In this document: positions 1-63,531 of the stretch, piece by piece
Layout of the letters: each line of letters starts with the position of its first letter
Position numbering within the stretch: the first letter of the stretch is position 1
Assembly: GCF_030770395.1 (NCBI RefSeq)
Contig: NZ_CP132480.1
Location: 5,711,217-5,774,747 of the forward strand
Length of the DNA stretch: 63,531 bases
DNA from: Telluria beijingensis
Lineage (GTDB): Bacteria > Pseudomonadota > Gammaproteobacteria > Burkholderiales > Burkholderiaceae_D
Direction: 5' to 3'
Program-made: the position numbers and the translations under genes
Notes under the pieces: generated by a model
Database searches by the model: none
What the model saw: the letters and a program-made list of their open reading frames with translations, nothing else
What the model was told of the DNA's origin: nothing

Positions 1-1
1 G

Positions 2-292
2 CAGCCAGTGGTGCAGGAGCTCGGCCCGGGCCGCTGGCGCATCGACGGCACGGCCGACCTGCACTACCTGGAACAGGTGTTCGAGGTCGACGCCCTTGTC
101 GGCGACACCGACGACTACACCTCGCTGGCCGGCCTGATGCTGGAGCGCTTCGGCACCTTGCCGAAAGTGGGCGACGCGGTCGAGATCGAGGGCTTCCGGT
201 TCGAGGTGGCGCAGGTGCTGGAGCGCCGCATCGCCACCGTGATCGCGAGCCGCATCGAGGACGGGTTCGACCGGGCGCCCGAGAACAGTTGA
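2..292 (+). CDS. CorC/HlyC-type transporter-associated domain protein, 3' end only
   Basis: Only the C-terminal part of the gene is in the window; the frame is open to the left edge. The visible ~96 residues match the C-terminal CorC_HlyC (transporter-associated) domain: a strand-rich fold with the pattern DDYTSLAGLMLERFGTLP, then a G-D-x-V segment and a final beta strand (FEVAQVLERRIATV). In the family this domain follows a DUF21 membrane part and a CBS pair, and the proteins act in Mg/Co efflux or membrane ion homeostasis. The membrane part would lie outside the window, so full-length architecture cannot be confirmed. The next gene starts 24 bases downstream on the same strand. Confidence 0.75.
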   Translation, partial: QPVVQELGPGRWRIDGTADLHYLEQVFEVDALVGDTDDYTSLAGLMLERFGTLPKVGDAVEIEGFRFEVAQVLERRIATVIASRIEDGFDRAPENS

Positions 293-316
293 CACGACGA
301 GTGACGGGAGAACGAC

Positions 317-1654
317 ATGAAACAGCTGGAACGCGGCGAGCGCATGCCCCTGGCGGCGCTGGCTCCCGACGGTAGCCTGCAGGCCGGCCTGTCGGCGCGG
401 GGGCTGGCGCTGGACTTCGCCTGCTTCGCGCTCGACGCCGGCGGCAAGCTGGCCGACGAGCGCTACATGACCTTCTTCAACCAGCCCGTCACGCCCTGCG
501 GCGCCGTAGCGCAGGGCGGCGTCGGCGCCGATGCCGAGGGTTTTCACTTCCGCCTCGCCAGCCTGCCGGCCTGGGTCGAGCGGCTCAGCATCGTGGCCAG
601 CACCGACGGTAATGCGGCGCTGTCGCAGCTGCAGGCGGGCAGCCTGCGCCTGGCCGGCGCTCAGGGCGAGTTCGCGCGCTTCGACTTCAGCGGCCGCGAT
701 TTCGCCGGCGAGAAGGCGGTGATGCTGGGCGAGCTGTATCGCAAGGATGGCGGCTGGCGCTTCATGGCGGTCGGTCAGGGCTTCAATGGCGGCCTGGATG
801 CGCTGGTGCGGCATTTCGGCGGCGCTGTCGCGGATGAAGCGCCTACGCCGGCGCCGACGCCGGCGCCTGCCGCGCCGCGCACGGCGGCCGTCGACCTGGA
901 AAAGCGCGTCGCGCAATCCGCCCCGCAGCTGGTCAACCTGGTCAAGTCGGCGGCGGTGTCCCTTGAAAAAGCCGGCCTGGCCCAGCATCGCGCCAAGGTC
1001 TGCCTGGTGCTCGACATCTCCGGCTCGATGAGCACCCTGTACCGCAAGGGCCTGGTGCAGCAGTTCGCCGAGCGCATCCTGGCGCTGGGTTGCCGCTTCG
1101 ACGACGATGGCGAGATCGACGTGTTCCTGTTCGGCCGCAACGTGCACCAGGGCGCCCCGATGGGGCTGTCGAACTGGTCGAACTACATCCGGCAGGTCAT
1201 CGACAAGCACCCGCTCGAAGGCGATACCCGCTATGGCGCCGCGATCGAGGCGGTGCGCCGGCACTACTTCCCGGACGGGCGCGGCGGTGAGCGCAAGACG
1301 GCGCTCAAGGCCGAGGTGCCGGTGTACGTGATGTTCGTGACCGACGGCTCGACCTCGGACAAGCCGCTGACCGAGCGCCAGCTGCGCTGGGCCAGCCGCG
1401 AACCGATCTTCTGGCAGTTCATGGGCATTGGCAAGGGCCGCAAGTCCAGGTCCAAGGCGCTGGCCAGCTTCGCCGACTCCGATTTCCCGTTCCTGGAAAA
1501 ACTCGACGAACTCGATGGCCGCCTGATCGACAATGCCGACTTCTTCTCGGTGGCCTCGCCCGACGAGCATTCGGATGGCGCGCTGTACGACCTCCTGATG
1601 AACGAATACCCGCAATGGGTGAAGGAAGCCCGCCAGCGCGGCATGATCGGCTGA
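317..1654 (+). CDS. TerD-like plus von Willebrand factor A domain protein (TerF-like)
   Basis: A 445-residue cytoplasmic protein with two parts. Residues ~20-170 resemble the TerD/TerZ calcium-binding domain of tellurite and stress-resistance proteins. A Pro/Ala linker (TPAPTPAPTPAPAAP, ~177-187) follows, then a vWA domain with an intact MIDAS start, D233-I-S-G-S237 (VLDISGSM), and the later T-R-Y and FVTDGS elements. This order is that of TerF. Other ter genes are not visible here, so it is an isolated member. No signal peptide or membrane segment is seen. The role is inferred to be metal-dependent protein binding in envelope or stress response; the substrate is unknown. Confidence 0.75.
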   Translation: MKQLERGERMPLAALAPDGSLQAGLSARGLALDFACFALDAGGKLADERYMTFFNQPVTPCGAVAQGGVGADAEGFHFRLASLPAWVERLSIVASTDGNAALSQLQAGSLRLAGAQGEFARFDFSGRDFAGEKAVMLGELYRKDGGWRFMAVGQGFNGGLDALVRHFGGAVADEAPTPAPTPAPAAPRTAAVDLEKRVAQSAPQLVNLVKSAAVSLEKAGLAQHRAKVCLVLDISGSMSTLYRKGLVQQFAERILALGCRFDDDGEIDVFLFGRNVHQGAPMGLSNWSNYIRQVIDKHPLEGDTRYGAAIEAVRRHYFPDGRGGERKTALKAEVPVYVMFVTDGSTSDKPLTERQLRWASREPIFWQFMGIGKGRKSRSKALASFADSDFPFLEKLDELDGRLIDNADFFSVASPDEHSDGALYDLLMNEYPQWVKEARQRGMIG

Positions 1655-1676
1655 CATCGATGGCGGCCATGGTATT

Positions 1677-1702
1677 AATAGAAGGGTAAAAGCCTTTCTA
1701 TT
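1677..1702 (+). terminator. Weak hairpin after the vWA gene
   Basis: Nine of ten bases of aatagaaggg pair with gcctttctatt around a short A-rich loop, 23 bases after the vWA stop codon. There is no clean T run, so termination is uncertain. Confidence 0.3.
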
Positions 1703-1786
1703 CCTGCATTGGTCGCCGGTCGGCGCACGTTATTCTTTCCCTATCGTCAGGACGTCAAGACGTCGCATACACCAGGGAGAATTACC

Positions 1787-2593
1787 GTGTTCGAAGGATT
1801 TATCCAGCTCAGCCCAACAGGCGTCGCGCTGACCATGGCAGGGTCGTATATCATGACCGTCTTCGCCAGCGAACTGTATCTGCACCGGTCGCGCAGCCAC
1901 CGCGCCGTGACCTTCCATCCCATGCTGTGCCAGCTGTTCCGCATGTGGATCTGGCTGACCACCTATGGCGTCACCGCCAAGACCTGGGTCGCGGTGCACC
2001 GCAAGCACCATGCCAAGTGCGATACCGAGGAAGATCCGCACAGCCCGCGCATCCACGGCTTGTGGACCATCCTGGGCAAGGGCACGCTCCTGTACCGCAA
2101 GGCGGCGCGCGACGCCGACCTGGTAAAGGCCTACGGCGTCGGCATCAAGGAAGACTGGATGGACCAGCACCTGTATACGAAGCACCGCTTCCGCGGCGCG
2201 CTGTTCTTCCTGGCGGTCGAACTGCTGGTGTTCGGTCCGGCCTACGGCTTCATGATCTGGCTGTTCCAGCTGTCGATCCTGCCGTTCTGGGCCTCGGGCT
2301 TCATCAACGGCATCTTCCACGTGGTCGGCTACCGTAACTTCCAGACCAAGGAAGACTCGCGCAACTTCTTCCCGATCGGGATCATCTTCGGCGGCGCCGA
2401 ACTGCACAACAACCACCACGCCAACCCGGCCTCGGCCAAGCTGTCGATGAAATGGTGGGAATTCGATTCAGGTTACCTGGTGCTGCGCGTGCTGTCCCTG
2501 CTGCGCCTGGCCACGATCAACCGTGTCGACCGCCTGCCAAGCGGCGAGCAGCCGCAGCCCGCCCGCCATGTGGCGGGCGTCGCCGGCCAGTAA
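1787..2593 (+). CDS. Membrane fatty acid desaturase (acyl-CoA/acyl-lipid delta-9 type)
   Basis: Inserts a double bond into fatty acyl chains and so adjusts membrane fluidity. All three di-iron histidine boxes of the integral-membrane desaturase family are present: H33-RSRS-H38, H71-RK-HH75 and H207-NN-HH211, with hydrophobic spans between them. The reading frame is open further upstream, but GTG at 1787 is chosen because agggaga lies 7 bases before it and the protein then begins directly with the first hydrophobic segment (MFEGFIQL). Length 268 residues, somewhat short for the family, as in many proteobacterial DesA-like enzymes. It stands alone; the next gene is convergent and its stop lies 4 bases away. 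Confidence 0.85.
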   Translation: MFEGFIQLSPTGVALTMAGSYIMTVFASELYLHRSRSHRAVTFHPMLCQLFRMWIWLTTYGVTAKTWVAVHRKHHAKCDTEEDPHSPRIHGLWTILGKGTLLYRKAARDADLVKAYGVGIKEDWMDQHLYTKHRFRGALFFLAVELLVFGPAYGFMIWLFQLSILPFWASGFINGIFHVVGYRNFQTKEDSRNFFPIGIIFGGAELHNNHHANPASAKLSMKWWEFDSGYLVLRVLSLLRLATINRVDRLPSGEQPQPARHVAGVAGQ

Positions 2594-2596
2594 GCG

Positions 2597-4177
2597 TCAG
2601 GACACGCCAGCCACTTCCCCGCGCTGCGCGCCCGCGATCGGTGCGTAGCGCGCCTCGCGCAGTTTACGGCCCAGCCTTCTCCAGCCGATCACCACGCCCG
2701 TCACGCTGAGCAGGGCGCCGCCCAGGCTCAGCACGATCAGTACCAGGTCCCATAGCGGACGCCGCTCGAGCAGCGGCAGCCAGTCCCAGGAATGCAGCAT
2801 CGCGAACAGCCAGCGGCTGGTGCGCTTGCCGCTGTCCAGCCGCCCGAGCACGGCGCCCGTATGCGGGTCGAGGTGGACCCAGGTCGCGTGCGGGTCGTCG
2901 AACACGATGCGCAGGATCGGCAGCGGTTTCATGCCGCCGCCCGTCATCGTGTGCGCGTCGCGCGCGTAGTAGTACAGGTCGTAGTCGCGTAATTGTTCGA
3001 CCCGCGCTACCGGCGCCGGCAGCAGGCGCGCGGCGGCCTCGCGCAGCGCCGCCACCTCCAATGTCACGGCGCGCCCGTCGCGGCTGCCGATCACCTGGGG
3101 CGCGCCGCCGGCCGCCTGGGCCAGCACCCGGTTCTCTCCCAGCACCCGCGTCCAGCGCAGCTCGCGCACCGCGCCATTCGACGCCGCCAGCAGGGCCTGC
3201 GGCGCCGCATCGTCGGGGCCGAGCAGCAGCTGCCCGCCCTGCAGCGCCTCCATGCGCAGCTTCGGCGCGCCGGTATCGAAGATGCGCCACGGGTTCATCG
3301 ACATCAGGCCGCTGAAGATCCAGGTGATCGTCACCAGCGCGAACAGCAGGCCCGTGATGTGATGCCAGCGCATCATGGCGCCCGGATAGGGCGTGCGCGC
3401 GCCGCTGCGGTAGGGCTTGCGAAAGCGCCAGCGCAGGATGCCGGCCACGGTGCCGGTGAGCGCCATCGCGATGCCGAGGATGGACAGCCAGTTGACGATG
3501 TCGGTCCAGTAGGGCTCGAAGGCGTTGCCGCGCAGCGGATACAGCCAGTGGATCCAGGCGCCGGCGTAGTTCCACACCTGTTCGGTGCGGGTCGCGTCGC
3601 GCACCACTTCGCCGCTGCGGCCCGAGATATAGAGCAGGGTGCGTTCGGCGTCGCCCAGCGCCACCTTGTGCAGCGGGCGGTGCGGATCGAGCGCGCGCGA
3701 ATGGGTGAACGCGTCTTCGTCTATCGTGCCCTGGTAGTCGAGCCCGACGTCGGGCCCGGCATAGGCCCGGGCGCTGGCCAGCGCATGCGCCTCGCCCACC
3801 GCCTGCAGGCGCTGGCCGCTGACGGCATCGATCACCACCGCGCCGCTGTCCCTGGGCGGTGGCTTGTGGCCGGCCTGGGCATCGGTGCGGGCCGGCGTCG
3901 CCACATAGACCGGCCGGCCGGCGCTGGACGCGGCCAGGCGCAGCTCGTCCAGCGGCCCGGCGATGCCGGCCGCCGCCAGCGCGCGGGCCGGCGCCAGCAG
4001 CTGCGCGTCCGCGTCCAGGCGCGGCAGGTGCTGCAGGCGTTCGGCCTCGGTCAGCTTGGGATAGCCGACGTACATCATGACGATGCCCGAGGCGAACCAC
4101 ATCGCGAACAGCAGGCAGATGCCGATGCCGAGCCAGCGGTGGACCAGGAACAGCCAGCGTTTCAATCGTGATCCCAT
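2597..4177 (-). CDS. PepSY-associated transmembrane protein (PiuB-like, iron/metal uptake)
   Basis: A 526-residue inner-membrane protein with an N-terminal membrane helix (WLFLVHRWLGIGICLLF), further helices near residues 225-245, 270-290 and the C-terminus (LWDLVLIVLSLGGALLSVTG), and periplasmic PepSY-type regions, one with the usual conserved tail 'THMTGGGMKPLP'-like stretch before a Asp-rich strand. The family often sits beside siderophore receptors and is thought to reduce or release the metal in the periplasm. Its start is 12 bases after the stop of the TonB-dependent receptor, so the two are very likely cotranscribed. The exact substrate cannot be read from sequence. Confidence 0.8.
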   Translation of the reverse strand: MGSRLKRWLFLVHRWLGIGICLLFAMWFASGIVMMYVGYPKLTEAERLQHLPRLDADAQLLAPARALAAAGIAGPLDELRLAASSAGRPVYVATPARTDAQAGHKPPPRDSGAVVIDAVSGQRLQAVGEAHALASARAYAGPDVGLDYQGTIDEDAFTHSRALDPHRPLHKVALGDAERTLLYISGRSGEVVRDATRTEQVWNYAGAWIHWLYPLRGNAFEPYWTDIVNWLSILGIAMALTGTVAGILRWRFRKPYRSGARTPYPGAMMRWHHITGLLFALVTITWIFSGLMSMNPWRIFDTGAPKLRMEALQGGQLLLGPDDAAPQALLAASNGAVRELRWTRVLGENRVLAQAAGGAPQVIGSRDGRAVTLEVAALREAAARLLPAPVARVEQLRDYDLYYYARDAHTMTGGGMKPLPILRIVFDDPHATWVHLDPHTGAVLGRLDSGKRTSRWLFAMLHSWDWLPLLERRPLWDLVLIVLSLGGALLSVTGVVIGWRRLGRKLREARYAPIAGAQRGEVAGVS

Positions 4178-4189
4178 CGCGCGCTCCCG

Positions 4190-6352
4190 TCAGAAGGCCA
4201 TGCGCAGCGCCACGTCGGCCGTGCGCGGCGCGCCGAGATAGGCCATCGCGCTGCTGACGTTGGCCGCGTACAGCCGGTCGGTGAGGTTGCGCACCCGCGC
4301 CTCGAGCGCCAGGCGGCGGTCGATCTGCCAGCGCAGGCCCAGGTCGACGAAGGTGTAGGACGGCCAGTACATCGTATTGGCCGCATCGGCATACACCTTG
4401 CCGACCCGGCGCGCGCCGACGTGGGCCTGCACGGTTGGCGTGAACGCATACGACAGCCACAGGTTGGTCACCGTCTTCGGCGTATTGGTCGGCGTCTTCC
4501 CTGCCAGCGAGACACCACCCTGGTAGTAGTGCTCGTACTCGGCATCGACCCAGGTGACGTTGCCCTGCAGCGCCAGGCGCTTCGTCGGCTGCAGGCCCAG
4601 GGACAGCTCGACCCCTTGCGCCGACTGTTCGCCGACCAGGAAGGTCACGCCGCCGCGCTCCGGGTCCGGGGTCGCGATGTTCTTGCGCGTGATGTGGTAG
4701 GCGGCGACGGTCGCCGTGCCCTTGCCCTGCCAGAAATCGCCCTTGGCGCCGACTTCGGCCTGGCGGCCGGTGGTCAGCTCGTTATTGGTCAGCACGTCGC
4801 CGAACGAGGCGGTGGACAGCACGCCGGATGGCGGATCGGCGGCCGTCGCGTACTGGGCGTAGAGGTTCATTCCGGGAGTGACGTCCCACACCAGGCCCAG
4901 GCGGCCGGTGGTCGGGTTGTAGCTGCGCGAGAATTTCGCCGGCGCGGTGGCGGTGACTTCGCGCCGGTTGACCAGGTCGAGCGCGATGCGTTCGTGGCGC
5001 AGGGCGGTGACCAGGTTCAGGGTCGGCAGCAGCGCGGTGCGGTTCTCGACGTACAGCGCGGTGGTCTTGACCTCGTTGTCGCGGTCGGGGCGGAAGCCCG
5101 GCCGCACATTGGGCAGGTCGAAGAAGTGCTCGGTGACGAAGTGGTAGGGATCGACCGTGGCCACGGTGGTCACGGGGCTGTTCGGATAACGGGTCTGGCG
5201 GTTGATGCTGAAATCGACCCCGAACGCCCAGTCGCTGCGGCGCTCGCCGATGCGGCCGCGGTAGACGCCGTCGATGCGGTCGCCCACCAGGGTCTGGTCG
5301 TGGCGCTGCAGCAGCACGCCAGATCGGTTCACGGCCGTATTCGACGGGTTGAAGCGGTAGGTCTCGACGTTGCGGTAGTCGCGCAGCGCATCGTAGACGT
5401 AGAAGGTGTTGGTGAACTGCAGGGCGTCGTTCACCTTCCAGGCGCCGATCGAGCGCAGCCACTGCACGCGCTGGTCGTAGACGCCGTCCGCGGCATTGAA
5501 GTTCTTGAAGCGGGTCCCTTCGTCGATGCGCAGCTTGCCCCCGACTGGGTTCAGGTAGGGCGTGCCCCAGTAGGGGCGGTCGACGTCTTCCTGCTGGAAT
5601 TCATAGGCCAGCGTATGGGTGACGCCGCGCCCGAAATCGGAGCGCAGCGAGACCGCCAGCTGGGTCGCGCGGCGCTCGACGCCATCGACCCAGCTGTCGC
5701 CGTCGCGGTGATTGAGGTCGATGCGCGCGTAGTGGCCGTCGCCCACGCGGCGGTTGAGGCCGACCGAGGCTTCCTTCAGCGCGTCCGTGCCAAGGCGCAG
5801 CCGGCCCTCGGAGAATTCGCGTTCGACCGCCAGCTTGGTGACGTAGTTGATCGAGCCGCCGACGGCGCCGGAGCCGAACAGGAAGCTCGACGGGCCGCCG
5901 ATCGCCTCGACCCGGTCGACGATCCAGCTGTCGACCGGCCGCGCGGCGATCGAATACTGCACATTGATGCCGTTGAACAGCTGGCTGACCGAGCCGCTGC
6001 CGAAGCCGCGGTAGCTGACGCCGATGCTGCCGGGGGCGTCGTGGGCGGTCACGCCGGGGATGGCGCGCAGGATCTCTTGCGTGTCCTGGGCGCCGCGCAC
6101 CTCGATCAGGGCGCGGTCGACCACGGTGACGCTGGCCGGCGTCTCGCGCGGGCTCAGGCCCAGGCGGCTGGCGGTGTCGCTCGGCGTGTCGAGGTTCAGC
6201 AGTCCGTTGGCGCGCGGCGCGGTGGCCGTGATTTCGACGGTGGGGATGGTGGTGGCCGGGGCGTCGGCCTGGGCCTGGAGGTGCCAGGCGCCCAGGGCGC
6301 AGCCGAGGGCGAGCGCCAGCCTGCGCGGCTGGAGGTGAAAGCGTGTCTTCAT
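4190..6352 (-). CDS. TonB-dependent siderophore/metal receptor
   Basis: Outer-membrane ligand-gated channel powered by TonB. The 720-residue product has a signal peptide (LALALGCALGAWHLQAQA), a TonB-box-like strand (TVEITATAP), a plug domain (ETPASVTVVDRALIEVRGAQ, then SYRGFG and the GPSSFLFGSGAVGGSIN motif) and a long beta-barrel ending in F. The plug motifs match the TIGR01783 siderophore-receptor class. ATG at 6352 is chosen rather than the longer open frame because the signal peptide starts there. The flanking DUF2946 and PepSY genes suggest iron or copper chelates as ligand; which one is unknown. Confidence 0.88.
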   Translation of the reverse strand: MKTRFHLQPRRLALALGCALGAWHLQAQADAPATTIPTVEITATAPRANGLLNLDTPSDTASRLGLSPRETPASVTVVDRALIEVRGAQDTQEILRAIPGVTAHDAPGSIGVSYRGFGSGSVSQLFNGINVQYSIAARPVDSWIVDRVEAIGGPSSFLFGSGAVGGSINYVTKLAVEREFSEGRLRLGTDALKEASVGLNRRVGDGHYARIDLNHRDGDSWVDGVERRATQLAVSLRSDFGRGVTHTLAYEFQQEDVDRPYWGTPYLNPVGGKLRIDEGTRFKNFNAADGVYDQRVQWLRSIGAWKVNDALQFTNTFYVYDALRDYRNVETYRFNPSNTAVNRSGVLLQRHDQTLVGDRIDGVYRGRIGERRSDWAFGVDFSINRQTRYPNSPVTTVATVDPYHFVTEHFFDLPNVRPGFRPDRDNEVKTTALYVENRTALLPTLNLVTALRHERIALDLVNRREVTATAPAKFSRSYNPTTGRLGLVWDVTPGMNLYAQYATAADPPSGVLSTASFGDVLTNNELTTGRQAEVGAKGDFWQGKGTATVAAYHITRKNIATPDPERGGVTFLVGEQSAQGVELSLGLQPTKRLALQGNVTWVDAEYEHYYQGGVSLAGKTPTNTPKTVTNLWLSYAFTPTVQAHVGARRVGKVYADAANTMYWPSYTFVDLGLRWQIDRRLALEARVRNLTDRLYAANVSSAMAYLGAPRTADVALRMAF

Positions 6353-6449
6353 TGCGAATCCTGTGCGCGCGAAGCTGCATCCTCGCGGCGTCGCGCATGG
6401 TCTGCCTGCGACGCGTGAAAGCGTCACAGGAATCGTGGTAAGGGACGGA

Positions 6450-6851
6450 TCAGGACAATGAAGACGGCGGCCCGCGCGATTGCGTGGGCGTCCAGGCGTG
6501 CTGCGGGCGCGGCGCGCGGTAGAACAGGGGCGGGTAGGGATCGCGCTGCTTGTCGAGCACCAGCAGCGGCAGGGTTTGCAGCGGCGGCGCCAACGGGGTG
6601 TGGTGGTGCGAGCAGCATAGCTCGCAGTGCGACATGTCGGGCACGGCCGGCGCATCGGTTTGCGCGCCGTCGTCGATCACCATCACGTGGCGCGTGCCGC
6701 TGGCGCTGCAGATCTCGGTGATCCAGGCCGCAGCCGGCTGCTGGGTGGCGTGGGCCACGGCATGGGAAATCGCCGGCACGAACAGGCCGAACAGGAAAGC
6801 CACAAGGACTGTCCAGCCATACAGCGTTCGGGTTGTTCGGAGCCTGTGCAT
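6450..6851 (-). CDS. DUF2946 small Cys/His-rich membrane or exported protein
   Basis: A 133-residue protein with an N-terminal hydrophobic helix (LYGWTVLVAFLFGLFVPAIS) and a Cys/His cluster, H-C-E-L-C-C-S-H-H-H, followed by a Pro-rich tail. This is the layout of DUF2946, commonly encoded just before metal-related TonB-dependent receptors. ATG at 6851 places the hydrophobic segment 10 residues from the N-terminus. It lies 97 bases upstream of the receptor on the same strand and probably starts the operon. The Cys/His cluster suggests metal binding; this is inferred, not demonstrated. Confidence 0.75.
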   Translation of the reverse strand: MHRLRTTRTLYGWTVLVAFLFGLFVPAISHAVAHATQQPAAAWITEICSASGTRHVMVIDDGAQTDAPAVPDMSHCELCCSHHHTPLAPPLQTLPLLVLDKQRDPYPPLFYRAPRPQHAWTPTQSRGPPSSLS

Positions 6852-7036
6852 GTGAAAATTATAGTCTTGCTGGCGCGGTGGCGCGCACGGGTGGTCAATT
6901 TGTCCTGCCGCGCCAACCCTGCTACCATTGACCTTCATTTCCCAGGGAGCGCGCGCGTGTAATACCTCATCGATGCCATTTTTCCGGTCTTCCCAGCCAT
7001 GCTGCGGAAGCGTCAAGGCATCCTTGGAGTCTTTAT

Positions 7037-8650
7037 ATGACGCATCCCATTCTAGCGCTCGACGGCGTTTTCCTGAATCTGCCCGACGGCAGAGCCCTGT
7101 TTTCAAACCTGCATCACGGGTTCGACCAGCGCCGCACCGGCCTGGTGGGCCGCAACGGCGTCGGCAAGTCGATGCTGGCGCGCCTGCTGGCCGGCGAGCT
7201 GGCGCCGAGCGCCGGCCGTGTCCTGCGCGGCGGCCGCGTCGCTTATCTTTCGCAACAGGCGGGCAGCGGCCAGGCGGCCTCGGTGGCCGAACTGGCCGGC
7301 ATCGCCGCGATCACCGACGCCCTGGCGCGCATCGAGGCCGGCAGCGCCGATCCGCGCGATTTCGATGCGGTCGGCGAACACTGGGACATCGGCGCGCGCC
7401 TGCGCCAGGCCTGCCAGGCGCATGGCCTGCCGCAGCTCACGCTCGACACGCCGGTGGCGGCGCTCAGCGGCGGCGAGGCGATGCGGGTGGCGCTGGTCGG
7501 CGCCACCCTGTTCGATCCCGACTTATTGATCCTCGACGAGCCGAGCAACCACCTCGATGTCGAAGGCCGCGCGGCGCTGCTGCGCCAGCTGCAGGCCTGG
7601 CATAAAGGCTTGCTGGTGATCAGCCATGACCGCGAACTGCTGGACGCGATGGACTGCATCGTCGAGCTCTCGGCCGACGGCCTGCGCGGTTATGGCGGCA
7701 ACTACGCCTTCTACGAGCAGGCGCGCCGCCAGGAGCAGGAGGCGGCCCAGGACGCGCTCGGGCATGCGCGCCAGGAACTGCGGCGCGACGAGGCGGCGCG
7801 GCGCACGCAGCGCGAACGCCAGGCGCGGCGCCAGGCGCGCGGCAGCCGCGACGCCAGGGACGCCAACCAGGCCGCCATCCTGCTCGGCCGCGGCAAGGAC
7901 CGCAGCGAAGGCAGCGCCGGGCGCCTGCGCCAGCAGCACGAGGCCACGCGCAGCGGGCAGGTCGAGCGCGTGCGCGAGGCCGCGCAGCGGGTCGCCGCCG
8001 ACGCCGCCGTGCGCATCCACGCGGCGGCGGTCGACACCGCATCGCAGCGCCGCGTCGCGCGGCTCGAGGCGGCCGTGCTGCCCTGGGTGGCGCCGCCGCT
8101 GGACCGTATCGACCTGACCCTGACCGGCCGCCAGCGTGTGGGCCTGGTCGGGCCAAACGGTAGCGGCAAGTCGACCCTGCTCAAGGTGCTGGCGGGCCGG
8201 CTCGATCCGCTCGCGGGCGCGCGCAGCCTGCCGGCGCACGTCGCCTATCTGGACCAGGGGCTGGGCAGCCTCGATCCGCGGCGCGCGACCCTGGACCAAC
8301 TGCTGGACGTGAACCGCGGCGCCGGGCAAGACCTGCTGCGCACCTGGCTGGTGCAACTGGGCCTCGATGCCGGCGCGGTCACCCGGCCTGCGGGCCTGCT
8401 GAGCGGCGGCGAGCGGCTGAAGGCGGCCCTGGCCTGCGCGCTGTACGCCGATCCGCCGCCGGCCCTGCTGCTGCTGGACGAGCCATCGAACCACCTCGAC
8501 CTGCGCTCGCTGGCGGCGCTCGAGGCGATGCTGGACGGTTACCAGGGGGCGCTGGTCGTGGCGTCGCACGATCGCGTGTTCCTGGAGAATATCGGGCTGA
8601 CGCATCGCCTGGCTGTGCTGGACGGCGGCTGGCGCCTGGAGGAATCCTGA
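7037..8650 (+). CDS. ABC-F type ATPase (duplicated ABC domains, no membrane part)
   Basis: A 537-residue soluble protein with two ABC cassettes. First: Walker A GRNGVGKS (38-45), signature LSGGE (143-147), Walker B LLILDEPSNHLD. Second: Walker A GPNGSGKST (372-380), signature LSGGE, Walker B LLLLDEPSNHLD. Both carry the family hallmark DEPSNHLD. The linker (~225-350) is unusually Arg/Ala/Gln-rich and long. ABC-F proteins act on the ribosome (EttA/Uup type) or in antibiotic protection; which subtype applies cannot be fixed by eye. The start has ttggag 10 bases upstream. waaF follows after 51 bases. Confidence 0.88.
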   Translation: MTHPILALDGVFLNLPDGRALFSNLHHGFDQRRTGLVGRNGVGKSMLARLLAGELAPSAGRVLRGGRVAYLSQQAGSGQAASVAELAGIAAITDALARIEAGSADPRDFDAVGEHWDIGARLRQACQAHGLPQLTLDTPVAALSGGEAMRVALVGATLFDPDLLILDEPSNHLDVEGRAALLRQLQAWHKGLLVISHDRELLDAMDCIVELSADGLRGYGGNYAFYEQARRQEQEAAQDALGHARQELRRDEAARRTQRERQARRQARGSRDARDANQAAILLGRGKDRSEGSAGRLRQQHEATRSGQVERVREAAQRVAADAAVRIHAAAVDTASQRRVARLEAAVLPWVAPPLDRIDLTLTGRQRVGLVGPNGSGKSTLLKVLAGRLDPLAGARSLPAHVAYLDQGLGSLDPRRATLDQLLDVNRGAGQDLLRTWLVQLGLDAGAVTRPAGLLSGGERLKAALACALYADPPPALLLLDEPSNHLDLRSLAALEAMLDGYQGALVVASHDRVFLENIGLTHRLAVLDGGWRLEES

Positions 8651-8701
8651 ATCGCCCGCGATTGCTATAATCCGGGGCTGACACACCACCCGAAGAACAC
8701 C

Positions 8702-9724
8702 ATGTTGCGCACCCTCGTGATTTCCCCGAACTGGATCGGCGACGCCGTCATGGCCCAGCCGCTGCTGCGCCGGCTCAAGGAGCGCGAACCCGGGCGGCCG
8801 ATCGACGTGCTGGCGCCGACCTGGGTGGCGCCGGTGTGGCGCGCGATGGCCGAAGTCGATACCGTGATCGAGTCGCCGTTCAAGCACGGCGCGCTGCAGT
8901 GGAAGGAGCGCAAGGCATTCGCGAAGATGCTCAGGGCGCGCGGCTATGCCGACTCGTATGTGCTGCCGAATACCCTGAAGTTCGCCCTGATTCCCTGGCT
9001 GGCCGGGATCCCGAAACGGGTCGGCTACAAGGGCGAGATGCGCTATGGCCTGGTCAATGTGATGCACCACGACGACAAGGCGGCGCCGCGGCCGATGGCC
9101 CAGTTCTACCAGGCGCTGGCCGATGCGCCGGTGCGCGCCTTGCCGCGTCCCGAGCGCCTGCCCGAGCCGGCGATGACGGTGGCCGCGGGCGAGGCCGAGG
9201 CCGCGCTGGCGCGCCTGCAGCTGCCCGCCGGCGTGCACGTCGTGTTTGCCCCGGGCGCCGAGTTCGGGCCGGCCAAGCGCTGGCCGTCGGCCTATTTTGC
9301 CGAGCTGGCGCAGACCATCCTGGCCAACCGGCCGGACGCGCAGATCCTGCTGCTCGGCTCTCCCAAGGACCGCGCGGTGTGCGAGGAGATCACGGCCATC
9401 GTGCCGCAGGCGCACAACCTGGCCGGCTCGACCTCGCTCAGCGAAGCGATCGCGCTGATCTCGCGCGCCAGCGCGGTGGTGACCAACGACTCGGGCCTGA
9501 TGCACATCGGCGCGGCCCTGGGACGGCCGGTGGTGGCGATCTATGGTCCCACCGACCCGCGCCACACGCCGCCCTTGTCGCAACTGGCGCAGATCCTGTG
9601 GCTGCACATCGAATGCTCGCCCTGCCAGCAGCGCGAATGCCCGCTGGGGCACCAGAACTGCATGAAGCAGATCCTGCCACTCGATGTGTGGCAGCCCTTG
9701 CAACCCATGCTTGCCGGCGCCTGA
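8702..9724 (+). CDS. waaF: Lipopolysaccharide heptosyltransferase II
   Basis: Adds the second heptose to the inner core of LPS, from ADP-L-glycero-beta-D-manno-heptose, at the cytoplasmic face of the inner membrane. The 340-residue product is a GT9 family enzyme: N-terminal ISPNWIGDAVMAQPLL, a central FAPGAEFGPAKRWP motif, and a C-terminal nucleotide-binding segment TNDSGLMHIGAALGRPVVAIYG with the GPTDPRHTPP stretch. Length fits WaaF. It is followed after 46 bases by hldD, which makes its sugar donor. Confidence 0.92.
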   Translation: MLRTLVISPNWIGDAVMAQPLLRRLKEREPGRPIDVLAPTWVAPVWRAMAEVDTVIESPFKHGALQWKERKAFAKMLRARGYADSYVLPNTLKFALIPWLAGIPKRVGYKGEMRYGLVNVMHHDDKAAPRPMAQFYQALADAPVRALPRPERLPEPAMTVAAGEAEAALARLQLPAGVHVVFAPGAEFGPAKRWPSAYFAELAQTILANRPDAQILLLGSPKDRAVCEEITAIVPQAHNLAGSTSLSEAIALISRASAVVTNDSGLMHIGAALGRPVVAIYGPTDPRHTPPLSQLAQILWLHIECSPCQQRECPLGHQNCMKQILPLDVWQPLQPMLAGA

Positions 9725-9770
9725 GGTGTCATGACCGCGACGGCACGAACAATTTGAAGAGGACTTTATT

Positions 9771-10778
9771 ATGATTCTGGTTACCGGCGCCGCAGGCTTC
9801 ATCGGCGCGAACCTGGTGCATGCGCTGTCGCAGCGCGCGCCGTTCAGCGTCTTCGCGGTCGACAATATGTCGCGTCCCGAGAAGTTCCACAATATCGTCG
9901 ACGCCGAGATCGCCGACTATGCCGATAAAGAGGACTTCCTGGTGCGCCTGAAGGCGGGCGAATTCGACAACAAGTTCACCGCCGTGCTGCACCAGGGCGC
10001 CTGCTCCAACACGATGGAGACCGACGGCCGCTACATGATGAAGAATAACTACGACTATACGGTCGCCCTGTTCGAATTCTGCCAGCGCCAGGGCATCCCC
10101 TTCATCTATGCCTCGTCGGCCGCCGTGTATGGCGCCGGCACCGTGTTCCGCGAAGAGCGGCCGCTCGAGCGGCCGCTCAACGTCTACGGCTATTCGAAAT
10201 TCCTGTTCGACCAGTACCTGCGCCGCTACTGGCAGGCCAAGGGCCAGGACGCCGGCAGCCAGGTGGTCGGGCTGCGCTACTTCAACGTCTATGGACCGCT
10301 CGAAGGGCACAAGGGCACCATGGCCTCGGTGCCGTTCCACCAGTACCACCAGTTCCTCAAGGACGGCAAGGTCAGGCTGTTCGGCGCCAACGAAGGCTAC
10401 GAGGCCGGCACCCAGATGCGCGACTTCATCTACGTGGAAGACGTGGTCAAGGTCAACCTGTTCTTCCTCGATCACCCGGAAAAGCGCGGCATCTTCAACC
10501 TCGGCACCGGTCGCGCGCAGCCGTTCAACGACCTGGCCGTGGCCACGGTCAATGCGCTGGCCAACGAGGGCAAGCCGGCGCTGTCGCTGCAGCAGATCGT
10601 CGACCAGGGCCTGCTCGAGTACCTGCCATTCCCCGACAAACTGAAGGGCAAGTACCAGAGCTTCACCCAGGCCGATATCGCGGCGCTGCGCGCGGTCGGC
10701 TACGACGCACCGTTCACCGACGTGGCGACCGGCGTGGCGAAGTACATGGACTGGCTGCGCGCGCAACCGGCGCGCTGA
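9771..10778 (+). CDS. hldD: ADP-L-glycero-D-manno-heptose-6-epimerase
   Basis: Converts ADP-D-glycero- to ADP-L-glycero-D-manno-heptose for LPS core synthesis. The 335-residue extended SDR begins with the Rossmann motif [12 protein letters not shown], has the catalytic S-x-Y-xxx-K set (ASSAAVYG ... [11 protein letters not shown]) and the [10 protein letters not shown] and [12 protein letters not shown] motifs typical of HldD. A clear Shine-Dalgarno (gaagagga) precedes the ATG. It completes a two-gene core-heptose unit with waaF. Confidence 0.95.
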
Positions 10779-10909
10779 TCTTTATATCTCGTTTACACCG
10801 CGCCCTGCGCTTTATACCCGGTTTTTACGCCTGAATCGCTAACCTGCTCGTGTTCCATGCGGCGCCCTCGCGCGCCGCATGGCTTCAACCACAACCACGA
10901 GCAGGAACC

Positions 10910-11662
10910 ATGAAAGCATCGATTCAAGCGCTCGCCGGCCTCGCGCTGGCGCTGACCCTGGCCGACACCGCCCAGGCCCAGGACCCCACTCCCGCATCCA
11001 GCATCAGCTGGAACGTCGCCGTCACCTCCGATTACCGCTACCGCGCCATCTCCCAGACCCGCCTGCGTCCCGCGCTGCAGGGCGGCGTCGACTACGTCCA
11101 CGCGGACGGCTGGTATGCCGGCGCCTGGGCCTCGACCATCAAGTGGGTCGAGGACGCCGGCGGCGACGGCGAGGTCGAGATCGACGTCTATGGCGGCAAG
11201 CGCGGCGAACTGTCGCCTGGGCTGAGCTACGACGTCGGTGTGCTGCGCTACTTCTACCCGGACAACGGCATGGGCCGGTTGCCGGGCTGGGTCAACGCCC
11301 ATACCACCGAGGTGTATGCGCAACTGGGCTATGGCCCGGCATATATCAAGTATTCGCACGCCACCACCAACCTGTTCGGCTTCGTCGACAGCGAGAACAG
11401 CGGCTACCTCGACGTCGGCGCCAACGTCGACGTCGGCAATGGCTTCACGCTGCAGCTGCATGCCGGGCGCCAGGAAGTGAAGAACAATCCCGCGTCCGAT
11501 TACACCGACTGGAAGATCGGCCTGAGCCGCCCGTTCGCGCTGGCCACGGTCAGCGTCGCCTACCTCGGCACCAGTGCCAATGAGTTAGCCTATACCTCGC
11601 CGGTCAACGGCAAGTTCACCGGCCGCGACGCCCTGCAGCTGACCGTCAGCCGCACCTTCTGA
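10910..11662 (+). CDS. TorF family putative porin (Gcw_chp)
   Basis: A 250-residue outer-membrane beta-barrel candidate. The signal peptide (ASIQALAGLALALTLADTAQAQD) is followed by the family opening SWNVAVTSDYRYRAISQT and repeated amphipathic strands; the protein ends LQLTVSRTF with a terminal Phe. ATG at 10910 is preceded by agcagga and gives the signal peptide at once. It lies 11 bases before the first small ORF of the kdp operon, so it may be cotranscribed and let K+ cross the outer membrane; that link is inferred from position only. Confidence 0.8.
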   Translation: MKASIQALAGLALALTLADTAQAQDPTPASSISWNVAVTSDYRYRAISQTRLRPALQGGVDYVHADGWYAGAWASTIKWVEDAGGDGEVEIDVYGGKRGELSPGLSYDVGVLRYFYPDNGMGRLPGWVNAHTTEVYAQLGYGPAYIKYSHATTNLFGFVDSENSGYLDVGANVDVGNGFTLQLHAGRQEVKNNPASDYTDWKIGLSRPFALATVSVAYLGTSANELAYTSPVNGKFTGRDALQLTVSRTF

Positions 11663-11673
11663 AAGCGCACGCC

Positions 11674-11766
11674 ATGGACCTCGTCTACCTCGGTGCGCTC
11701 CTGATCTTCGTCCGCCTGACCTGCCTGCTGGTGGCCGGTTGCGAACAAGCGGGAGGCAAGCCATGA
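11674..11766 (+). CDS. 30-residue single-helix protein at the head of the kdp operon
   Basis: A small ORF coding for a hydrophobic helix ([20 protein letters not shown]) and a short polar tail. The stop overlaps the kdpF start (ATGA). The reading frame, the operon-style overlap and the acidic/aromatic N-terminus MDLVYL are typical of a small protein that I recall being common ahead of kdpF in proteobacterial kdp operons, sometimes annotated only as a K+-transport-related short ORF. Function is not known. It might be a second KdpF-like stabilising helix of the Kdp complex. Confidence 0.55.
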
Positions 11767-11852
11767 ACCTCTCCTACCTGGTCGGCGGCCTGGCCGCCGC
11801 CGCATTGCTGGTCTACCTGCTGGTGGCCCTGTTCAAGCCGGAGGCGCTGTGA
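11763..11852 (+). CDS. kdpF: K+-transporting ATPase small subunit KdpF
   Basis: A 29-residue membrane peptide (core [18 protein letters not shown]) with the usual KdpF ending L-F-K-P-E-x-x. It stabilises the KdpFABC complex in the inner membrane. Its start overlaps the stop of the preceding small ORF, and its own TGA overlaps the kdpA ATG (tgATGa), so the three are translationally coupled. Confidence 0.85.
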
Positions 11853-13588
11853 TGAGCCCCGAATTCTTCCTCCTGCTCGCCGTCTTCCTGGTGGTGCTGC
11901 TGGCGCTGGCCTGGCCGCTGGGCCGCTTCATCGCGCGCATCGCCGGCGAGGGCAGGGTGCCAGGCATGGGCTGGCTTGCCGGCATCGAAGGCGCGTTGTA
12001 CCGCCTGGCCGGCCCCGCCGCCAGCGGCGCCCAGTCGTGGCGCGCCTATGCGCTGGCGCTGGTCGCCTTCAATACCGTCGGCGCGCTGTTCGTCTATGCG
12101 CTGCAGCGCCTGCAGGCCTGGCTGCCGCTCAATCCAGAAGGCATGGCCAACGTCAGCCCGGACTCGAGCTTCAACACCGCCATCAGCTTCGTCGCCAACA
12201 CCAACTGGCAGGGCTATAGCGGCGAACAGACCATGAGCATCCTGACCCAGATGCTGGGCCTGGCCGGCCAGAACTTCTTCTCGGCCGCCACCGGCATCGC
12301 CGTCGTGTTCGCGCTGGTGCGCGGCTTCGCCGCGAAGTCGGGCGGCGCGATCGGCAACTTCTGGGTCGACCTGACCCGCTCGACCCTGTACCTGCTGCTG
12401 CCCCTGTCGCTGATCCTGGCCGTGTTCCTGGCCGGGCAGGGCGTGGTGCAGAACCTGGCGGGCCACGTCGATGCGCGCCTGCTCGAGCCGGTGACGTATA
12501 CGGTCGATGCTACCGAGGCGCGTGCCGATACCCAGGTGATCCCGATGGGGCCCGTCGCTTCGCAGGAAGCGATCAAGATGCTGGGCACGAACGGCGGCGG
12601 CTACTTCAACGCCAACTCCTCGCATCCGTTCGAGAACCCGAATGCGCTGACCAACTTCGCGCAGATGGTCGCCATCCTCCTGATTCCGGCCGCGCTGTGC
12701 TTCGCCTTCGGCCACATGGTGGGCGACATCCGCCAGGGCTGGGCGGTGCTTGGCACCATGACCCTGCTGTTCGTCATCGCGGCGGTGGCCACCTTCGCCG
12801 CCGAGCAGCAGGCCAATCCGCTGCTCACGCAACTGGGCGTCGACCCGGCCGGCGGCAATATGGAAGGCAAGGAGACCCGCTTCGGCATCGCCGCCTCGAG
12901 CCTGTTCGCAGTGGTGACCACGGCCGCCTCGTGCGGCGCGGTGAATGCCATGCACGATTCCTTCATGCCGCTGGGCGGCATGGTGCCGATGGTGCTGATG
13001 CAGTTCGGCGAAGTGGTGTTCGGCGGCGTCGGTTCGGGCCTGTACGGCATGCTGGTGTTCGCGATCCTGGCGGTGTTCATCGCCGGCCTGATGATCGGCC
13101 GCACGCCGGAATACCTGGGCAAGAAGATCCAGGCCTACGAGATGAAGATGGCGGCGCTGGTGATCCTGGTCACGCCCTGCCTGGTGTTGCTGGGCACCGC
13201 GCTGGCCGTGACGTCGGCCGCGGGCACGGTGGGCGTGGCCAATCCGGGCGCGCACGGCTTCTCCGAGATCCTGTATGCGCTGACCTCGGCCGCCAACAAC
13301 AATGGCAGCGCTTTTGCCGGTCTGTCCGCCAACACGCCGTTCTACAACACCCTGCTGGGCGTGGCGATGTGGTTCGGCCGCTTTGCCGTGATCGTGCCGG
13401 TGCTGGCCATTGCAGGCTCGCTGGCTGCCCGCCAGCGCCTGCCCGCCACCCCTGGCACCCTGCCTACCCATGGCCTCATGTTCGTCGGCATGCTGTCCGC
13501 CGTCGTCGTGCTGGTCGGTGTCCTCAACTACGTCCCGGCCCTGGCCCTGGGCCCGGTGGTCGAACACCTCCAGCTGTTCGGAGAGTGA
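11852..13588 (+). CDS. kdpA: K+-transporting ATPase channel subunit KdpA
   Basis: Potassium-selective, channel-like subunit of the high-affinity KdpFABC pump. The 578-residue product has about ten membrane helices and the four pore-loop repeats of the family, among them [35 protein letters not shown], and [16 protein letters not shown] at 11852 is used; a GTG one codon earlier is also in frame. kdpB begins 1 base after the stop. Confidence 0.97.
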
Positions 13589-13589
13589 T

Positions 13590-15713
<2,124 letters not shown>

Positions 15714-15722
15714 GGAGTTCGC

Positions 15723-16307
15723 ATGCAATCGATTCTTCGCCCCGCGCTGGTGCTGTTCGCGGCGCTTACCCTGGCCTGCGGCGTGCTGTATCCGCTGCTG
15801 GTCACCGGCGTGGCCCAGGCCGCGTTTCCGGCGCAGGCCAATGGCAGCCTGGTCGAGCGCGATGGCCAGGTGGTTGGCTCGCGCCTGATCGGCCAGCCGT
15901 TCACTGCGCCCGGCTATTTCTGGGGCCGTCCCTCGGCCACCGCGCCGATGGCCAACAACGGCGGCGGCTCGGGCGGCTCGAACCAGGGCCCGCTCAACCC
16001 CGCATTGCAGGAAGCCGTCAAGGCGCGAATCGCGGCGCTGCGCGCCCTCGATCCGGCCAATACGGCGCCGGTGCCGGTCGACCTGGTGACGGCGTCGGCC
16101 AGCGGCCTCGATCCCGAGATCAGCGTGGCGGCCGCGCGCTACCAGGCGGCGCGGGTGGCGCGCGCGCGTCAACTGCCGGCCGAGGAGGTCAATGCCCTGG
16201 TCGAAACGCATACCGAGCGGCCTTTCCTGGGTCTGTTCGGCGAGCCGCGCGTGAACGTGCTGGCGCTGAACATGGCGCTGGACGGTGAAAGCGGGCATAC
16301 TCGCTGA
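15723..16307 (+). CDS. kdpC: K+-transporting ATPase subunit KdpC
   Basis: Single-span accessory subunit of the Kdp pump. The 194-residue protein has one N-terminal membrane helix ([20 protein letters not shown]) and the conserved soluble part: [33 protein letters not shown], and the C-terminal [22 protein letters not shown]. It starts 9 bases after kdpB with aaggag as ribosome binding site, and kdpD follows after 3 bases. Confidence 0.96.
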
Positions 16308-16310
16308 ACC

Positions 16311-19019
16311 ATGCCGCACGATCCACAGCGACCCGATCCCGACGCCCTGCTTGCCCAGATGCGCGCGGACGAGCGGCGCGCCGCGCGCGGCCGGCTGCGC
16401 ATCTATTTCGGCGCCTCGGCCGGCGTCGGCAAGACCTACGCCATGCTGCAAGAGGCGCGCAAGCTGCAGGCGGAAGGCAAGGCGCCGCTGGTCGGCGTGA
16501 TCGAAACCCACGGCCGGGCCGAGACGGCGCGCCTGCTCGACGGCCTCGAGCTGCTGCCGCGGCGCCGCGTCGATCACCGCGGCCGCCAGCTCGATGAATT
16601 CGACCTCGACGCCGCGCTCGCGCGCGCCCCCGGCGTCATCCTGGTCGACGAGCTGGCGCATTCCAATGCCCCCGGCTCGCGCCATCCCAAGCGCTGGCAA
16701 GACGTCGAAGAGCTGCTCGACGCCGGCATCGACGTGCTCACCACGGTCAACGTCCAGCACCTGGAAAGCCTGAACGACGTGGTCGGCGGCATTGCCGGCA
16801 TCCGCGTGAGCGAGACTGTACCTGACCGCGTGTTTGACGCCGCCGACGAGGTGATCCTGGTCGACCTTCCGGCGGATGCGCTGCTGGCGCGCCTGAAAGA
16901 GGGCAAGGTCTACCATCCGCAACAGGCCGAACGGGCGGCCGGCAACTTCTTCAAGAAGGGCAACCTGATTGCGTTGCGCGAACTGGCGCTGCGCCGCACC
17001 GCCGACCGGGTCGAGGGCGACGTGCGCGCCTGGCGCGAGGCGCAGTCGGTCGAGGTGATCTGGAAGACCGGCGCCGGCCTGCTGGTGTGCGTCGGCCCCG
17101 GCGCACATGCCGAGCACGTGGTGAGGAGTGGCGCGCGCATGGCGTCCCAGCTCGGCGCCGGCTGGCATGCGGTGTACGTCGAGACCCCGCGCCTGGCGCG
17201 ACTGCCCGATGGCGCGCGCCAGCGCATCATGGACACGCTGGCGCTGGCGCAAGACCTGGGCGCCACCACGGCCGTGCTGTCCGGCGACGAGGTCGCCACG
17301 CTCACCATCGAATACGCGCGCGACCACAACCTGTCGCGCATCGCGCTCGGCCGCGCCGGGTCGCCGTGGCGCAGGCGCCTGGCGCGCCGCCTCGCGCGCC
17401 AGGCGCCGGGCATCGACCTGGTCGAGATCGGCCAGCCGGCGGTGCCGCCCGCACCCGTGGCCACGTCCGCGCCCGATGCCGGCGCGCGGCCACGCCGGCC
17501 GCTGCTGCCCCATGCGCTGGCGGCCGGCGCCAGCATCCTGGTCGCGATCCTGGCCACGCCGCTGCGACCCTGGCTCGATCCGGTCAATATCGTCATGCTG
17601 TTCCTGCTGGTGGTGCTATTGACGGCGATCCGGTTCGGACGCGCGCCATCGGTCACCGCCACCTGCGTCGGCGTGGCCGCCTTCGATTTCTTCTTCGTGC
17701 CGCCGCGCTTCGATTTCGCCGTCACCGACGTGCAGTACCTGGTCACGTTCGGGGTGATGCTGGCAGTGGGCCTGGTCACCGGCCACCTGGCCGCCGGCCT
17801 GCGCTTCCAGGCGCGCGCAGCCAGCCGGCGCGAACGCAGGGTGCGCGCACTGTACGAATTCGCGCGCGAACTGTCCGGCGTGCTGGCGGCTTCGCAGGTA
17901 TTCGAATCGAGCCGCGCCGTGATCCAGAACGCTTTCAATGCGCGCGCCACCCTGCTGGTGCCGGATGCCGACGGACGGCTCGGCATGCCGCCGGCGGACG
18001 ACGGCGGCCCGGCCGCGCCGCTGCCGCCGAACGTCGATCCAGGCGTGGCGCAGTGGGCCTTCGACCATGCGCGGCCGGCCGGTCTGGGCACCGACACCTT
18101 GCCGGCCAGCGGCCTGTTCTACCTGCCGCTGGTGGCGCCGATGCGCACCCGCGGCGTGCTGGCGATCGAACCGGAGGGCGGGCGCTGGGTGCTGGTCCCG
18201 GAGCAGCGGCGCCAGCTCGACGCGCTGGCGGCGCTGGCCGCGATCGCGCTCGAGCGCGTGCATTACGTGGAGGTGGCGCAGGCGGCCCTGGTGAACATGG
18301 AGTCGGAACGCCTGCGCAACTCGCTGCTGGCGGCGCTGTCGCACGACCTGCGCACGCCGCTGACGGCGCTGGTCGGGCTGTCCGAGTCGCTGCTGAGGGG
18401 CGAGTCACTGGCGGAAGCGCCGCGGGCGCTGGCCCAGTCGCTGCACGATGAGGCGGTGCGCATGGCCACTCTGGTGGCGAACCTGCTCGACATGGCGCGC
18501 ATCGAGAGCGGCGAGGTACGCTTCAACCTGGAGTGGCAGGCGCTGGAAGAAGTCGTCGGCAGCGCGCTGCGCGCCTGCGGCGCCGCGCTGGGCGCGCACG
18601 TGGTCGCGGTGCGACTGGCGCCGGATTTGCCGCTGGTGCGCTTCGATGCGGTGCTGATCGAGCGGGTGTTGTGCAACCTGGTCGAGAATGCAGCAAAATA
18701 CACGCCGAGCGGCTCGCGCATCGAGATCGAAGCCGCCCGGCGCGGCGCCTGGATCGACGTCACGGTCAGCGACGACGGCCCCGGCCTGCGTCCTGGCAGC
18801 GAAGAAGCGGTATTCGAAAAATTCACGCGCGGCGAACGCGAGTCGGCCTTGCCCGGCGTGGGCCTGGGCCTGGCGATCTGCCGCGCGATCGTCGAGGCGC
18901 ACGGCGGCACGATCCGCGCCTGCGCCTCGCCACTGGGCGGCGCCGCTTTCGTGTTCGCGCTGCCGGCCGGCACGCCCCCCGCGCTCGACATGCTCTCAAT
19001 GGAAAGAGACGATGACTGA
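16311..19019 (+). CDS. kdpD: Osmosensitive K+ channel histidine kinase KdpD
   Basis: Membrane sensor kinase that controls kdp expression. In order along 902 residues: KdpD N-terminal domain with Walker A-like GASAGVGKTYAML (~residues 30-42), a Usp-like domain (~240-370), four close membrane helices (DUF4118, ~395-495), a GAF-like region (~520-650), then HisKA with H678 in ALSHDLRTPLTAL and a HATPase with NLVENAAKYTPSG, DDGPGLRPG and GVGLGLAICRAI. The stop overlaps the kdpE start by 8 bases. The Ala/Pro-rich insert before the membrane part is specific to this protein. Confidence 0.95.
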   Translation: MPHDPQRPDPDALLAQMRADERRAARGRLRIYFGASAGVGKTYAMLQEARKLQAEGKAPLVGVIETHGRAETARLLDGLELLPRRRVDHRGRQLDEFDLDAALARAPGVILVDELAHSNAPGSRHPKRWQDVEELLDAGIDVLTTVNVQHLESLNDVVGGIAGIRVSETVPDRVFDAADEVILVDLPADALLARLKEGKVYHPQQAERAAGNFFKKGNLIALRELALRRTADRVEGDVRAWREAQSVEVIWKTGAGLLVCVGPGAHAEHVVRSGARMASQLGAGWHAVYVETPRLARLPDGARQRIMDTLALAQDLGATTAVLSGDEVATLTIEYARDHNLSRIALGRAGSPWRRRLARRLARQAPGIDLVEIGQPAVPPAPVATSAPDAGARPRRPLLPHALAAGASILVAILATPLRPWLDPVNIVMLFLLVVLLTAIRFGRAPSVTATCVGVAAFDFFFVPPRFDFAVTDVQYLVTFGVMLAVGLVTGHLAAGLRFQARAASRRERRVRALYEFARELSGVLAASQVFESSRAVIQNAFNARATLLVPDADGRLGMPPADDGGPAAPLPPNVDPGVAQWAFDHARPAGLGTDTLPASGLFYLPLVAPMRTRGVLAIEPEGGRWVLVPEQRRQLDALAALAAIALERVHYVEVAQAALVNMESERLRNSLLAALSHDLRTPLTALVGLSESLLRGESLAEAPRALAQSLHDEAVRMATLVANLLDMARIESGEVRFNLEWQALEEVVGSALRACGAALGAHVVAVRLAPDLPLVRFDAVLIERVLCNLVENAAKYTPSGSRIEIEAARRGAWIDVTVSDDGPGLRPGSEEAVFEKFTRGERESALPGVGLGLAICRAIVEAHGGTIRACASPLGGAAFVFALPAGTPPALDMLSMERDDD

Positions 19020-19704
19020 CGCTCCCTGCGCCTTGCTGGTCGAGGACGAACCGCACATCCGCCGCTTCGTGCGCGCGGCCCTGGAACAGGAGGGCTGGCA
19101 GGTGCACGAGTCGGTGAGCATGGCGCGCGGCCTGATCGACGCCGGCACGCGCCGCCCGGACCTGGTGGTGCTCGACCTCGGCCTGCCCGACGGCGACGGC
19201 ATCGACTTCATCCAGGACGTACGAAAATGGTCGACGGTGCCGATTATCGTGCTGTCTGCGCGGGTAGCCGAATCCGAAAAAATCCGCGCGCTCGACGCCG
19301 GCGCCGACGACTACCTGACCAAGCCCTTCGGCACCGGCGAGTTGCTGGCCCGGGTCCGCGCCACCCTGCGCCGCCAGCGCAAGGCCGCCACCGGCGGCGA
19401 CGAGACGATCCGCTTCGGCGAGGTAACGATCGACCCGCAAGCACGCGCCGTCACCCGCGCCGGCGCCCACGTGCACCTGACCCCAACCGAATACCGCCTG
19501 CTGTCGGTGCTTGCCGCCAACGCGGGAAGGGTGATGACAGCCCCCCAACTCCTACGCGCCGTCTGGGGCCCGGGCCACGTCGAGAGCGGCCACTACCTGC
19601 GCATCTACATGGGCCACCTGCGCCACAAACTCGAACCCGACCCCACCCAACCCCGCCACCTGCTCACCGAAACCGGCGTCGGCTACCGCCTCTGGCTCGG
19701 CTAA
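19012..19704 (+). CDS. kdpE: Response regulator KdpE (OmpR type)
   Basis: DNA-binding partner of KdpD, activating kdpFABC under K+ limitation. The 230-residue protein has a receiver domain with acidic pocket VEDEPHIRR, phospho-acceptor D55 (VLDLGLPDGDG), and the conserved Lys in DDYLTKPFG, then a winged-helix domain (LTPTEYRLLSVLAANAGRV). It starts inside the last codons of kdpD (ATG at 19012), which indicates translational coupling. Two palindromic repeats follow its stop. Confidence 0.95.
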   Translation: MTDAPCALLVEDEPHIRRFVRAALEQEGWQVHESVSMARGLIDAGTRRPDLVVLDLGLPDGDGIDFIQDVRKWSTVPIIVLSARVAESEKIRALDAGADDYLTKPFGTGELLARVRATLRRQRKAATGGDETIRFGEVTIDPQARAVTRAGAHVHLTPTEYRLLSVLAANAGRVMTAPQLLRAVWGPGHVESGHYLRIYMGHLRHKLEPDPTQPRHLLTETGVGYRLWLG

Positions 19705-19729
19705 CCTTTCCCCCACCCCATTTCTCAAC

Positions 19730-19799
19730 AATGAGGGTCAGAGTAGAATTCTTTGATAACATTCGAATATTGTCAGTTAATTCGACTTTGACCCTCATT
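19730..19799. repeat. Palindromic repeat element D1
   Basis: A 70-bp element whose ends are near-perfect inverted copies: it opens aatgagggtcagagt and closes actttgaccctcatt. The composition is AT-rich and unlike the neighbouring genes. A second copy lies 28 bases on. Confidence 0.7.
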
Positions 19800-19827
19800 G
19801 ATATTCTCAAAAGGCGCTTACCCACCA

Positions 19828-19896
19828 ATTAGGGTCAGAGTCGAATTCTTTGACAACTTTAAGGAATTGCCCAATAAATCTACTCTGACCCTCATT
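19828..19896. repeat. Palindromic repeat element D2
   Basis: A 69-bp sister of D1: opens aattagggtcagagtcgaa and closes tactctgaccctcatt. Together D1 and D2 hold four copies of a ~21-base unit in alternating orientation, a REPIN-like arrangement. Coding-like sequence starts immediately after its right end. Confidence 0.7.
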
Positions 19897-19951
19897 AATT
19901 GTTCAGTATCGTGCGATCATATTCCTCGTCGTAGCTGGCCCGGCGCAGCCA

Positions 19952-20245
19952 GTGGCGCCGGCCGCGCCGGCGGCGGAGCTGGACGATACACGGGCCCTGG
20001 TGCGGCGCTGCCTGCTGTGCGGCCTGGATGGCGGCGTCGAGACGCTGGGCGACGACCAGCCCTTCGCCGAAGTGGGGCTGGACTCGCTGTCGGCGCTGCC
20101 GGTGGCGCTGGAGCTCGAACGCCAGACCGGGATGACGGTCAATGCCGAGCTGTTATATGAATACCAGACGGTGGCCCTGCTGGCCGCCTATCTCGACGCG
20201 CGGCGGGCGGCGGGGGCGCCAGAAGCAGGCGTGGCGGGCGCTTGA
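19952..20245 (+). pseudogene. Acyl/peptidyl carrier protein domain, probably a 3' remnant of a larger enzyme
   Basis: The ~97 residues hold a complete carrier fold with the phosphopantetheine Ser in VGLDSLSALPVALELE and the usual YEYQTVALLAAYL helix end. An Ala/Pro-rich linker-like stretch precedes it. The frame is open upstream to an in-frame TGA at 19886-19888, which lies inside repeat D2; in between there is neither an ATG nor a ribosome binding site, only GTG at 19952 without one. The linker plus missing start suggests the C-terminal end of a PKS/NRPS-like or acyltransferase protein whose 5' part was lost at the repeat. A stand-alone carrier protein with a GTG start cannot be excluded. 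gltX begins 62 bases later. Confidence 0.5.
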
Positions 20246-20307
20246 GCGATGCTGCCGCGGGCAGGGCAACGGGGTAGAATACGCCTTTTACCTGATTGCT
20301 TTCCGCC

Positions 20308-21699
20308 ATGACCGTCCGCACCCGTTTCGCTCCCAGCCCGACCGGCTACCTCCACCTCGGCGGCGCGCGCACCGCGCTGTATTCCTGGGCCTATGCCCGC
20401 CACTTCGGCGGCACCTTCATCCTGCGCATCGAGGATACCGACCTCGAACGCTCGACGCCCGAGGCGGTGCAGGCGATCCTGGACGGCATGAAGTGGCTGG
20501 GCCTGGAGCACGACGAAGGCCCGTTCTACCAGATGCAGCGCATGGACCGCTACCGCGAGGTGGTCAAGGGCATGCTGGACGCCGGCACTGCCTACCTGTG
20601 CTACTGCTCTCCCGAAGAAGTCGAGGCGATGCGCGAGCGCATGCGCGCGGCCGGCGAGAAGCCGCGCTACGACGGCACCTGGCGTCCTGAACCCGGCAAG
20701 ACCCTGCCCGCCGTGCCGGAAGGCGTCAAGCCGGTCGTCCGTTTCAAGAATCCGCTCGATGGCGAAGTGACCTGGGTCGACGTGGTCAAGGGTCCGATCA
20801 CGATCGGCAACAAGGAGCTGGACGACCTGGTCATCGCGCGTCCCGACGGCACCCCGACCTATAACTTCTGCGTCGCGGTCGACGACTGGGACATGCAGAT
20901 CACCCACGTGCTGCGCGGCGACGACCACGTGAACAATACCCCGCGCCAGATCAACATCCTGCGCGCGCTCGGCGCCGAGCTGCCGCAGTACGGCCACCTG
21001 CCGATGATCCTGGGCGCCGACGGCCAGAAGCTGTCCAAGCGCCACGGCGCGGTGAGCGTGATGGAATACCCGGAGCAGGGCTATCTGCCGGAAGCGATGT
21101 TGAACTACCTGGCGCGCCTGGGCTGGAGCCACGGCGACGATGAGATCTTCTCGATGCAGCAGTTCACCGAGTGGTTCAACCTGGAGCACCTGACCGCGTC
21201 GGCGGCGCAGTTCAATCCCGAAAAGCTGGGCTGGCTGAACAACCACTATATCAAGCAGACCGACAACGAACGCCTGGCGCAGCTGGCGCTCGCGAAGCTG
21301 GAACGCGACGGCGCGCGCTTCGACGGCGCCCCGGCCTTGCCGACCGTGCTGGGCCTGATGAAGGAGCGGGTCAACACGATCAACGAGCTGGCCGATGCGG
21401 CCATGCTGTTCTACCGCGATCCGCAACCGGATCCAGAGCTGCTGGCCCTGCACCTGACCGAGGCCGTGCGCGCCGCGCTGGCGACCTTCGCCGAACGCTG
21501 CGCCACGGTGGAGTGGAACAAGGCGGCGCTGGCGGCCATGATGAAGGAAGTGCTGGCCGCCCACAGCCTCAAGATGCCGCAACTGGCCATGCCGCTGCGC
21601 CTGCTGTTGACGGGCCAGCTGCAGACGCCGGCGATCGACGCGGTGCTGGAGCTGTTCGGCCGCGAGGTCGTGCTGGCGCGGGTGCAGAAGGGGCTGTAA
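20308..21699 (+). CDS. gltX: Glutamyl-tRNA synthetase
   Basis: Charges tRNA-Glu with glutamate. The 463-residue class I synthetase has the HIGH-type signature as H-L-G-G ([20 protein letters not shown]), the [13 protein letters not shown] segment and the KMSKS-type loop KLSKRHG with K241. Length matches bacterial GltX. ATG at 20308 is chosen over an in-frame TTG 12 bases earlier because the conserved N-terminus [11 protein letters not shown] follows directly. An amplified tRNA-Glu array lies only ~450 bases downstream, so synthetase and substrate genes are neighbours. Confidence 0.97.
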
Positions 21700-21725
21700 T
21701 TCGGAGGTCGTGAGTGATGTGTAGC

Positions 21726-21827
21726 GTGGACGGCTTCGCCGTCCACGCGGTGATAGTTATCGGCTCCGCTTTCGCGCCGGATGATCTGGCTGCCAACCAT
21801 CACCGCGTGGACGGCAGAGCCGTCCAC
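21726..21827. repeat. Palindromic doublet, family A
   Basis: Two hairpins with core gtggacggcttcgccgtccac and gtggacggcagagccgtccac-type stems, placed in inverted orientation (cacgcggtgat ... atcaccgcgtg) with 102 bp from first to last stem base. It fills most of the 323-bp gene-free stretch between gltX and the tRNA array. A second copy of the same 102-bp length, interrupted by an insertion, is at 40712-40990. Confidence 0.75.
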
Positions 21828-21974
21828 CCCACCACCGCGTAGAGTGATTCGATCCAGTGGACCGAATCACGAGCCGTCCATCGAAATGTAGATGAACACG
21901 GTATAGACGTTTAAAGCGTCTAAGCAATATATCGGCCGCCAAATGAAGTCCTGCACAAACGCTAAAAACGGACT

Positions 21975-22003
21975 TTGCGAAATGCAAGGTCGTCCTATAT
22001 AAT
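21975..22003 (+). promoter_or_regulatory. Sigma70 promoter for the tRNA array
   Basis: TTGCGA at 21975-21980 and a perfect TATAAT at 21998-22003 with 17-base spacing, followed by a G+C-rich discriminator. The first tRNA begins 20 bases after the -10 box. Confidence 0.7.
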
Positions 22004-22022
22004 GCTCGCACTTCAGCGCTGC

Positions 22023-22098
<76 letters not shown>

Positions 22099-22154
22099 AC
22101 TCTGAAGTGGCAGTAAGGTAGTAGAGCAGTAAAAGCAGCAAACGGTTGTTCCCG

Positions 22155-22230
22155 GTCCCTATCGTCTAGAGGCCTAGGACATCACCCTTTCACGGTGAGT
22201 ACCGGGGTTCGAATCCCCGTGGGGACGCCA
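22155..22230 (+). tRNA. tRNA-Glu (TTC), copy 1
   Basis: 76 bases with encoded CCA. Acceptor GTCCCTA/TGGGGAC, anticodon loop CTTTCAC, T stem CGGGG/CCCCG. This copy and copy 2 begin GTCCCTA, whereas copies 3-6 begin GTCCCCA. Confidence 0.95.
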
Positions 22231-22317
22231 GGTAACTGGCAAGGATGACCGGACGAAGGCAGCGCAAGCGGCACTAGTCGAAGCAGTAGCAGTGTAGTAA
22301 AATGTTGTTTTCTCGTA

Positions 22318-22393
<76 letters not shown>

Positions 22394-22430
22394 CGATGGA
22401 AAACAGCAAGCAGTTTTGGAAGTTACTAGG

Positions 22431-22506
22431 GTCCCTATCGTCTAGAGGCCTAGGACATCACCCTTTCACGGTGAGTACCGGGGTTCGATTCCCCGTGGGG
22501 ACGCCA
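22431..22506 (+). tRNA. tRNA-Glu (TTC), copy 2
   Basis: As copy 1 except TTCGATT in the T loop instead of TTCGAAT. It opens the 150-bp tandem unit that continues through copies 3-5. Confidence 0.95.
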
Positions 22507-22580
22507 AGAATTTGGCAATGCGCCGCCCCAGCGGCGGCGCATGCAAGGTAGTCGGTAGTTTAAGGGTTGGGCAGGTTTAG

Positions 22581-22656
22581 GTCCCCATCGTCTAGAGGCC
22601 TAGGACATCACCCTTTCACGGTGAGTACCGGGGTTCGAATCCCCGTGGGGACGCCA
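22581..22656 (+). tRNA. tRNA-Glu (TTC), copy 3
   Basis: 76 bases, acceptor GTCCCCA with improved pairing to TGGGGAC at position 6. Spacer before and after is the same 74-base sequence with few changes. Confidence 0.95.
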
Positions 22657-22730
22657 AGAATTTGGCAATGCGCCGCGCCAGCGGCGGCGCATGCAAGGTA
22701 GTCGGTAGTTTAAGTTTTGTGCAGTTTTAG

Positions 22731-22805
22731 GTCCCCATCGTCTAGAGGCCTAGGACATCACCCTTTCACGGTGAGTACGGGGTTCGAATCCCCGTGGGGA
22801 CGCCA
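22731..22805 (+). tRNA. tRNA-Glu (TTC), copy 4, one base shorter
   Basis: 75 bases. One C is missing in the variable loop (agta before the T stem instead of agtac); all stems and the anticodon are intact. A four-base variable loop is still within class I tRNA limits, so it may function, but it is the only divergent copy. Confidence 0.88.
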
Positions 22806-22879
22806 AGAATTTGGCACTGCGCCGCGCCAGCGGCGGCGCATGCAAGGGAGTCGGTAGTTTAAGTTTTGTGCAGTTTTAG

Positions 22880-22955
22880 GTCCCCATCGTCTAGAGGCCT
22901 AGGACATCACCCTTTCACGGTGAGTACCGGGGTTCGAATCCCCGTGGGGACGCCA
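22880..22955 (+). tRNA. tRNA-Glu (TTC), copy 5
   Basis: 76 bases, identical to copy 3. It ends the tandem block; a terminator hairpin follows within 5 bases. Confidence 0.95.
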
Positions 22956-22959
22956 GCTT

Positions 22960-23008
22960 AAAACCGGAGTAGACCAACGCGCATGCGCGGAGAGGTGCTC
23001 CGGTTTTT
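22960..23008 (+). terminator. Rho-independent terminator after tRNA-Glu copy 5
   Basis: aaaaccggag pairs with ctccggttttt across a loop that itself contains cgcgcatgcgcg. It suggests the sixth Glu gene has its own start or depends on read-through. Confidence 0.75.
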
Positions 23009-23080
23009 CTATTGTGCTGGTATATTCAGGCCATACGGCTTGAGCGGTTCGGCAGTAAAGTAGCAGCAATACAGTTTTAG

Positions 23081-23156
23081 GTCCCCATCGTCTAGAGGCC
23101 TAGGACATCACCCTTTCACGGTGAGTACCGGGGTTCGAATCCCCGTGGGGACGCCA
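23081..23156 (+). tRNA. tRNA-Glu (TTC), copy 6
   Basis: 76 bases, identical to copies 3 and 5, but outside the tandem block with a different 5' spacer. Confidence 0.95.
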
Positions 23157-23163
23157 GACAGAA

Positions 23164-23203
23164 AGCCGGAGCCGGCCACGCGAGTGGGGCTCCGGTTTTT
23201 TTT
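23164..23203 (+). terminator. Rho-independent terminator after tRNA-Glu copy 6
   Basis: agccggagcc pairs with ggctccggtt and is followed by a run of eight T. It ends the array and faces the convergent peptidase gene. Confidence 0.85.
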
Positions 23204-23252
23204 GTTCTGCGCGTCCGTGCCGCGCATCCTTTGTCATGGATGCCGGCCGCCG

Positions 23253-25202
23253 TCACCATCCGGAAGGCCGCAATCCGCCAAATGGATACTGCATGGCGAC
23301 TGCCTGTCCAGGCGCGTTCGTGCCGGCTGGTCCCGTGCCAACGCCCATCCCCATCCCCATCCCCATGCGCGCCCCATCGCCCAGCGCCGCGGCAAACATG
23401 CCTGCCGGAATGCCGAACCCGGCGCTCACAGCCTGCCACGCCATTCCAGGCTGCGCCACCGGCAAGCCCAGCGCCACCAGGGCATCCGGCAAGCCGTAGC
23501 CGATCCGGTTCGGATCGCTCAGCGTGACGGGACGCGCGCTCATGCGCAAGACTTGGAACAGGCGCTCGACCCGTTCTGGCGAGCGCGGCAGCGCCATGGA
23601 CTGGAATTCGGGCCGGTGCGCCAGCACCAGGGCGGCCAGGCCGGTGACGTGGGGCGCTGCCATCGAGGTGCCGTCCCAGGCCGCGAAGTTATTGGGCGGC
23701 ACCGACGACACCACGGCCACGCCCGGTGCGCAAACGTCGACCTGCGGACCGAAGCAGCTGAACCTGGCCGTGAAGTAGCCTTGCATATCGACGTCGCTAC
23801 CGATGGTTTCGGCGTGATAGCTATCTGGCGGAAACTCCCCGATCTTGCCGATCGCCGCCACCGCCAGCACGTGCGGCGACGATCCCGGGTACTGGACGGC
23901 CGCGGCCGAGTTGCCGGCGGCGGCGATGCAGGCGACGCCGGCCTGCTTGGCGCGCACGATCTGCCGCTCCAGCGCCTCGGAAGGCGAGGATCCGCCCAGG
24001 CTCATGTTGACGACGTCGATGCCTTGCTCGATGCAGTATTCGAGCGCATCGATCAGCTGGCTGACCTGGCCGCCGGGGAACAGCTTGCAGACGTGGATCT
24101 CGGCCTCGGGCGCGAAGCCGCGGATGCCCCAGGCCGGATCGGCCGCTGCGATCACGCCCGCGCAGTGCGAGCCGTGTCCGAGCGTATCGACGTTCCAGGT
24201 GGAGCGGTCGACTTTCTTGTTGATGACGTCGAAGCCGGCGCGGATCTGGTTGAGGTTGTCGTGCGTGGTGGCGGCGCCGGAATCGATGACGGCAACCTTG
24301 ACGCCGCGGCCGCGGAATTGCTGCGGCACCTGGTCGAGCCGCATGGCGCGCGCGCCCCAGCCCATGGCGGACTGCTGCGGCATGCCGCGCAGCGCCGGCC
24401 AGTCGGCCAGCGGACGCAGCATGACGACGTTCGGTTCGTCCAGGCTCAGGTCGGGGTCGCGCTGGTAGAGGCTCCAGTAATCGGTGCGCGGCTTGACGTA
24501 GAGGCCGCTGATCGTGTGCGCATCTTCGCCGTACAGGCGCAGGCGGGCGACGCCGTCCGGCCCGGTGACGGCCGTACTGGGCAGTGCGCCGCCGAACAGC
24601 GAGACCTCGACCTCGGGCAGCGGCGCGCCGCCGCTGCCGACCACGGCCAGCAACAGCTCGGCCTGCGGCCCCTGGTAGGGCGTCAGCGAACTGACCAGGT
24701 CGGGGCGGCGCAGCATCGGGTCGAGCAGTTCGAGGTGCTGGTCGCGCTCGACCAGCAACTGGCCCTGGCCGCGCTGCAGCAGTTCGCCGGCTTTCTGGTC
24801 GGTCATGCGCGCCACCACGACGCCATCGGTCGCGTCGCCCATGGACGCGGGGCCGAAGCCGGCCGGCGCCATGCCGCCGCGGGTGGCGATGGTGTCGACC
24901 ACGTCGATGTCGGGCAGGGCGTTCAGCGCCTGCTGCACGGCCGACAGGCCCAGCGGAGCGGCCCAGCTGCTGACGCCGAAGGCGCCGCCGGGCGCCGTGC
25001 GCGGAGCGACCAGGTACTTCTTCTTGCGCTCGGCGACGGGGCGGCCGCGCGCGATGGCGGCGGCGCTGGCGGCGGCGCTATCCGCGCCGCTGTCCCTGGC
25101 GCCCTCGGCCGCGGTGCGCTTGCTCCCGTTGCCGCCGGTGGCAGGGGTGGCGTCGGGCGTCTCCTGGGCTTCGCCGGCGGCGCTTTTCGTATGTTTTGGC
25201 AT
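23253..25202 (-). CDS. S8 family serine peptidase (subtilisin-like), no signal peptide
   Basis: A 649-residue protease. The triad and oxyanion residues are intact: D307 (VKVAVIDSG), H343 (LGHGSHCAGV), N431 (AAGNSA) and S513 (DGTSMAAPHV). The N-terminus is hydrophilic (Lys/Ala/Ser-rich) with no export signal. Residues ~60-160 resemble an I9-type prodomain (KKYLVAPRT ... LLVERDQHLEL), and ~180-245 look like a carboxypeptidase-regulatory/Ig-like domain (EVEVSLFGGALPSTAVTGPDG). The C-terminus ends with a Met-Gly repeat and PFGGLRPSGW. It is the third gene of a reverse cassette, 24 bases after the small I9-like gene. Probably intracellular or exported by a non-Sec route; substrate unknown. Confidence 0.88.
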   Translation of the reverse strand: MPKHTKSAAGEAQETPDATPATGGNGSKRTAAEGARDSGADSAAASAAAIARGRPVAERKKKYLVAPRTAPGGAFGVSSWAAPLGLSAVQQALNALPDIDVVDTIATRGGMAPAGFGPASMGDATDGVVVARMTDQKAGELLQRGQGQLLVERDQHLELLDPMLRRPDLVSSLTPYQGPQAELLLAVVGSGGAPLPEVEVSLFGGALPSTAVTGPDGVARLRLYGEDAHTISGLYVKPRTDYWSLYQRDPDLSLDEPNVVMLRPLADWPALRGMPQQSAMGWGARAMRLDQVPQQFRGRGVKVAVIDSGAATTHDNLNQIRAGFDVINKKVDRSTWNVDTLGHGSHCAGVIAAADPAWGIRGFAPEAEIHVCKLFPGGQVSQLIDALEYCIEQGIDVVNMSLGGSSPSEALERQIVRAKQAGVACIAAAGNSAAAVQYPGSSPHVLAVAAIGKIGEFPPDSYHAETIGSDVDMQGYFTARFSCFGPQVDVCAPGVAVVSSVPPNNFAAWDGTSMAAPHVTGLAALVLAHRPEFQSMALPRSPERVERLFQVLRMSARPVTLSDPNRIGYGLPDALVALGLPVAQPGMAWQAVSAGFGIPAGMFAAALGDGARMGMGMGMGVGTGPAGTNAPGQAVAMQYPFGGLRPSGW

Positions 25203-25226
25203 ATCGTGTCCTTTGCCCGGAGCCGC

Positions 25227-25481
25227 TCAGTCGTAGAGCGACAGCGGCTGGTCCGGTTCGATCGTTAACTGGTGAAGGGTCTGTTGCCGCAGCCGCTCGG
25301 CGGTCGGCGCGTCGGTCTCGACGACGGCCGTGTGCGGCGGCCCGGACGAGGGGCCGATGATGTCGACCAGCTGCACGCCGGGTTCGGCGCCCAGGGTCGA
25401 GAGAAATTGGGCAAGCGCGTTGTCGTCGCTGGCGGCGCGCACGATGTAGCGGCCGAGCGTGGGAGGCAGGGATGCCGGCAT
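25227..25481 (-). CDS. Free-standing I9-like (subtilisin propeptide/inhibitor) protein
   Basis: 84 residues with the pattern of a peptidase inhibitor I9 domain: N-terminal strand GRYIVRAASDD, helix ALAQFLSTLG, strand VQLVDIIG, a second helix PTAERLRQQT and the closing strand TIEPDQPLSL. Start ATG at 25481 has AGGAG 7 bases upstream. No signal peptide. Position directly ahead of the S8 gene suggests a trans-acting folding chaperone or inhibitor of that enzyme; this is inferred from fold pattern and order. Confidence 0.6.
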   Translation of the reverse strand: MPASLPPTLGRYIVRAASDDNALAQFLSTLGAEPGVQLVDIIGPSSGPPHTAVVETDAPTAERLRQQTLHQLTIEPDQPLSLYD

Positions 25482-25551
25482 GGCGGAGCTCCTGAATGCC
25501 GGCCACCGCTGGTGTGTGCCAGGCAGCGGCCGGCAGGTGATCGGTTAGCGA

Positions 25552-26469
25552 TTAGTGCACGGTTTGCTGGCCGCCGAACTGCTGCTGCCCGCCATACGGT
25601 AATGGCTGGCCCCCATATTGCTGCTGGCTATACGGATCGACCGACAGCGGCACGTAGCGGCCCAGATGGCTGGCGACATTGCCGATCGCGGCGCCCAGGC
25701 CCTGGTTGCCGAGTTGCTCGCCGATGAAGCCGCCGACCGGACGCGCGTATTGGGTGATGGCGTTGCCGATCCAGCCCTGCGGCGCCATCTGACCCTGCTG
25801 GCCGCCTTGCTGGGCCACCTGTTGCAGCACCGCCTGCTGTTGCTGGACTTGCTGCAACATCTGCTGCAGCTGCTGTTGCAGGACTTGCAGCTGCTGCAGC
25901 TGTGCCAGCGGCGACGGCTGCTGCTGCAGGGCTTGCTGCGGGTCTTGCGCCTCGGCGCCGAACGGCACCAGGCGGCCGAACCTGGAGCCTTCGCTGATGA
26001 TGTTGCCCAGCGTGCGGTTGCCGGTCAGGCTGCCGACCAGGGCGCCGGCGGGCTTGCCGATCGTGCTGATCAGGTTGCCGAAGAAGCCGCCTTGCGGGGT
26101 CAGCTGGCCTTGCTGTTGCAGCTGCTGTTGTTGCAGCTGTTGTTGCTGCAGCTGCTGCAATTGCTGGAGCTGCTGCAATTGCTGGAGCTGCTGCAGTTGC
26201 TGCAACTGCTGCATCTGTTGCGGATCGAACTGCTGTCCGCCCAGGCCACCCGATGGATCGGCCGACAATGGCGACATGCTGCCCAGAAGACCGCCGGCCG
26301 CTTCGCCGATGCGGCCGCCCAGGCCCAGGTTATTGAACAGCCCACCGATGCCGCGCCCGATCAGGCCGCCCAATGGCCCGCCGAAAGCGCCGCCAAACAG
26401 GCCTTGCGGTGCGAACTGTTGCGGTACGAATGGTTGTGCGCCATAGCCTGCTTGTTGATACTCGTTCAT
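25552..26469 (-). CDS. Glutamine-rich protein with three glycine-zipper-like modules
   Basis: 305 residues, family not recognised. Three imperfect ~50-residue modules (about residues 23-72, 127-177, 232-279) share hydrophobic Gly-rich sequence, the pattern LG-x-x-I before a G-R turn, and a P-(4)-x-DP ending (MSPLSADP, LVPFGAEAQDP, YVPLSVDP). They are separated by Gln/Leu-rich linkers, the first with seven QQL triplets. The start ATG at 26469 has a very strong ribosome binding site (ggaggagtt), implying high expression. The modules could insert in or coat a membrane, or polymerise; no signal peptide is seen. First gene of the cassette with the I9-like and S8 genes. Confidence 0.65.
   Translation of the reverse strand: MNEYQQAGYGAQPFVPQQFAPQGLFGGAFGGPLGGLIGRGIGGLFNNLGLGGRIGEAAGGLLGSMSPLSADPSGGLGGQQFDPQQMQQLQQLQQLQQLQQLQQLQQLQQQQLQQQQLQQQGQLTPQGGFFGNLISTIGKPAGALVGSLTGNRTLGNIISEGSRFGRLVPFGAEAQDPQQALQQQPSPLAQLQQLQVLQQQLQQMLQQVQQQQAVLQQVAQQGGQQGQMAPQGWIGNAITQYARPVGGFIGEQLGNQGLGAAIGNVASHLGRYVPLSVDPYSQQQYGGQPLPYGGQQQFGGQQTVH
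26131..26217 (-). repeat. QQL-coding low-complexity tract
   Basis: Near-perfect 9- and 18-base repeats (ttgctgcag/ttgctggag units on the + strand) inside the glutamine-rich gene, coding for successive Gln-Gln-Leu triplets. Prone to length change by slippage without frameshift. Confidence 0.7.
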
Positions 26470-26830
26470 GGTAACTCCTCCAGGTAGTCGGCCGAGTCGC
26501 GCCAGGCAGGAAACGCTTGGCGCCTGCCGCGATCGGCCGTGTTCACATGGTTCGCGCCAGGGTTGGGCCGGCGGCGCGACGCTAAGGGCAGGAAGGGCTG
26601 CCATCGAGGCCGCCTTCCCTGCAGGTAGGCGTTCGACCGGGCGCCGCCGGCGAAGTTTTTGCCTCCTGGCGGTCGAGGCGCGCTTTACTTTTGCTTATTG
26701 CGGTATCGCAGACGCGTGCCAGAAAGAGCGGTATTTCTTCGCGGCTTACACTGTGTTCGTAGAAATTTATTGGATGGCGGTAGAATGACGGCCCCTGCCA
26801 TCTTGGGTCCCGACCGGCCTTTCCCGCACC
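26470..26830. other. Gene-free divergent intergenic region
   Basis: 361 bases between the glutamine-rich gene (reverse) and earP (forward). It must hold both promoters. A TAGAAT box at 26781-26786 fits the earP -10 position; no convincing -35 partner is seen. No RNA gene or repeat was recognised. Confidence 0.5.
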
Positions 26831-28006
26831 ATGCTCCTCAACGCTTCCGCGCCGTCGCTGGCCATCTTCTGCAAGGTCGTCGACAACTACGGCGACATCG
26901 GCATCTGCTGGCGCCTGGCGCGCCAGCTGTGCCACGAGCACGGCTTCGCGGTCACGCTGTGGGTGGACGACCTGGCGAGTTTTCGGCGCATCTGCCCGGA
27001 CGTCGATCCGCAGGCCGCGCGGCAAGTGGTGCAGGGCGTCGCCGTGCGCCACTGGCAGGGCCAGGACGGCGTCTACACCGCGGCCGACATCCCCGACACC
27101 GTCATCGAGTTCTTCGGCTGCGAGCTGCCGCCGTCCTGGGTCGAGGCGATGGCGGCGCGCACCCCGCGTCCGGTGTGGATCAACTACGAAGGCTTGACGG
27201 CCGAGGACTGGGTCGAGGGCTGCCACCGGCTGCCGTCGATGCACCCGCAGCTGAAGCTGACCAAGCATTTCTTCTTTCCCGGATTTAACGAGCGCACCGG
27301 CGGCCTGTTGCGCGAGGCCGGCCTCGACGCGCGCCGCCAGGCCTTCCAGCAGGATCCGGCCCAGGCCGCCGCCTTCCTCGGACGCTTCGGCGTGCCGCCG
27401 CAAGAAGCGGCGTACCGCAAGGTGTCGCTGTTCTGCTATCCGGAGGCGCCGGTGGCCGAGCTGTTGCGGGCCTGGGAAGCGGACGCGACGCCGACCCTGT
27501 GCCTGGTGCCCGAAGGCGTGGCGCGCGCCCAGGTCGAGGCCTTCCTCGGCGTCCCGGCGCTGGCGGGCGGGCACGCCTCCCGCGGCAGTCTCGCGCTGCG
27601 GGTGCTGCCCTTCGTGCCGCAGCCGGATTACGACCTGCTGCTGTGGGCCTGCGACCTCAACTTCGTGCGCGGCGAGGATTCCTGGGTGCGCGCGCAATGG
27701 GCCGAGCGTCCATTCGTGTGGCACATCTATCCGCAGGATGAACACCTGCACCACAAGAAGCTGCGCGCTTTCCTCCAGGTCTATGCGCAGGACTTGCCGG
27801 CACTGCAGGCCTTCATGCTCGGCTGGAATGGTGCGCAGGCAGTCGGCGACTGGGGGGCAGCCTGGAGGGCACTGGAAGCCGAGTTGCCGCGCATCGCGGC
27901 CCGCGCCGACGCGTGGCGCGAGCAGGTGACGGCGCATGGCGATTTGGCGACGAAGCTGCGCGATTTCGTGTGCGAGCTGGGGCAGGCCCAGGAAAACCGA
28001 GTATAA
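26831..28006 (+). CDS. earP: EF-P arginine rhamnosyltransferase EarP
   Basis: Transfers rhamnose from dTDP-L-rhamnose to Arg32 of elongation factor P, needed to rescue ribosomes at polyproline. The 391-residue product has the EarP opening IFCKVVDNYGDIGICWRLARQL and the conserved C-terminal stretch LNFVRGEDSWVRAQWA with FVWHIYPQ. It is followed by efp after 108 bases, the standard EarP arrangement. Confidence 0.95.
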   Translation: MLLNASAPSLAIFCKVVDNYGDIGICWRLARQLCHEHGFAVTLWVDDLASFRRICPDVDPQAARQVVQGVAVRHWQGQDGVYTAADIPDTVIEFFGCELPPSWVEAMAARTPRPVWINYEGLTAEDWVEGCHRLPSMHPQLKLTKHFFFPGFNERTGGLLREAGLDARRQAFQQDPAQAAAFLGRFGVPPQEAAYRKVSLFCYPEAPVAELLRAWEADATPTLCLVPEGVARAQVEAFLGVPALAGGHASRGSLALRVLPFVPQPDYDLLLWACDLNFVRGEDSWVRAQWAERPFVWHIYPQDEHLHHKKLRAFLQVYAQDLPALQAFMLGWNGAQAVGDWGAAWRALEAELPRIAARADAWREQVTAHGDLATKLRDFVCELGQAQENRV

Positions 28007-28114
28007 TAGCCGGTTAGTTTCTTACGGATTCCGACGATCAAACGCAGGTTCCGAGGCCTTCGGCCCACCAGCCCGCGATGATTTAATGCAACTATCTTTT
28101 TACGTAAAATACCT

Positions 28115-28690
28115 ATGAAACCCGCAAAAGAAATTCGTGTTGGCAACATCATCATGGTCGATGAAAAGCCGTTCATCGTGCTGCGTTCCGACGTCAATGG
28201 CTCGAGCCGCACGGGCTTCACCTACAAGTGGAAGATGAAGAATCTTCTGACCAACGCTCCACTGGAAAACGTGTTCCGCGGCGACGACAAGTTCGACGTG
28301 GTCGTGCTGGACAAGAAGCCGGTTACCTACTCGTACTTCGCCGACCCGCTGTACGTCTTCATGGACGCCGACTACGAACAGTTCGAGATCGAAGAAGAAA
28401 ACCTGGGCGATGCGCTGCACTACCTGAAAGACGGTATGGAATGCGAAGCGGTGTTCTACGACGGTAAGGCCATCTCGGTCGAACTGCCGACCATCATCGC
28501 ACGCCAGATCGTGTACTCGGAACCGGCCGTCAAGGGCAATACTTCGGGCAACGTCCTGAAAGAAGCCAAGCTGGAAAACGCGATCGAAGCCCACCAGCAC
28601 ACCATCATGGTGCCGCTGTTTGTCAGCCAGGACGACACCATCGAGATCGATACCCGTACCAACGAGTACAAGAAAGTCGTGCGTAACTAA
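28115..28690 (+). CDS. efp: Elongation factor P, rhamnosyl-arginine type
   Basis: Promotes peptide-bond formation at proline stretches. The 191-residue protein has the KOW-like domain I with R32 at the tip of its loop (NGSSRTGF), the residue modified by EarP, and the signature [24 protein letters not shown] with C-terminal [12 protein letters not shown]. Arg instead of Lys at the tip agrees with the upstream earP. A strong terminator follows. Confidence 0.96.
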
Positions 28691-28705
28691 GCACTGGCTG
28701 TTCAA

Positions 28706-28736
28706 GAAAAAACGCTGCCTCGGCAGCGTTTTTTTT
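28706..28736 (+). terminator. Rho-independent terminator of efp
   Basis: aacgctgcc/ggcagcgtt stem with a 2-base loop, flanked by A and T runs, 16 bases after the efp stop. Confidence 0.92.
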
Positions 28737-28760
28737 GCGCCCTGCAGGGTGCAAGTTTAT

Positions 28761-28851
28761 CCCCGCGAAGGCGGGGATCCAAGTTTCTCGTGCAACCACT
28801 TACATCGAATGATGTGGTCTACGCATGACTTGGGTCCCCGCCTTCGCGGGG
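28761..28851. repeat. Palindromic doublet, family C
   Basis: ccccgcgaaggcgggg...aagttt and its inverted partner acttgggtccccgccttcgcgg lie about 90 bases apart end to end. Each half is itself a hairpin. The doublet sits between the efp terminator and the ilvD stop codon. Confidence 0.75.
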
Positions 28852-28874
28852 ACGACGTGGAGGACGCGCGGGCT

Positions 28875-30737
28875 TTAACGCCGCAACTGCGACAAATCCC
28901 GCACTGCACCCCGGTCGGCCGAGGTCGTCAGCGCCGCATACGCCTGCAGCGCCTGCGACACATAACGCTCACGATCGACAGGCTGCCAGGCATCGCGACC
29001 GCGCGCTTCCATCGCCGCGCGCCGGTGCGCCAGCTCCTCGGTCGTCACGCGCAGGTTGATGGTCCTTGAAGGGATGTCGATGTCGATCAGGTCGCCTTCT
29101 TCCACCAGCCCGATGGCGCCGCCTTCCGCCGCTTCCGGCGAAGCATGCCCGATCACCAGCCCCGACGAGCCGCCCGAGAAGCGCCCGTCGGTGAACAGCG
29201 CGCACGCTTTACCAAGCCCCTTGGACTTGATGTACGAGGTCGGATACAGCATTTCCTGCATGCCGGGACCGCCTTTCGGGCCTTCGTAGCGGATGATGAC
29301 GACGTCGCCCGCATGCACGGTATCGCCCAGGATCGCTTCCACCGCCGCATCCTGGCTCTCGAACACGCGCGCCTTGCCCGAAAACTTGAGGATGCTCTCG
29401 TCCACGCCGGCCGTCTTCACGATGCAGCCCTTCTCGGCGATATTGCCGTACAGGACCGCCAGGCCGCCGTCCTGCGAATAGGCGTGTTCGCGGTCGCGGA
29501 TGCAGCCGCTAGAGCGGTCCAGGTCATTCTGCTCGTAGCGCTCGGACTGCGAGAACGCGACCTGGGTCGGCACGCCGCCCGGGGCCGCGCGGAACCAGCG
29601 GTGCACCTCGGGATCGTCGCTGACCTTGATATCGTATTTCGCGATCGCGGCGCCGATGCTCGGGCTGTGCACGGTCGGCAGCGAAGTGTCGAGCAGGCCG
29701 GCGCGCGCCAGTTCGCCCAGGATGGCGGGGATGCCGCCGGCGCGGTGCACGTCCTCGATGTGGAATTTGTCGGTCATCGGCGCCACCTTGCACAGGCAGG
29801 GCACCAGGCGCGAGATGCGGTCGATGTCGGCCATCGTGAACTCGACTTCGGCCTCGTGGGCGGCGGCCAGCAGGTGCAGCACGGTATTGGTCGAGCCGCC
29901 CATCGAGACGTCGAGCGCCATCGCGTTCTCGAACGCGGCCTTGGTGGCGATCGAGCGCGGCAGCACCGAGTAATCGTCGCCTTCGTAGTGGCGCCTGGCC
30001 GCATCGACGATCAGGCGCCCGGCGCGCAAAAACAGTTCCTTGCGGTCGGCGTGGGTCGCGACGATGGTGCCGTTGCCCGGCAACGACAGGCCCAGGGCCT
30101 CGGTCAGGCAGTTCATCGAATTGGCGGTGAACATGCCGGAACACGAACCGCAGGTCGGACAGGCCGAGCGTTCCACCTCGGCCACGTCCGCGTCGGACAC
30201 GCTGGCGTCGCCGGCCTTGATCATGGCGTCGATCAGGTCGAGCTTGATCACCTTGCGCTCGTTGTTGACGACCTTGACCACCTTGCCGGCCTCCATCGGA
30301 CCACCGGACACGAACACGGTCGGGATGTTCAGGCGCATCGCCGCCATCAGCATGCCGGGCGTGATCTTGTCGCAGTTCGAGATGCACACCATGGCGTCGG
30401 CGCAGTGGGCGTTGACCATGTACTCGACCGAGTCGGCGATCAGGTCGCGCGAGGGCAGCGAATACAGCATGCCGCCATGGCCCATGGCGATGCCGTCGTC
30501 GACCGCGATGGTATTGAATTCCTTGGCCACGCCGCCGGACGCCTCGATCTCGCGCGCGACCAGCTGGCCCAGGTCCTTCAGGTGCACGTGGCCGGGCACG
30601 AATTGCGTGAAGGAATTGACGACCGCGATGATCGGCTTGTCGAAGTCGCCATCCTTCATGCCGGTGGCGCGCCAAAGCGCGCGGGCTCCGGCCATATTGC
30701 GGCCCTGGGTGGTGGTATGTGAACGGTAGGTCGGCAT
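28875..30737 (-). CDS. ilvD: Dihydroxy-acid dehydratase
   Basis: Dehydrates 2,3-dihydroxy-isovalerate and -methylvalerate in valine and isoleucine synthesis, using an Fe-S cluster. The 620-residue product has the cluster cysteines in [12 protein letters not shown] and [17 protein letters not shown], and the family ending [20 protein letters not shown]. It is monocistronic. Compare xylD at the right end, a sugar-acid dehydratase of the same superfamily whose motifs differ. Confidence 0.96.
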
Positions 30738-30910
30738 GGGCTGCTCCAGGGAAGTCGAAAAACAATGATGGCAACAGGGTGAAGGCTGGCGCTGGATTTG
30801 TCCAATATATGATCGTGACGTCTGTAAGTGGTTCTGCGTATCACACGGGACTGTGGCGGGGGCGATCGTGCTGCTATGCTATTGCTTTGTAATACATGGA
30901 GTGGCGGGGC

Positions 30911-32509
30911 ATGGAGCGCAGGGATTTCGTACGACTGGGAATGGCGGTGGCCGGCACGCCTGGACTGGCGCTGGCGGCGCCCGCGAAGAAAGCGGCGCCG
31001 GCGAAGTTCCAGCCCGACCAGATGCTCGAAGCCGGCGTCCAGGCCCAGCAGCAGGCCATGCGCGCCGGCAAGCTGACGGCCCATGGCCTCGCCACCCGCT
31101 ACCTGGCTCGCATCGAGGCGGTCGACCGTGCCGGCCCGCGCCTGCGCGCGGTGATCGAGCTGAATCCCGATGCGCTGGAGACCGCGCGCGAGCGCGACCG
31201 CGAGCGCAAGGCCGGCAAGCTGCGCGGCCCGCTGCACGGCATCCCGGTGCTATTGAAGGACAATATCGCCACCGGCGACAACATGTGCACCACGGCCGGT
31301 TCGCTGGCGCTGGACGGCGTGCGCGCCGTGCGCGACGCCCATCTGGTGACCCGCCTGCGCAATGCCGGCGCCGTCATCCTCGGCAAGACCAATCTGTCGG
31401 AATGGGCCAATATGCGCTCGGTGCGCTCGACCAGCGGCTGGAGCGCGCGCGGCGGCCAGACCCGCAACCCGTATGCGCTCGACCGCAATACCAGCGGTTC
31501 CAGTTCCGGCTCGGCGGCGGCCATGGCGGCCGGCCTGGCGACCCTGGCGGTGGGCACCGAGACCGACGGCTCGATCGTCTCGCCCAGCGCGTGCTGCGGC
31601 ATCGTCGGCATCAAGCCGACGCTGGGCCTGGTCAGCCGCGCCGGCATCGTCCCGATCGCGCACTCGCAGGACACGGCCGGCCCGATGGCGCGCAGCGTGG
31701 CCGACGCGGCCTTCCTGCTCGGGGCGCTGGCCGGTCCCGACCCGCAGGACGGCGCGACGGGCAAGGCGCCACGCGTGAACTACGCCAGCTTCCTGCGCAA
31801 GGATGGCTTGCGCGGCAAGCGCCTGGGCGTGGCGCGCGATTTCTTCGGCGCCAACGATGGGCTCAATGCCTTGATCGAGAGGGAGTTGACGCTGCTGCGC
31901 GAACAGGGCGCGATCCTGGTCGACGTCGCGATCCCGAATCGCGACAAGTATGGCGAGACCGAGCTGACCGTGCTGTTGCACGAGTTCCGGCCCGACCTCG
32001 AGGCCTGGCTGGCGGCCTATGCGCCGCACGCGCCGGTCAAGACCATGGCCGACATCATCGACTTCAATGTGCGCAACGCAGGGCGGGAGATGCCGTACTT
32101 CGGCCAGGAACACCTGATCGCGGCCCAGTCGAAGGGCGGCTTGCAGGCGCGCGACTACGTCAAGGCGCTGGCCAACAACCGGCGCTATGCGCGCGACAAG
32201 GGCATCGACCAGGTGATGCGCGACCAGAAGCTCGACGCCCTGGTGGCCCCCACCGGCGGGCCGGCCTGGCTGACCGACTACATCAACGGCGACCACTACG
32301 GCGCCAGCTTTTCGTCGCCGGCGGCGGTGGCCGGCTATCCGCACATCACGGTGCCGGCCGGGCTGCTGCATGGCTTGCCGGTCGGCCTGTCCTTCGTGGG
32401 CAAGGCCTGGAGCGAGCCGGCGCTGATCGCGATGGCCCATGCCTACGAACAGGCCGGCCGCCGGCGCCGCGCGCCGACCTATGCGGCGCACATCCGGCTT
32501 GATGTCTAA
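30911..32509 (+). CDS. Amidase signature family enzyme with Tat-type signal
   Basis: 532 residues. The N-terminus ERRDFVRLGMAVAGTPGLALA resembles a twin-arginine signal, which suggests export folded to the periplasm. The amidase signature follows: catalytic Lys in VLLKDNIATGD, and the Ser-cisSer pair in NTSGSSSGSAAAMAAG ... GTETDGSI, then CCGIVGIKPTLG. ATG at 30911 is chosen so that the signal starts the protein; an ATG 15 bases earlier is possible. Substrate unknown. Its stop overlaps the stop of the convergent tssQ-like gene by 4 bases. Confidence 0.85.
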   Translation: MERRDFVRLGMAVAGTPGLALAAPAKKAAPAKFQPDQMLEAGVQAQQQAMRAGKLTAHGLATRYLARIEAVDRAGPRLRAVIELNPDALETARERDRERKAGKLRGPLHGIPVLLKDNIATGDNMCTTAGSLALDGVRAVRDAHLVTRLRNAGAVILGKTNLSEWANMRSVRSTSGWSARGGQTRNPYALDRNTSGSSSGSAAAMAAGLATLAVGTETDGSIVSPSACCGIVGIKPTLGLVSRAGIVPIAHSQDTAGPMARSVADAAFLLGALAGPDPQDGATGKAPRVNYASFLRKDGLRGKRLGVARDFFGANDGLNALIERELTLLREQGAILVDVAIPNRDKYGETELTVLLHEFRPDLEAWLAAYAPHAPVKTMADIIDFNVRNAGREMPYFGQEHLIAAQSKGGLQARDYVKALANNRRYARDKGIDQVMRDQKLDALVAPTGGPAWLTDYINGDHYGASFSSPAAVAGYPHITVPAGLLHGLPVGLSFVGKAWSEPALIAMAHAYEQAGRRRRAPTYAAHIRLDV

Positions 32510-32985
32510 CGCGACGCGGCCTGCTTCGCCTGCGCGAACACCGGCCCCCATTGCGGATGCCCATGTTCGCCCGGGCCCAGGTCGAACGCGCCATCGAGCT
32601 TGAAAGCGCGGTCGAACGTTTGGCGGCACAGCGCCTGGCGGCCCGTCACGCAATAGCTGAAGGCGGTGTACTTGAGGGCGGTCAGCCGCTCGCGCTGGCT
32701 CGCGCCATGCATGTCGTCGCTGCCCAGGCGCCGGATCGCGCCGTTGTAGTCGCCCTTCTCGTAAAGGGCGATGCCTTCGCGCAGCGCCGCATCGTCGCGC
32801 TTCGCTTCCTGCGGTGCGGAACGGCTCGCCTGGCTGCGCTGGGGACGCGGCTTGGCGCCGTCGGCGCGTGGATGGGGTCGCGCCTTTTCCTGGCCGCCCA
32901 GCATGGGGCCGAACTGGGTGCAGCCGGACATGGCGAAAGCCGCCAGCGCCAGTGCGCCGATGCGGCCGATGGTAACGATGCTCAC
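32506..32985 (-). CDS. TssQ-like lipoprotein (T6SS-associated family)
   Basis: 159 residues starting at GTG 32985, which overlaps the TGA of the upstream gene (GTGA). A lipoprotein signal (ALALAAFAMSGC) puts the lipidated Cys at position 22. An Arg/Pro/Gln-rich linker is followed by a TPR-like helical region (REGIALYEKGDYNGAIRRL ... ALKYTAFSYCVTGRQALCR) and the ending PGEHGHPQWGPVF. This matches TssQ-type lipoproteins found with some type VI secretion systems. No T6SS core genes are visible in the window. Confidence 0.65.
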   Translation of the reverse strand: MSIVTIGRIGALALAAFAMSGCTQFGPMLGGQEKARPHPRADGAKPRPQRSQASRSAPQEAKRDDAALREGIALYEKGDYNGAIRRLGSDDMHGASQRERLTALKYTAFSYCVTGRQALCRQTFDRAFKLDGAFDLGPGEHGHPQWGPVFAQAKQAASR

Positions 32986-34178
32986 TGCGCTCCCTCCTCG
33001 GTAAAGTCGAGTTCGATCGTGCCCGCCTGGCCTTCCACCGACTGCACGGTCACGGTATGTTCCGGGAAGCTCGGGTTGACGATGCGGATCGTGTGCTCGC
33101 CCGGCGGCAGCGTGATGTGCCTGAGCGGCGGGCTGGCGCCGCGGTCGACGCCGTCGACCACGACCGTGCCCCAGGGCTTGACCGACAGGGTATAGGTGGT
33201 GCCGGCGACGGCGGCCTCGGGCGACGTTCCCTGCGGCGCGAGCTGGACCGCGGTGGGCGGCACGGCGGCGTCCGGCGCCGGTGGCGACGCGATGGGGGCG
33301 CCGGAGGCGGATTCGTCGATCACCGGACCTTCGAGCCTGGCCGGCGGCTCTTGCGGCAGCGTGACCAGTGGCGCGTCGGAGGCATTGTGCGGATCCTCGA
33401 GCGCCGGCGGCACCGGCAGCGCCAGCGCGTCGCTGGAATCGGCCTGGCGCAGCAGCGCGAACAGGGCGGCCAGCGCGGCGCCCAAGACCAGCACGGCGAG
33501 GCCGATCCACAGCCACCGCTGCGAACGCTCGGGGGCGCCGCCCGGCGCCACCGGCTCGGGCGCGGAACGGGTGCGTGGCACGTGCACCGCGAGGGGCGCT
33601 GGTGTCGGCGCCTGGGCTTCCGGCGGAGCGACGGCCGGTTCTGGCGTCGGGGCGGGGGTAGGCGTCATGTCTTCGTCCAGCGGCGGCGGCACCGCCGGCG
33701 GCGGACCGAGCACCACGATGCCCAGCAGGTCGCGCATGCGCTCGATGGTGCGGGGGCGCGCGGCGGGGTCTGGCGCCAGGCACTGGTCGATGGCGTCGAT
33801 GAAGCCGTCGCTGTAGTCGGGCAGCGGGCGGCCGCGCAGCGGCGTGGTGGGAGCCAGGTCGAGCGTCACCGCGTAATGCACCACGGCGGCCAGGTCGTGC
33901 ACGTCGCGCGCCTCGATCGCGGGCAGGGTCTCGGGATCGGGTTCCTGGTCCGAGCTCGGCAACAGCATGGGATCGCCCGAGTCGAGGATGAGCAGGGTGT
34001 CGGGCGTGATCACGCGGTGCGGCATGCGCATGCCGTACTGCACTTCGAGCGATTGCAGCACCTGGCGCACGATGCGGCGGCACCAGGCTTCGCTGACCAT
34101 CTCGTGGTTGTGCTCGACGATCTCGCGGACGGTGCGGCCGTCGAGCTGCTGTGCTGCGGTATCGGGACTGGTCATCAT
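32982..34178 (-). CDS. Transmembrane pseudokinase with C-terminal PEGA domain
   Basis: 398 residues. The N-terminal ~165 residues read as the C-lobe of a Ser/Thr kinase, but the catalytic loop is degenerate: H54-R-V-I-T-P-D-T61, where active kinases have HRD-x-KP-x-N. The D-F-G position reads DSG, and the N-lobe (Gly-rich loop, Lys) is absent. A Pro-rich linker, one membrane helix (WLWIGLAVLVLGAALAALF) and an extracytoplasmic PEGA-like domain (YTLSVKPWGTVVVDGVDRG ... LPPGEHTIRI) follow. Likely a non-catalytic scaffold or sensor. Overlap with the lipoprotein gene implies one unit. Confidence 0.7.
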   Translation of the reverse strand: MMTSPDTAAQQLDGRTVREIVEHNHEMVSEAWCRRIVRQVLQSLEVQYGMRMPHRVITPDTLLILDSGDPMLLPSSDQEPDPETLPAIEARDVHDLAAVVHYAVTLDLAPTTPLRGRPLPDYSDGFIDAIDQCLAPDPAARPRTIERMRDLLGIVVLGPPPAVPPPLDEDMTPTPAPTPEPAVAPPEAQAPTPAPLAVHVPRTRSAPEPVAPGGAPERSQRWLWIGLAVLVLGAALAALFALLRQADSSDALALPVPPALEDPHNASDAPLVTLPQEPPARLEGPVIDESASGAPIASPPAPDAAVPPTAVQLAPQGTSPEAAVAGTTYTLSVKPWGTVVVDGVDRGASPPLRHITLPPGEHTIRIVNPSFPEHTVTVQSVEGQAGTIELDFTEEGAQ

Positions 34179-34313
34179 GGCATCGTGCCGGGTGCTGCGA
34201 ACGCGCCCGGAGGAATGTTTATTTATTGCAAATAATGCCAGAATTGCGCCAGGAGTGGCGCGGTCCCGCTCAACCGTGCGCGCTTGTTACATCTCGGCGC
34301 ACGGGGATGGCGG

Positions 34314-35723
34314 TCAGACTTCCACGAAGCGCATCTTGAACCAGCGGCCCTTGATGACGCCGAAGCCCGGTCCCGGCGCATCGCCCTGGGCCAGGCGCGC
34401 GACGGCCGCCGCCGCGACATTGCGGTCGAGCGCCACATAGCTGCTGAACTCGCCGATATTGATCTTGCCCACCTGCTCCTTGGTGAGGCCGGCGTCGCCC
34501 GTCAGCGCGCCCAGCAGGTCACCCGGACGCAGCTTGGCCTTCTTGCCGCCGGCCACGCACAGGGTCACCATCGGCGCCGGCGCCGCCGCTTCCTCGTGCT
34601 CGCCAAGGGCGTCGAGGCTTTCCCAGGTCGCTTCCTGGTCCTGGTATTCCTCCACCAGGCGCACCCATTTCTTTTCGTTTGGCGCCACCAGCGTGTGCGC
34701 CATGCCGCTCGCGCCGGCGCGGCCGGTGCGGCCGACGCGGTGCACGTGCACCTCGGGGTCGCGCGAGATGTCGACGTTGATCACCGTGCCGAGGTCGGCA
34801 ATGTCGAGGCCGCGCGCGGCGACGTCGGTGGCCACCAGCACCGAGCAGCTGCGGTTACTGAACAGCACCAGGATCTCGTCGCGTTCCTGCTGTTCCAGTT
34901 CGCCGTACAGGGCCAGCGCCGAGAAGCCCTGCGCCTGCAGGTTGTCGGCCACCTCGCGGCAGCGCGCCTTGGTATTGCAGAACACCAGAGCCGACACCGG
35001 CCGGTGGTGCTTGAGCAGGCGGCCGATGGCTTGTTCGCGGCCCTCGAAGCCGATCTCGTAGAAGCGCTGGTCGATCGCCTCCAGGCTGTGCTTGCCCTCG
35101 ACCTTGACTTCGAGCGGGTCGCGCAGGAAGCCGGCGGTGGCGAAGCGGATATCGTCCGGGTAGGTCGCCGAGAACAGCAGCGTCTGGCGGTGGATCGGCG
35201 TGGCGGAGACGATGCCCGCGATCTCGTCATAGAAACCCATGTCGGTCATGCGGTCGGCTTCGTCGAGCACCAGGGTCTGCACCTTCGACAGGTCGAGCGT
35301 GGCGCGGCCCAGGTGGTCGCGGATGCGGCCCGGGGTGCCGACCACGATGTGGGCGCCATGCTCGAGCGAGGCGATCTGCGGACGCATCGACACGCCGCCG
35401 GTCAGGGTCAGGATCTTGACGTTGCCGACCCCGCGCGCCAGCCGCCGCAACTCGCCCGCGACCTGGTCGGCCAGTTCGCGCGTCGGGCACAGCACCAGGC
35501 CCTGCACCGCGAACCAGGCCGGATTGAGCTTGTTCAGGATGCCGATGCCGAATGCCGCGGTCTTGCCGCTGCCGGTCTTGGCCTGGGCGATCAGGTCGCG
35601 TCCACCCAGCACTGAGGGCAGGGTCTCGGCCTGCACCTGCGTCATGTGGTGGTAGCCGAGGGTGGCCAGGTTGGCGAGGAAACGCGGTTCGAGGGACAGC
35701 GAGGTGAACGAGTCGGATTGCAT
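34314..35723 (-). CDS. dbpA: ATP-dependent RNA helicase DbpA
   Basis: DEAD-box helicase for 23S rRNA (hairpin 92) in 50S assembly. The 469 residues contain Q motif, Walker A AKTGSGKTAAFG, DEAD in LVLDEADRMTDMGF, SAT (LFSATYP), and HRVGRTGRAG. The C-terminal ~75 residues (RPGDLLGALTGDAGLTKEQVG ... KGRWFKMRFVE) are the RNA-binding domain that defines DbpA. Start at 35723 is 28 bases from the stop of the upstream small gene. Confidence 0.95.
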   Translation of the reverse strand: MQSDSFTSLSLEPRFLANLATLGYHHMTQVQAETLPSVLGGRDLIAQAKTGSGKTAAFGIGILNKLNPAWFAVQGLVLCPTRELADQVAGELRRLARGVGNVKILTLTGGVSMRPQIASLEHGAHIVVGTPGRIRDHLGRATLDLSKVQTLVLDEADRMTDMGFYDEIAGIVSATPIHRQTLLFSATYPDDIRFATAGFLRDPLEVKVEGKHSLEAIDQRFYEIGFEGREQAIGRLLKHHRPVSALVFCNTKARCREVADNLQAQGFSALALYGELEQQERDEILVLFSNRSCSVLVATDVAARGLDIADLGTVINVDISRDPEVHVHRVGRTGRAGASGMAHTLVAPNEKKWVRLVEEYQDQEATWESLDALGEHEEAAAPAPMVTLCVAGGKKAKLRPGDLLGALTGDAGLTKEQVGKINIGEFSSYVALDRNVAAAAVARLAQGDAPGPGFGVIKGRWFKMRFVEV

Positions 35724-35751
35724 GGCTAAGCCTCCAGCCGGCAGGGCCGGG

Positions 35752-35997
35752 CTATTCGGGATCGGGCGCCCAGACCGGCAGGCCGGTCAGGTCGAGTTTG
35801 TCGTCGCGCTTCCAGACGGGCAGGCCGGTGGTGTCGGTTTCTTCGAGCAGGTGCAACTGCTCTTGCTTGAGCGCGATGCGGCGCGGACGAGGGCCGGTGC
35901 GTTTCGGTTCGGGATGGGAAGCAAGCACCGGAACGAGCGGCGCCGCCGGCTCGAAGCCCGGCAGGTCGAACGTCGCGTTGTCTTTCTTGTCTCTCAT
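35752..35997 (-). CDS. Small acidic protein of unknown function between tRNA-fMet and dbpA
   Basis: 81 residues, family not recognised. Notable are the basic centre KRTGPRPRRIALKQEQ and an internal repeat, TGLPVWKRDD / TGLPVWAPDP. ATG at 35997 follows the tRNA-fMet terminator by 23 bases and the stop is 28 bases from dbpA, so it is likely transcribed with the helicase. The clustered Pro/Arg and Lys suggest RNA or protein contact, without firm support. Confidence 0.55.
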   Translation of the reverse strand: MRDKKDNATFDLPGFEPAAPLVPVLASHPEPKRTGPRPRRIALKQEQLHLLEETDTTGLPVWKRDDKLDLTGLPVWAPDPE

Positions 35998-36019
35998 CCT
36001 CTGCCTTTTGCAGCCGCAG

Positions 36020-36052
36020 AAAACAAAAGCCCGGCTCGTTGAGTCGGGCTTC
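36020..36052 (-). terminator. Terminator of tRNA-fMet
   Basis: On the minus strand gcccg and cgggc pair across a ~10-base loop and are followed by ttttgtttt. It lies 10 bases after the tRNA 3' end. Confidence 0.75.
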
Positions 36053-36062
36053 GTATTGAATT

Positions 36063-36139
36063 TGGTTGCGGGGACAGGATTTGAACCTGTGACCTTCGGG
36101 TTATGAGCCCGACGAGCTGCCAGACTGCTCCACCCCGCG
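36063..36139 (-). tRNA. Initiator tRNA-fMet (CAT)
   Basis: 77 bases with encoded CCA on the minus strand. Initiator features are clear: unpaired C1-A72, three G-C pairs in the anticodon stem (GGG/CCC) and anticodon loop CTCATAA. It is a single copy here. Confidence 0.95.
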
Positions 36140-36200
36140 TCTGAGAACGATAGTATAGCGTGCCTGGCCGCGGATTGCAATCGACGGTTGCCAACGGCAG

Positions 36201-36232
36201 CCGTCGCCCCCGCGCAGGCGGGGGGCCAAGTT
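36201..36232. repeat. Single palindrome of family C
   Basis: One half-element: cccccgcgcaggcggggggc followed by caagtt, lying just outside the methyltransferase stop codon at 36240. No inverted partner is seen nearby. Confidence 0.6.
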
Positions 36233-36239
36233 CAGTAAT

Positions 36240-37400
36240 TCACCCCGTAGCCCGACCGGCAGTCCGCAGGCGCCACAGCGACGTCACTTCCTTCGAACGC
36301 GCCGCATGCAGCGGATCGTCCGGATCGCTGGCGCGTGGATGGACGGGTTTCGTGTCGTGGCGCGCCGCGACCTCCAGTCCCGCGTCCGCGATCCAGCCCA
36401 GCAGCTGCTCGCGGCTGCGTAAACCCAGGTGTTCGGCGAAGTCGGACATGATCAGCCAGCCTTCGCCGCCCGGCTCCAGGTGCGCGGCCAGGCCGCCGAG
36501 GAAGCCGCGCAGCATGCGGCTGCCGGGATCGTAGATCGCGTATTCGATGGCCGAACTCGGCTTGCCCGGCAGCCAGGGCGGATTGCACACCACCAGCGGC
36601 GCCCGGCCTTCCGGGAACAGGTCGGCCTGGACCACCTCGACCTGGGCCGCCAGCCCGAGGCGGGAGAGGTTCTCGCGCGCGCAGCCGAGCGCACGCGCAT
36701 CCATGTCGGTGGCGACCACCCGCATGCCGCGCCGCGCCAGCACGGCGGACAGCACGCCGGTGCCGGCGCCGATGTCGAATGCGAGATGCGCACCCGCCGG
36801 CAGCGGCGCCTGCGCCACCAGCTCGACGTATTCGCCGCGCACGGGCGAGAACACGCCATACCAGGGGTGGATGCGATCATCGAGGGCCGGGATCATGACG
36901 CCCTTGCGACGCCACTCATGGGCGCCGATCACGCCCAGCAGTTCGCGCAGCGAAGCGACATAGGGCTCGTCAACCGGGCCATGGGCTTCCAGGCAGGCCA
37001 GGCGCGCATCCGGCGCGCGCCGCAGCGGGATGCCGTGGTCGGCGTCAAACGGGATCAGCAGCATCGCCAGGGTGCGCGCACGCTGGAGCTGGCTCAGGCG
37101 ATGGCGGTGAAATGCCTCCGTCGGCGTGGCCGGTGCGGTCGCTTTCTTGCGGCGGCCGCGCTCGCCCTTGTGCTCGATGCGGCGCACCAGCGCCTGCAGC
37201 AACTGGCGCGCATTCTGGAAGTCGCCGCGCCAGAGCAGGGCAGTGCCGTCGAGCGCCAGGCGATAGGCAGCGTCGGCGCTCATGGTGTCGTCGGCCGGCA
37301 CCACCTTATTGGGCGCCGGCCAGCCGCTCTCGGAGCGCCACAGCGCCGAGCGGGTTTCGCCCGCCTCCACCCATTCGATGCGCGCGTTGTCCGTGATCAT
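36240..37400 (-). CDS. Class I SAM-dependent methyltransferase (N6/HemK-like NPPW type)
   Basis: 386 residues. Helical N-terminal part, then a Rossmann methyltransferase with SAM motif I AFDIGAGTGVLSAVLARRG, acidic motif II VVATDMDARAL and the catalytic NPPW motif (VVCNPPWLPG), which in this fold usually means methylation of a planar amino group (Gln or adenine). Motif VI-like LEPGGEGWLIMSDF follows. Substrate unknown. It starts 1 base after the stop of the small zinc-ribbon gene. Confidence 0.75.
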   Translation of the reverse strand: MITDNARIEWVEAGETRSALWRSESGWPAPNKVVPADDTMSADAAYRLALDGTALLWRGDFQNARQLLQALVRRIEHKGERGRRKKATAPATPTEAFHRHRLSQLQRARTLAMLLIPFDADHGIPLRRAPDARLACLEAHGPVDEPYVASLRELLGVIGAHEWRRKGVMIPALDDRIHPWYGVFSPVRGEYVELVAQAPLPAGAHLAFDIGAGTGVLSAVLARRGMRVVATDMDARALGCARENLSRLGLAAQVEVVQADLFPEGRAPLVVCNPPWLPGKPSSAIEYAIYDPGSRMLRGFLGGLAAHLEPGGEGWLIMSDFAEHLGLRSREQLLGWIADAGLEVAARHDTKPVHPRASDPDDPLHAARSKEVTSLWRLRTAGRATG

Positions 37401-37401
37401 A

Positions 37402-37611
37402 TCAGTGATGGTGATGCCAGTTGCCGTCGGTCGATTCGAGATAACCCTTGACCGCGTCCGGGCTGCCGGTCGCGTGGCGCTTCACTTCGCCGCAGGCGCA
37501 GATGCCCTGGTAGGGCTGGATGTGCGAGCAGGCCGACACTTTCTGGAGGAAGACTTTGACCGGTTTCGTGCATTTGACGCACTTGAAAGTCAGGATGCGG
37601 GCAGGCTTCAT
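37402..37611 (-). CDS. Small Cys-rich (zinc-ribbon-like) protein
   Basis: 69 residues with C-x-x-C (FKCVKCTKPV) and a second set C ... C-x-C (VSACSHIQPYQGICACGEV), spaced like a zinc ribbon, and a His tail (NWHHHH). Start at 37611 is at the most plausible Met; longer frames lack features. It is coupled to the downstream methyltransferase. Function unknown. Confidence 0.6.
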   Translation of the reverse strand: MKPARILTFKCVKCTKPVKVFLQKVSACSHIQPYQGICACGEVKRHATGSPDAVKGYLESTDGNWHHHH

Positions 37612-37695
37612 GGTTGCAGCTTCTAAATAGGAGAAAAAGCGGCATTTTACACCCCGCATCGTGTCTTCTTCGCGGCCGGGCGGGCCACACCGGAA

Positions 37696-37725
37696 TTGAC
37701 AAGGAAGAATCGTCAAACCTATACT
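37696..37725 (+). promoter_or_regulatory. Sigma70 promoter of the GH115 gene
   Basis: TTGACA (37696-37701) and TATACT (37720-37725), 18 bases apart. The candidate operator starts 6 bases after the -10 box, so it would cover the transcription start. Confidence 0.75.
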
Positions 37726-37730
37726 CGGAA

Positions 37731-37744
37731 TGATCGCGCTAACA
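37731..37744 (+). promoter_or_regulatory. Xylan-regulon operator candidate 1 (GH115)
   Basis: TGATCGCGCTAACA, matching the locus consensus TGNTYGCGCTAACA. Placement just behind the -10 box fits repression by the LacI-type regulator at 45059. Confidence 0.7.
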
Positions 37745-37809
37745 CTAAATGTTATAAACTGTTATTACACTCCGCGATGCACATAATAACTCTGGAGACA
37801 AGGAAGCTC

Positions 37810-40689
37810 ATGACACTGACAATGAAGCTGTTACGGCGCGCGCTGGCGCCATTGGCGGCGCTATGCGCGGTCCTGGCCGCGTCGCCGGCCTGGGCGCTGG
37901 GCGAGCGCCAGTTCGTGCGGTTCGAAGCCGGCGCGAACGCGGTGGTGCTGGCCGCCCAGGGCCGCGCCGCGACCCTGCTGGTCGATCCGAAGGACGACGC
38001 CGGCGTGCGCCGCGCCGTGGCCGAGCTGCAGGGCGACATCGCCCTCGTCAGCGGCGTCAAGCCGGCGTTGACGCAGGCAGCGAGCGCCAAGGGCGACCAC
38101 GTGGTCATCGTCGGCACCCTCGGCCAGAGCGCCCTCGTCGACCGCCTCGCGGCCGAAGGCAAGATCGACGCCGCCGCCATCCGCGGCAAGTGGGAAGGCT
38201 TCCTGATCCAGGCCGTGGCCAATCCGATGCCGGGCGTGGCGCGGGCGCTGGTGGTAGCCGGCAGCGACCGCCGCGGCGCGATCTTCGGCGTCTACACCTT
38301 GTCGGAACAGATCGGCGTCTCGCCCTGGAAGTGGTGGGCCGACGTGGTCCCGGCGCGCCAGGCCGCGCTGGCGGTCCCGATGGACACCAAGGTCAGCGAT
38401 GCGCCGGTGGTGCAGTACCGCGGCATCTTCCTGAACGACGAGGCGCCGGCGCTGACCAACTGGGCCAAGGAGAAATACGGCGGCTTCAACCATCGCTTCT
38501 ACGAGAAGGTGTTCGAGCTGATCCTGCGCCTGCGCGGCAACTACCTGTGGCCGGCGATGTGGCCGCCCGCGGCCTTCTATGCCGACGATCCCGAGAACGG
38601 CAGGCTCGCCCACGAGATGGGCATCGTCATGGGCACGTCGCACCACGAGCCGATGATGCGCGCCCACGACGAATGGGCCCGCTTCGGCAAGGGCCCCTGG
38701 GACTACAGCAAGAATGCGGGCGTGCTGCAGGAGTTCTGGAAGCAGGGCCTGCGCAACTCGCACGGCCAGGACCGCGTGATCACGTTGGGCATGCGCGGCG
38801 ATGGCGACGAGCCGATGTCCGAGGAAGACAATGTCGACCTGCTGGAAAAAATCGTGCGCGACCAGCGCGCGATGATCGCCAAGGATTCCGGCAAGCCCGC
38901 CAGCGAAGTGCCGCAGGTATGGGCGCTGTACAAGGAAGTGCAAGGCTATTACGAGAAGGGCATGCGGGTGCCGGACGACGTGCTGCTGCTGTGGTGCGAC
39001 GACAACTGGGCCAATATCCGCCGCCTGCCGACGCCTGAGGAACGCGCGCGTCCTGGCGGTGCCGGCGTCTACTACCACTTCGACTACGTGGGCGGTCCGC
39101 GCTCCTATAAATGGCTGAACGTGACGCCGATCCCGAAGATCTGGGAACAGATGCACCTGGCCTGGCAGTATGACGCCAAGCGCATGTGGATCGTGAACGT
39201 CGGCGACCTCAAACCCATGGAAGTGCCGATCGAGTTCTTCCTGACCTATGCCTGGAATCCGCAAGCGTGGCCGGCCGAGCGCCTGCCGGAGTACCTGCGC
39301 CTGTGGGCGACGCGCGAATTCGGCGCCGAGCACGCGGTGGAAATCGCCGACCTGGTCGAGCAGTACACGCGCTTCAACGGCCGCCGCAAGCCCGAGCAGC
39401 TCGAGCCGAATACGTATAGCGTCCTGCACTACGACGAGGCCGGCCGCATCGCGCGGGACTACGCGGCGCTGGCCGAACGCGCGAACAAGGTGGCGGCCAG
39501 GCTGCGCCCCGAATTGCGCGACGCCTTCTTCCAGCTGGTGCAGTATCCGGTCGCGGCATCGAGCAATATGAACGAGCTGTACGTGGCGGCCGGCCTGAAC
39601 CAGCATTACGCCACCCAGTTCCGCGCCACCACCAACGACATGGCCGAGCGCGTGCATGCGCTGTACAAGAAAGATACTGAGCTCGCGCGCCAATACCATG
39701 CGATCGGCAACGGCAAGTGGAACCACATGATGTCGCAGACCCGCTTCGGCTACGTCAACTGGGAGCAACCGCGCGCCAATGTGCTGCCGGCCGTGCACCG
39801 GATCGACGTGCCGGCTGGTTCGAACATGTCGGTGGCGGTCGAAGGCGGCGCCAAGGCCTGGGGCGCGTATGGCCTCAAGGCGCTGGACTTGCCGAAGTTC
39901 GATCCGTACGCGAAAAAATCGCACTACCTCGACATCTTCAATCGCGGCAGTGCGCCGTTCGAGTACCGCATCGCGTCGAATCAACCCTGGGTGGTGGTGA
40001 GCCAGGCGAGCGGCAAGGTGACTGGCGAGCAGCGCGTGACGGTCGACGTGCGCTGGGACAAGGTGCCGGCCAAGCCGCAGCCGGCCGTGCTGACGATTAC
40101 CGGGCCGAACGATACGCGCGTGCTGGTCAATGTGCCGCTGCGTGGCAAGGACATGCCCGCGGGCGCCAAGGGCTTCGTCGAGTCCGATGGCGTGGTGTCG
40201 ATCGAGGCCGGTAATTATGCGCGTGCGCTGGCGCCGCAGGGCCGCAGCTGGCTCAAGATCCCGGGCCATGGCCGCACCGATTCCGGCGTGACGACCTTGC
40301 CGGTGACCGCTGCGGCGCTGGACGTGAAGGATGGCATGCGCCTCGAGTACGATGTCAACACCGTCAGCAGCGGCAAGGTGACGCTGCAGGTGACGCTCGC
40401 GCCGACCCTGAAATTCCAGCCGGGTGCGGGCTTCCGCTATGCCGTGTCAATCGACGATGAGGCGCCGCAGATCGTCAACGTGCATGCCGACGAGTCGGAG
40501 AAGTTCTGGGAGAAGATCGTGTCGGATGGCGCAGCCGTGTTCACCACTGAGCACCAGCTGGCCAAGCCGGGCAGGCATGTGCTGAAGTTCTGGGCGCTCG
40601 ATCCGGGCCTGGTGGTGCAGAAGCTGGTGATCGATGCGGGTGGATTGAAGCCGAGCTACCTGGGGCCGGAGCAAAGCCCGCGGCTGTAA
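37810..40689 (+). CDS. Glycoside hydrolase family 115 alpha-glucuronidase, exported
   Basis: Removes (4-O-methyl-)glucuronic acid side chains from xylan polymers and oligomers. The 959-residue product has a signal peptide (ALAPLAALCAVLAASPAWA) and the GH115 core with KYGGFNHRFYEKVFELILRL, NYLWPAMWPPAAFYADD and VNVGDLKPMEVPIEFFL, followed by a C-terminal beta-rich region (LDVRWDKVPAKPQ-like Ig part and carbohydrate-binding-like end). ATG 37810 is chosen at the signal peptide with aggaag upstream; ATG 37822 is possible. First enzyme of the xylan locus, under promoter and operator just upstream. Confidence 0.88.
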   Translation: MTLTMKLLRRALAPLAALCAVLAASPAWALGERQFVRFEAGANAVVLAAQGRAATLLVDPKDDAGVRRAVAELQGDIALVSGVKPALTQAASAKGDHVVIVGTLGQSALVDRLAAEGKIDAAAIRGKWEGFLIQAVANPMPGVARALVVAGSDRRGAIFGVYTLSEQIGVSPWKWWADVVPARQAALAVPMDTKVSDAPVVQYRGIFLNDEAPALTNWAKEKYGGFNHRFYEKVFELILRLRGNYLWPAMWPPAAFYADDPENGRLAHEMGIVMGTSHHEPMMRAHDEWARFGKGPWDYSKNAGVLQEFWKQGLRNSHGQDRVITLGMRGDGDEPMSEEDNVDLLEKIVRDQRAMIAKDSGKPASEVPQVWALYKEVQGYYEKGMRVPDDVLLLWCDDNWANIRRLPTPEERARPGGAGVYYHFDYVGGPRSYKWLNVTPIPKIWEQMHLAWQYDAKRMWIVNVGDLKPMEVPIEFFLTYAWNPQAWPAERLPEYLRLWATREFGAEHAVEIADLVEQYTRFNGRRKPEQLEPNTYSVLHYDEAGRIARDYAALAERANKVAARLRPELRDAFFQLVQYPVAASSNMNELYVAAGLNQHYATQFRATTNDMAERVHALYKKDTELARQYHAIGNGKWNHMMSQTRFGYVNWEQPRANVLPAVHRIDVPAGSNMSVAVEGGAKAWGAYGLKALDLPKFDPYAKKSHYLDIFNRGSAPFEYRIASNQPWVVVSQASGKVTGEQRVTVDVRWDKVPAKPQPAVLTITGPNDTRVLVNVPLRGKDMPAGAKGFVESDGVVSIEAGNYARALAPQGRSWLKIPGHGRTDSGVTTLPVTAAALDVKDGMRLEYDVNTVSSGKVTLQVTLAPTLKFQPGAGFRYAVSIDDEAPQIVNVHADESEKFWEKIVSDGAAVFTTEHQLAKPGRHVLKFWALDPGLVVQKLVIDAGGLKPSYLGPEQSPRL

Positions 40690-40776
40690 TTGGTGTTGGT
40701 GGCTCCGTGGGGTGGACGGGTTCCCCGTCCACGCGTTCAAGCAACGTCTGATTCGCCACGGAGCAGCCACAGAGCC

Positions 40777-40942
40777 TAATGCCGTTAAGTTAAGAGTAGC
40801 CACCACGTCGTTACCTCCACTGAAGGTAACGACTTCCCGCGAAGGCGGGAACCCAAGTTCTGCTAACGTCGTCGAAACGCTCGCAGAATTAGGTTCCCGC
40901 CTTCGCGGGAACGACGGCTTTTACGCTAACTTAACGGCATTA
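40777..40942. mobile_element. 166-bp IS4-type MITE with 11-bp target duplication
   Basis: Terminal inverted repeats TAATGCCGTTAAGTTA at both ends (16 perfect bases), flanked by direct repeats gccacagagcc at 40766-40776 and 40943-40953. No coding capacity. From memory, IS4 ends begin TAATGCCG and IS4 duplicates 11-13 bases, which fits. The interior carries a family C doublet. Confidence 0.8.
40835..40910. repeat. Palindromic doublet, family C, inside the MITE
   Basis: tcccgcgaaggcggga followed by acccaagtt, and the inverted partner ttcccgccttcgcggga. An extra hairpin (gtcgttacct/aggtaacgac) precedes it at 40807-40832; a similar one (gtcgttactg/cagtaacgac) accompanies the family C copy at 63.3 kb. 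Confidence 0.7.
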
Positions 40943-41014
40943 GCCACAGAGCCCGTGTGATTTGAACGCGTGGACGGCGTAGCCGTCCACCCCACCTGGA
41001 GTAACCGGTGAATG

Positions 41015-41053
41015 AAAAAAGGGCAGTCCGCATTATGCGGACTGCCCTTTTTT
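41015..41053. terminator. Bidirectional terminator between GH115 and GH10
   Basis: A perfect 18-bp stem (aaaaaagggcagtccgca with its complement) and a 3-base loop, with A and T runs at both ends, between convergent genes. Confidence 0.92.
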
Positions 41054-41068
41054 GATCGTGATGCGCGA

Positions 41069-42223
41069 TCAGGCTTTACGCATCGGCATCGCGCGCAGCG
41101 AAGCGGCGATCGCTTCGCGCATCGGCTTGGCGCGCAACTGGCTGTCGTACGGCGTCGGACGCTGCGCCAGGCCGTCTGGACGCTTCGCTTCGGCCCAGGT
41201 CTGCAGCCAGTTCACGTGATCAGCCATGCCCCACAACAGGAAATCGCGGCAGGTCGGATAGCTCAGGGTCACATCAAGGTAGTCGCGCGCCAGCGCCGCC
41301 GTGGCGGCGTCGCGCTTGGCGATATCGGCCGGGTAGGCCTTGTCGTTGACGTCGAACTCGGTGATCAACAGGTCCAGCCCCATGCCGGTGACTTCGTCGA
41401 GGAACTTGCGCCATTCGCGCAGCACCGCCGTGTTGGCGGGACCGGACATCATGTCGCCGGCGCTGACGTGGCTTTGCAGGCCCAGCGCGTGGATCGGAGC
41501 GCCGCGCTTCTTCAGGTCGGCCAGCAGTTTCAGCACGCCGGCGCGGTGCTTGGCGTCGTCGCCCAGGCCGGGACCCATGAAGTCGTTGTACACCAGCTGC
41601 GCCTTCGGCGCGTGCTCGTGGGCCTGGCGGAAGGCGAATTCGATCTGCTCGACCGCGCCCATACGCTTGGTGAACACGTTCTCGATCAGGGTGCCGTCTT
41701 TCGGCGACACGGCTTCGTTGACGACGTCGTGGCTGACCACATCCTGGCCCATGTGCGTGCACACGGCCTTGATGTGCTCGCGCAGGATCGCTTCGGCGTG
41801 GCTGACCGGCTTCGATTGCAGGTCCAGCGCATTGACCCAATCCGGCAGCCATTTCGGCGCCTGCCAGATCAGGGTATGGCCGCGGATCGCCATGCCTTCC
41901 TTCCTCGCCCAGGCGAACATCTCGTCGGCCGGGCCCCACTGGTAAGGGCCTGGCTTGGGTTGCAGGGCCTGCCATTTGGTCTCGTTCTCGGCGACGATGA
42001 TATTGCACTCGCGCGCCATCAGGGCGCGGTAGGCCGGGTCGCGGAAACTCTTGCGGGTATCCTGGTCTTCCAGCATGCCCATGGCATTACCGAAGCGCAT
42101 GCCTTTGGCCTTGGCCAGGTCCTTGAGGGCGGGGCCGCCGCCTTGTGCGGCAAACGCCGACGGGGCCAGTGCGGCGCCGGCAGCTACGCCGATCAGTTTC
42201 AGGGTATCGCGTCGCGATGTCAT
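41069..42223 (-). CDS. Endo-1,4-beta-xylanase, GH10, Tat-exported
   Basis: Cleaves the xylan backbone. 384 residues: Tat-type signal (SRRDTLKLIGVAAGAALA), then a GH10 barrel with acid/base E170 in VVSHDVVNEAV and nucleophile E289 in LLITEFDVND; RGHTLIWQAPKWLPDWV and VAENETKW are further family motifs. ATG 42223 is selected because the twin-arginine segment starts there. Third gene after the transporter and GH43 in one reverse operon. Confidence 0.93.
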   Translation of the reverse strand: MTSRRDTLKLIGVAAGAALAPSAFAAQGGGPALKDLAKAKGMRFGNAMGMLEDQDTRKSFRDPAYRALMARECNIIVAENETKWQALQPKPGPYQWGPADEMFAWARKEGMAIRGHTLIWQAPKWLPDWVNALDLQSKPVSHAEAILREHIKAVCTHMGQDVVSHDVVNEAVSPKDGTLIENVFTKRMGAVEQIEFAFRQAHEHAPKAQLVYNDFMGPGLGDDAKHRAGVLKLLADLKKRGAPIHALGLQSHVSAGDMMSGPANTAVLREWRKFLDEVTGMGLDLLITEFDVNDKAYPADIAKRDAATAALARDYLDVTLSYPTCRDFLLWGMADHVNWLQTWAEAKRPDGLAQRPTPYDSQLRAKPMREAIAASLRAMPMRKA

Positions 42224-42251
42224 CGGGTGGTGTCTCCTTGTATTGTGGATC

Positions 42252-43271
42252 TTATGGCTGCCGATATGGCTCGATGGTGACGATCTTGCCGTCGTCGTCG
42301 TAATGCAGTTCCGTGACCTTGACCGAACGCAGGTGGGTGACGCCGCCGGACAGGCTGCTGTCGTGATAGAACAGCCAGCTGCGGCCATCGAATTCGCAGA
42401 TCGAATGGTGGGTGGTCCAGCCGATCACCGGGTTCATGATCCGGCCCTGGTAGGTGAAGGGGCCGTAGGGGCTGTCGCCGGTGGCATAGCACAGGAAGTG
42501 GGTGTCGCCGGTCGAGTACGAGAAGTAGTACTTGCCATTGTGCTTGTGCATCCACGGCCCCTCGAAGTAGCGGCGATCGTGGTCGCCGGCCAGCAGGTCG
42601 TTGCCGTTTTCGTCGAGGATGCGCACCGGGCGCGTCGGCTCGGCGAGTTCCAGCATGTCGCCGCGCAGGCGCCCCACGCGCGGCGCCAGGGCGACTTCGT
42701 GCACCGCAGGTTCTTCGTTCCCGGCGTCGTAGGCGTTGTCGCGGTACTTCTGCAGCTGCCCGCCCCAGATGCCGCCGAAATACAGGTAGAACTCGCCGTC
42801 GTCGTCGCCGAACACGGCCGGGTCGATCGAATAGGTGCCGGCGATCGGCTGCGGCTGCGCCGTGAACGGGCCGGTCGGGCTGTCGCTGATCGCCACGCCG
42901 ATGTGGAAGATGCCGCCGGCTGTCTTGGCCGGGAAGTACAGATAGTACTTGCCATCCTTGCGCACGCAGTCGGGCGCCCACATCTGGCGCTCCGCCCACG
43001 GCACATCGTTCACGTGCAACGCCACCCCATGGTCGACCGCCTTTGCCTCGGGGTGGTCCATCGATACCACGTGATAGTCTTCCATCGCGAAGTGGGCGCC
43101 ATCGTCGTTGAACGGCACGCCGCCCTCGATGTCGTGCGAAGGATAGATGTAGATGCGGCCGTCGAACACGTGGGCCGACGGGTCGGCGAGGTAGATGTGC
43201 TCGAGCAGGGGCGCGGAGATCGCGCGTTCCTTCAGGGATTGCACCTGGTCTTTGTCGATAATTTCTGGCAT
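42252..43271 (-). CDS. GH43 beta-xylosidase/alpha-L-arabinofuranosidase, intracellular
   Basis: 339 residues, no signal peptide. Catalytic residues of the five-bladed propeller are visible: D30 (IYLADPSAHVF), D150 (TYSIDPAVF) and E237 (RYFEGPWMHKH). The GH43 family releases xylose or arabinose from short oligosaccharides. It lies 31 bases after the GPH symporter and 28 before GH10, so oligosaccharides imported by the symporter are its likely substrate. Start chosen at ATG 43271. Confidence 0.88.
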   Translation of the reverse strand: MPEIIDKDQVQSLKERAISAPLLEHIYLADPSAHVFDGRIYIYPSHDIEGGVPFNDDGAHFAMEDYHVVSMDHPEAKAVDHGVALHVNDVPWAERQMWAPDCVRKDGKYYLYFPAKTAGGIFHIGVAISDSPTGPFTAQPQPIAGTYSIDPAVFGDDDGEFYLYFGGIWGGQLQKYRDNAYDAGNEEPAVHEVALAPRVGRLRGDMLELAEPTRPVRILDENGNDLLAGDHDRRYFEGPWMHKHNGKYYFSYSTGDTHFLCYATGDSPYGPFTYQGRIMNPVIGWTTHHSICEFDGRSWLFYHDSSLSGGVTHLRSVKVTELHYDDDGKIVTIEPYRQP

Positions 43272-43302
43272 GAAGATGCTCTGGTTCGGGTTCAGGAAAA
43301 AA

Positions 43303-44793
43303 TCATTGCTGGGCAGCGAGCGCGCGGCGTTCGCCCAGTTCGCGTTCGATCTGCAGCTCGGTGGACTTGCGGATGTCGTAGGCCGCCAGGCAGCACACGG
43401 CCAGCAGGAAGGGGATGGCGGCGTACACGCTGACCGACAGGCGCACGCCATCCGCGACCTGGCCCGACTGGACCGCCTGGGCGGCATCGTAGCCATAGGC
43501 CGACAGCAGGGCAGCCACCAGCGCGCCGCCGATGGAGAGGCCGGCCTTGAGGCCGAAGATCATGGCCGAGAACAGCAGGGCGGTGGCGCGACGATTGTTT
43601 TTCCATTCCGAGTAGTCGGCGACGTCGGCAATCATGGCCCACAGCAGCGGGATCGTGATACCGTAGAAGAAGCCGTACAGGATCTGGGCGCCGAATACCA
43701 TGCCGATCGAGCTCGGGCCGATCCAGTAGTAGCTGAGGCGGAACAGGGCAGCCAGCAGCAGGGCGGCGCCGAACACGTCGCGCTTGCCGAAGCGGTCGGC
43801 CAGCGGCTTCGAGAAACCGATCCCGACGATCATCAGGATGATGCCGACCGCGTTGAACAGGCTGAAGCCCGAGGTGGCGGCGTCTTCCGGCCAGTGGAAC
43901 TTGGTCAGGCCCATATTGGTGAGCACCGAATTGAGGCCGTCGATGAAGGTAAGGAAGCCGACGTTGCTCAGGAAGGCCGCCAGTGCTGCCTCGTCCAGGA
44001 AGTTACGGAAGTAGAAGATGTACATGCCGCCCTTGAGCGACAGCGTGATGAACACCAGGATGGTCAGCACCAGCATCACCACCCAGGGGCGGTTGCGCAG
44101 CAGGTCGGCGACGTCCTGCTTGACGCTCGAGCGCTGGTTCGCGCTGGGGACGATCCGCTCGCGGGTAGTGAAGAAGGTGACCAGGAAGCAGATGGTGCCG
44201 GCGATGGCGAAGAAGATCATCACGGTCTGGAAGCCGGCCACCTTGTCGCCGTCGCCCAGGATCAGCACCAGCGGCAGCAGCAGCACCTGGATCACCAGTT
44301 GCGCGATCAGCACCGCGACGAAGCGATAGGACGACAGGCTGTTGCGGTCGGCCATGCTGCCGGTGAGGACGCCGCTCAGGGCCGAGTAGGGCAGGTTGTT
44401 GGCCGAGTACACCAGCATCAGGAGGATGTAGGTCAGCAGGGCGTAGATGTACTTGCCGCGCTCGCCCAGGTCGGGCGTGCTGAAGGCCAGGATCGCTACC
44501 AGGCCGAACGGCACCGACGTCCACAGGATCCAGGGGCGGAACTTGCCCCAGCGGGTCGAGGTGCGGTCGGCGATGACGCCCATCAGCGGGTTGAAGCAGG
44601 CGCCGACCAGGCCGCCGACGAAGATGATGCTGGCCGCGGCGCTTGGCGAGATCTGGTAGACGTCGGTGTAGAAGAAAGCGAGGAAGGTGAGCAGGGTCTG
44701 GAAGATCAGGTTGGCGGCCAAATCGCCCAGTGCATAGCCGATTTTTTCGGTTGTCCCCAGCGCCGGCTGCGCTTGTATAGTTGTTGTCGTCAT
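43303..44793 (-). CDS. GPH-family sugar:cation symporter (xylo-oligosaccharide/xyloside)
   Basis: 496 residues with twelve membrane spans. The opening KIGYALGDLAANLIFQTLLTF and the motif GVIADRTSTRWGKFRPWIL are typical of the glycoside-pentoside-hexuronide symporters (XynB/XylP/MelB type), as is the central RMIVPS-like cytosolic loop. Located at the inner membrane. As first gene of the operon with GH43 and GH10, xylo-oligosaccharides are the likely cargo. The operator candidate is ~90 bases upstream. Confidence 0.88.
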   Translation of the reverse strand: MTTTTIQAQPALGTTEKIGYALGDLAANLIFQTLLTFLAFFYTDVYQISPSAAASIIFVGGLVGACFNPLMGVIADRTSTRWGKFRPWILWTSVPFGLVAILAFSTPDLGERGKYIYALLTYILLMLVYSANNLPYSALSGVLTGSMADRNSLSSYRFVAVLIAQLVIQVLLLPLVLILGDGDKVAGFQTVMIFFAIAGTICFLVTFFTTRERIVPSANQRSSVKQDVADLLRNRPWVVMLVLTILVFITLSLKGGMYIFYFRNFLDEAALAAFLSNVGFLTFIDGLNSVLTNMGLTKFHWPEDAATSGFSLFNAVGIILMIVGIGFSKPLADRFGKRDVFGAALLLAALFRLSYYWIGPSSIGMVFGAQILYGFFYGITIPLLWAMIADVADYSEWKNNRRATALLFSAMIFGLKAGLSIGGALVAALLSAYGYDAAQAVQSGQVADGVRLSVSVYAAIPFLLAVCCLAAYDIRKSTELQIERELGERRALAAQQ

Positions 44794-44883
44794 TGTCTTG
44801 CCAATCTATGTGTTGAAAAGGCATGCGACCCATGGCCCCGCGGGCGGGGTGGGCCGCTCATGTATCACGCCGGGTGGTAAAAA

Positions 44884-44897
44884 GTTAGCGCAATCAT
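44884..44897 (-). promoter_or_regulatory. Xylan-regulon operator candidate 2 (symporter-GH43-GH10)
   Basis: On the minus strand TGATTGCGCTAACT. A -35/-10 pair TTGACG (44930-44935) and CACAAT (44907-44912), 17 bases apart on the minus strand, places it at or just after the start point. Confidence 0.65.
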
Positions 44898-45018
44898 TGT
44901 TTTCGATTGTGGATGAGATGCCAATCTCCGTCAACCGCTTTATTGACGGTTCGCATACCAGTTATATCGTTGGCGTTGACGGTAAATACGATGCCTCGTG
45001 TTAAAATTCAAGCATTCA

Positions 45019-45032
45019 AGTTCGCGCTAACA
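45019..45032 (+). promoter_or_regulatory. Xylan-regulon operator candidate 3 (regulator gene)
   Basis: AGTTCGCGCTAACA, ending 26 bases before the regulator start codon; fits autorepression. Confidence 0.6.
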
Positions 45033-45058
45033 TGCGCGCTGCCCCGAGGTCATCCCGA

Positions 45059-46156
45059 ATGTCTACTTCCACTACCGAATCCATCAATCCATCGGAGGCC
45101 AAGCGTGGCCCGAACATGGCCGATGTGGCGAAGCTCGCCGGGGTCTCGCCAATGACGGTGTCGCGTGTGATGAACGGGAAATCGACCGTGCGCGCCAGCA
45201 CGCGCAAGAAGGTGACGGCCGCGGCGGCGGCCCTGAACTATGCGCCGAACCCCGAGGCGCGGATGCTGGCCGGCTCGCGGCCGATCCGCATCGGCTTTTT
45301 GTACAGCATGCCCAGCGTGCGCAGCGGCGCCTATCTCACCGAGGTCCTGCTGGGATTGCTCAACAAGGTCAGCCTGAATAACGTGCAGCTGCTGGTCGAG
45401 AAGTGCGCCGACGGCGAGCAGATCATCGAACAGACCCAGCGCCTGATCGACAACCATATGGACGGCATCATCCTGCCGCCGCCGCTGGTCGACAATGCCG
45501 AGATCGTGGCGCGCATCGTCGATGCCGGCATTCCGCTGGCCCTGATCGCCTGCGGCCAGCCCGATCCGCGCGCCAGCGCGATCGGCATCGACGACCGCCA
45601 GGCCGCCTACGAGATGACGCGCCACCTGATCGAGCTGGGCCACCAGCGGATCGGCTTCATCACCGGCCACCCCTATCAATCGGCCAGCGCCGCGCGGCTG
45701 GAAGGCTACCGGGCCGCGATCAAGGAACTGGGAGCCGACCCGGCCGCCGAGTTAGTCACGCAGGGGATGTTCAATTATCGCTCGGGCCTGGATGCGTCCG
45801 AAATCCTGCTGGCGCTGGCCGACCGGCCGACGGCGATCTTCGCCAGCAACGACGACATGGCCGCCGCCACGGTCGCCGTGGCCCATCGCCTGGGGCTGGA
45901 CGTGCCGGGCGATATCACGGTGGTCGGCTTCGACGATACCGCGCTATCGACCACGATCTGGCCGGCGCTCACCACGGTGCGCCAGCCCACCATGGACATG
46001 GCCGAGGCGGCGATCGAATGCATCGTCCAGCGCGTCACTGCCGGGCGTACCGGCCTGCCATCCGGTCCCGACCACATCAAGACCGATTTCACGCTCGTGC
46101 GCCGCCAGTCCGATGCAGCGCCGCGCATCCGTCCCCCAGTGCGCATATTCGCCTGA
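45059..46156 (+). CDS. LacI-family transcriptional regulator of the xylan locus
   Basis: 365 residues. N-terminal helix-turn-helix MADVAKLAGVSPMTVSRVMNG, hinge with TRKKVTAAAAALNYAPN, then a periplasmic-binding-like sensor domain (LIACGQPDPRASAIGIDDRQ, GFITGHPYQS, AIFASNDDMAAATV). An upstream extension (SGAKRGPN-like) precedes the HTH; a start at 45116 is the alternative. Divergent from the symporter operon. It is the only regulator in the locus, so it is the best candidate for binding the seven operators. Its effector (xylose, xylo-oligosaccharide or glucuronate) is not known. Confidence 0.9.
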   Translation: MSTSTTESINPSEAKRGPNMADVAKLAGVSPMTVSRVMNGKSTVRASTRKKVTAAAAALNYAPNPEARMLAGSRPIRIGFLYSMPSVRSGAYLTEVLLGLLNKVSLNNVQLLVEKCADGEQIIEQTQRLIDNHMDGIILPPPLVDNAEIVARIVDAGIPLALIACGQPDPRASAIGIDDRQAAYEMTRHLIELGHQRIGFITGHPYQSASAARLEGYRAAIKELGADPAAELVTQGMFNYRSGLDASEILLALADRPTAIFASNDDMAAATVAVAHRLGLDVPGDITVVGFDDTALSTTIWPALTTVRQPTMDMAEAAIECIVQRVTAGRTGLPSGPDHIKTDFTLVRRQSDAAPRIRPPVRIFA

Positions 46157-46176
46157 AACATCGTCTCCGACGTCTT

Positions 46177-46190
46177 TGGTTGCGCTATCA
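46177..46190 (+). promoter_or_regulatory. Xylan-regulon operator candidate 4 (SGNH esterase)
   Basis: TGGTTGCGCTATCA, 40 bases before the esterase start; one change at position 12 from the consensus. Confidence 0.6.
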
Positions 46191-46230
46191 TTGACGTTAC
46201 AGATTTGGTAGCACCGCATTCCGCGGGGGC

Positions 46231-47538
46231 ATGCCATCACCGGAGACCAACTTGAAATTACTTCGTCGAGGCCGCCTGGCCATCGCCGTCCTGGCCGTCT
46301 GCGGCCTGGGCGCCTGCGCACTGCCGTCAACCAGTCCTGATCACGGTGCCCGCCATTGGGTGGCCAGCTGGGGCACGTCCCAGATGCCTTACGGCCAGGC
46401 CGAAGCCCTGCCGGCCGAGCTGTGGAAGGACGGCACCGTGCGCCAGGTCGTGCGCCTGTCGCTGGGCGGCAGCCAAGTCAGGGTCCGGATCAGCAATGCC
46501 TATGGCAGCGAGATGCTGGTCGTGAACGGGGCCAGCATCGCGCGCGCGGTGCGGCCGGGTTCTTCCGAGGTGGTGTCGGGAACGCTCCAGCCCCTGCGCT
46601 TCAATGGCAGCGCCACGGTGCGGATTCCGGCCGGCGCCGAATACGTCAGCGACCCGGTCGAACTGGTCGCGACCAGCGGGCTCGATGTCGCCGTGACCAT
46701 GCACCTGGCGAATGCGGCGGGCCAGCAGACCGGCCACGCCGGCGCGCGCACGACGACCTTCCTGGCGCGGGGCGGGCAGGTCATGGCCGCGAGCCTGGCC
46801 GATGCAAAGACCGTCACGCGCTGGCACCAGTTGGCCGACGTCGAAGTCAGCGCGGCGCCCGGCGCCCGCGCCGTGGTCGTGATCGGCGATTCGATCACCG
46901 ACGGCTACGGCGCGACGACGGACGCGAATAACCGCTGGACCGATCATCTGGTGCAGCGCATCGCCCAGGACGGCAAGCGCCAGCTGGCCGTGATCAATGC
47001 CGGCATCGGCGGCGGCCGCCTGCTGCGCGAAGGCCTGGGCCCGAGCCTCATCACCCGCTTCGAACGCGACGTGCTGGCGAGGAATGGCGTGAGCCATGCG
47101 ATCGTCTTCATCGGCGTCAACGATATCGGCGTGCTGCGCCGCTCGAAGGAGGACACGCCGCAGGCGATCGACACGATGCTGGCCGACTTCAAGCAGGCGC
47201 ATTTGCAGATGATCGCGCGCGCCCACGCCAGGGGGATTTGCGTGATCGGCGCGACCATCACGCCGTTCATGGGCAGCGGCTACTATGCGCCAGCCGCGCA
47301 CAACGAAGCCTTGCGCCAAGCGGTCAACGACTGGGTGAGAAACGAGAAAGCCTTCGACGGTGTGCTGGATTTCGACGTGGTGCTGCGCGATCCGGCGCGG
47401 CCATCCTACCTGGCCAAGGTGCATGACAGCGGCGACGGCCTGCATCCGTCGCACGCGGGATATGCCGCGCTGGCGGCGGCGGTGCCGATCGAGAAGCTGG
47501 AAAACTGCACCTATGACCGGATGCCCGGCCGACGTTGA
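46231..47538 (+). CDS. SGNH/GDSL hydrolase, lipoprotein, probable xylan-side-chain esterase
   Basis: 435 residues. A signal ending L-G-A-C suggests a lipoprotein (AIAVLAVCGLGAC). A beta-rich domain (~60-190) precedes the catalytic SGNH domain: S221 in VIGDSITDGYG, Gly in GIGGGRLLREG, Asn in FIGVNDIG, and the DxxH of GDGLHPSHAGY. In the locus it could remove acetyl or feruloyl groups from xylan; this is inferred from its operator and neighbours. A TTG at 46252 with ggag 8 bases before it would give a shorter, cleaner signal peptide. Confidence 0.82.
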   Translation: MPSPETNLKLLRRGRLAIAVLAVCGLGACALPSTSPDHGARHWVASWGTSQMPYGQAEALPAELWKDGTVRQVVRLSLGGSQVRVRISNAYGSEMLVVNGASIARAVRPGSSEVVSGTLQPLRFNGSATVRIPAGAEYVSDPVELVATSGLDVAVTMHLANAAGQQTGHAGARTTTFLARGGQVMAASLADAKTVTRWHQLADVEVSAAPGARAVVVIGDSITDGYGATTDANNRWTDHLVQRIAQDGKRQLAVINAGIGGGRLLREGLGPSLITRFERDVLARNGVSHAIVFIGVNDIGVLRRSKEDTPQAIDTMLADFKQAHLQMIARAHARGICVIGATITPFMGSGYYAPAAHNEALRQAVNDWVRNEKAFDGVLDFDVVLRDPARPSYLAKVHDSGDGLHPSHAGYAALAAAVPIEKLENCTYDRMPGRR

Positions 47539-47556
47539 TCGGATCGCCGGGGTCGC

Positions 47557-47673
47557 CTATCCAGCGGCCCCGACATAGTGAACGCGACTGCGATATCGCA
47601 GTCGCGATGCTAGACCGACCAGCAAGATCATTCCCTTCGTGCCGGGCTCCGGCACTTCATTGATAGAGATGTC
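47557..47673 (-). pseudogene. PEP-CTERM sorting-signal remnant
   Basis: A 38-codon frame reads NEVPEPGTKGMILLVGLA followed by SRLRYRSR, i.e. the VPEP motif, a hydrophobic stretch and a basic cluster in the right order for an exosortase sorting signal. It has no start codon, and an in-frame stop lies just upstream, so the body of the gene is lost or frameshifted. Confidence 0.5.
47583..47606. repeat. Perfect 24-bp palindrome
   Basis: cgcgactgcgat and its exact complement with no spacer, 45 bases after the esterase stop. It may end that transcript or mark the edge of an old element; it overlaps the PEP-CTERM remnant. Confidence 0.6.
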
Positions 47674-48203
47674 CTATATCCCCTAGCCGGTTGCGCTTGA
47701 GGACAGCATGCGAGAAATGTCGAACTGGCGTGCTGTCGGGTATGTACTCGCCTGAGGCTGCGACCCGCCAGGGAAGGGAGGTGACACCTCCAACTTTGGT
47801 TTACAGTTCGGCCGCGACACATGCTCATCTATACCGCTGCCGGAGCCCCGATGTCCGCAATGGGTCGAATCCCGCCGGTCACGACTGCTCGTGAATTCAA
47901 GGCTCTGTAGGTTGATACATTGGCCAAACGAACGAGTTCGGCCAGCAGCATACCTTGTTGTAGTCGTGCGTCGACAGCGAAATTGCTTTAACGACAGGTA
48001 GCAACCCTTCGTCTAATGTCACTTCAAAGTAGTGGTGGCGATCGATGCCTGCCTGAGGTTCTGGACCTCATGCCGGCACGGATTGCCTTCGATCCAAGTG
48101 ATGAATCGCCCCGGGCTTCGAAGGAGCTCCAATGGCTGAGCGCATGGAGCCATCAAGACGTCACCGAAGCATGTCGACGGCCCGCAGTCGTCGAGCGTCC
48201 AAC

Positions 48204-49847
48204 TTACGTCTCGAGCCAGGCGCGATCCTTGCAATACGGTCGCTCGCGGTACTCGAAGTAATCGAAGTCGGCATGCAGCGCGGTGCCGGCCATGTCCTGG
48301 CAGGCCATGCCGACGAAGGCGCCCGTGAAGTTCGGCTGGCCGGGCGCGCTGGCCTCGTCCGACAGGATGCTGGCGTCGAACTGCTGCCCGATCCACTCCC
48401 ACGGGCCGTCGCCAAGGCGGTAGCCGAACAGCAGTCGTTCCTCGTCCACCTCCACCCGCAACTGCACCGGCACACCTGCCGGGATGGCGATCGGCGCGGT
48501 GAAGGAGTCCGCCTGCATGTGATTCGGCAGGCTGCTCATCACGCGCAGGTGCTTGCCCACCTCGTCGTCGTGGGTGATGTACAGGTAGTGGAACTTGGCC
48601 GCGCCGTAGTAGCAGACCAGGCCCGCCTGTTGCTGGAAGTGTTCCGGTTCGAACTCGACCACGGTCGCCGCGCTGAAACAGTGGGCCTGCTGGCGCCGCG
48701 CCACCAGCGCCTGGCGGAAAGTGCTGCCCAGGGTTTCGCGGCCGAACAGGCGCAGGTGGCCGGGCCGCGTGTCCAGGCTGAAGAGCTCCTCGGGATAGGG
48801 CGTACGCAGCCACTGGAAGTCGAGCGGCAAGTCAGGCGCGTCGAATTCGGCCCGTTCCGGCGCCGGGTCGAATCGGTGTTCGGGCAAGCCCGGCGCCGGC
48901 ACGTCGAGCTGCGGCATGCCGTCGCCATCCAGCGTGCGCAGCCAGCCATCGTCGCCCCACACGACTTGCTGGATCGCGGTCTCGCGCCCCAGCGTGCAGG
49001 TGCCGCGGTTGCGCAGCGGCCGGCCGCACAGGTAGACCATATACGTGCGGCCATCCGGCAGGTCGACCAGGTCGGCGTGGCCGGCGCGCTGCAGCGCGGC
49101 GTCGGGCCGCGCGCGCGTCGTGAGGACGTCCGCGTCCGGATGCAGCTCATACGGCCCGAGAAGGTCGCGCGAGCGCGCCATCGTCACCCCATGGTTCCAT
49201 CCGGTGCCGCCTTCGGCCGTGAGCAGGTAGTAGTAGCCGTTGCGCCGGTACAGGTGCGGCGCTTCGGTCAGGCCATGTTCGGTGCCGGCGAAGATATTGG
49301 TGCGCGGGCCGACCAGGCGGCGCGCCTCGACCGAATATTCCTGCAGCACGATGCCGGCGAAGCGCTTGCCGCCCGGGCGATGGTCCCACAACTGGTTCAG
49401 GAAGTATTTGCGGCCGTCGTCGTCATGGAACAGCGATGGATCGAAGCCGCTGCTGTTCATGTGGACCGGATCGGACCACGGCCCGTCGATGCTCGGGCTG
49501 GTGACCAGGTAGTTATGAAAATCGCGCAGCGAGGCGCTGCCGCCGGCGGCGCCGGTCGAGGTGCGGCCGTAGCGCTTGACGTCGGTGTAGATCAGCCAGA
49601 ACAGGCCGTCCGCGTAGGTCAGGCAGGGCGCCCACACGCCGCAGGAATCGGGCGCGCCGCGCATGTCGAGCTGGCTGGCGCGCGTGAGCGGCCGGCCGGC
49701 CAGGCGCCAGTTGACCAGGTCGCGCGAATGGTGGATCTGCACCCCGGGAAACCATTCGAAGGTCGAGGTGGCGATGTAGTAGTCGTCGCCGACCCGCACG
49801 ATGGACGGGTCGGGATTGAATCCGCGCAGGATCGGGTTGTGGATCAT
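48204..49847 (-). CDS. GH43 beta-xylosidase with C-terminal beta-sandwich domain
   Basis: 547 residues, no signal peptide. Catalytic propeller: D13 in FNPDPSIVRVG, a central Asp in SGFDPSLFHDDDG and Glu in LTEAPHLYRR. The C-terminal third (LGSTFRQALVARRQ, VCYYGAAKFHYLYITHD, DFDYFEYRE) matches the GH43_C2 beta-sandwich that closes the active site of XynB-type beta-xylosidases. It removes xylose from the non-reducing end of xylo-oligosaccharides. Its ATG overlaps the TGA of the upstream transporter; last gene of the reverse GH67 operon. Confidence 0.9.
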   Translation of the reverse strand: MIHNPILRGFNPDPSIVRVGDDYYIATSTFEWFPGVQIHHSRDLVNWRLAGRPLTRASQLDMRGAPDSCGVWAPCLTYADGLFWLIYTDVKRYGRTSTGAAGGSASLRDFHNYLVTSPSIDGPWSDPVHMNSSGFDPSLFHDDDGRKYFLNQLWDHRPGGKRFAGIVLQEYSVEARRLVGPRTNIFAGTEHGLTEAPHLYRRNGYYYLLTAEGGTGWNHGVTMARSRDLLGPYELHPDADVLTTRARPDAALQRAGHADLVDLPDGRTYMVYLCGRPLRNRGTCTLGRETAIQQVVWGDDGWLRTLDGDGMPQLDVPAPGLPEHRFDPAPERAEFDAPDLPLDFQWLRTPYPEELFSLDTRPGHLRLFGRETLGSTFRQALVARRQQAHCFSAATVVEFEPEHFQQQAGLVCYYGAAKFHYLYITHDDEVGKHLRVMSSLPNHMQADSFTAPIAIPAGVPVQLRVEVDEERLLFGYRLGDGPWEWIGQQFDASILSDEASAPGQPNFTGAFVGMACQDMAGTALHADFDYFEYRERPYCKDRAWLET

Positions 49848-51133
49848 GTCTTTTCGTAGAGGGGTTGTGGCTCGCGCACCAGGGTCCACAGCAGCACGGC
49901 CGCGATCAGGTCCAGCACCGCGAGGCTGACGAAGAAGGGCGTGTAGCCGACGCTGGCCAGCAGGGTGCCGATGAGCAGCGAGAAGATGAGCAGGCCCAGG
50001 TTGCCGAAAGTGCCGCACATGCCGGCGACTGTCGCGACCTCATTGCGCCGGAACAGGTCGGACGACATCGTGATGACGGTGACCGACAGGGTCTGGTGCG
50101 CGAAGCCGGCCAGGCTGAGGAGGGCGATTGCGGCGTAGGCATTGTCGACATAGCCGACGAAGGCCACGCCCATCATCATGATGGCGCCGAGCGTGAACGC
50201 GCCGCGCCGGGCATTGATCAGGCGCACGCCGCGCTTTTGTAGGGCCAGCACCACCACCGGTCCGAACATGCAGCCCAGGTCGGCCGCCAGGAAGGGCAGC
50301 CAGGCGAACATGGCGATGTCCTTCAGCTCGAAGCCGCGCACCGTGGTCAGATACAGCGGCACCCAGAACGCCAGCGTGCCCCAGGCCGGATCGGCCAGGA
50401 AGCGCGGCAGGGCGATGCCCCAGAAATTGCGTTTCTTGAGGATGCTGAGCACGGACGGCTTGCTGCCGTCGCTGGCCAGGTGGTCTTCCTGGCCGGCGGC
50501 GATGTGCGCTGCCTCCTCTTTCGAGAGGCGGCGGTGGCGCTTCGGCGCGTCGTACAGCAGCAGCCAGGCGCACACCCACACCAGCCCGAGGGCGCCGGTG
50601 ATGACGAAGGCCGATTGCCAGTTGTAGTGCAGGATGGCCCACACCACCAGCGGCGGCGCTAGCATCGAGCCGAACGAGGCCCCGATATTGAAGACGCCGC
50701 CGGCCAGGCCGCGCTCCTTGGCCGGGAACCATTCGGACACCGCCTTCATGCCGGCCGGGTTGGCCGAGCCTTCGGCGAAGCCGAGCAGGCCGCGCAGGAT
50801 AGCCAGGGTCTGCCAGTTGGTGGCCATGCCATGCGCCATGCAGATCAGCGACCAGGCGGTGGCGAAGATCGCGAAGCCGTATTTAAGGCCGATCACGTCG
50901 AGCACATAGCCGCACAGCGGCTGCAGCATGATCGCCCCCTGGAAGGCGGCCGTGATGTACGAATACTCCTTGGCCGTGATGTCCAGTTCCGCCAGCAGGG
51001 TGGGGGCGGCCACCGCCAGCGAGCTGCGGGTCAGGTAGTTGACCACCGCGCCCAGCATGATCAGGCTGATCATCCACCAGCGCAGGCCGCGGATGGTGCC
51101 GCCGCGGGTCCGGCCAAGGATTGCCGCGATCAT
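49844..51133 (-). CDS. MFS transporter, anion:cation (hexuronate/ExuT-like) family
   Basis: 429 residues with twelve predicted spans. The opening [28 protein letters not shown] and the motif [29 protein letters not shown] belong to the ACS family of sugar-acid importers (ExuT, GudP, GarP). Between glucarate dehydratase and GH67 partners, glucuronate or glucarate is the probable substrate. ATGA overlaps at both ends show tight coupling. Confidence 0.88.
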
Positions 51134-52500
51134 GGATTGACCATGCTGGGGCGCTTCGGATCGTAGGTCCAGTCGGGCACCAGGTAGCGCATCGCCAGCG
51201 CATCGTCGCGCGCGCCGCCGGCCACCTTCTTGTACAGTTCATGGGCCGCGTTGATCTGGTCCATGTCGGGCTCGATGCCCAGGCCCGGACGGTCCGGCAC
51301 AGCCACCTGGCCGCCGACGATCTGCAAGGGTTCCGTCGTCAGGCGTTCGCGGCCTTCCTGCCAGATCCAGTGGGTGTCGATCGCCGTGATTGCGCCCGGC
51401 GCCGCCGCCGCGCAATGGGTGAACATCGCCAGCGAGACGTCGAAGTGGTTGTTCGAATGCGAGCCCCAGGTCAGGCCCCAGTCGTGGCACAACTGGGCCA
51501 GGCGCACCGAACCCTGCATGGTCCAGAAGTGTGGATCGGCCAGCGGGATGTCCACCGCGCCCAGCAGGTGCGAATGGGCCATCTGGCGCCAGTCGGTGGC
51601 GACCATATTGGTGGCAGTGCGAATGCCGGTGGCGCGCTTGAACTCGGCCATGATCTCGCGGCCCGAATAACCGCCCTCGGGGCCGCACGGATCTTCGGCA
51701 TAGGCCAGCAGGTGGCCCTGGCCACGGCAGGCGTCGATCGCCTCGCGCAGCGACCAGGCGCCGTTCGGATCGAGCGTCACGCCGGCATCGGGGAAGCGGC
51801 GCTTGATGGCGGCCACCGCCGCCATCTCGTCCTCGGCCCGCATCACGCCGCCCTTGAGCTTGAAGTCCTTGAAGCCATACTTGTCGACCGCCGCCGCGGC
51901 CATGTCGCCGATCGATTCGGCGCTGAGCGCTTCTTCGTTGCGAACCCGGTACCAGCCGTCGCGGCCCGCATCGTCGTCGTAGCCCAGGTCGGTGCGGCCG
52001 CGGTCGCCGATATAGAACAGGTAGGCCAGCATTGGCACGTGGCTGCGTTGCTGGCCGTCGCCCAGCAGCTCGCACAGCGGCAGGCCCAGGAACTGGCCGA
52101 ACAGGTCGAGCAGGGCCGCCTCGACCGCCGTCACCACGTTTTCCAGGCGCAGGTTGATTTCGTGCGGCTGCTTCATTACCGCCGCTTCGGCGCTGGACGT
52201 GACTTGGTGGCTCACGCCCGAAATGGCGGCGCGCAGCCGGTTCAGGGTGCGGCGGTGATGGGCGATCTGGCTGCCTTCCACCAGCGGCACCAGCTTTTGC
52301 AGGGCCAGCAGGATGCCGTTCGAGCCGGGCACCTCGCCCATGCCAGTGCGGCCGGCACTGTCGCGCAGCAGCACCAGGATGCGGGTGAAGTAGGGCGCAT
52401 GCGCGCCGCACAGGTTGAGCAGCATGCTGTCGCGGCCGGCGACCGGAATCACCTGCATTTCGACGATGGTCGGGGTGGCGGCGCTTTGAATCGGGTTCAT
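51130..52500 (-). CDS. gudD: Glucarate dehydratase
   Basis: Enolase-superfamily enzyme converting D-glucarate to 5-dehydro-4-deoxy-D-glucarate. The 456 residues carry the K-x-K base (FKDFKLKGG), metal ligands in [16 protein letters not shown] and TNMVATD, and the His-Asp dyad [13 protein letters not shown], all as in GudD; length also fits (E. coli ~446). In this operon it would handle glucuronate released by GH67/GH115 after oxidation to glucarate. No uronate dehydrogenase is visible in the window. Confidence 0.92.
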
Positions 52501-52543
52501 CTACACAATCTCCAGAATGAATCGGGCAAAGAGGGCGGTCCGG

Positions 52544-54721
52544 TCAGATGCCCGGGGCATACGGGAAGCGGATCGACTTGTAGTGCTCCAGCGAGTGCGC
52601 GGGCTTGCGCGCGCCGGCCGGCAGCGGCAGGCCGGAGACATCCTGGAAATAGGCCAGGCTGGCGTCGCGCCACCAGATCGCCTCGGCGTGCTGCTGGGCC
52701 AGGCGCTGCGCGGTGTCGGCAAAGCGTTGGGCGTCGACCAGCGGTTGCAGGCGCTGCCATTCGGCCTGCATCGCGGCGGCTTCGGCCACGCCGTGGTCGT
52801 AGCGCGCCACCAGTTCTTCCCACAGCGTGCGGCCGGACGCCATGCGGTAATCCCACGGCAGGCGGTGGAACCACAGCAGCAGTTGGGGCGGCGTCGTTTT
52901 CGGATCGGCGAAGCGGCGCGCCACCTCGGGCGCATACTGGGCCACGGCATTGCTGCCGCTGGCGGTGCGGTCGAAGCCGATGCCGTCGCGGGCGGCGCGG
53001 TGGTAGTAGATCGGATTCCAGTCGGCGCGTTCAAGGTTGTCGACCCAGGGCGCCGGACCATGGTGGTGGCTGCTGCCCATCACGTGGTTCAGGCCGAGCG
53101 GCGTCATGTAGTCGACCACGGCTTCGCGCGAACGCATCATGAGGTTGACGACCGGGTCCAGCAGGCGCGCGTCCGGGCTGAAGGTCTGGGCGGTCCACTC
53201 GCGCGCGATGGCGCGGCTGTCCAGGCCCTGGTCCCAGGCCATGCGGCCATACATATACCAGTTGGCCTGGTCGAAGATGGAACCGCTCCAGCTGCGGCTG
53301 CTGCCGATATTGGCCACGCCCGCGATGCCGCCCACGCGGCCCTGCTTGCCCTGGATGGTGTCGGCAACGGTCAGCTTGCGGTTGCCGATGCGGGTATCGA
53401 ACTCCAACGTCTCCTGGAACATCGGGCCCAGGTAGGCCAGGTGGGTGGCGAAGCCCAGGTACTCCTTGGTGATCTGGAATTCCATGATCAGCGGTGTCTT
53501 CGGCATGGCGCCGAACATCGGGTGGGCGGGTTCGCGCGGCTGGAAGTCGATCGCGCCGTTCTTCACCTGCACCAGCACGTTGTCGTCGAACTTGCCGTCC
53601 AGCGGGATGAACTGGTCATAGCCCTCGACCGCGCGGTCGTGCGCCTTGCCGGCCTTCGATTCCTCGGGCGAGGCGTAGACGAAGGCGCGCCACATCACGA
53701 TGCCCTTGTGCGGCGCCACCGCGCGCGCCAGCATATTGGCGCCGTCGGCGTGGTTGCGGCGATAGTCCTGCGGGCCGGGCTGGCCTTCCGAATTGGCTTT
53801 TACCAAAAAACCGCCGAAGTCGGGAATGGTGCGGTAGATCTCGTCGGCCTTGTTCTTCCACCAGGCGGCGACTTCGGGGTCGAGCGGATCGGCGGTCTTC
53901 GTCTGCTTCATCTCGAGCGGGGTCGACCAGCGCACCGACAGGTAGACGCGGATGCCGTAAGGGCGCAGCACGTCGGCGATGGCCGCAGCCTTGGCGATGA
54001 AGGGCGCGCCCAGCACCTCGGCCTTGGAGTTCACGTTATTGAGCACCGTCCCGTTGATCCCCAGCGATGCGTTCGCCCGGGCGTAGTCGGTATAGCGTGG
54101 ATCGATGATGTGCGGCAGTTCCCACCAGTTCCAGATCGACTCGCCGGCATAGCCGCGTTCCACGGTGCGATCGAGGTTGTCCCAGTGGTTCAGTACGCGC
54201 AGGGGCAGGGTCGGCTGCGAGGCGAGCGTGATCTTGTCGGCGCTAGTGCCCAGCTGCAGCTGGCGCAGCCAGGCGAAGCTGCCGTACAGCAGGCCGGCGT
54301 CGCCATTGGCCGCGACCAGGGTGACCGGCACGCCGTCCAGCGTCGCGCGCCGCACCAGATAGCCTTCGGCCCCCAGTTTCTTCAGCTGCGTGCGCACCGC
54401 CGCTGCGGCATCGAGGCCGGCCGGCAGGTCGGCGCCGCGCGCCAGCACCAGGGTATTGGCGCGCGCCCGCTCGACGATGGCCGGGGCCTTGCCCATCAGG
54501 CCCTGCAGGCCGCGCTGCAGTTCGGCGCGCGCGGCGTTTGTCGTGGGGGTGGCGGCGCCGAGGGTCAGGATGGCGTCGGCGACGCCTGCGCGCTGGGCGT
54601 CGGGAAGGGGTTGATAGCGCAACCACAGCTGGTAGCCATCTTCCGCGGCGGCATGGGTCGGCAAGCACAGCAGCATGCCGAGAAGAAACGCGGTCCAAAG
54701 CCGCCCGAAAAGTCGCTGCAT
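52544..54721 (-). CDS. aguA: Alpha-glucuronidase, GH67, exported
   Basis: Releases 4-O-methyl-glucuronate from the non-reducing end of short xylo-oligosaccharides. 725 residues with a signal peptide (TAFLLGMLLCLPTHAAA), an N-terminal domain, and the GH67 barrel containing GGFLVKANSEGQPGPQDY and GIVMWRAFVY with DRAVEGYDQF. ATG 54721 is chosen by ggagaca upstream and the signal start. First gene of the operon GH67-gudD-MFS-GH43, ordered for side-chain removal, uptake and xylose release. Confidence 0.93.
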   Translation of the reverse strand: MQRLFGRLWTAFLLGMLLCLPTHAAAEDGYQLWLRYQPLPDAQRAGVADAILTLGAATPTTNAARAELQRGLQGLMGKAPAIVERARANTLVLARGADLPAGLDAAAAVRTQLKKLGAEGYLVRRATLDGVPVTLVAANGDAGLLYGSFAWLRQLQLGTSADKITLASQPTLPLRVLNHWDNLDRTVERGYAGESIWNWWELPHIIDPRYTDYARANASLGINGTVLNNVNSKAEVLGAPFIAKAAAIADVLRPYGIRVYLSVRWSTPLEMKQTKTADPLDPEVAAWWKNKADEIYRTIPDFGGFLVKANSEGQPGPQDYRRNHADGANMLARAVAPHKGIVMWRAFVYASPEESKAGKAHDRAVEGYDQFIPLDGKFDDNVLVQVKNGAIDFQPREPAHPMFGAMPKTPLIMEFQITKEYLGFATHLAYLGPMFQETLEFDTRIGNRKLTVADTIQGKQGRVGGIAGVANIGSSRSWSGSIFDQANWYMYGRMAWDQGLDSRAIAREWTAQTFSPDARLLDPVVNLMMRSREAVVDYMTPLGLNHVMGSSHHHGPAPWVDNLERADWNPIYYHRAARDGIGFDRTASGSNAVAQYAPEVARRFADPKTTPPQLLLWFHRLPWDYRMASGRTLWEELVARYDHGVAEAAAMQAEWQRLQPLVDAQRFADTAQRLAQQHAEAIWWRDASLAYFQDVSGLPLPAGARKPAHSLEHYKSIRFPYAPGI

Positions 54722-54781
54722 AGATTGTCTCCGTTGTTTTTTGGTCTCGAATGTTTGTTTTGTATCATTCGAGTGCAAGAA

Positions 54782-54795
54782 TGTTAGCGCGAACC
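54782..54795 (-). promoter_or_regulatory. Xylan-regulon operator candidate 5 (GH67 operon)
   Basis: Minus strand GGTTCGCGCTAACA, 61 bases upstream of the GH67 start. Confidence 0.65.
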
Positions 54796-54926
54796 TTTTC
54801 GATTTGAAAGCGTTTTATTGGACTGCCCACTGTGGAAGTAGGGGCTGCGACAGGCCGTGCAGGGGCTGGAGGGGCGGAATTCAATAGCGCTACCATTCGC
54901 GCTTTACCAACGTTCGGAATATTTTG

Positions 54927-54956
54927 TTGACAATCATTATTTTTGACCAGTAGACT
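54927..54956 (+). promoter_or_regulatory. Sigma70 promoter of the TonB-dependent receptor gene
   Basis: TTGACA at 54927-54932 and TAGACT at 54951-54956, 18 bases apart. The operator follows 4 bases after, covering the start point, the same geometry as at GH115. The receptor mRNA would have a ~275-base leader. Confidence 0.7.
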
Positions 54957-54960
54957 GGGA

Positions 54961-54974
54961 TGGTTGCGATAACA
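54961..54974 (+). promoter_or_regulatory. Xylan-regulon operator candidate 6 (receptor)
   Basis: TGGTTGCGATAACA, one change at position 9 from the consensus, immediately behind the -10 box. Confidence 0.65.
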
Positions 54975-55036
54975 TTCGTGTTAGTAGAAATGTTCGCAAT
55001 CAGTGCTCGAAGTAAAAAAATAACGAGGAGATAAGC

Positions 55037-55171
55037 ATGCAACACACCGACGTCACCGCACGTCCGGCCCTGCCATGTGGCGGCCGCATCCCCCGAATAT
55101 CCGCTCCGGCCGTCAGGCCGGCGTCACCGACCCCGCGCCGAGCGCGTCCCACGGGGTCGGTCCAGGACTGA
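55037..55171 (+). CDS. Putative 44-residue leader ORF in the receptor mRNA leader
   Basis: ATG with a strong, well-spaced GAGGAG (55025-55030), then 44 codons rich in Arg and Pro, ending TGA. Its 3' end overlaps a hairpin with a perfect 10-bp stem (accgaccccg at 55126-55135 and its complement at 55152-55161). The true receptor start has its own AGGAG at 55229. No homology is recognised. It could be a regulatory leader or a chance ORF behind a stray ribosome binding site. Confidence 0.4.
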   Translation: MQHTDVTARPALPCGGRIPRISAPAVRPASPTPRRARPTGSVQD

Positions 55172-55240
55172 CCTGCCTACCCATCAGACAACCGTAGAAG
55201 GTTGCTTACCTAGAAATAGAAAACCATCAGGAGACATTGA

Positions 55241-58200
55241 ATGACTCGACATGCTCAACAACAAGGTGTAGCACGCCGGCGCCAGTGGGCGCTCGGCCTG
55301 ACCGTACTGGCCGGCCTGGTCCACCAGGCCTATGCGCAGGACACGACTGCGACGACGACGACCGGCACCACCCCGGATGCCGCCGTCAGCGTGGTGAAGG
55401 TGACCGGCTACCGCGGCAGCCTGCTGGCGTCCGCCCGCGACAAGAAAGAAGCGGTCGGATTCCAGGACACCATCAGTTCGGAAGACATGGGTAAATTCCC
55501 GGACAAGAACATCGCCGAATCGCTGGCCCGCATCCCGGGCGTCCAGATTTCGCGCGACGTGACGGGCGAGGGCATGAACGTCCAGATCCGCGGCCTGGGA
55601 TCGAGCTTCACCAAGGTCTTGCTGAACAATGCGCAGATCGCGGTCGCTTCGTCGGGCCCGATCGACGGCGCCAGCACCAACCGCGAGATCGACCTCGACC
55701 TGCTGCCGACCGAACTGTTCACCAAGCTGACCGTCAGCAAGAGCCCGAATGCTTCGCAGCTCGAGGGCGGCGCGGCCGGTGTCGTCAACCTGCGCAGCGC
55801 CCGTCCGTTCGACAAGGAAGGCGCCTACGTCGTCTACAATGCGACCGCGCAGAAGCAGGAAATCGCCAACGACGTCGGCGGCCGCGGTTCGATCCTGGCC
55901 AGCAAGACCTGGGGCGACAAGTTCGGTATCCTGGGCGGCGTATATTACAACCGCCAGAAAGCCCGCACCACCGGCTACGAGACGGTCGGCCTGACCAATG
56001 CCAACCTGTCGGCGGCGCAGAACGGCCTGCCGTCGCGTAACAATACCGGCGGCGGCAACTGGACGATTCCGGCCACCGTGCCGAATGGCGCCGGCGCGGG
56101 CCTGATCCCGGGCACCGTCATTAACCAGGCCTTCCTGGAAAGCCGCAACCCGGGCACCAGCATCACCGCGATCGACAACGCGCTGGTGCCGCGCCTCGGC
56201 CGCTACATGGACTACTATGGCAACCGCGACAAGGCCGCGGCTATCCTCAGCGCCGAATACCGTCCGACCGAGAACCTGCACTTCTACGTCGACACGCTGT
56301 ACAGCGAAAAAGACGACGACATGGCGCGCATCGCCTACACCTGGGCCATGCGCAACGAGTTCGCCATCCCGCTCGACATGAAAGTCGACCGCGCCGACTG
56401 CAGCGCCGGTTGTACGGCCACCAGCGGCACCTTCGCCAATGCGCGCTACTTCATCGAATACGGCCCGCGTCGCGACAAGACCAAGCTCAAGGGCATCAAT
56501 CCAGGGATGACCTGGCAGATCGCCCCGACCCTGAAGCTCGAAGCGCAGGCCAATGCGACCAAGTCGGACTTCTCGCACGAAGCGCCGACCGTCATGCCGA
56601 TCACCGCGGCCGGCAGCGGCCTGGTGGCGAGCTATGACGCCACCAATGGCGGCGTGCCCAGCATCACCTTCAACAATGACGTGAACAACCCGGCCAACCT
56701 CGGGTGGGCCGGCGGCCGCGTCAACATCCAGAACGAGTTGCGCGAAACCAGCACCAAGGGCTTCCATACCGACCTGACCTGGGGCGACAACAAGCTGAAC
56801 CTGAAGCTGGGTTATGCCTACGACGACATCGACCGCCGTATCCGCGGCCAGGACAACTCGGCCGCCTGGCAGGCTGCGGTGTGCGGCAACAATCCGAGCG
56901 TGTTCCTGCAAGGCCCGAACGGCGCGCCGCCGTGCGACGGCGCCAACACGCCAGGCGCCAGCGCCGCCGCGCTCTATCCTGGCTATGGCACCGGCTTCAC
57001 CGCCGGCCAGAACACGCCGCTGACCTATGGCGGCTCGCTGATCCCGGCCAACGCGCTGGCCGGCTACCTGGTGCCCGGCGAGTACGGCCGCCTGGTGGTC
57101 GACTGGGACCGCTTTAAAAAGGATTCGAACTACGACTACTACAACACGACGGCGCCGGATTCGACCAGTTCGTCGACCGGGGCGAGCGCCGGCTATATGC
57201 GCGAGAAGACCTCGGGCTTCTACACCGAGATCAACGGCTCGACCCTGCTCGCGAACATGCCGTTCCGCTATAACGCCGGCGTGCGTTATGTGCGCACCAA
57301 GCAGGAAGTCGGCTCGCTGAACTCGTTCAGCGACCCACGCAACGCCAGCCTGACGCTGAACGGTTCCAAGTACCCGAACGCGACCCAGTGGCAGTATGTG
57401 GACAACACCTACAACAACACGCTGCCATCGGGTACCGCCGCCCTGACGGTCGCCAACAACGTCATCGTGCGCGCCGCGGCGTCGAAGAGCATGACCCGCG
57501 CCAATCCGAACTCGCTGCGTCCCGGCATCAACTTCAGCTCGGTGTCGGCCGACGTCGGCACCATCGGCAGCCCGGAACTGACGCCATACATCTCGAAGAA
57601 CCTGGACTTCGGCGTCGACTGGTACACCGGCGGCGAAGGCTATGTGAGCCTGACCGTATTCCAGAAGAAGCTCAAGGGCTTCACCGTGATCGAGAACCGC
57701 ACGCTGCCGTTCAGCGCGCTGGAGCAGTATGGCGTCACCTATGCCAACCTGATTCCGAACCAGCAGGCGGCGATCGACGCGCGCGGCGGTCCGGGCGCGG
57801 CGACGGTGGTGATGAGCCAGGAACGCAATGCCGGCGGCATCCTGCGCATCCGCGGCCTGGAGATCGGCTGGGTCCAGCCGCTCGACCGCTTCCTGCCGAT
57901 CAAGGGCTTCGGCTTCAGCGAGACCGCGACCCTGATCAACCAGAACGCCAGCGGCGAAGGCACCAACGGCTTCGTGGCGCTGAACGTGCCACGCAAGAGC
58001 AACAACTTCGGCGTCTACTACGAGAACCACGGCTTCATGGCGCGTTTCTCGCACACCTACCGCGAAGGCAGCCAGGCAGCCAACGGTGGCCAGAACGGCA
58101 TCGCGGCCGCTGCCCTGTATGGCCGCGCCTACAAGCAGGCCGACTTCTCGTCGAGCGTGGACCTCGAGCAGGTGCTGGACCGCGACGGCTGGCCGACCAT

Positions 58201-58324
58201 CACCTTCGACGTCGTCAACATCAACAAGGCCAAGCGCGATTCGTACTTCCAGTTCGAGAGCGCGCAGTTCGGCTTCTACGATCCGGGCCGCACCTTCCAG
58301 CTCGGCATCCGCGGTCAGTTCTAA
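55241..58324 (+). CDS. TonB-dependent receptor for xylan oligosaccharides
   Basis: 1027-residue outer-membrane transporter. Signal peptide (WALGLTVLAGLVHQAYAQD), plug with DKNIAESLARIPGVQISRD and VQIRGLGSSFTKVLLNN, and a large barrel ending in TFQLGIRGQF with terminal aromatic residue. The class is that of the carbohydrate-utilisation receptors (IPR010104-like), distinct from the siderophore receptor at 4.2-6.4 kb. Position between the GH67 operon and xylXBCD and its operator make xylo- or glucuronoxylo-oligosaccharides the probable cargo. Confidence 0.9.
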   Translation: MTRHAQQQGVARRRQWALGLTVLAGLVHQAYAQDTTATTTTGTTPDAAVSVVKVTGYRGSLLASARDKKEAVGFQDTISSEDMGKFPDKNIAESLARIPGVQISRDVTGEGMNVQIRGLGSSFTKVLLNNAQIAVASSGPIDGASTNREIDLDLLPTELFTKLTVSKSPNASQLEGGAAGVVNLRSARPFDKEGAYVVYNATAQKQEIANDVGGRGSILASKTWGDKFGILGGVYYNRQKARTTGYETVGLTNANLSAAQNGLPSRNNTGGGNWTIPATVPNGAGAGLIPGTVINQAFLESRNPGTSITAIDNALVPRLGRYMDYYGNRDKAAAILSAEYRPTENLHFYVDTLYSEKDDDMARIAYTWAMRNEFAIPLDMKVDRADCSAGCTATSGTFANARYFIEYGPRRDKTKLKGINPGMTWQIAPTLKLEAQANATKSDFSHEAPTVMPITAAGSGLVASYDATNGGVPSITFNNDVNNPANLGWAGGRVNIQNELRETSTKGFHTDLTWGDNKLNLKLGYAYDDIDRRIRGQDNSAAWQAAVCGNNPSVFLQGPNGAPPCDGANTPGASAAALYPGYGTGFTAGQNTPLTYGGSLIPANALAGYLVPGEYGRLVVDWDRFKKDSNYDYYNTTAPDSTSSSTGASAGYMREKTSGFYTEINGSTLLANMPFRYNAGVRYVRTKQEVGSLNSFSDPRNASLTLNGSKYPNATQWQYVDNTYNNTLPSGTAALTVANNVIVRAAASKSMTRANPNSLRPGINFSSVSADVGTIGSPELTPYISKNLDFGVDWYTGGEGYVSLTVFQKKLKGFTVIENRTLPFSALEQYGVTYANLIPNQQAAIDARGGPGAATVVMSQERNAGGILRIRGLEIGWVQPLDRFLPIKGFGFSETATLINQNASGEGTNGFVALNVPRKSNNFGVYYENHGFMARFSHTYREGSQAANGGQNGIAAAALYGRAYKQADFSSSVDLEQVLDRDGWPTITFDVVNINKAKRDSYFQFESAQFGFYDPGRTFQLGIRGQF

Positions 58325-58344
58325 CCTGACTGCGTCGTGATAAT

Positions 58345-58377
58345 CCCTAAGCCTGCCGCGATGCGGCAGGCTTAGGG
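58345..58377 (+). terminator. Perfect hairpin after the receptor gene
   Basis: A 15-bp stem (ccctaagcctgccgc and complement) with a 3-base loop, 20 bases after the stop; no T run, so it may act by protecting the 3' end as well as terminating. Confidence 0.7.
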
Positions 58378-58410
58378 AAGCGAATTCCAGGCAAGATGGC
58401 CGGATACCGA

Positions 58411-58424
58411 TGATTGCGTTAACA
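58411..58424 (+). promoter_or_regulatory. Xylan-regulon operator candidate 7 (xylXBCD)
   Basis: TGATTGCGTTAACA, one change at position 9 from the consensus, 83 bases before xylX. Confidence 0.65.
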
Positions 58425-58506
58425 TTAATGTTAAAATCATGTCCGACGCCGTCTCGGCCCACCCAATACTGCCGCCCTCCGGGGCGGCTTCAGCAATAGA
58501 GGAACC

Positions 58507-59700
58507 ATGAACACACTCCAAGCTACCGCGCTGCCCGCGGATATCGACCGTGCACTGCTGGTCGGCCGGGTCTGGCGTGACGACGGCGCTATTCAAGGGC
58601 CGGCCGTGGTCGCCGTGCGCGGCGGCCGCCTGGTCGACATCACCCGCCATGCGGCCACCGTGTCCGACCTGTTCGAGCGGCGCGACCTCTTGACCATCGT
58701 CGGCAGCGCCGAAGGCGAAGACCTGGGCGCGGCGCGCGAACTGGTCGACGCCGCCGTGCGCGGCGAAGCGGGGCCCGGCGGCATCCGCCTGCTGGCGCCG
58801 TGCGACGTGCAGGCGATCAAGGCCTGCGGCGTGACCTTCGCCGTCAGCCTGCTGGAGCGGGTGATCGAAGAACAGGCCAAGGGCGACCCGTCGCGCGCCG
58901 TGGCCCTGCGCGAGCAGCTGCAGGCGACCATCGGCAGCAACCTGTCCGAGATCGTGCCCGGCTCCGAGGCGTCGCAGCGCCTGAAGGCCGAGCTGTCGGC
59001 CCAGGGCCTGTGGTCGCAGTACATGGAAGTGGGCATCGGCCCGGATGCCGAAGTCTTCACCAAGTCGCAGCCGATGTCGGCGGTCGGCCATGGCGCCGAA
59101 GTGGGCCTGCATCCATCGTCGCACTGGAACAATCCGGAACCCGAAATCGTGCTGGCGGTGAACAGCCGCGCCGAAGTGGTCGGCGCCACGCTCGGCAACG
59201 ACGTCAACCTGCGCGACATCGAAGGCCGCAGCGCGCTGTTGCTGGGCAAGGCCAAGGACAATAACGGTTCCTGCGCCATCGGCCCCTTCATCCGCCTGTT
59301 CGACGGCGACTTCTCGCTCGACACCCTGCGCCAGTGCGAAGTGCGCATGCTGATCGAAGGCCGCGACGACGGCTTCGTGCTCGAAGGCAGCAGCCGCATG
59401 CGCGAGATCAGCCGCGATCCGCTCGACCTGGTGGCCCAGACCTGCGGCGCCCACCACCAGTACCCGGACGGCTTCATGCTGTTCCTGGGCACGATGTTCT
59501 CGCCGATCAAGGACCGCGACGCCAAGGGCGGCGGCTTCACCCACCACCCGGGCGACACGGTCAGCATCTCGACCCCGTCGCTCGGCACCCTGGTCAACAG
59601 CGTGCAACGCAGCGACGCGATCGCGCCCTGGACCTTCGGCCTGCGCGCGCTCTACGCCAACCTGGCGCAGCGCGGCCTGCTGGGCTCTGGCGGCAAGTAA
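58507..59700 (+). CDS. xylX: 2-keto-3-deoxy-D-xylonate dehydratase (FAH family)
   Basis: Dehydrates 2-keto-3-deoxyxylonate to alpha-ketoglutarate semialdehyde, the fourth step of the Weimberg pathway. The 397-residue protein has the fumarylacetoacetate-hydrolase fold with metal-site motifs VGIGPDAEVFTK, NPEPEIVLAVN and LGNDVNLRDIEGR, and a long N-terminal domain as in Caulobacter XylX. First gene of the xylX-B-C-D unit. An assignment as arabinonate-branch KdaD is chemically equivalent and cannot be excluded. Confidence 0.85.
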   Translation: MNTLQATALPADIDRALLVGRVWRDDGAIQGPAVVAVRGGRLVDITRHAATVSDLFERRDLLTIVGSAEGEDLGAARELVDAAVRGEAGPGGIRLLAPCDVQAIKACGVTFAVSLLERVIEEQAKGDPSRAVALREQLQATIGSNLSEIVPGSEASQRLKAELSAQGLWSQYMEVGIGPDAEVFTKSQPMSAVGHGAEVGLHPSSHWNNPEPEIVLAVNSRAEVVGATLGNDVNLRDIEGRSALLLGKAKDNNGSCAIGPFIRLFDGDFSLDTLRQCEVRMLIEGRDDGFVLEGSSRMREISRDPLDLVAQTCGAHHQYPDGFMLFLGTMFSPIKDRDAKGGGFTHHPGDTVSISTPSLGTLVNSVQRSDAIAPWTFGLRALYANLAQRGLLGSGGK

Positions 59701-59741
59701 GAAAACAGCCCACAGCGGCACATCTGGAGCAAGAAAAACCC

Positions 59742-60542
59742 ATGTCTGACAATAATCAAGCACCCTTTGCGTACGCAAGCTATCCGGACCTGAACGGCAA
59801 GCGCGTCGTCATCACCGGCGGCGGCAGCGGCATCGGCGCCGAGCTGGTCACCGCGTTCGCCGGGCAGGGCGCGCGGGTCTGGTTCCTCGACATCGCCGAG
59901 GCCGCAGGACGCGCCCTTGCCGGGTCGCTGGCCGGCGCCCCTGGCGTGACGCACCCGCCGTGCTTCCTCGCCTGCGACCTGACCGACCTGGACGCGCTGA
60001 AGTCCACCTTCGACGGCATCCTGCAAGAAGCGGGCGCCATCGACATCCTGATCAACAACGCGGCCAACGACGACCGCCACGTCATCGGCGAAGTCACCCC
60101 GGCGTACTGGGAAAGCCGGATGAACGTCAACCTGCGCCACCAGTTCTTCTGTTCCCAGGCCGTCATCCCCGGCATGCGGCAGCAGGGCCACGGCGTGATC
60201 CAGAACTTCGGTTCGATTTCCTGGCACCTGCCGCACACCGAGCTGGCCCTGTACATGACGGCCAAGGCCGGCGTCGAGGGCATGACGCGCGCGATGGCGC
60301 GCGAACTGGGCCCGTACGGCATCCGTACCGTGGCCGTGGTGCCGGGCGCGGTGCGCACCCCGCGCCAGGAGGCGCTGTGGCATAACCCGCAAGAGGAAGC
60401 GCGCATCCTGAACGGCCAGTGCCTGCAGGAGCGGGTCGAGATGCAGGACGTGGCGGCGCTGTCGCTGTTCCTGGCCTCGAACAACGCGCGCCGCTGCAGC
60501 GGGCGCGAATACTTCGTCGACGCCGGCTGGTACGGCGCATGA
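59742..60542 (+). CDS. xylB: D-xylose 1-dehydrogenase (SDR family)
   Basis: Oxidises D-xylose to xylonolactone with NAD+. 266 residues: cofactor motif TGGGSGIG, NNAANDD, catalytic Ser in NFGSISWHL and Y-x-x-x-K in LYMTAKAG. The sequence NNAANDDRHVIGEV, MNVNLRHQFFCSQAV and NFGSISWHLP closely follow my recollection of Caulobacter XylB. Its TGA overlaps the xylC ATG. Confidence 0.88.
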   Translation: MSDNNQAPFAYASYPDLNGKRVVITGGGSGIGAELVTAFAGQGARVWFLDIAEAAGRALAGSLAGAPGVTHPPCFLACDLTDLDALKSTFDGILQEAGAIDILINNAANDDRHVIGEVTPAYWESRMNVNLRHQFFCSQAVIPGMRQQGHGVIQNFGSISWHLPHTELALYMTAKAGVEGMTRAMARELGPYGIRTVAVVPGAVRTPRQEALWHNPQEEARILNGQCLQERVEMQDVAALSLFLASNNARRCSGREYFVDAGWYGA

Positions 60543-61426
60543 GCACGGGTATGGCTGACCTCGAGCCGCGCTGCCTGTGGGAAGTCGGCGCCACGCTGGG
60601 CGAAGGCGCGTTGTGGCATGCGGCGGCGGGCCAGGTCTGGTTCGTCGACATCAAGGGCCGGCGCCTGCACTGCTTCGAGCCCGAGAGCGGCGTCCGCCGC
60701 AGCTGGGATGCGCCGGGCCAGGTGAGCTTCATCGTGCCGGTCGCCGGCGGCGGCTTCGCCTGCGCGCTGGAAGATGGCCTGTACCGCTTCGTCGAAGAGA
60801 GCGGCGCCTTCGTTCCCCTGCTGCAGGTCGAGGCCGACCAGCCGGGCAACCGCTTCAACGACGGCCACGTCGACGCCGCCGGGCGCCTGTGGTTCGGCTC
60901 GATGGACGATGCCGAGGACGGCGCCAGCGGCGCCCTGTACCGCTACGACGGCCGCACGGCCGAGCGCATGGACGACGGCTACGTGATCACCAACGGGCCG
61001 GCCATCGCCCCGGACGGGCGCACGCTGTACCATACCGACACGCTGGCCAAATGCATCTACGCGTTCGACCTGCTGGACGATGGCAGCCTGGCCGACAAGC
61101 GCCTGTTCACCGAGCTGGCCGATGGCGGCTACCCGGACGGCATGGCGGTCGACGCCGAGGGCCACCTGTGGGTGGCGACCTTCGGCGGCTGGCGCATCGA
61201 CCGTTTCGATCCGCAGGGCCGAAAGGTGGGCGAAGTGCGCTTCCCGTGCGCTAATATCACCAAGCTGGCCTTCGGCGGCGCCGACCTGCGCACCGTGTAC
61301 GCCACGACCGCGCGCAAGGGCCTGTCCGCCGCCCAGCTCGAAGCGCAGCCGCTCGCGGGCGGCCTGTTTACCTTCCGCGCCGACGTGCCGGGACTGCCGC
61401 AGCATGCGCTGCGGCTGCAGGAGTAA
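60539..61426 (+). CDS. xylC: Xylonolactonase (SMP-30/gluconolactonase family)
   Basis: Opens D-xylono-lactone to xylonate. The 295-residue six-bladed propeller has the metal ligands of the family: Glu in LGEGALWH, Asn-Asp in GNRFNDGHVD, and Asp in GYPDGMAVDAEG. Start at ATG 60539 overlaps xylB (ATGA). Chemically a general sugar lactonase; the operon fixes the likely substrate. Confidence 0.87.
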   Translation: MSTGMADLEPRCLWEVGATLGEGALWHAAAGQVWFVDIKGRRLHCFEPESGVRRSWDAPGQVSFIVPVAGGGFACALEDGLYRFVEESGAFVPLLQVEADQPGNRFNDGHVDAAGRLWFGSMDDAEDGASGALYRYDGRTAERMDDGYVITNGPAIAPDGRTLYHTDTLAKCIYAFDLLDDGSLADKRLFTELADGGYPDGMAVDAEGHLWVATFGGWRIDRFDPQGRKVGEVRFPCANITKLAFGGADLRTVYATTARKGLSAAQLEAQPLAGGLFTFRADVPGLPQHALRLQE

Positions 61427-61445
61427 TTTGAGAAAGACCGACAGC

Positions 61446-63248
61446 ATGAGCAAGAACATCAGCAACGACGTCTGCAACGACGTCCCGCGTCGCTACCGGT
61501 CACAGGACTGGTTCGACAACCCGGAGCGCATCGACATGACCGCGCTCTACCTCGAACGCTTCATGAACTACGGGATCACGCCCGAGGAGCTGCGCTGCGG
61601 GAAGCCGATCATCGGCATCGCCCAGAGCGGCAGCGACATCACGCCGTGCAACCGCATCCACCTGGAGACCGTCAAGCGGGTGCGCGACGGCATCCGCGAC
61701 GCCGGCGGCATCCCGATGGAATTCCCGTTGCACCCGATTTTCGAGAACTGCCGCCGCCCCACCGCCGCGCTGGACCGCAACCTGGCCTATCTCGGCCTGG
61801 TCGAGATCCTGCACGGTTATCCGATCGACGCCGTGGTGCTCACCACCGGCTGCGACAAGACCGTGCCGGCCCAGCTGATGGCCGCGGCCACGGTCGACAT
61901 CCCCGCCATCGTGCTGTCCGGCGGGCCGATGCTCGACGGCTGGTTCGAAGGTGAACTGGTCGGCTCGGGCGCCGCGATCTGGAAGGCGCGCCGCCAGCTG
62001 GCGGCCGGCGCCATCGACGAAAAGAAATTCGTCGATATCGCCACCGCCTCGGCGCCATCGGCCGGCCACTGCAACACCATGGGTACCGCGTCGACGATGA
62101 ATGCCGTGGCCGAGGCCCTGGGCATGTCGCTCACCGGTTGCTCGGCGATTCCCGCCCCCTACCGCGAACGGGGCCAGATGGCCTATGAGACCGGCCGCCG
62201 CATCGTCGAACTGGCGAAGAACGACGTGCGTCCTTCGCAGATCATGACCCGCGAGGCCTTCCTGGACGCGATCGTGGTCAACGCCGCCATCGGCGGCTCG
62301 AGCAATGCGCAGCCACACATCGTGGCCATGGCGCGCCATGCGGGCGTGGAAATCACGCCCGAGGACTGGATGGAGTACGGCTACGAAGTGCCGCTGCTGC
62401 TGAACATGCAGCCGGCCGGCAAATACCTGGGTGAGCGCTTCCACCGCGCCGGCGGTGTGCCGGCCGTGATGTGGGAGCTGGAGCAGGCCGGGATGCTGCG
62501 TTCGCAGCGCCCGACCGTCACCGGCATGACCATGGCCCAGAACATCTACGACCGCGAGACCGACGACCGCGAGATGATCAAGCCGTTCGCCGAGCCGCTG
62601 AAGGAAACCGCCGGCTTCCTGGTCCTGAAGGGCAATCTGTTCGACTTCGCGATCATGAAGACCAGCGTCATCTCGCCGGCCTTCCGCGCGCGCTATCTCG
62701 CCAATCCGGGGCACGAGAACTGCTTCGAGTGCAAGGTGGTCGTGTTCGACGGCTCGGACGACTACCACCACCGCATCAACGACCCGAGCCTGGGCATCGA
62801 CGAGTACACGATGCTGGTGATCCGCGGCGCCGGCCCGGTCGGCTGGCCGGGGTCGGCCGAGGTGGTCAATATGCAGCCGCCCGATCACCTGATCAAGCAG
62901 GGCATCAACAACCTGCCGACCCTGGGCGACGGCCGCCAGTCGGGCACCTCGGACAGCCCGTCGATCCTGAACGCCTCGCCCGAAAGCGCGGCCGGCGGCA
63001 ACCTGGCGCTGCTGCGCACGGGCGACGTGATCCGGGTCGACCTGAACCAGGGCCGCTGCGACGTGATGATTTCGGACGACGAACTGGCGCTGCGCCGCAT
63101 CGACGCGCCGCCGCCGATCCCGGCGAGCCAGACGCCGTGGCAGGAGATCTACCGGGCGACGGTGGGCCAGCTGCACAAGGGCGCCTGCATGGAGCTGGCG
63201 TTGCCGTATCGTGGCGTGGGGCAGGATATGCCGCGGCATAATCACTGA
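61446..63248 (+). CDS. xylD: D-xylonate dehydratase (IlvD/Edd family)
   Basis: Forms 2-keto-3-deoxyxylonate from xylonate, Fe-S dependent. 600 residues, with cluster Cys in TTGCDKTVPAQ and SAGHCNTMGTAS and the sugar-acid subgroup motif SGTSDSPSILNASPESAAGGN instead of the SGG-type motif of IlvD at 28.9-30.7 kb. Start at 61446 lies 19 bases after xylC. Last gene of the operon; a family C palindromic doublet follows. Confidence 0.9.
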   Translation: MSKNISNDVCNDVPRRYRSQDWFDNPERIDMTALYLERFMNYGITPEELRCGKPIIGIAQSGSDITPCNRIHLETVKRVRDGIRDAGGIPMEFPLHPIFENCRRPTAALDRNLAYLGLVEILHGYPIDAVVLTTGCDKTVPAQLMAAATVDIPAIVLSGGPMLDGWFEGELVGSGAAIWKARRQLAAGAIDEKKFVDIATASAPSAGHCNTMGTASTMNAVAEALGMSLTGCSAIPAPYRERGQMAYETGRRIVELAKNDVRPSQIMTREAFLDAIVVNAAIGGSSNAQPHIVAMARHAGVEITPEDWMEYGYEVPLLLNMQPAGKYLGERFHRAGGVPAVMWELEQAGMLRSQRPTVTGMTMAQNIYDRETDDREMIKPFAEPLKETAGFLVLKGNLFDFAIMKTSVISPAFRARYLANPGHENCFECKVVVFDGSDDYHHRINDPSLGIDEYTMLVIRGAGPVGWPGSAEVVNMQPPDHLIKQGINNLPTLGDGRQSGTSDSPSILNASPESAAGGNLALLRTGDVIRVDLNQGRCDVMISDDELALRRIDAPPPIPASQTPWQEIYRATVGQLHKGACMELALPYRGVGQDMPRHNH

Positions 63249-63293
63249 GTCACTGAGGCCGACGGATTTTCTTCCTTCGTTAGCCGAGAGACC

Positions 63294-63397
63294 GTCGTCC
63301 CCGCGCAGGCGGGGACCCAAGTTTGCTTGCGTCTCCTACGATATACGTCGGTGGGGCGCGTAGAAACTTGGGTCCCCGCCTTCGCGGGGAGTCGTTA
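63294..63397. repeat. Palindromic doublet, family C, after xylD
   Basis: gtcgtccccgcgcaggcggg with acccaagttt, and the inverted partner aacttgggtccccgcc with ttcgcgggg, 46-143 bases after xylD. A third hairpin gtcgttactg/cagtaacgac adjoins it (63391-63416). Confidence 0.75.
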
Positions 63398-63451
63398 CTG
63401 CCAGTGGCAGTAACGACGTGTTTCTGCTAACGCAGCGAACCGCGTTAACGG

Positions 63452-63531
63452 TTACTCCACCACCACCGCGCTGCTCCCTCCGCCGGCGGGCCGCACCAGC
63501 ACCTTGGTCGCGATCCGCTCGGTCATCTCCT
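63452..63531 (-). CDS. 3' end of an unidentified gene
   Basis: A minus-strand frame runs from the right edge to a TAA at 63452-63454, reading ERIATKVLVRPAGGGSSAV before a short acidic end. Too little is present to name a family. Its convergent placement toward xylD shows it is outside that operon. Confidence 0.35.
   Translation of the reverse strand, partial: EMTERIATKVLVRPAGGGSSAVVVE

What the first reader, a model, noticed from the sequence alone, without database searches (positions are those of the whole stretch)
37731..58424. A seven-site operator set that defines the xylan regulon from sequence alone
Aligned by eye in one orientation, seven 14-mers share TGNTYGCGCTAACA, with positions 2, 4, 6-8, 10, 11 and 13 invariant: 37731-37744 (GH115), 44884-44897 minus (symporter-GH43-GH10), 45019-45032 (LacI gene), 46177-46190 (SGNH esterase), 54782-54795 minus (GH67 operon), 54961-54974 (TonB receptor), 58411-58424 (xylXBCD). 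Each sits 27-280 bases before one of the seven transcription units of the locus. At GH115 and the receptor it lies 4-6 bases behind a TTGACA/-10 pair, the position of a repressor site. It resembles, from memory, the xylose-responsive boxes of Caulobacter and Xanthomonas (TGTTAGCGCTAACA, TGGTAGCGCTAACA). The binding protein is probably the LacI regulator at 45059.
Basis: partly seen in the sequence, partly recalled or inferred. Interest (0 to 1): 0.82.

Follow-up and report, generated by a model that had tools for sequence, protein, structure and literature searches.

The report
Lopsided xylan repressor operators in Massilia
A set of short DNA switches appears to tell a soil bacterium when to make its xylan-digesting machinery; the set is real, reaches a second distant gene cluster, and has an unusual lopsided shape shared with related bacteria.

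Summary
All seven 14-mers exist (the symporter site is 44883-44896, one base off), and an eighth copy lies inside the 5' end of GH67 (54612-54625). A pattern built from the seven has 12 hits in the 6.0-Mb Massilia-like genome: 8 here, 3 around a second xylR paralogue with xylB, xylFG and an aldehyde dehydrogenase, 1 unexplained. It fits a LacI-family XylR regulon wider than the window, which two paralogues could bind. New: the operator is not the palindromic xyl-box. At the third base from the centre one half has T, the other A/G, in 92 of 102 Massilia sites (0 with T on both), whereas 61 of 76 sites near alpha/gammaproteobacterial relatives have T on both. The composite operator-N4-TGTTA occurs in 33 of 36 xylR-bearing Massilia genomes and 0 of 26 others. 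Sites of the symmetric class were never within 20 kb of xylR (0 of 100). Most likely mechanism: sugar-relieved repression over the transcription start, with asymmetry separating XylR from other LacI regulators. Binding, inducer and insulation are inferred. A new variant of a known kind.

The parts
37731..37744 (+). operator TGATCGCGCTAACA before GH115
44883..44896 (-). operator TGATTGCGCTAACT before symporter-GH43-GH10
   Evidence: finding gave 44884-44897
45019..45032 (+). operator AGTTCGCGCTAACA before xylR-A
46177..46190 (+). operator TGGTTGCGCTATCA before the SGNH esterase
54612..54625 (-). eighth operator copy TGGTTGCGCTATCA inside the 5' end of GH67; candidate auxiliary operator
   Evidence: same 14 bases in 4 distinct window-type sequences, with a rare TTG Leu codon
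54782..54795 (-). operator GGTTCGCGCTAACA before the GH67 operon
54961..54974 (+). operator TGGTTGCGATAACA before the TonB receptor
58411..58424 (+). operator TGATTGCGTTAACA before xylXBCD
37696..37725 (+). TTGACA-N18-TATACT promoter of GH115
   Evidence: read; same layout
54927..54956 (+). TTGACA-N18-TAGACT promoter of the TonB receptor
   Evidence: read; module consensus
37750..37754 (+). downstream TGTTA, spacer of 5 instead of 4
   Evidence: read
54979..54983 (+). downstream TGTTA of the composite
58429..58433 (+). downstream TGTTA of the composite
45059..46156 (+). LacI-family regulator, here called XylR-A
   Evidence: Pfam LacI 68.2 bits, cut-off 27
37810..40689 (+). GH115
   Evidence: longer frame; start
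41069..44793 (-). symporter (MFS_2), GH43, GH10 operon
46231..47538 (+). SGNH/GDSL esterase; start uncertain (46360)
48204..54721 (-). GH67, glucarate dehydratase, MFS, GH43 operon; GH67 start 54721 read by eye (54676)
55241..58324 (+). TonB-dependent receptor (Plug domain)
58507..63248 (+). xylX, xylB, xylC, xylD
   Evidence: xylB over its NCBIfam cut-off

Best explanation
The sites are operators of a LacI-family xylose/xylan regulator (XylR). Without inducer a XylR dimer sits on the 14-mer, which in the best promoters covers about +1 to +14 behind a TTGACA-N18-TAGACT pair, and blocks the operons for xylan uptake and breakdown and for xylose/glucuronate oxidation, and xylR itself; xylose or a xylo-oligosaccharide releases it. 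The same operator covers a second locus about 3.3 Mb away (xylR-B, xylB, a xylose ABC transporter, and an aldehyde dehydrogenase that is a candidate for the last step that xylXBCD lacks), so two paralogues probably share one set of operators. In Oxalobacteraceae the operator is a steady asymmetric variant of the LacI-type palindrome: one half keeps T, the other has A/G, at the third base from the centre. Shown: sites, genome distribution, asymmetry, conservation, co-occurrence with XylR. Inferred: binding, repression, inducer, transcription start, that asymmetry is read outside the recognition helix (the hinge is my guess), and that it keeps XylR apart from LacI paralogues with symmetric sites.
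For: 12 genome places of the window-derived pattern, 11 in two xylan/xylose loci. Asymmetry: Massilia 92 mixed / 10 A-G on both / 0 T-T of 102; other Oxalobacteraceae 28 / 7 / 1 of 36; Alpha/Gamma 61 T-T of 76. Composite operator-N4-TGTTA: 46 places in 33 genomes, all among the 36 with XylR, none in 26 without; reversed pattern 0. TGNTTGCGNTAACA within 20 kb of xylR in 36 of 36 genomes; TGNTAGCGNTAACA 0 of 100 places. Shared promoter layout in 34 distinct copies. MTVSR recognition-helix residues in 76 of 80 related loci, alpha and beta.
Against: No binding or expression data. 10 of 102 Massilia sites have A/G on both halves. 81 of the 131 TGNTTGCGNTAACA places in XylR genomes lie farther than 20 kb from xylR, and 10 lie in 7 genomes without it; their genes were not examined, so other LacI proteins may use this class too. 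Three XylR genomes lack the exact composite (G033, G043, G058). One of 12 places in the own genome has no fitting neighbour. The TGTT repeats downstream are unexplained. Counts are not corrected for relatedness, and the T5/A5 patterns were chosen after the first loci had been seen.
Confidence: 0.85

Rival explanations
1. The sites are ordinary imperfect copies of the symmetric proteobacterial xyl-box, and the asymmetry is tolerated drift without meaning.
For: LacI-family dimers tolerate imperfect operators (established knowledge); 10 of 102 Massilia sites have A/G on both halves.
Against: Independent halves would give about 21 T/T sites of 102 in Massilia; none was seen, while the same scan finds 61 of 76 T/T near alpha/gamma relatives. 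All 100 symmetric-class places in the genus lie farther than 20 kb from xylR, or on another contig.
Confidence: 0.2
2. The asymmetric site is bound by a heterodimer of XylR with another LacI-family protein, each taking one half.
For: Two halves of constant, different sequence; 14 LacI proteins in this genome.
Against: 29 of the 36 XylR genomes have a single copy of at least 64% identity, and 27 of those carry the composite, so the second XylR is not needed; a more distant LacI partner is not excluded. Heterodimers are not the rule in this family (recalled).
Confidence: 0.08
3. The direction and asymmetry come from overlap with the promoter or with a second regulator's site (TAACA-N4-TGTTA), not from XylR.
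For: 34 of 56 distinct sites examined share the -10 box, operator and TGTTA in one order.
Against: The other 22 sites, taken with a pattern that itself demands C/T at position 5, lack TGTTA; more tellingly, the unbiased scan counts promoter-less and autoregulatory sites too, and they are mixed as well.
Confidence: 0.12
4. The sites belong to a LacI-family protein other than the two XylR paralogues.
For: 14 LacI proteins in the genome; no binding shown.
Against: The composite tracks XylR in 62 genomes (33 of 36 against 0 of 26; Fisher p 1.7e-14, relatedness not corrected), and sites lie upstream of xylR in both loci.
Confidence: 0.06

Closest known systems
XylR / xyl-box regulon of Xanthomonas and Caulobacter (LacI family)
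   Same: LacI-type regulator, 14-bp site with central CG, xylan/xylose and TonB-receptor genes as targets (passages of PMC7748154, PMC10380989, PMC1790865).
   Different: The xyl-box TGGTAGCGCTAACA has A at position 5; here it is C/T in 8 of 8 window sites, and the asymmetry holds across Oxalobacteraceae. Orthology with the named XylR proteins was not tested.
XylR-like LacI proteins of sphingomonads and Caulobacter relatives (unannotated loci L058-L110)
   Same: 49-60% identical; sites before GH67, xylX and other sugar genes.
   Different: Mostly symmetric T/T sites (61 of 76); by eye the site lies nearer to the -35 box than in Massilia.
CytR of E. coli (LacI family, unusual operators)
   Same: A LacI-family member whose operator departs from the usual fixed palindrome (passages of PMC3454398).
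   Different: CytR varies the spacing of its half-sites and works with CRP; here spacing is fixed and the difference is one base pair.
lac O1 and Cra/FruR sites (recalled, no call)
   Same: Naturally asymmetric operators of LacI-family proteins.
   Different: Recalled only; no clade-wide switch from symmetric to asymmetric is known to me.

Membership tests
LacI-family transcription factor (protein at 45059) | LacI HTH plus periplasmic-binding-protein-like domain | tested here: met
   PF00356 68.2 bits (cut-off 27), PF13377 116.7 bits
LacI-type operator | even palindrome with central CG | tested here: inconclusive
   central CG in 8 of 8 window sites; outer bases near-palindromic, third base from the centre systematically not
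xyl-box (TGGTAGCGCTAACA) | symmetric TAGCGCTA core | tested here: not met
   C/T instead of A at position 5 in 8 of 8 window sites and T/T in 0 of 102 Massilia sites; so it works like a xyl-box but is not one in the strict sense
XylR regulon | sites before xylose/xylan genes and the regulator gene | tested here: met
XylR regulon | regulator orthologous to Caulobacter/Xanthomonas XylR | not tested
   a MAG labelled Caulobacter has a 52% identical LacI (L084), but the named XylR proteins were not fetched
XylR regulon | repression released by xylose | not testable with these tools
   needs a bench test
Oxidative (Weimberg) xylose pathway | xylX, xylB, xylC, xylD and a 2-oxoglutarate-semialdehyde dehydrogenase | tested here: inconclusive
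   xylB over its NCBIfam cut-off; X, C, D by Pfam and gene order; dehydrogenase only a candidate at the second locus, under NCBIfam cut-offs

The most novel reading that the evidence does not exclude
In Oxalobacteraceae XylR has become a LacI-family repressor with an obligatorily asymmetric operator: its dimer reads one T half and one A/G half. The change happened about once, near the branch between the alpha and beta XylR clades, with the MTVSR recognition-helix core unchanged, and sets XylR apart from the symmetric sites of its LacI paralogues by a single base pair. Asymmetry gives the operator a direction, and a fixed promoter module with further half-sites near +19 and +30 is built on that direction.
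Probability: 0.38. Interest if true: 0.66.

Novelty: new variant of a known kind. Interest (0 to 1): 0.5.

Why it matters
It turns a by-eye motif into a nearly noise-free genome-wide regulon for xylan use in Massilia and predicts an unlinked transporter and a candidate last enzyme for the pathway. It also makes a general question testable: how paralogous LacI regulators in one cell avoid each other's operators. Here a one-base asymmetry, with the same recognition-helix core, separates two classes of sites over dozens of genomes.

Tried and rejected
Heterodimer of the two XylR paralogues: not needed, 27 of 29 genomes with a single copy (of at least 64% identity) have the composite.

Recognition helix as the cause of asymmetry: residues MTVSR are found in 76 of 80 loci (3 gave no helix, 1 picked another stretch). 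The alignment cannot show this, because its rows were chosen by a pattern that contains those residues. There the clades differ at hinge positions 51 and 55 (LacI numbering, recalled) but also at many others, and one alpha row (L106) has N before the hinge Leu and T/T sites, so no residue is named as the determinant.

Constant orientation relative to the gene: among Oxalobacteraceae sites with a T and a non-T half, 21 point with the only gene within 300 bp, 12 against, 23 are ambiguous (with the looser site list), so it is no rule. In this genome 10 of 11 point towards the gene I assigned; the exception is 2447067.

RNA hairpin TAACA-N4-TGTTA at the transcript start: considered; no compensatory change noticed by eye; not folded. 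DNA looping: operator spacings upstream of xylR are 88-89 bp (11 pairs), 99-100 (8), 136-137 (5) and 91, 119, 201 (one each); not enough to claim.

One search was only partly usable: its list is cut at 100 rows, and two places that fit without mismatch (2454891 minus, 5765828 minus) are missing from its zero-mismatch rows. I cannot say why; counts rest. One search's column-shuffle control at 11.5 bits was too loose and was repeated at 15 and 18 bits.

Literature: the listings showed no title or abstract start about XylR operators in Massilia or Oxalobacteraceae; most subscription journals are not held. The Caulobacter expression paper PMC344409 is not held.
Full report
WHAT WAS CLAIMED AND WHAT IS THERE. 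The seven 14-mers exist; the symporter site is at 44883-44896. The invariant positions are right. A matrix from the seven finds them and one more (54612-54625, minus, inside the 5' end of GH67) at 18.6-21.6 bits; the next best place in the window has 12.9. At 18 bits 60 column-shuffled matrices find on average 0.07 places, at most 3, against 8. The promoters of GH115 and the TonB receptor are as described.

GENOME SCAN. The window lies in a single contig of 6,017,275 bases. The nearest named relative found is Massilia arenae (LacI 92% identical; the tool may leave out still nearer records). DGDTYGCGNTAWCW occurs 12 times: 8 here, 3 at 2447067, 2448401 and 2454891, 1 at 4637475 (its locus holds a DUF4011 protein and a GMP-synthase C-terminal-domain protein); the reversed pattern occurs once. 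The pattern was fitted to the window, so the 8 are not independent evidence; the other 4 are. The second locus holds a LacI 67-68% identical to the window's, xylB (NCBIfam D-xylose 1-dehydrogenase, 419.1 bits, cut-off 400), xylF and xylG (over cut-off), a permease, and a 525-aa aldehyde dehydrogenase with a site 109 bp upstream pointing at it, 74 bp from a divergent gene. Its solved relatives at E 1e-30 or better are two NADP-type aldehyde dehydrogenases (1eyy, 3v4c; the NADP note for 1eyy is recalled); NCBIfam lists 2,5-dioxovalerate dehydrogenase first, far below cut-off (98.8 of 750 bits). None of the six genes called in the 9.5 kb right of xylXBCD is an aldehyde dehydrogenase. The GH67 operon encodes a glucarate dehydratase (nearest solved chain 3nxl, E 2.5e-226). 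By recalled pathway knowledge the oxidative xylose route and the glucarate route both end in 2-oxoglutarate semialdehyde, so the unlinked gene is a natural candidate for a shared last step.

ASYMMETRY. A palindrome of this kind reads TGKTAGCGCTAACA; all eight window sites have C or T at position 5. For an unbiased test I scanned loci around XylR relatives with a half-site model that ignores the third base from the centre, kept intergenic sites within 400 bp of a called gene start, and removed exact duplicates. Massilia: 102 sites, 92 with T on one half and A/G on the other, 10 A/G on both, 0 T on both (independence expects 50.5, 30.7, 20.7). Other Oxalobacteraceae: 36 sites, 28 / 7 / 1. Roseateles and similar: 3, all A/G on both. 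Alpha/Gamma: 76 sites, 61 T/T, 5 mixed, 4 A/G on both, 6 with C. Genes were called by my own simple caller, which misses genes and truncates some starts; related strains remain in the sets.

CO-OCCURRENCE. Of 62 genomes of the genus 36 have a XylR-like LacI (43 loci of at least 64% identity used). TGNTTGCGNTAACA: 141 places, 131 in XylR genomes and 10 in 7 others; 50 within 20 kb of xylR, in all 36 genomes; reversed-pattern control 9. TGNTAGCGNTAACA: 100 places (one palindrome counted once), 95 in XylR genomes, none within 20 kb of xylR; control 14. So one base separates the xylR-linked class from the rest. The 81 distant T5 places were not annotated. In the own genome the symmetric sites looked at lie by another LacI gene, by shikimate-kinase-type genes (gluconokinase-like in my reading), TonB receptors and a lactonase.

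PROMOTER MODULE. TGRTYGCGNTAACA-N4-TGTTA has 46 places in 33 genomes, all among the 36, none in the other 26; reversed pattern none. Of 56 distinct sites examined 34 carry TGTTA at +19; they share TTGACA-N18-TTAGACT-GGAA-operator-TTTC-TGTTA-NNN-GAATGTT. TGTTANNNGAATGTT occurs at 26 places in 22 genomes, 22 of them beside a composite by coordinates; control 3. In the window the receptor and xylX carry the exact composite, GH115 one with a longer spacer, and xylX lacks a clear -35/-10 pair. What binds the TGTT repeats is unexplained; extra XylR half-sites are a guess.

WHICH REGULATOR. The MTVSR helix residues are found in 76 of 80 loci, in alpha and beta alike. A quick tree of 89 XylR rows (24 of them from the 50 Alpha/Gamma loci; the others were lost to truncated gene starts) puts alpha and beta rows on two sides of a branch with 99% SH-aLRT; over 63 labelled rows the operator type needs 5 changes, shuffled mean 21.0. 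T/T labels lie on the alpha side only, mixed labels on the beta side only; 7 of 8 A/G-A/G labels are beta. So the switch happened about once at this level; the root is unknown. 29 of 36 genomes have one XylR copy and 27 of these the composite.

WORKING MODEL. Shown: sites, conservation, co-occurrence. Inferred: XylR occupies the operator over the transcription start and is released by a xylose sugar; both paralogues share the sites; asymmetry is read outside the helix core and insulates XylR. The intragenic eighth site is kept in four distinct window-type sequences through a TTG Leu codon (5% of Leu in the window's genes) where most other GH67 genes listed use CTG, but it lies in a conserved protein motif, so it is only a candidate.

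KNOWN OR NEW. The kind of regulon is known: xyl-box TGGTAGCGCTAACA in Xanthomonas (passages), a 20-bp palindrome in Caulobacter (passage). A survey of LacI-family regulons calls their motifs palindromes; a term search of its main text found no XylR and no word beginning asymmetr (PMC4052901). The asymmetric variant with its module did not turn up in the eight paper searches named under Tried and rejected.

Noticed in passing
L033, L035, L038, L039, L043, L044, L047 near 9880-9910; own genome L145 9549: The palindrome GAAATCGATTTC lies exactly 23 bp (centre to centre) from a XylR operator in 7 of 16 Massilia loci scanned; its only exact place in the own genome is beside another LacI gene and a TonB receptor. 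It may be the operator of a second LacI regulator that shares the GH10/GH67 promoter in relatives.
   Followed up: partly
L142 5206-6783 (G000:C1 2453205-2454782): Aldehyde dehydrogenase of 525 aa with its own XylR-type site, candidate last enzyme for the xylXBCD and glucarate routes.
   Followed up: partly
window 51130-52500: Glucarate dehydratase between GH67 and an MFS gene, suggesting that glucuronate from xylan is oxidised through glucarate.
   Followed up: partly
G000:C1:3787234-3787383 (L149 6235-6384): Tandem array with period 17 whose units contain TGCTGGCGCTAACA or TGCACGCGCTAACA; it resembles the operator only by chance as far as I can tell.
   Followed up: no
L143 8703; L144 7544 and 7710; L146 8092 (own genome): Symmetric LacI-type sites (T on both halves) by shikimate-kinase-type genes, a lactonase and another LacI gene: probably a separate, gluconate-like regulon.
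   Followed up: partly
upstream of xylR in Massilia loci and the window (44883 and 45019): Pairs of operators with spacings of 88-89, 99-100 or 136-137 bp, 24 of 27 spacings measured.
   Followed up: partly
G000, G005, G020, G035, G059: The window-type LacI (91% or more) is in 5 of 62 genomes, each of which also has the second paralogue; 70-75% identical relatives sit in xylan loci of other genera, so the window locus may have moved between genera.
   Followed up: partly
window 45032: An in-frame ATG at the last base of the operator 45019-45032 would lengthen the LacI frame upstream of the start used here (45059).
   Followed up: no
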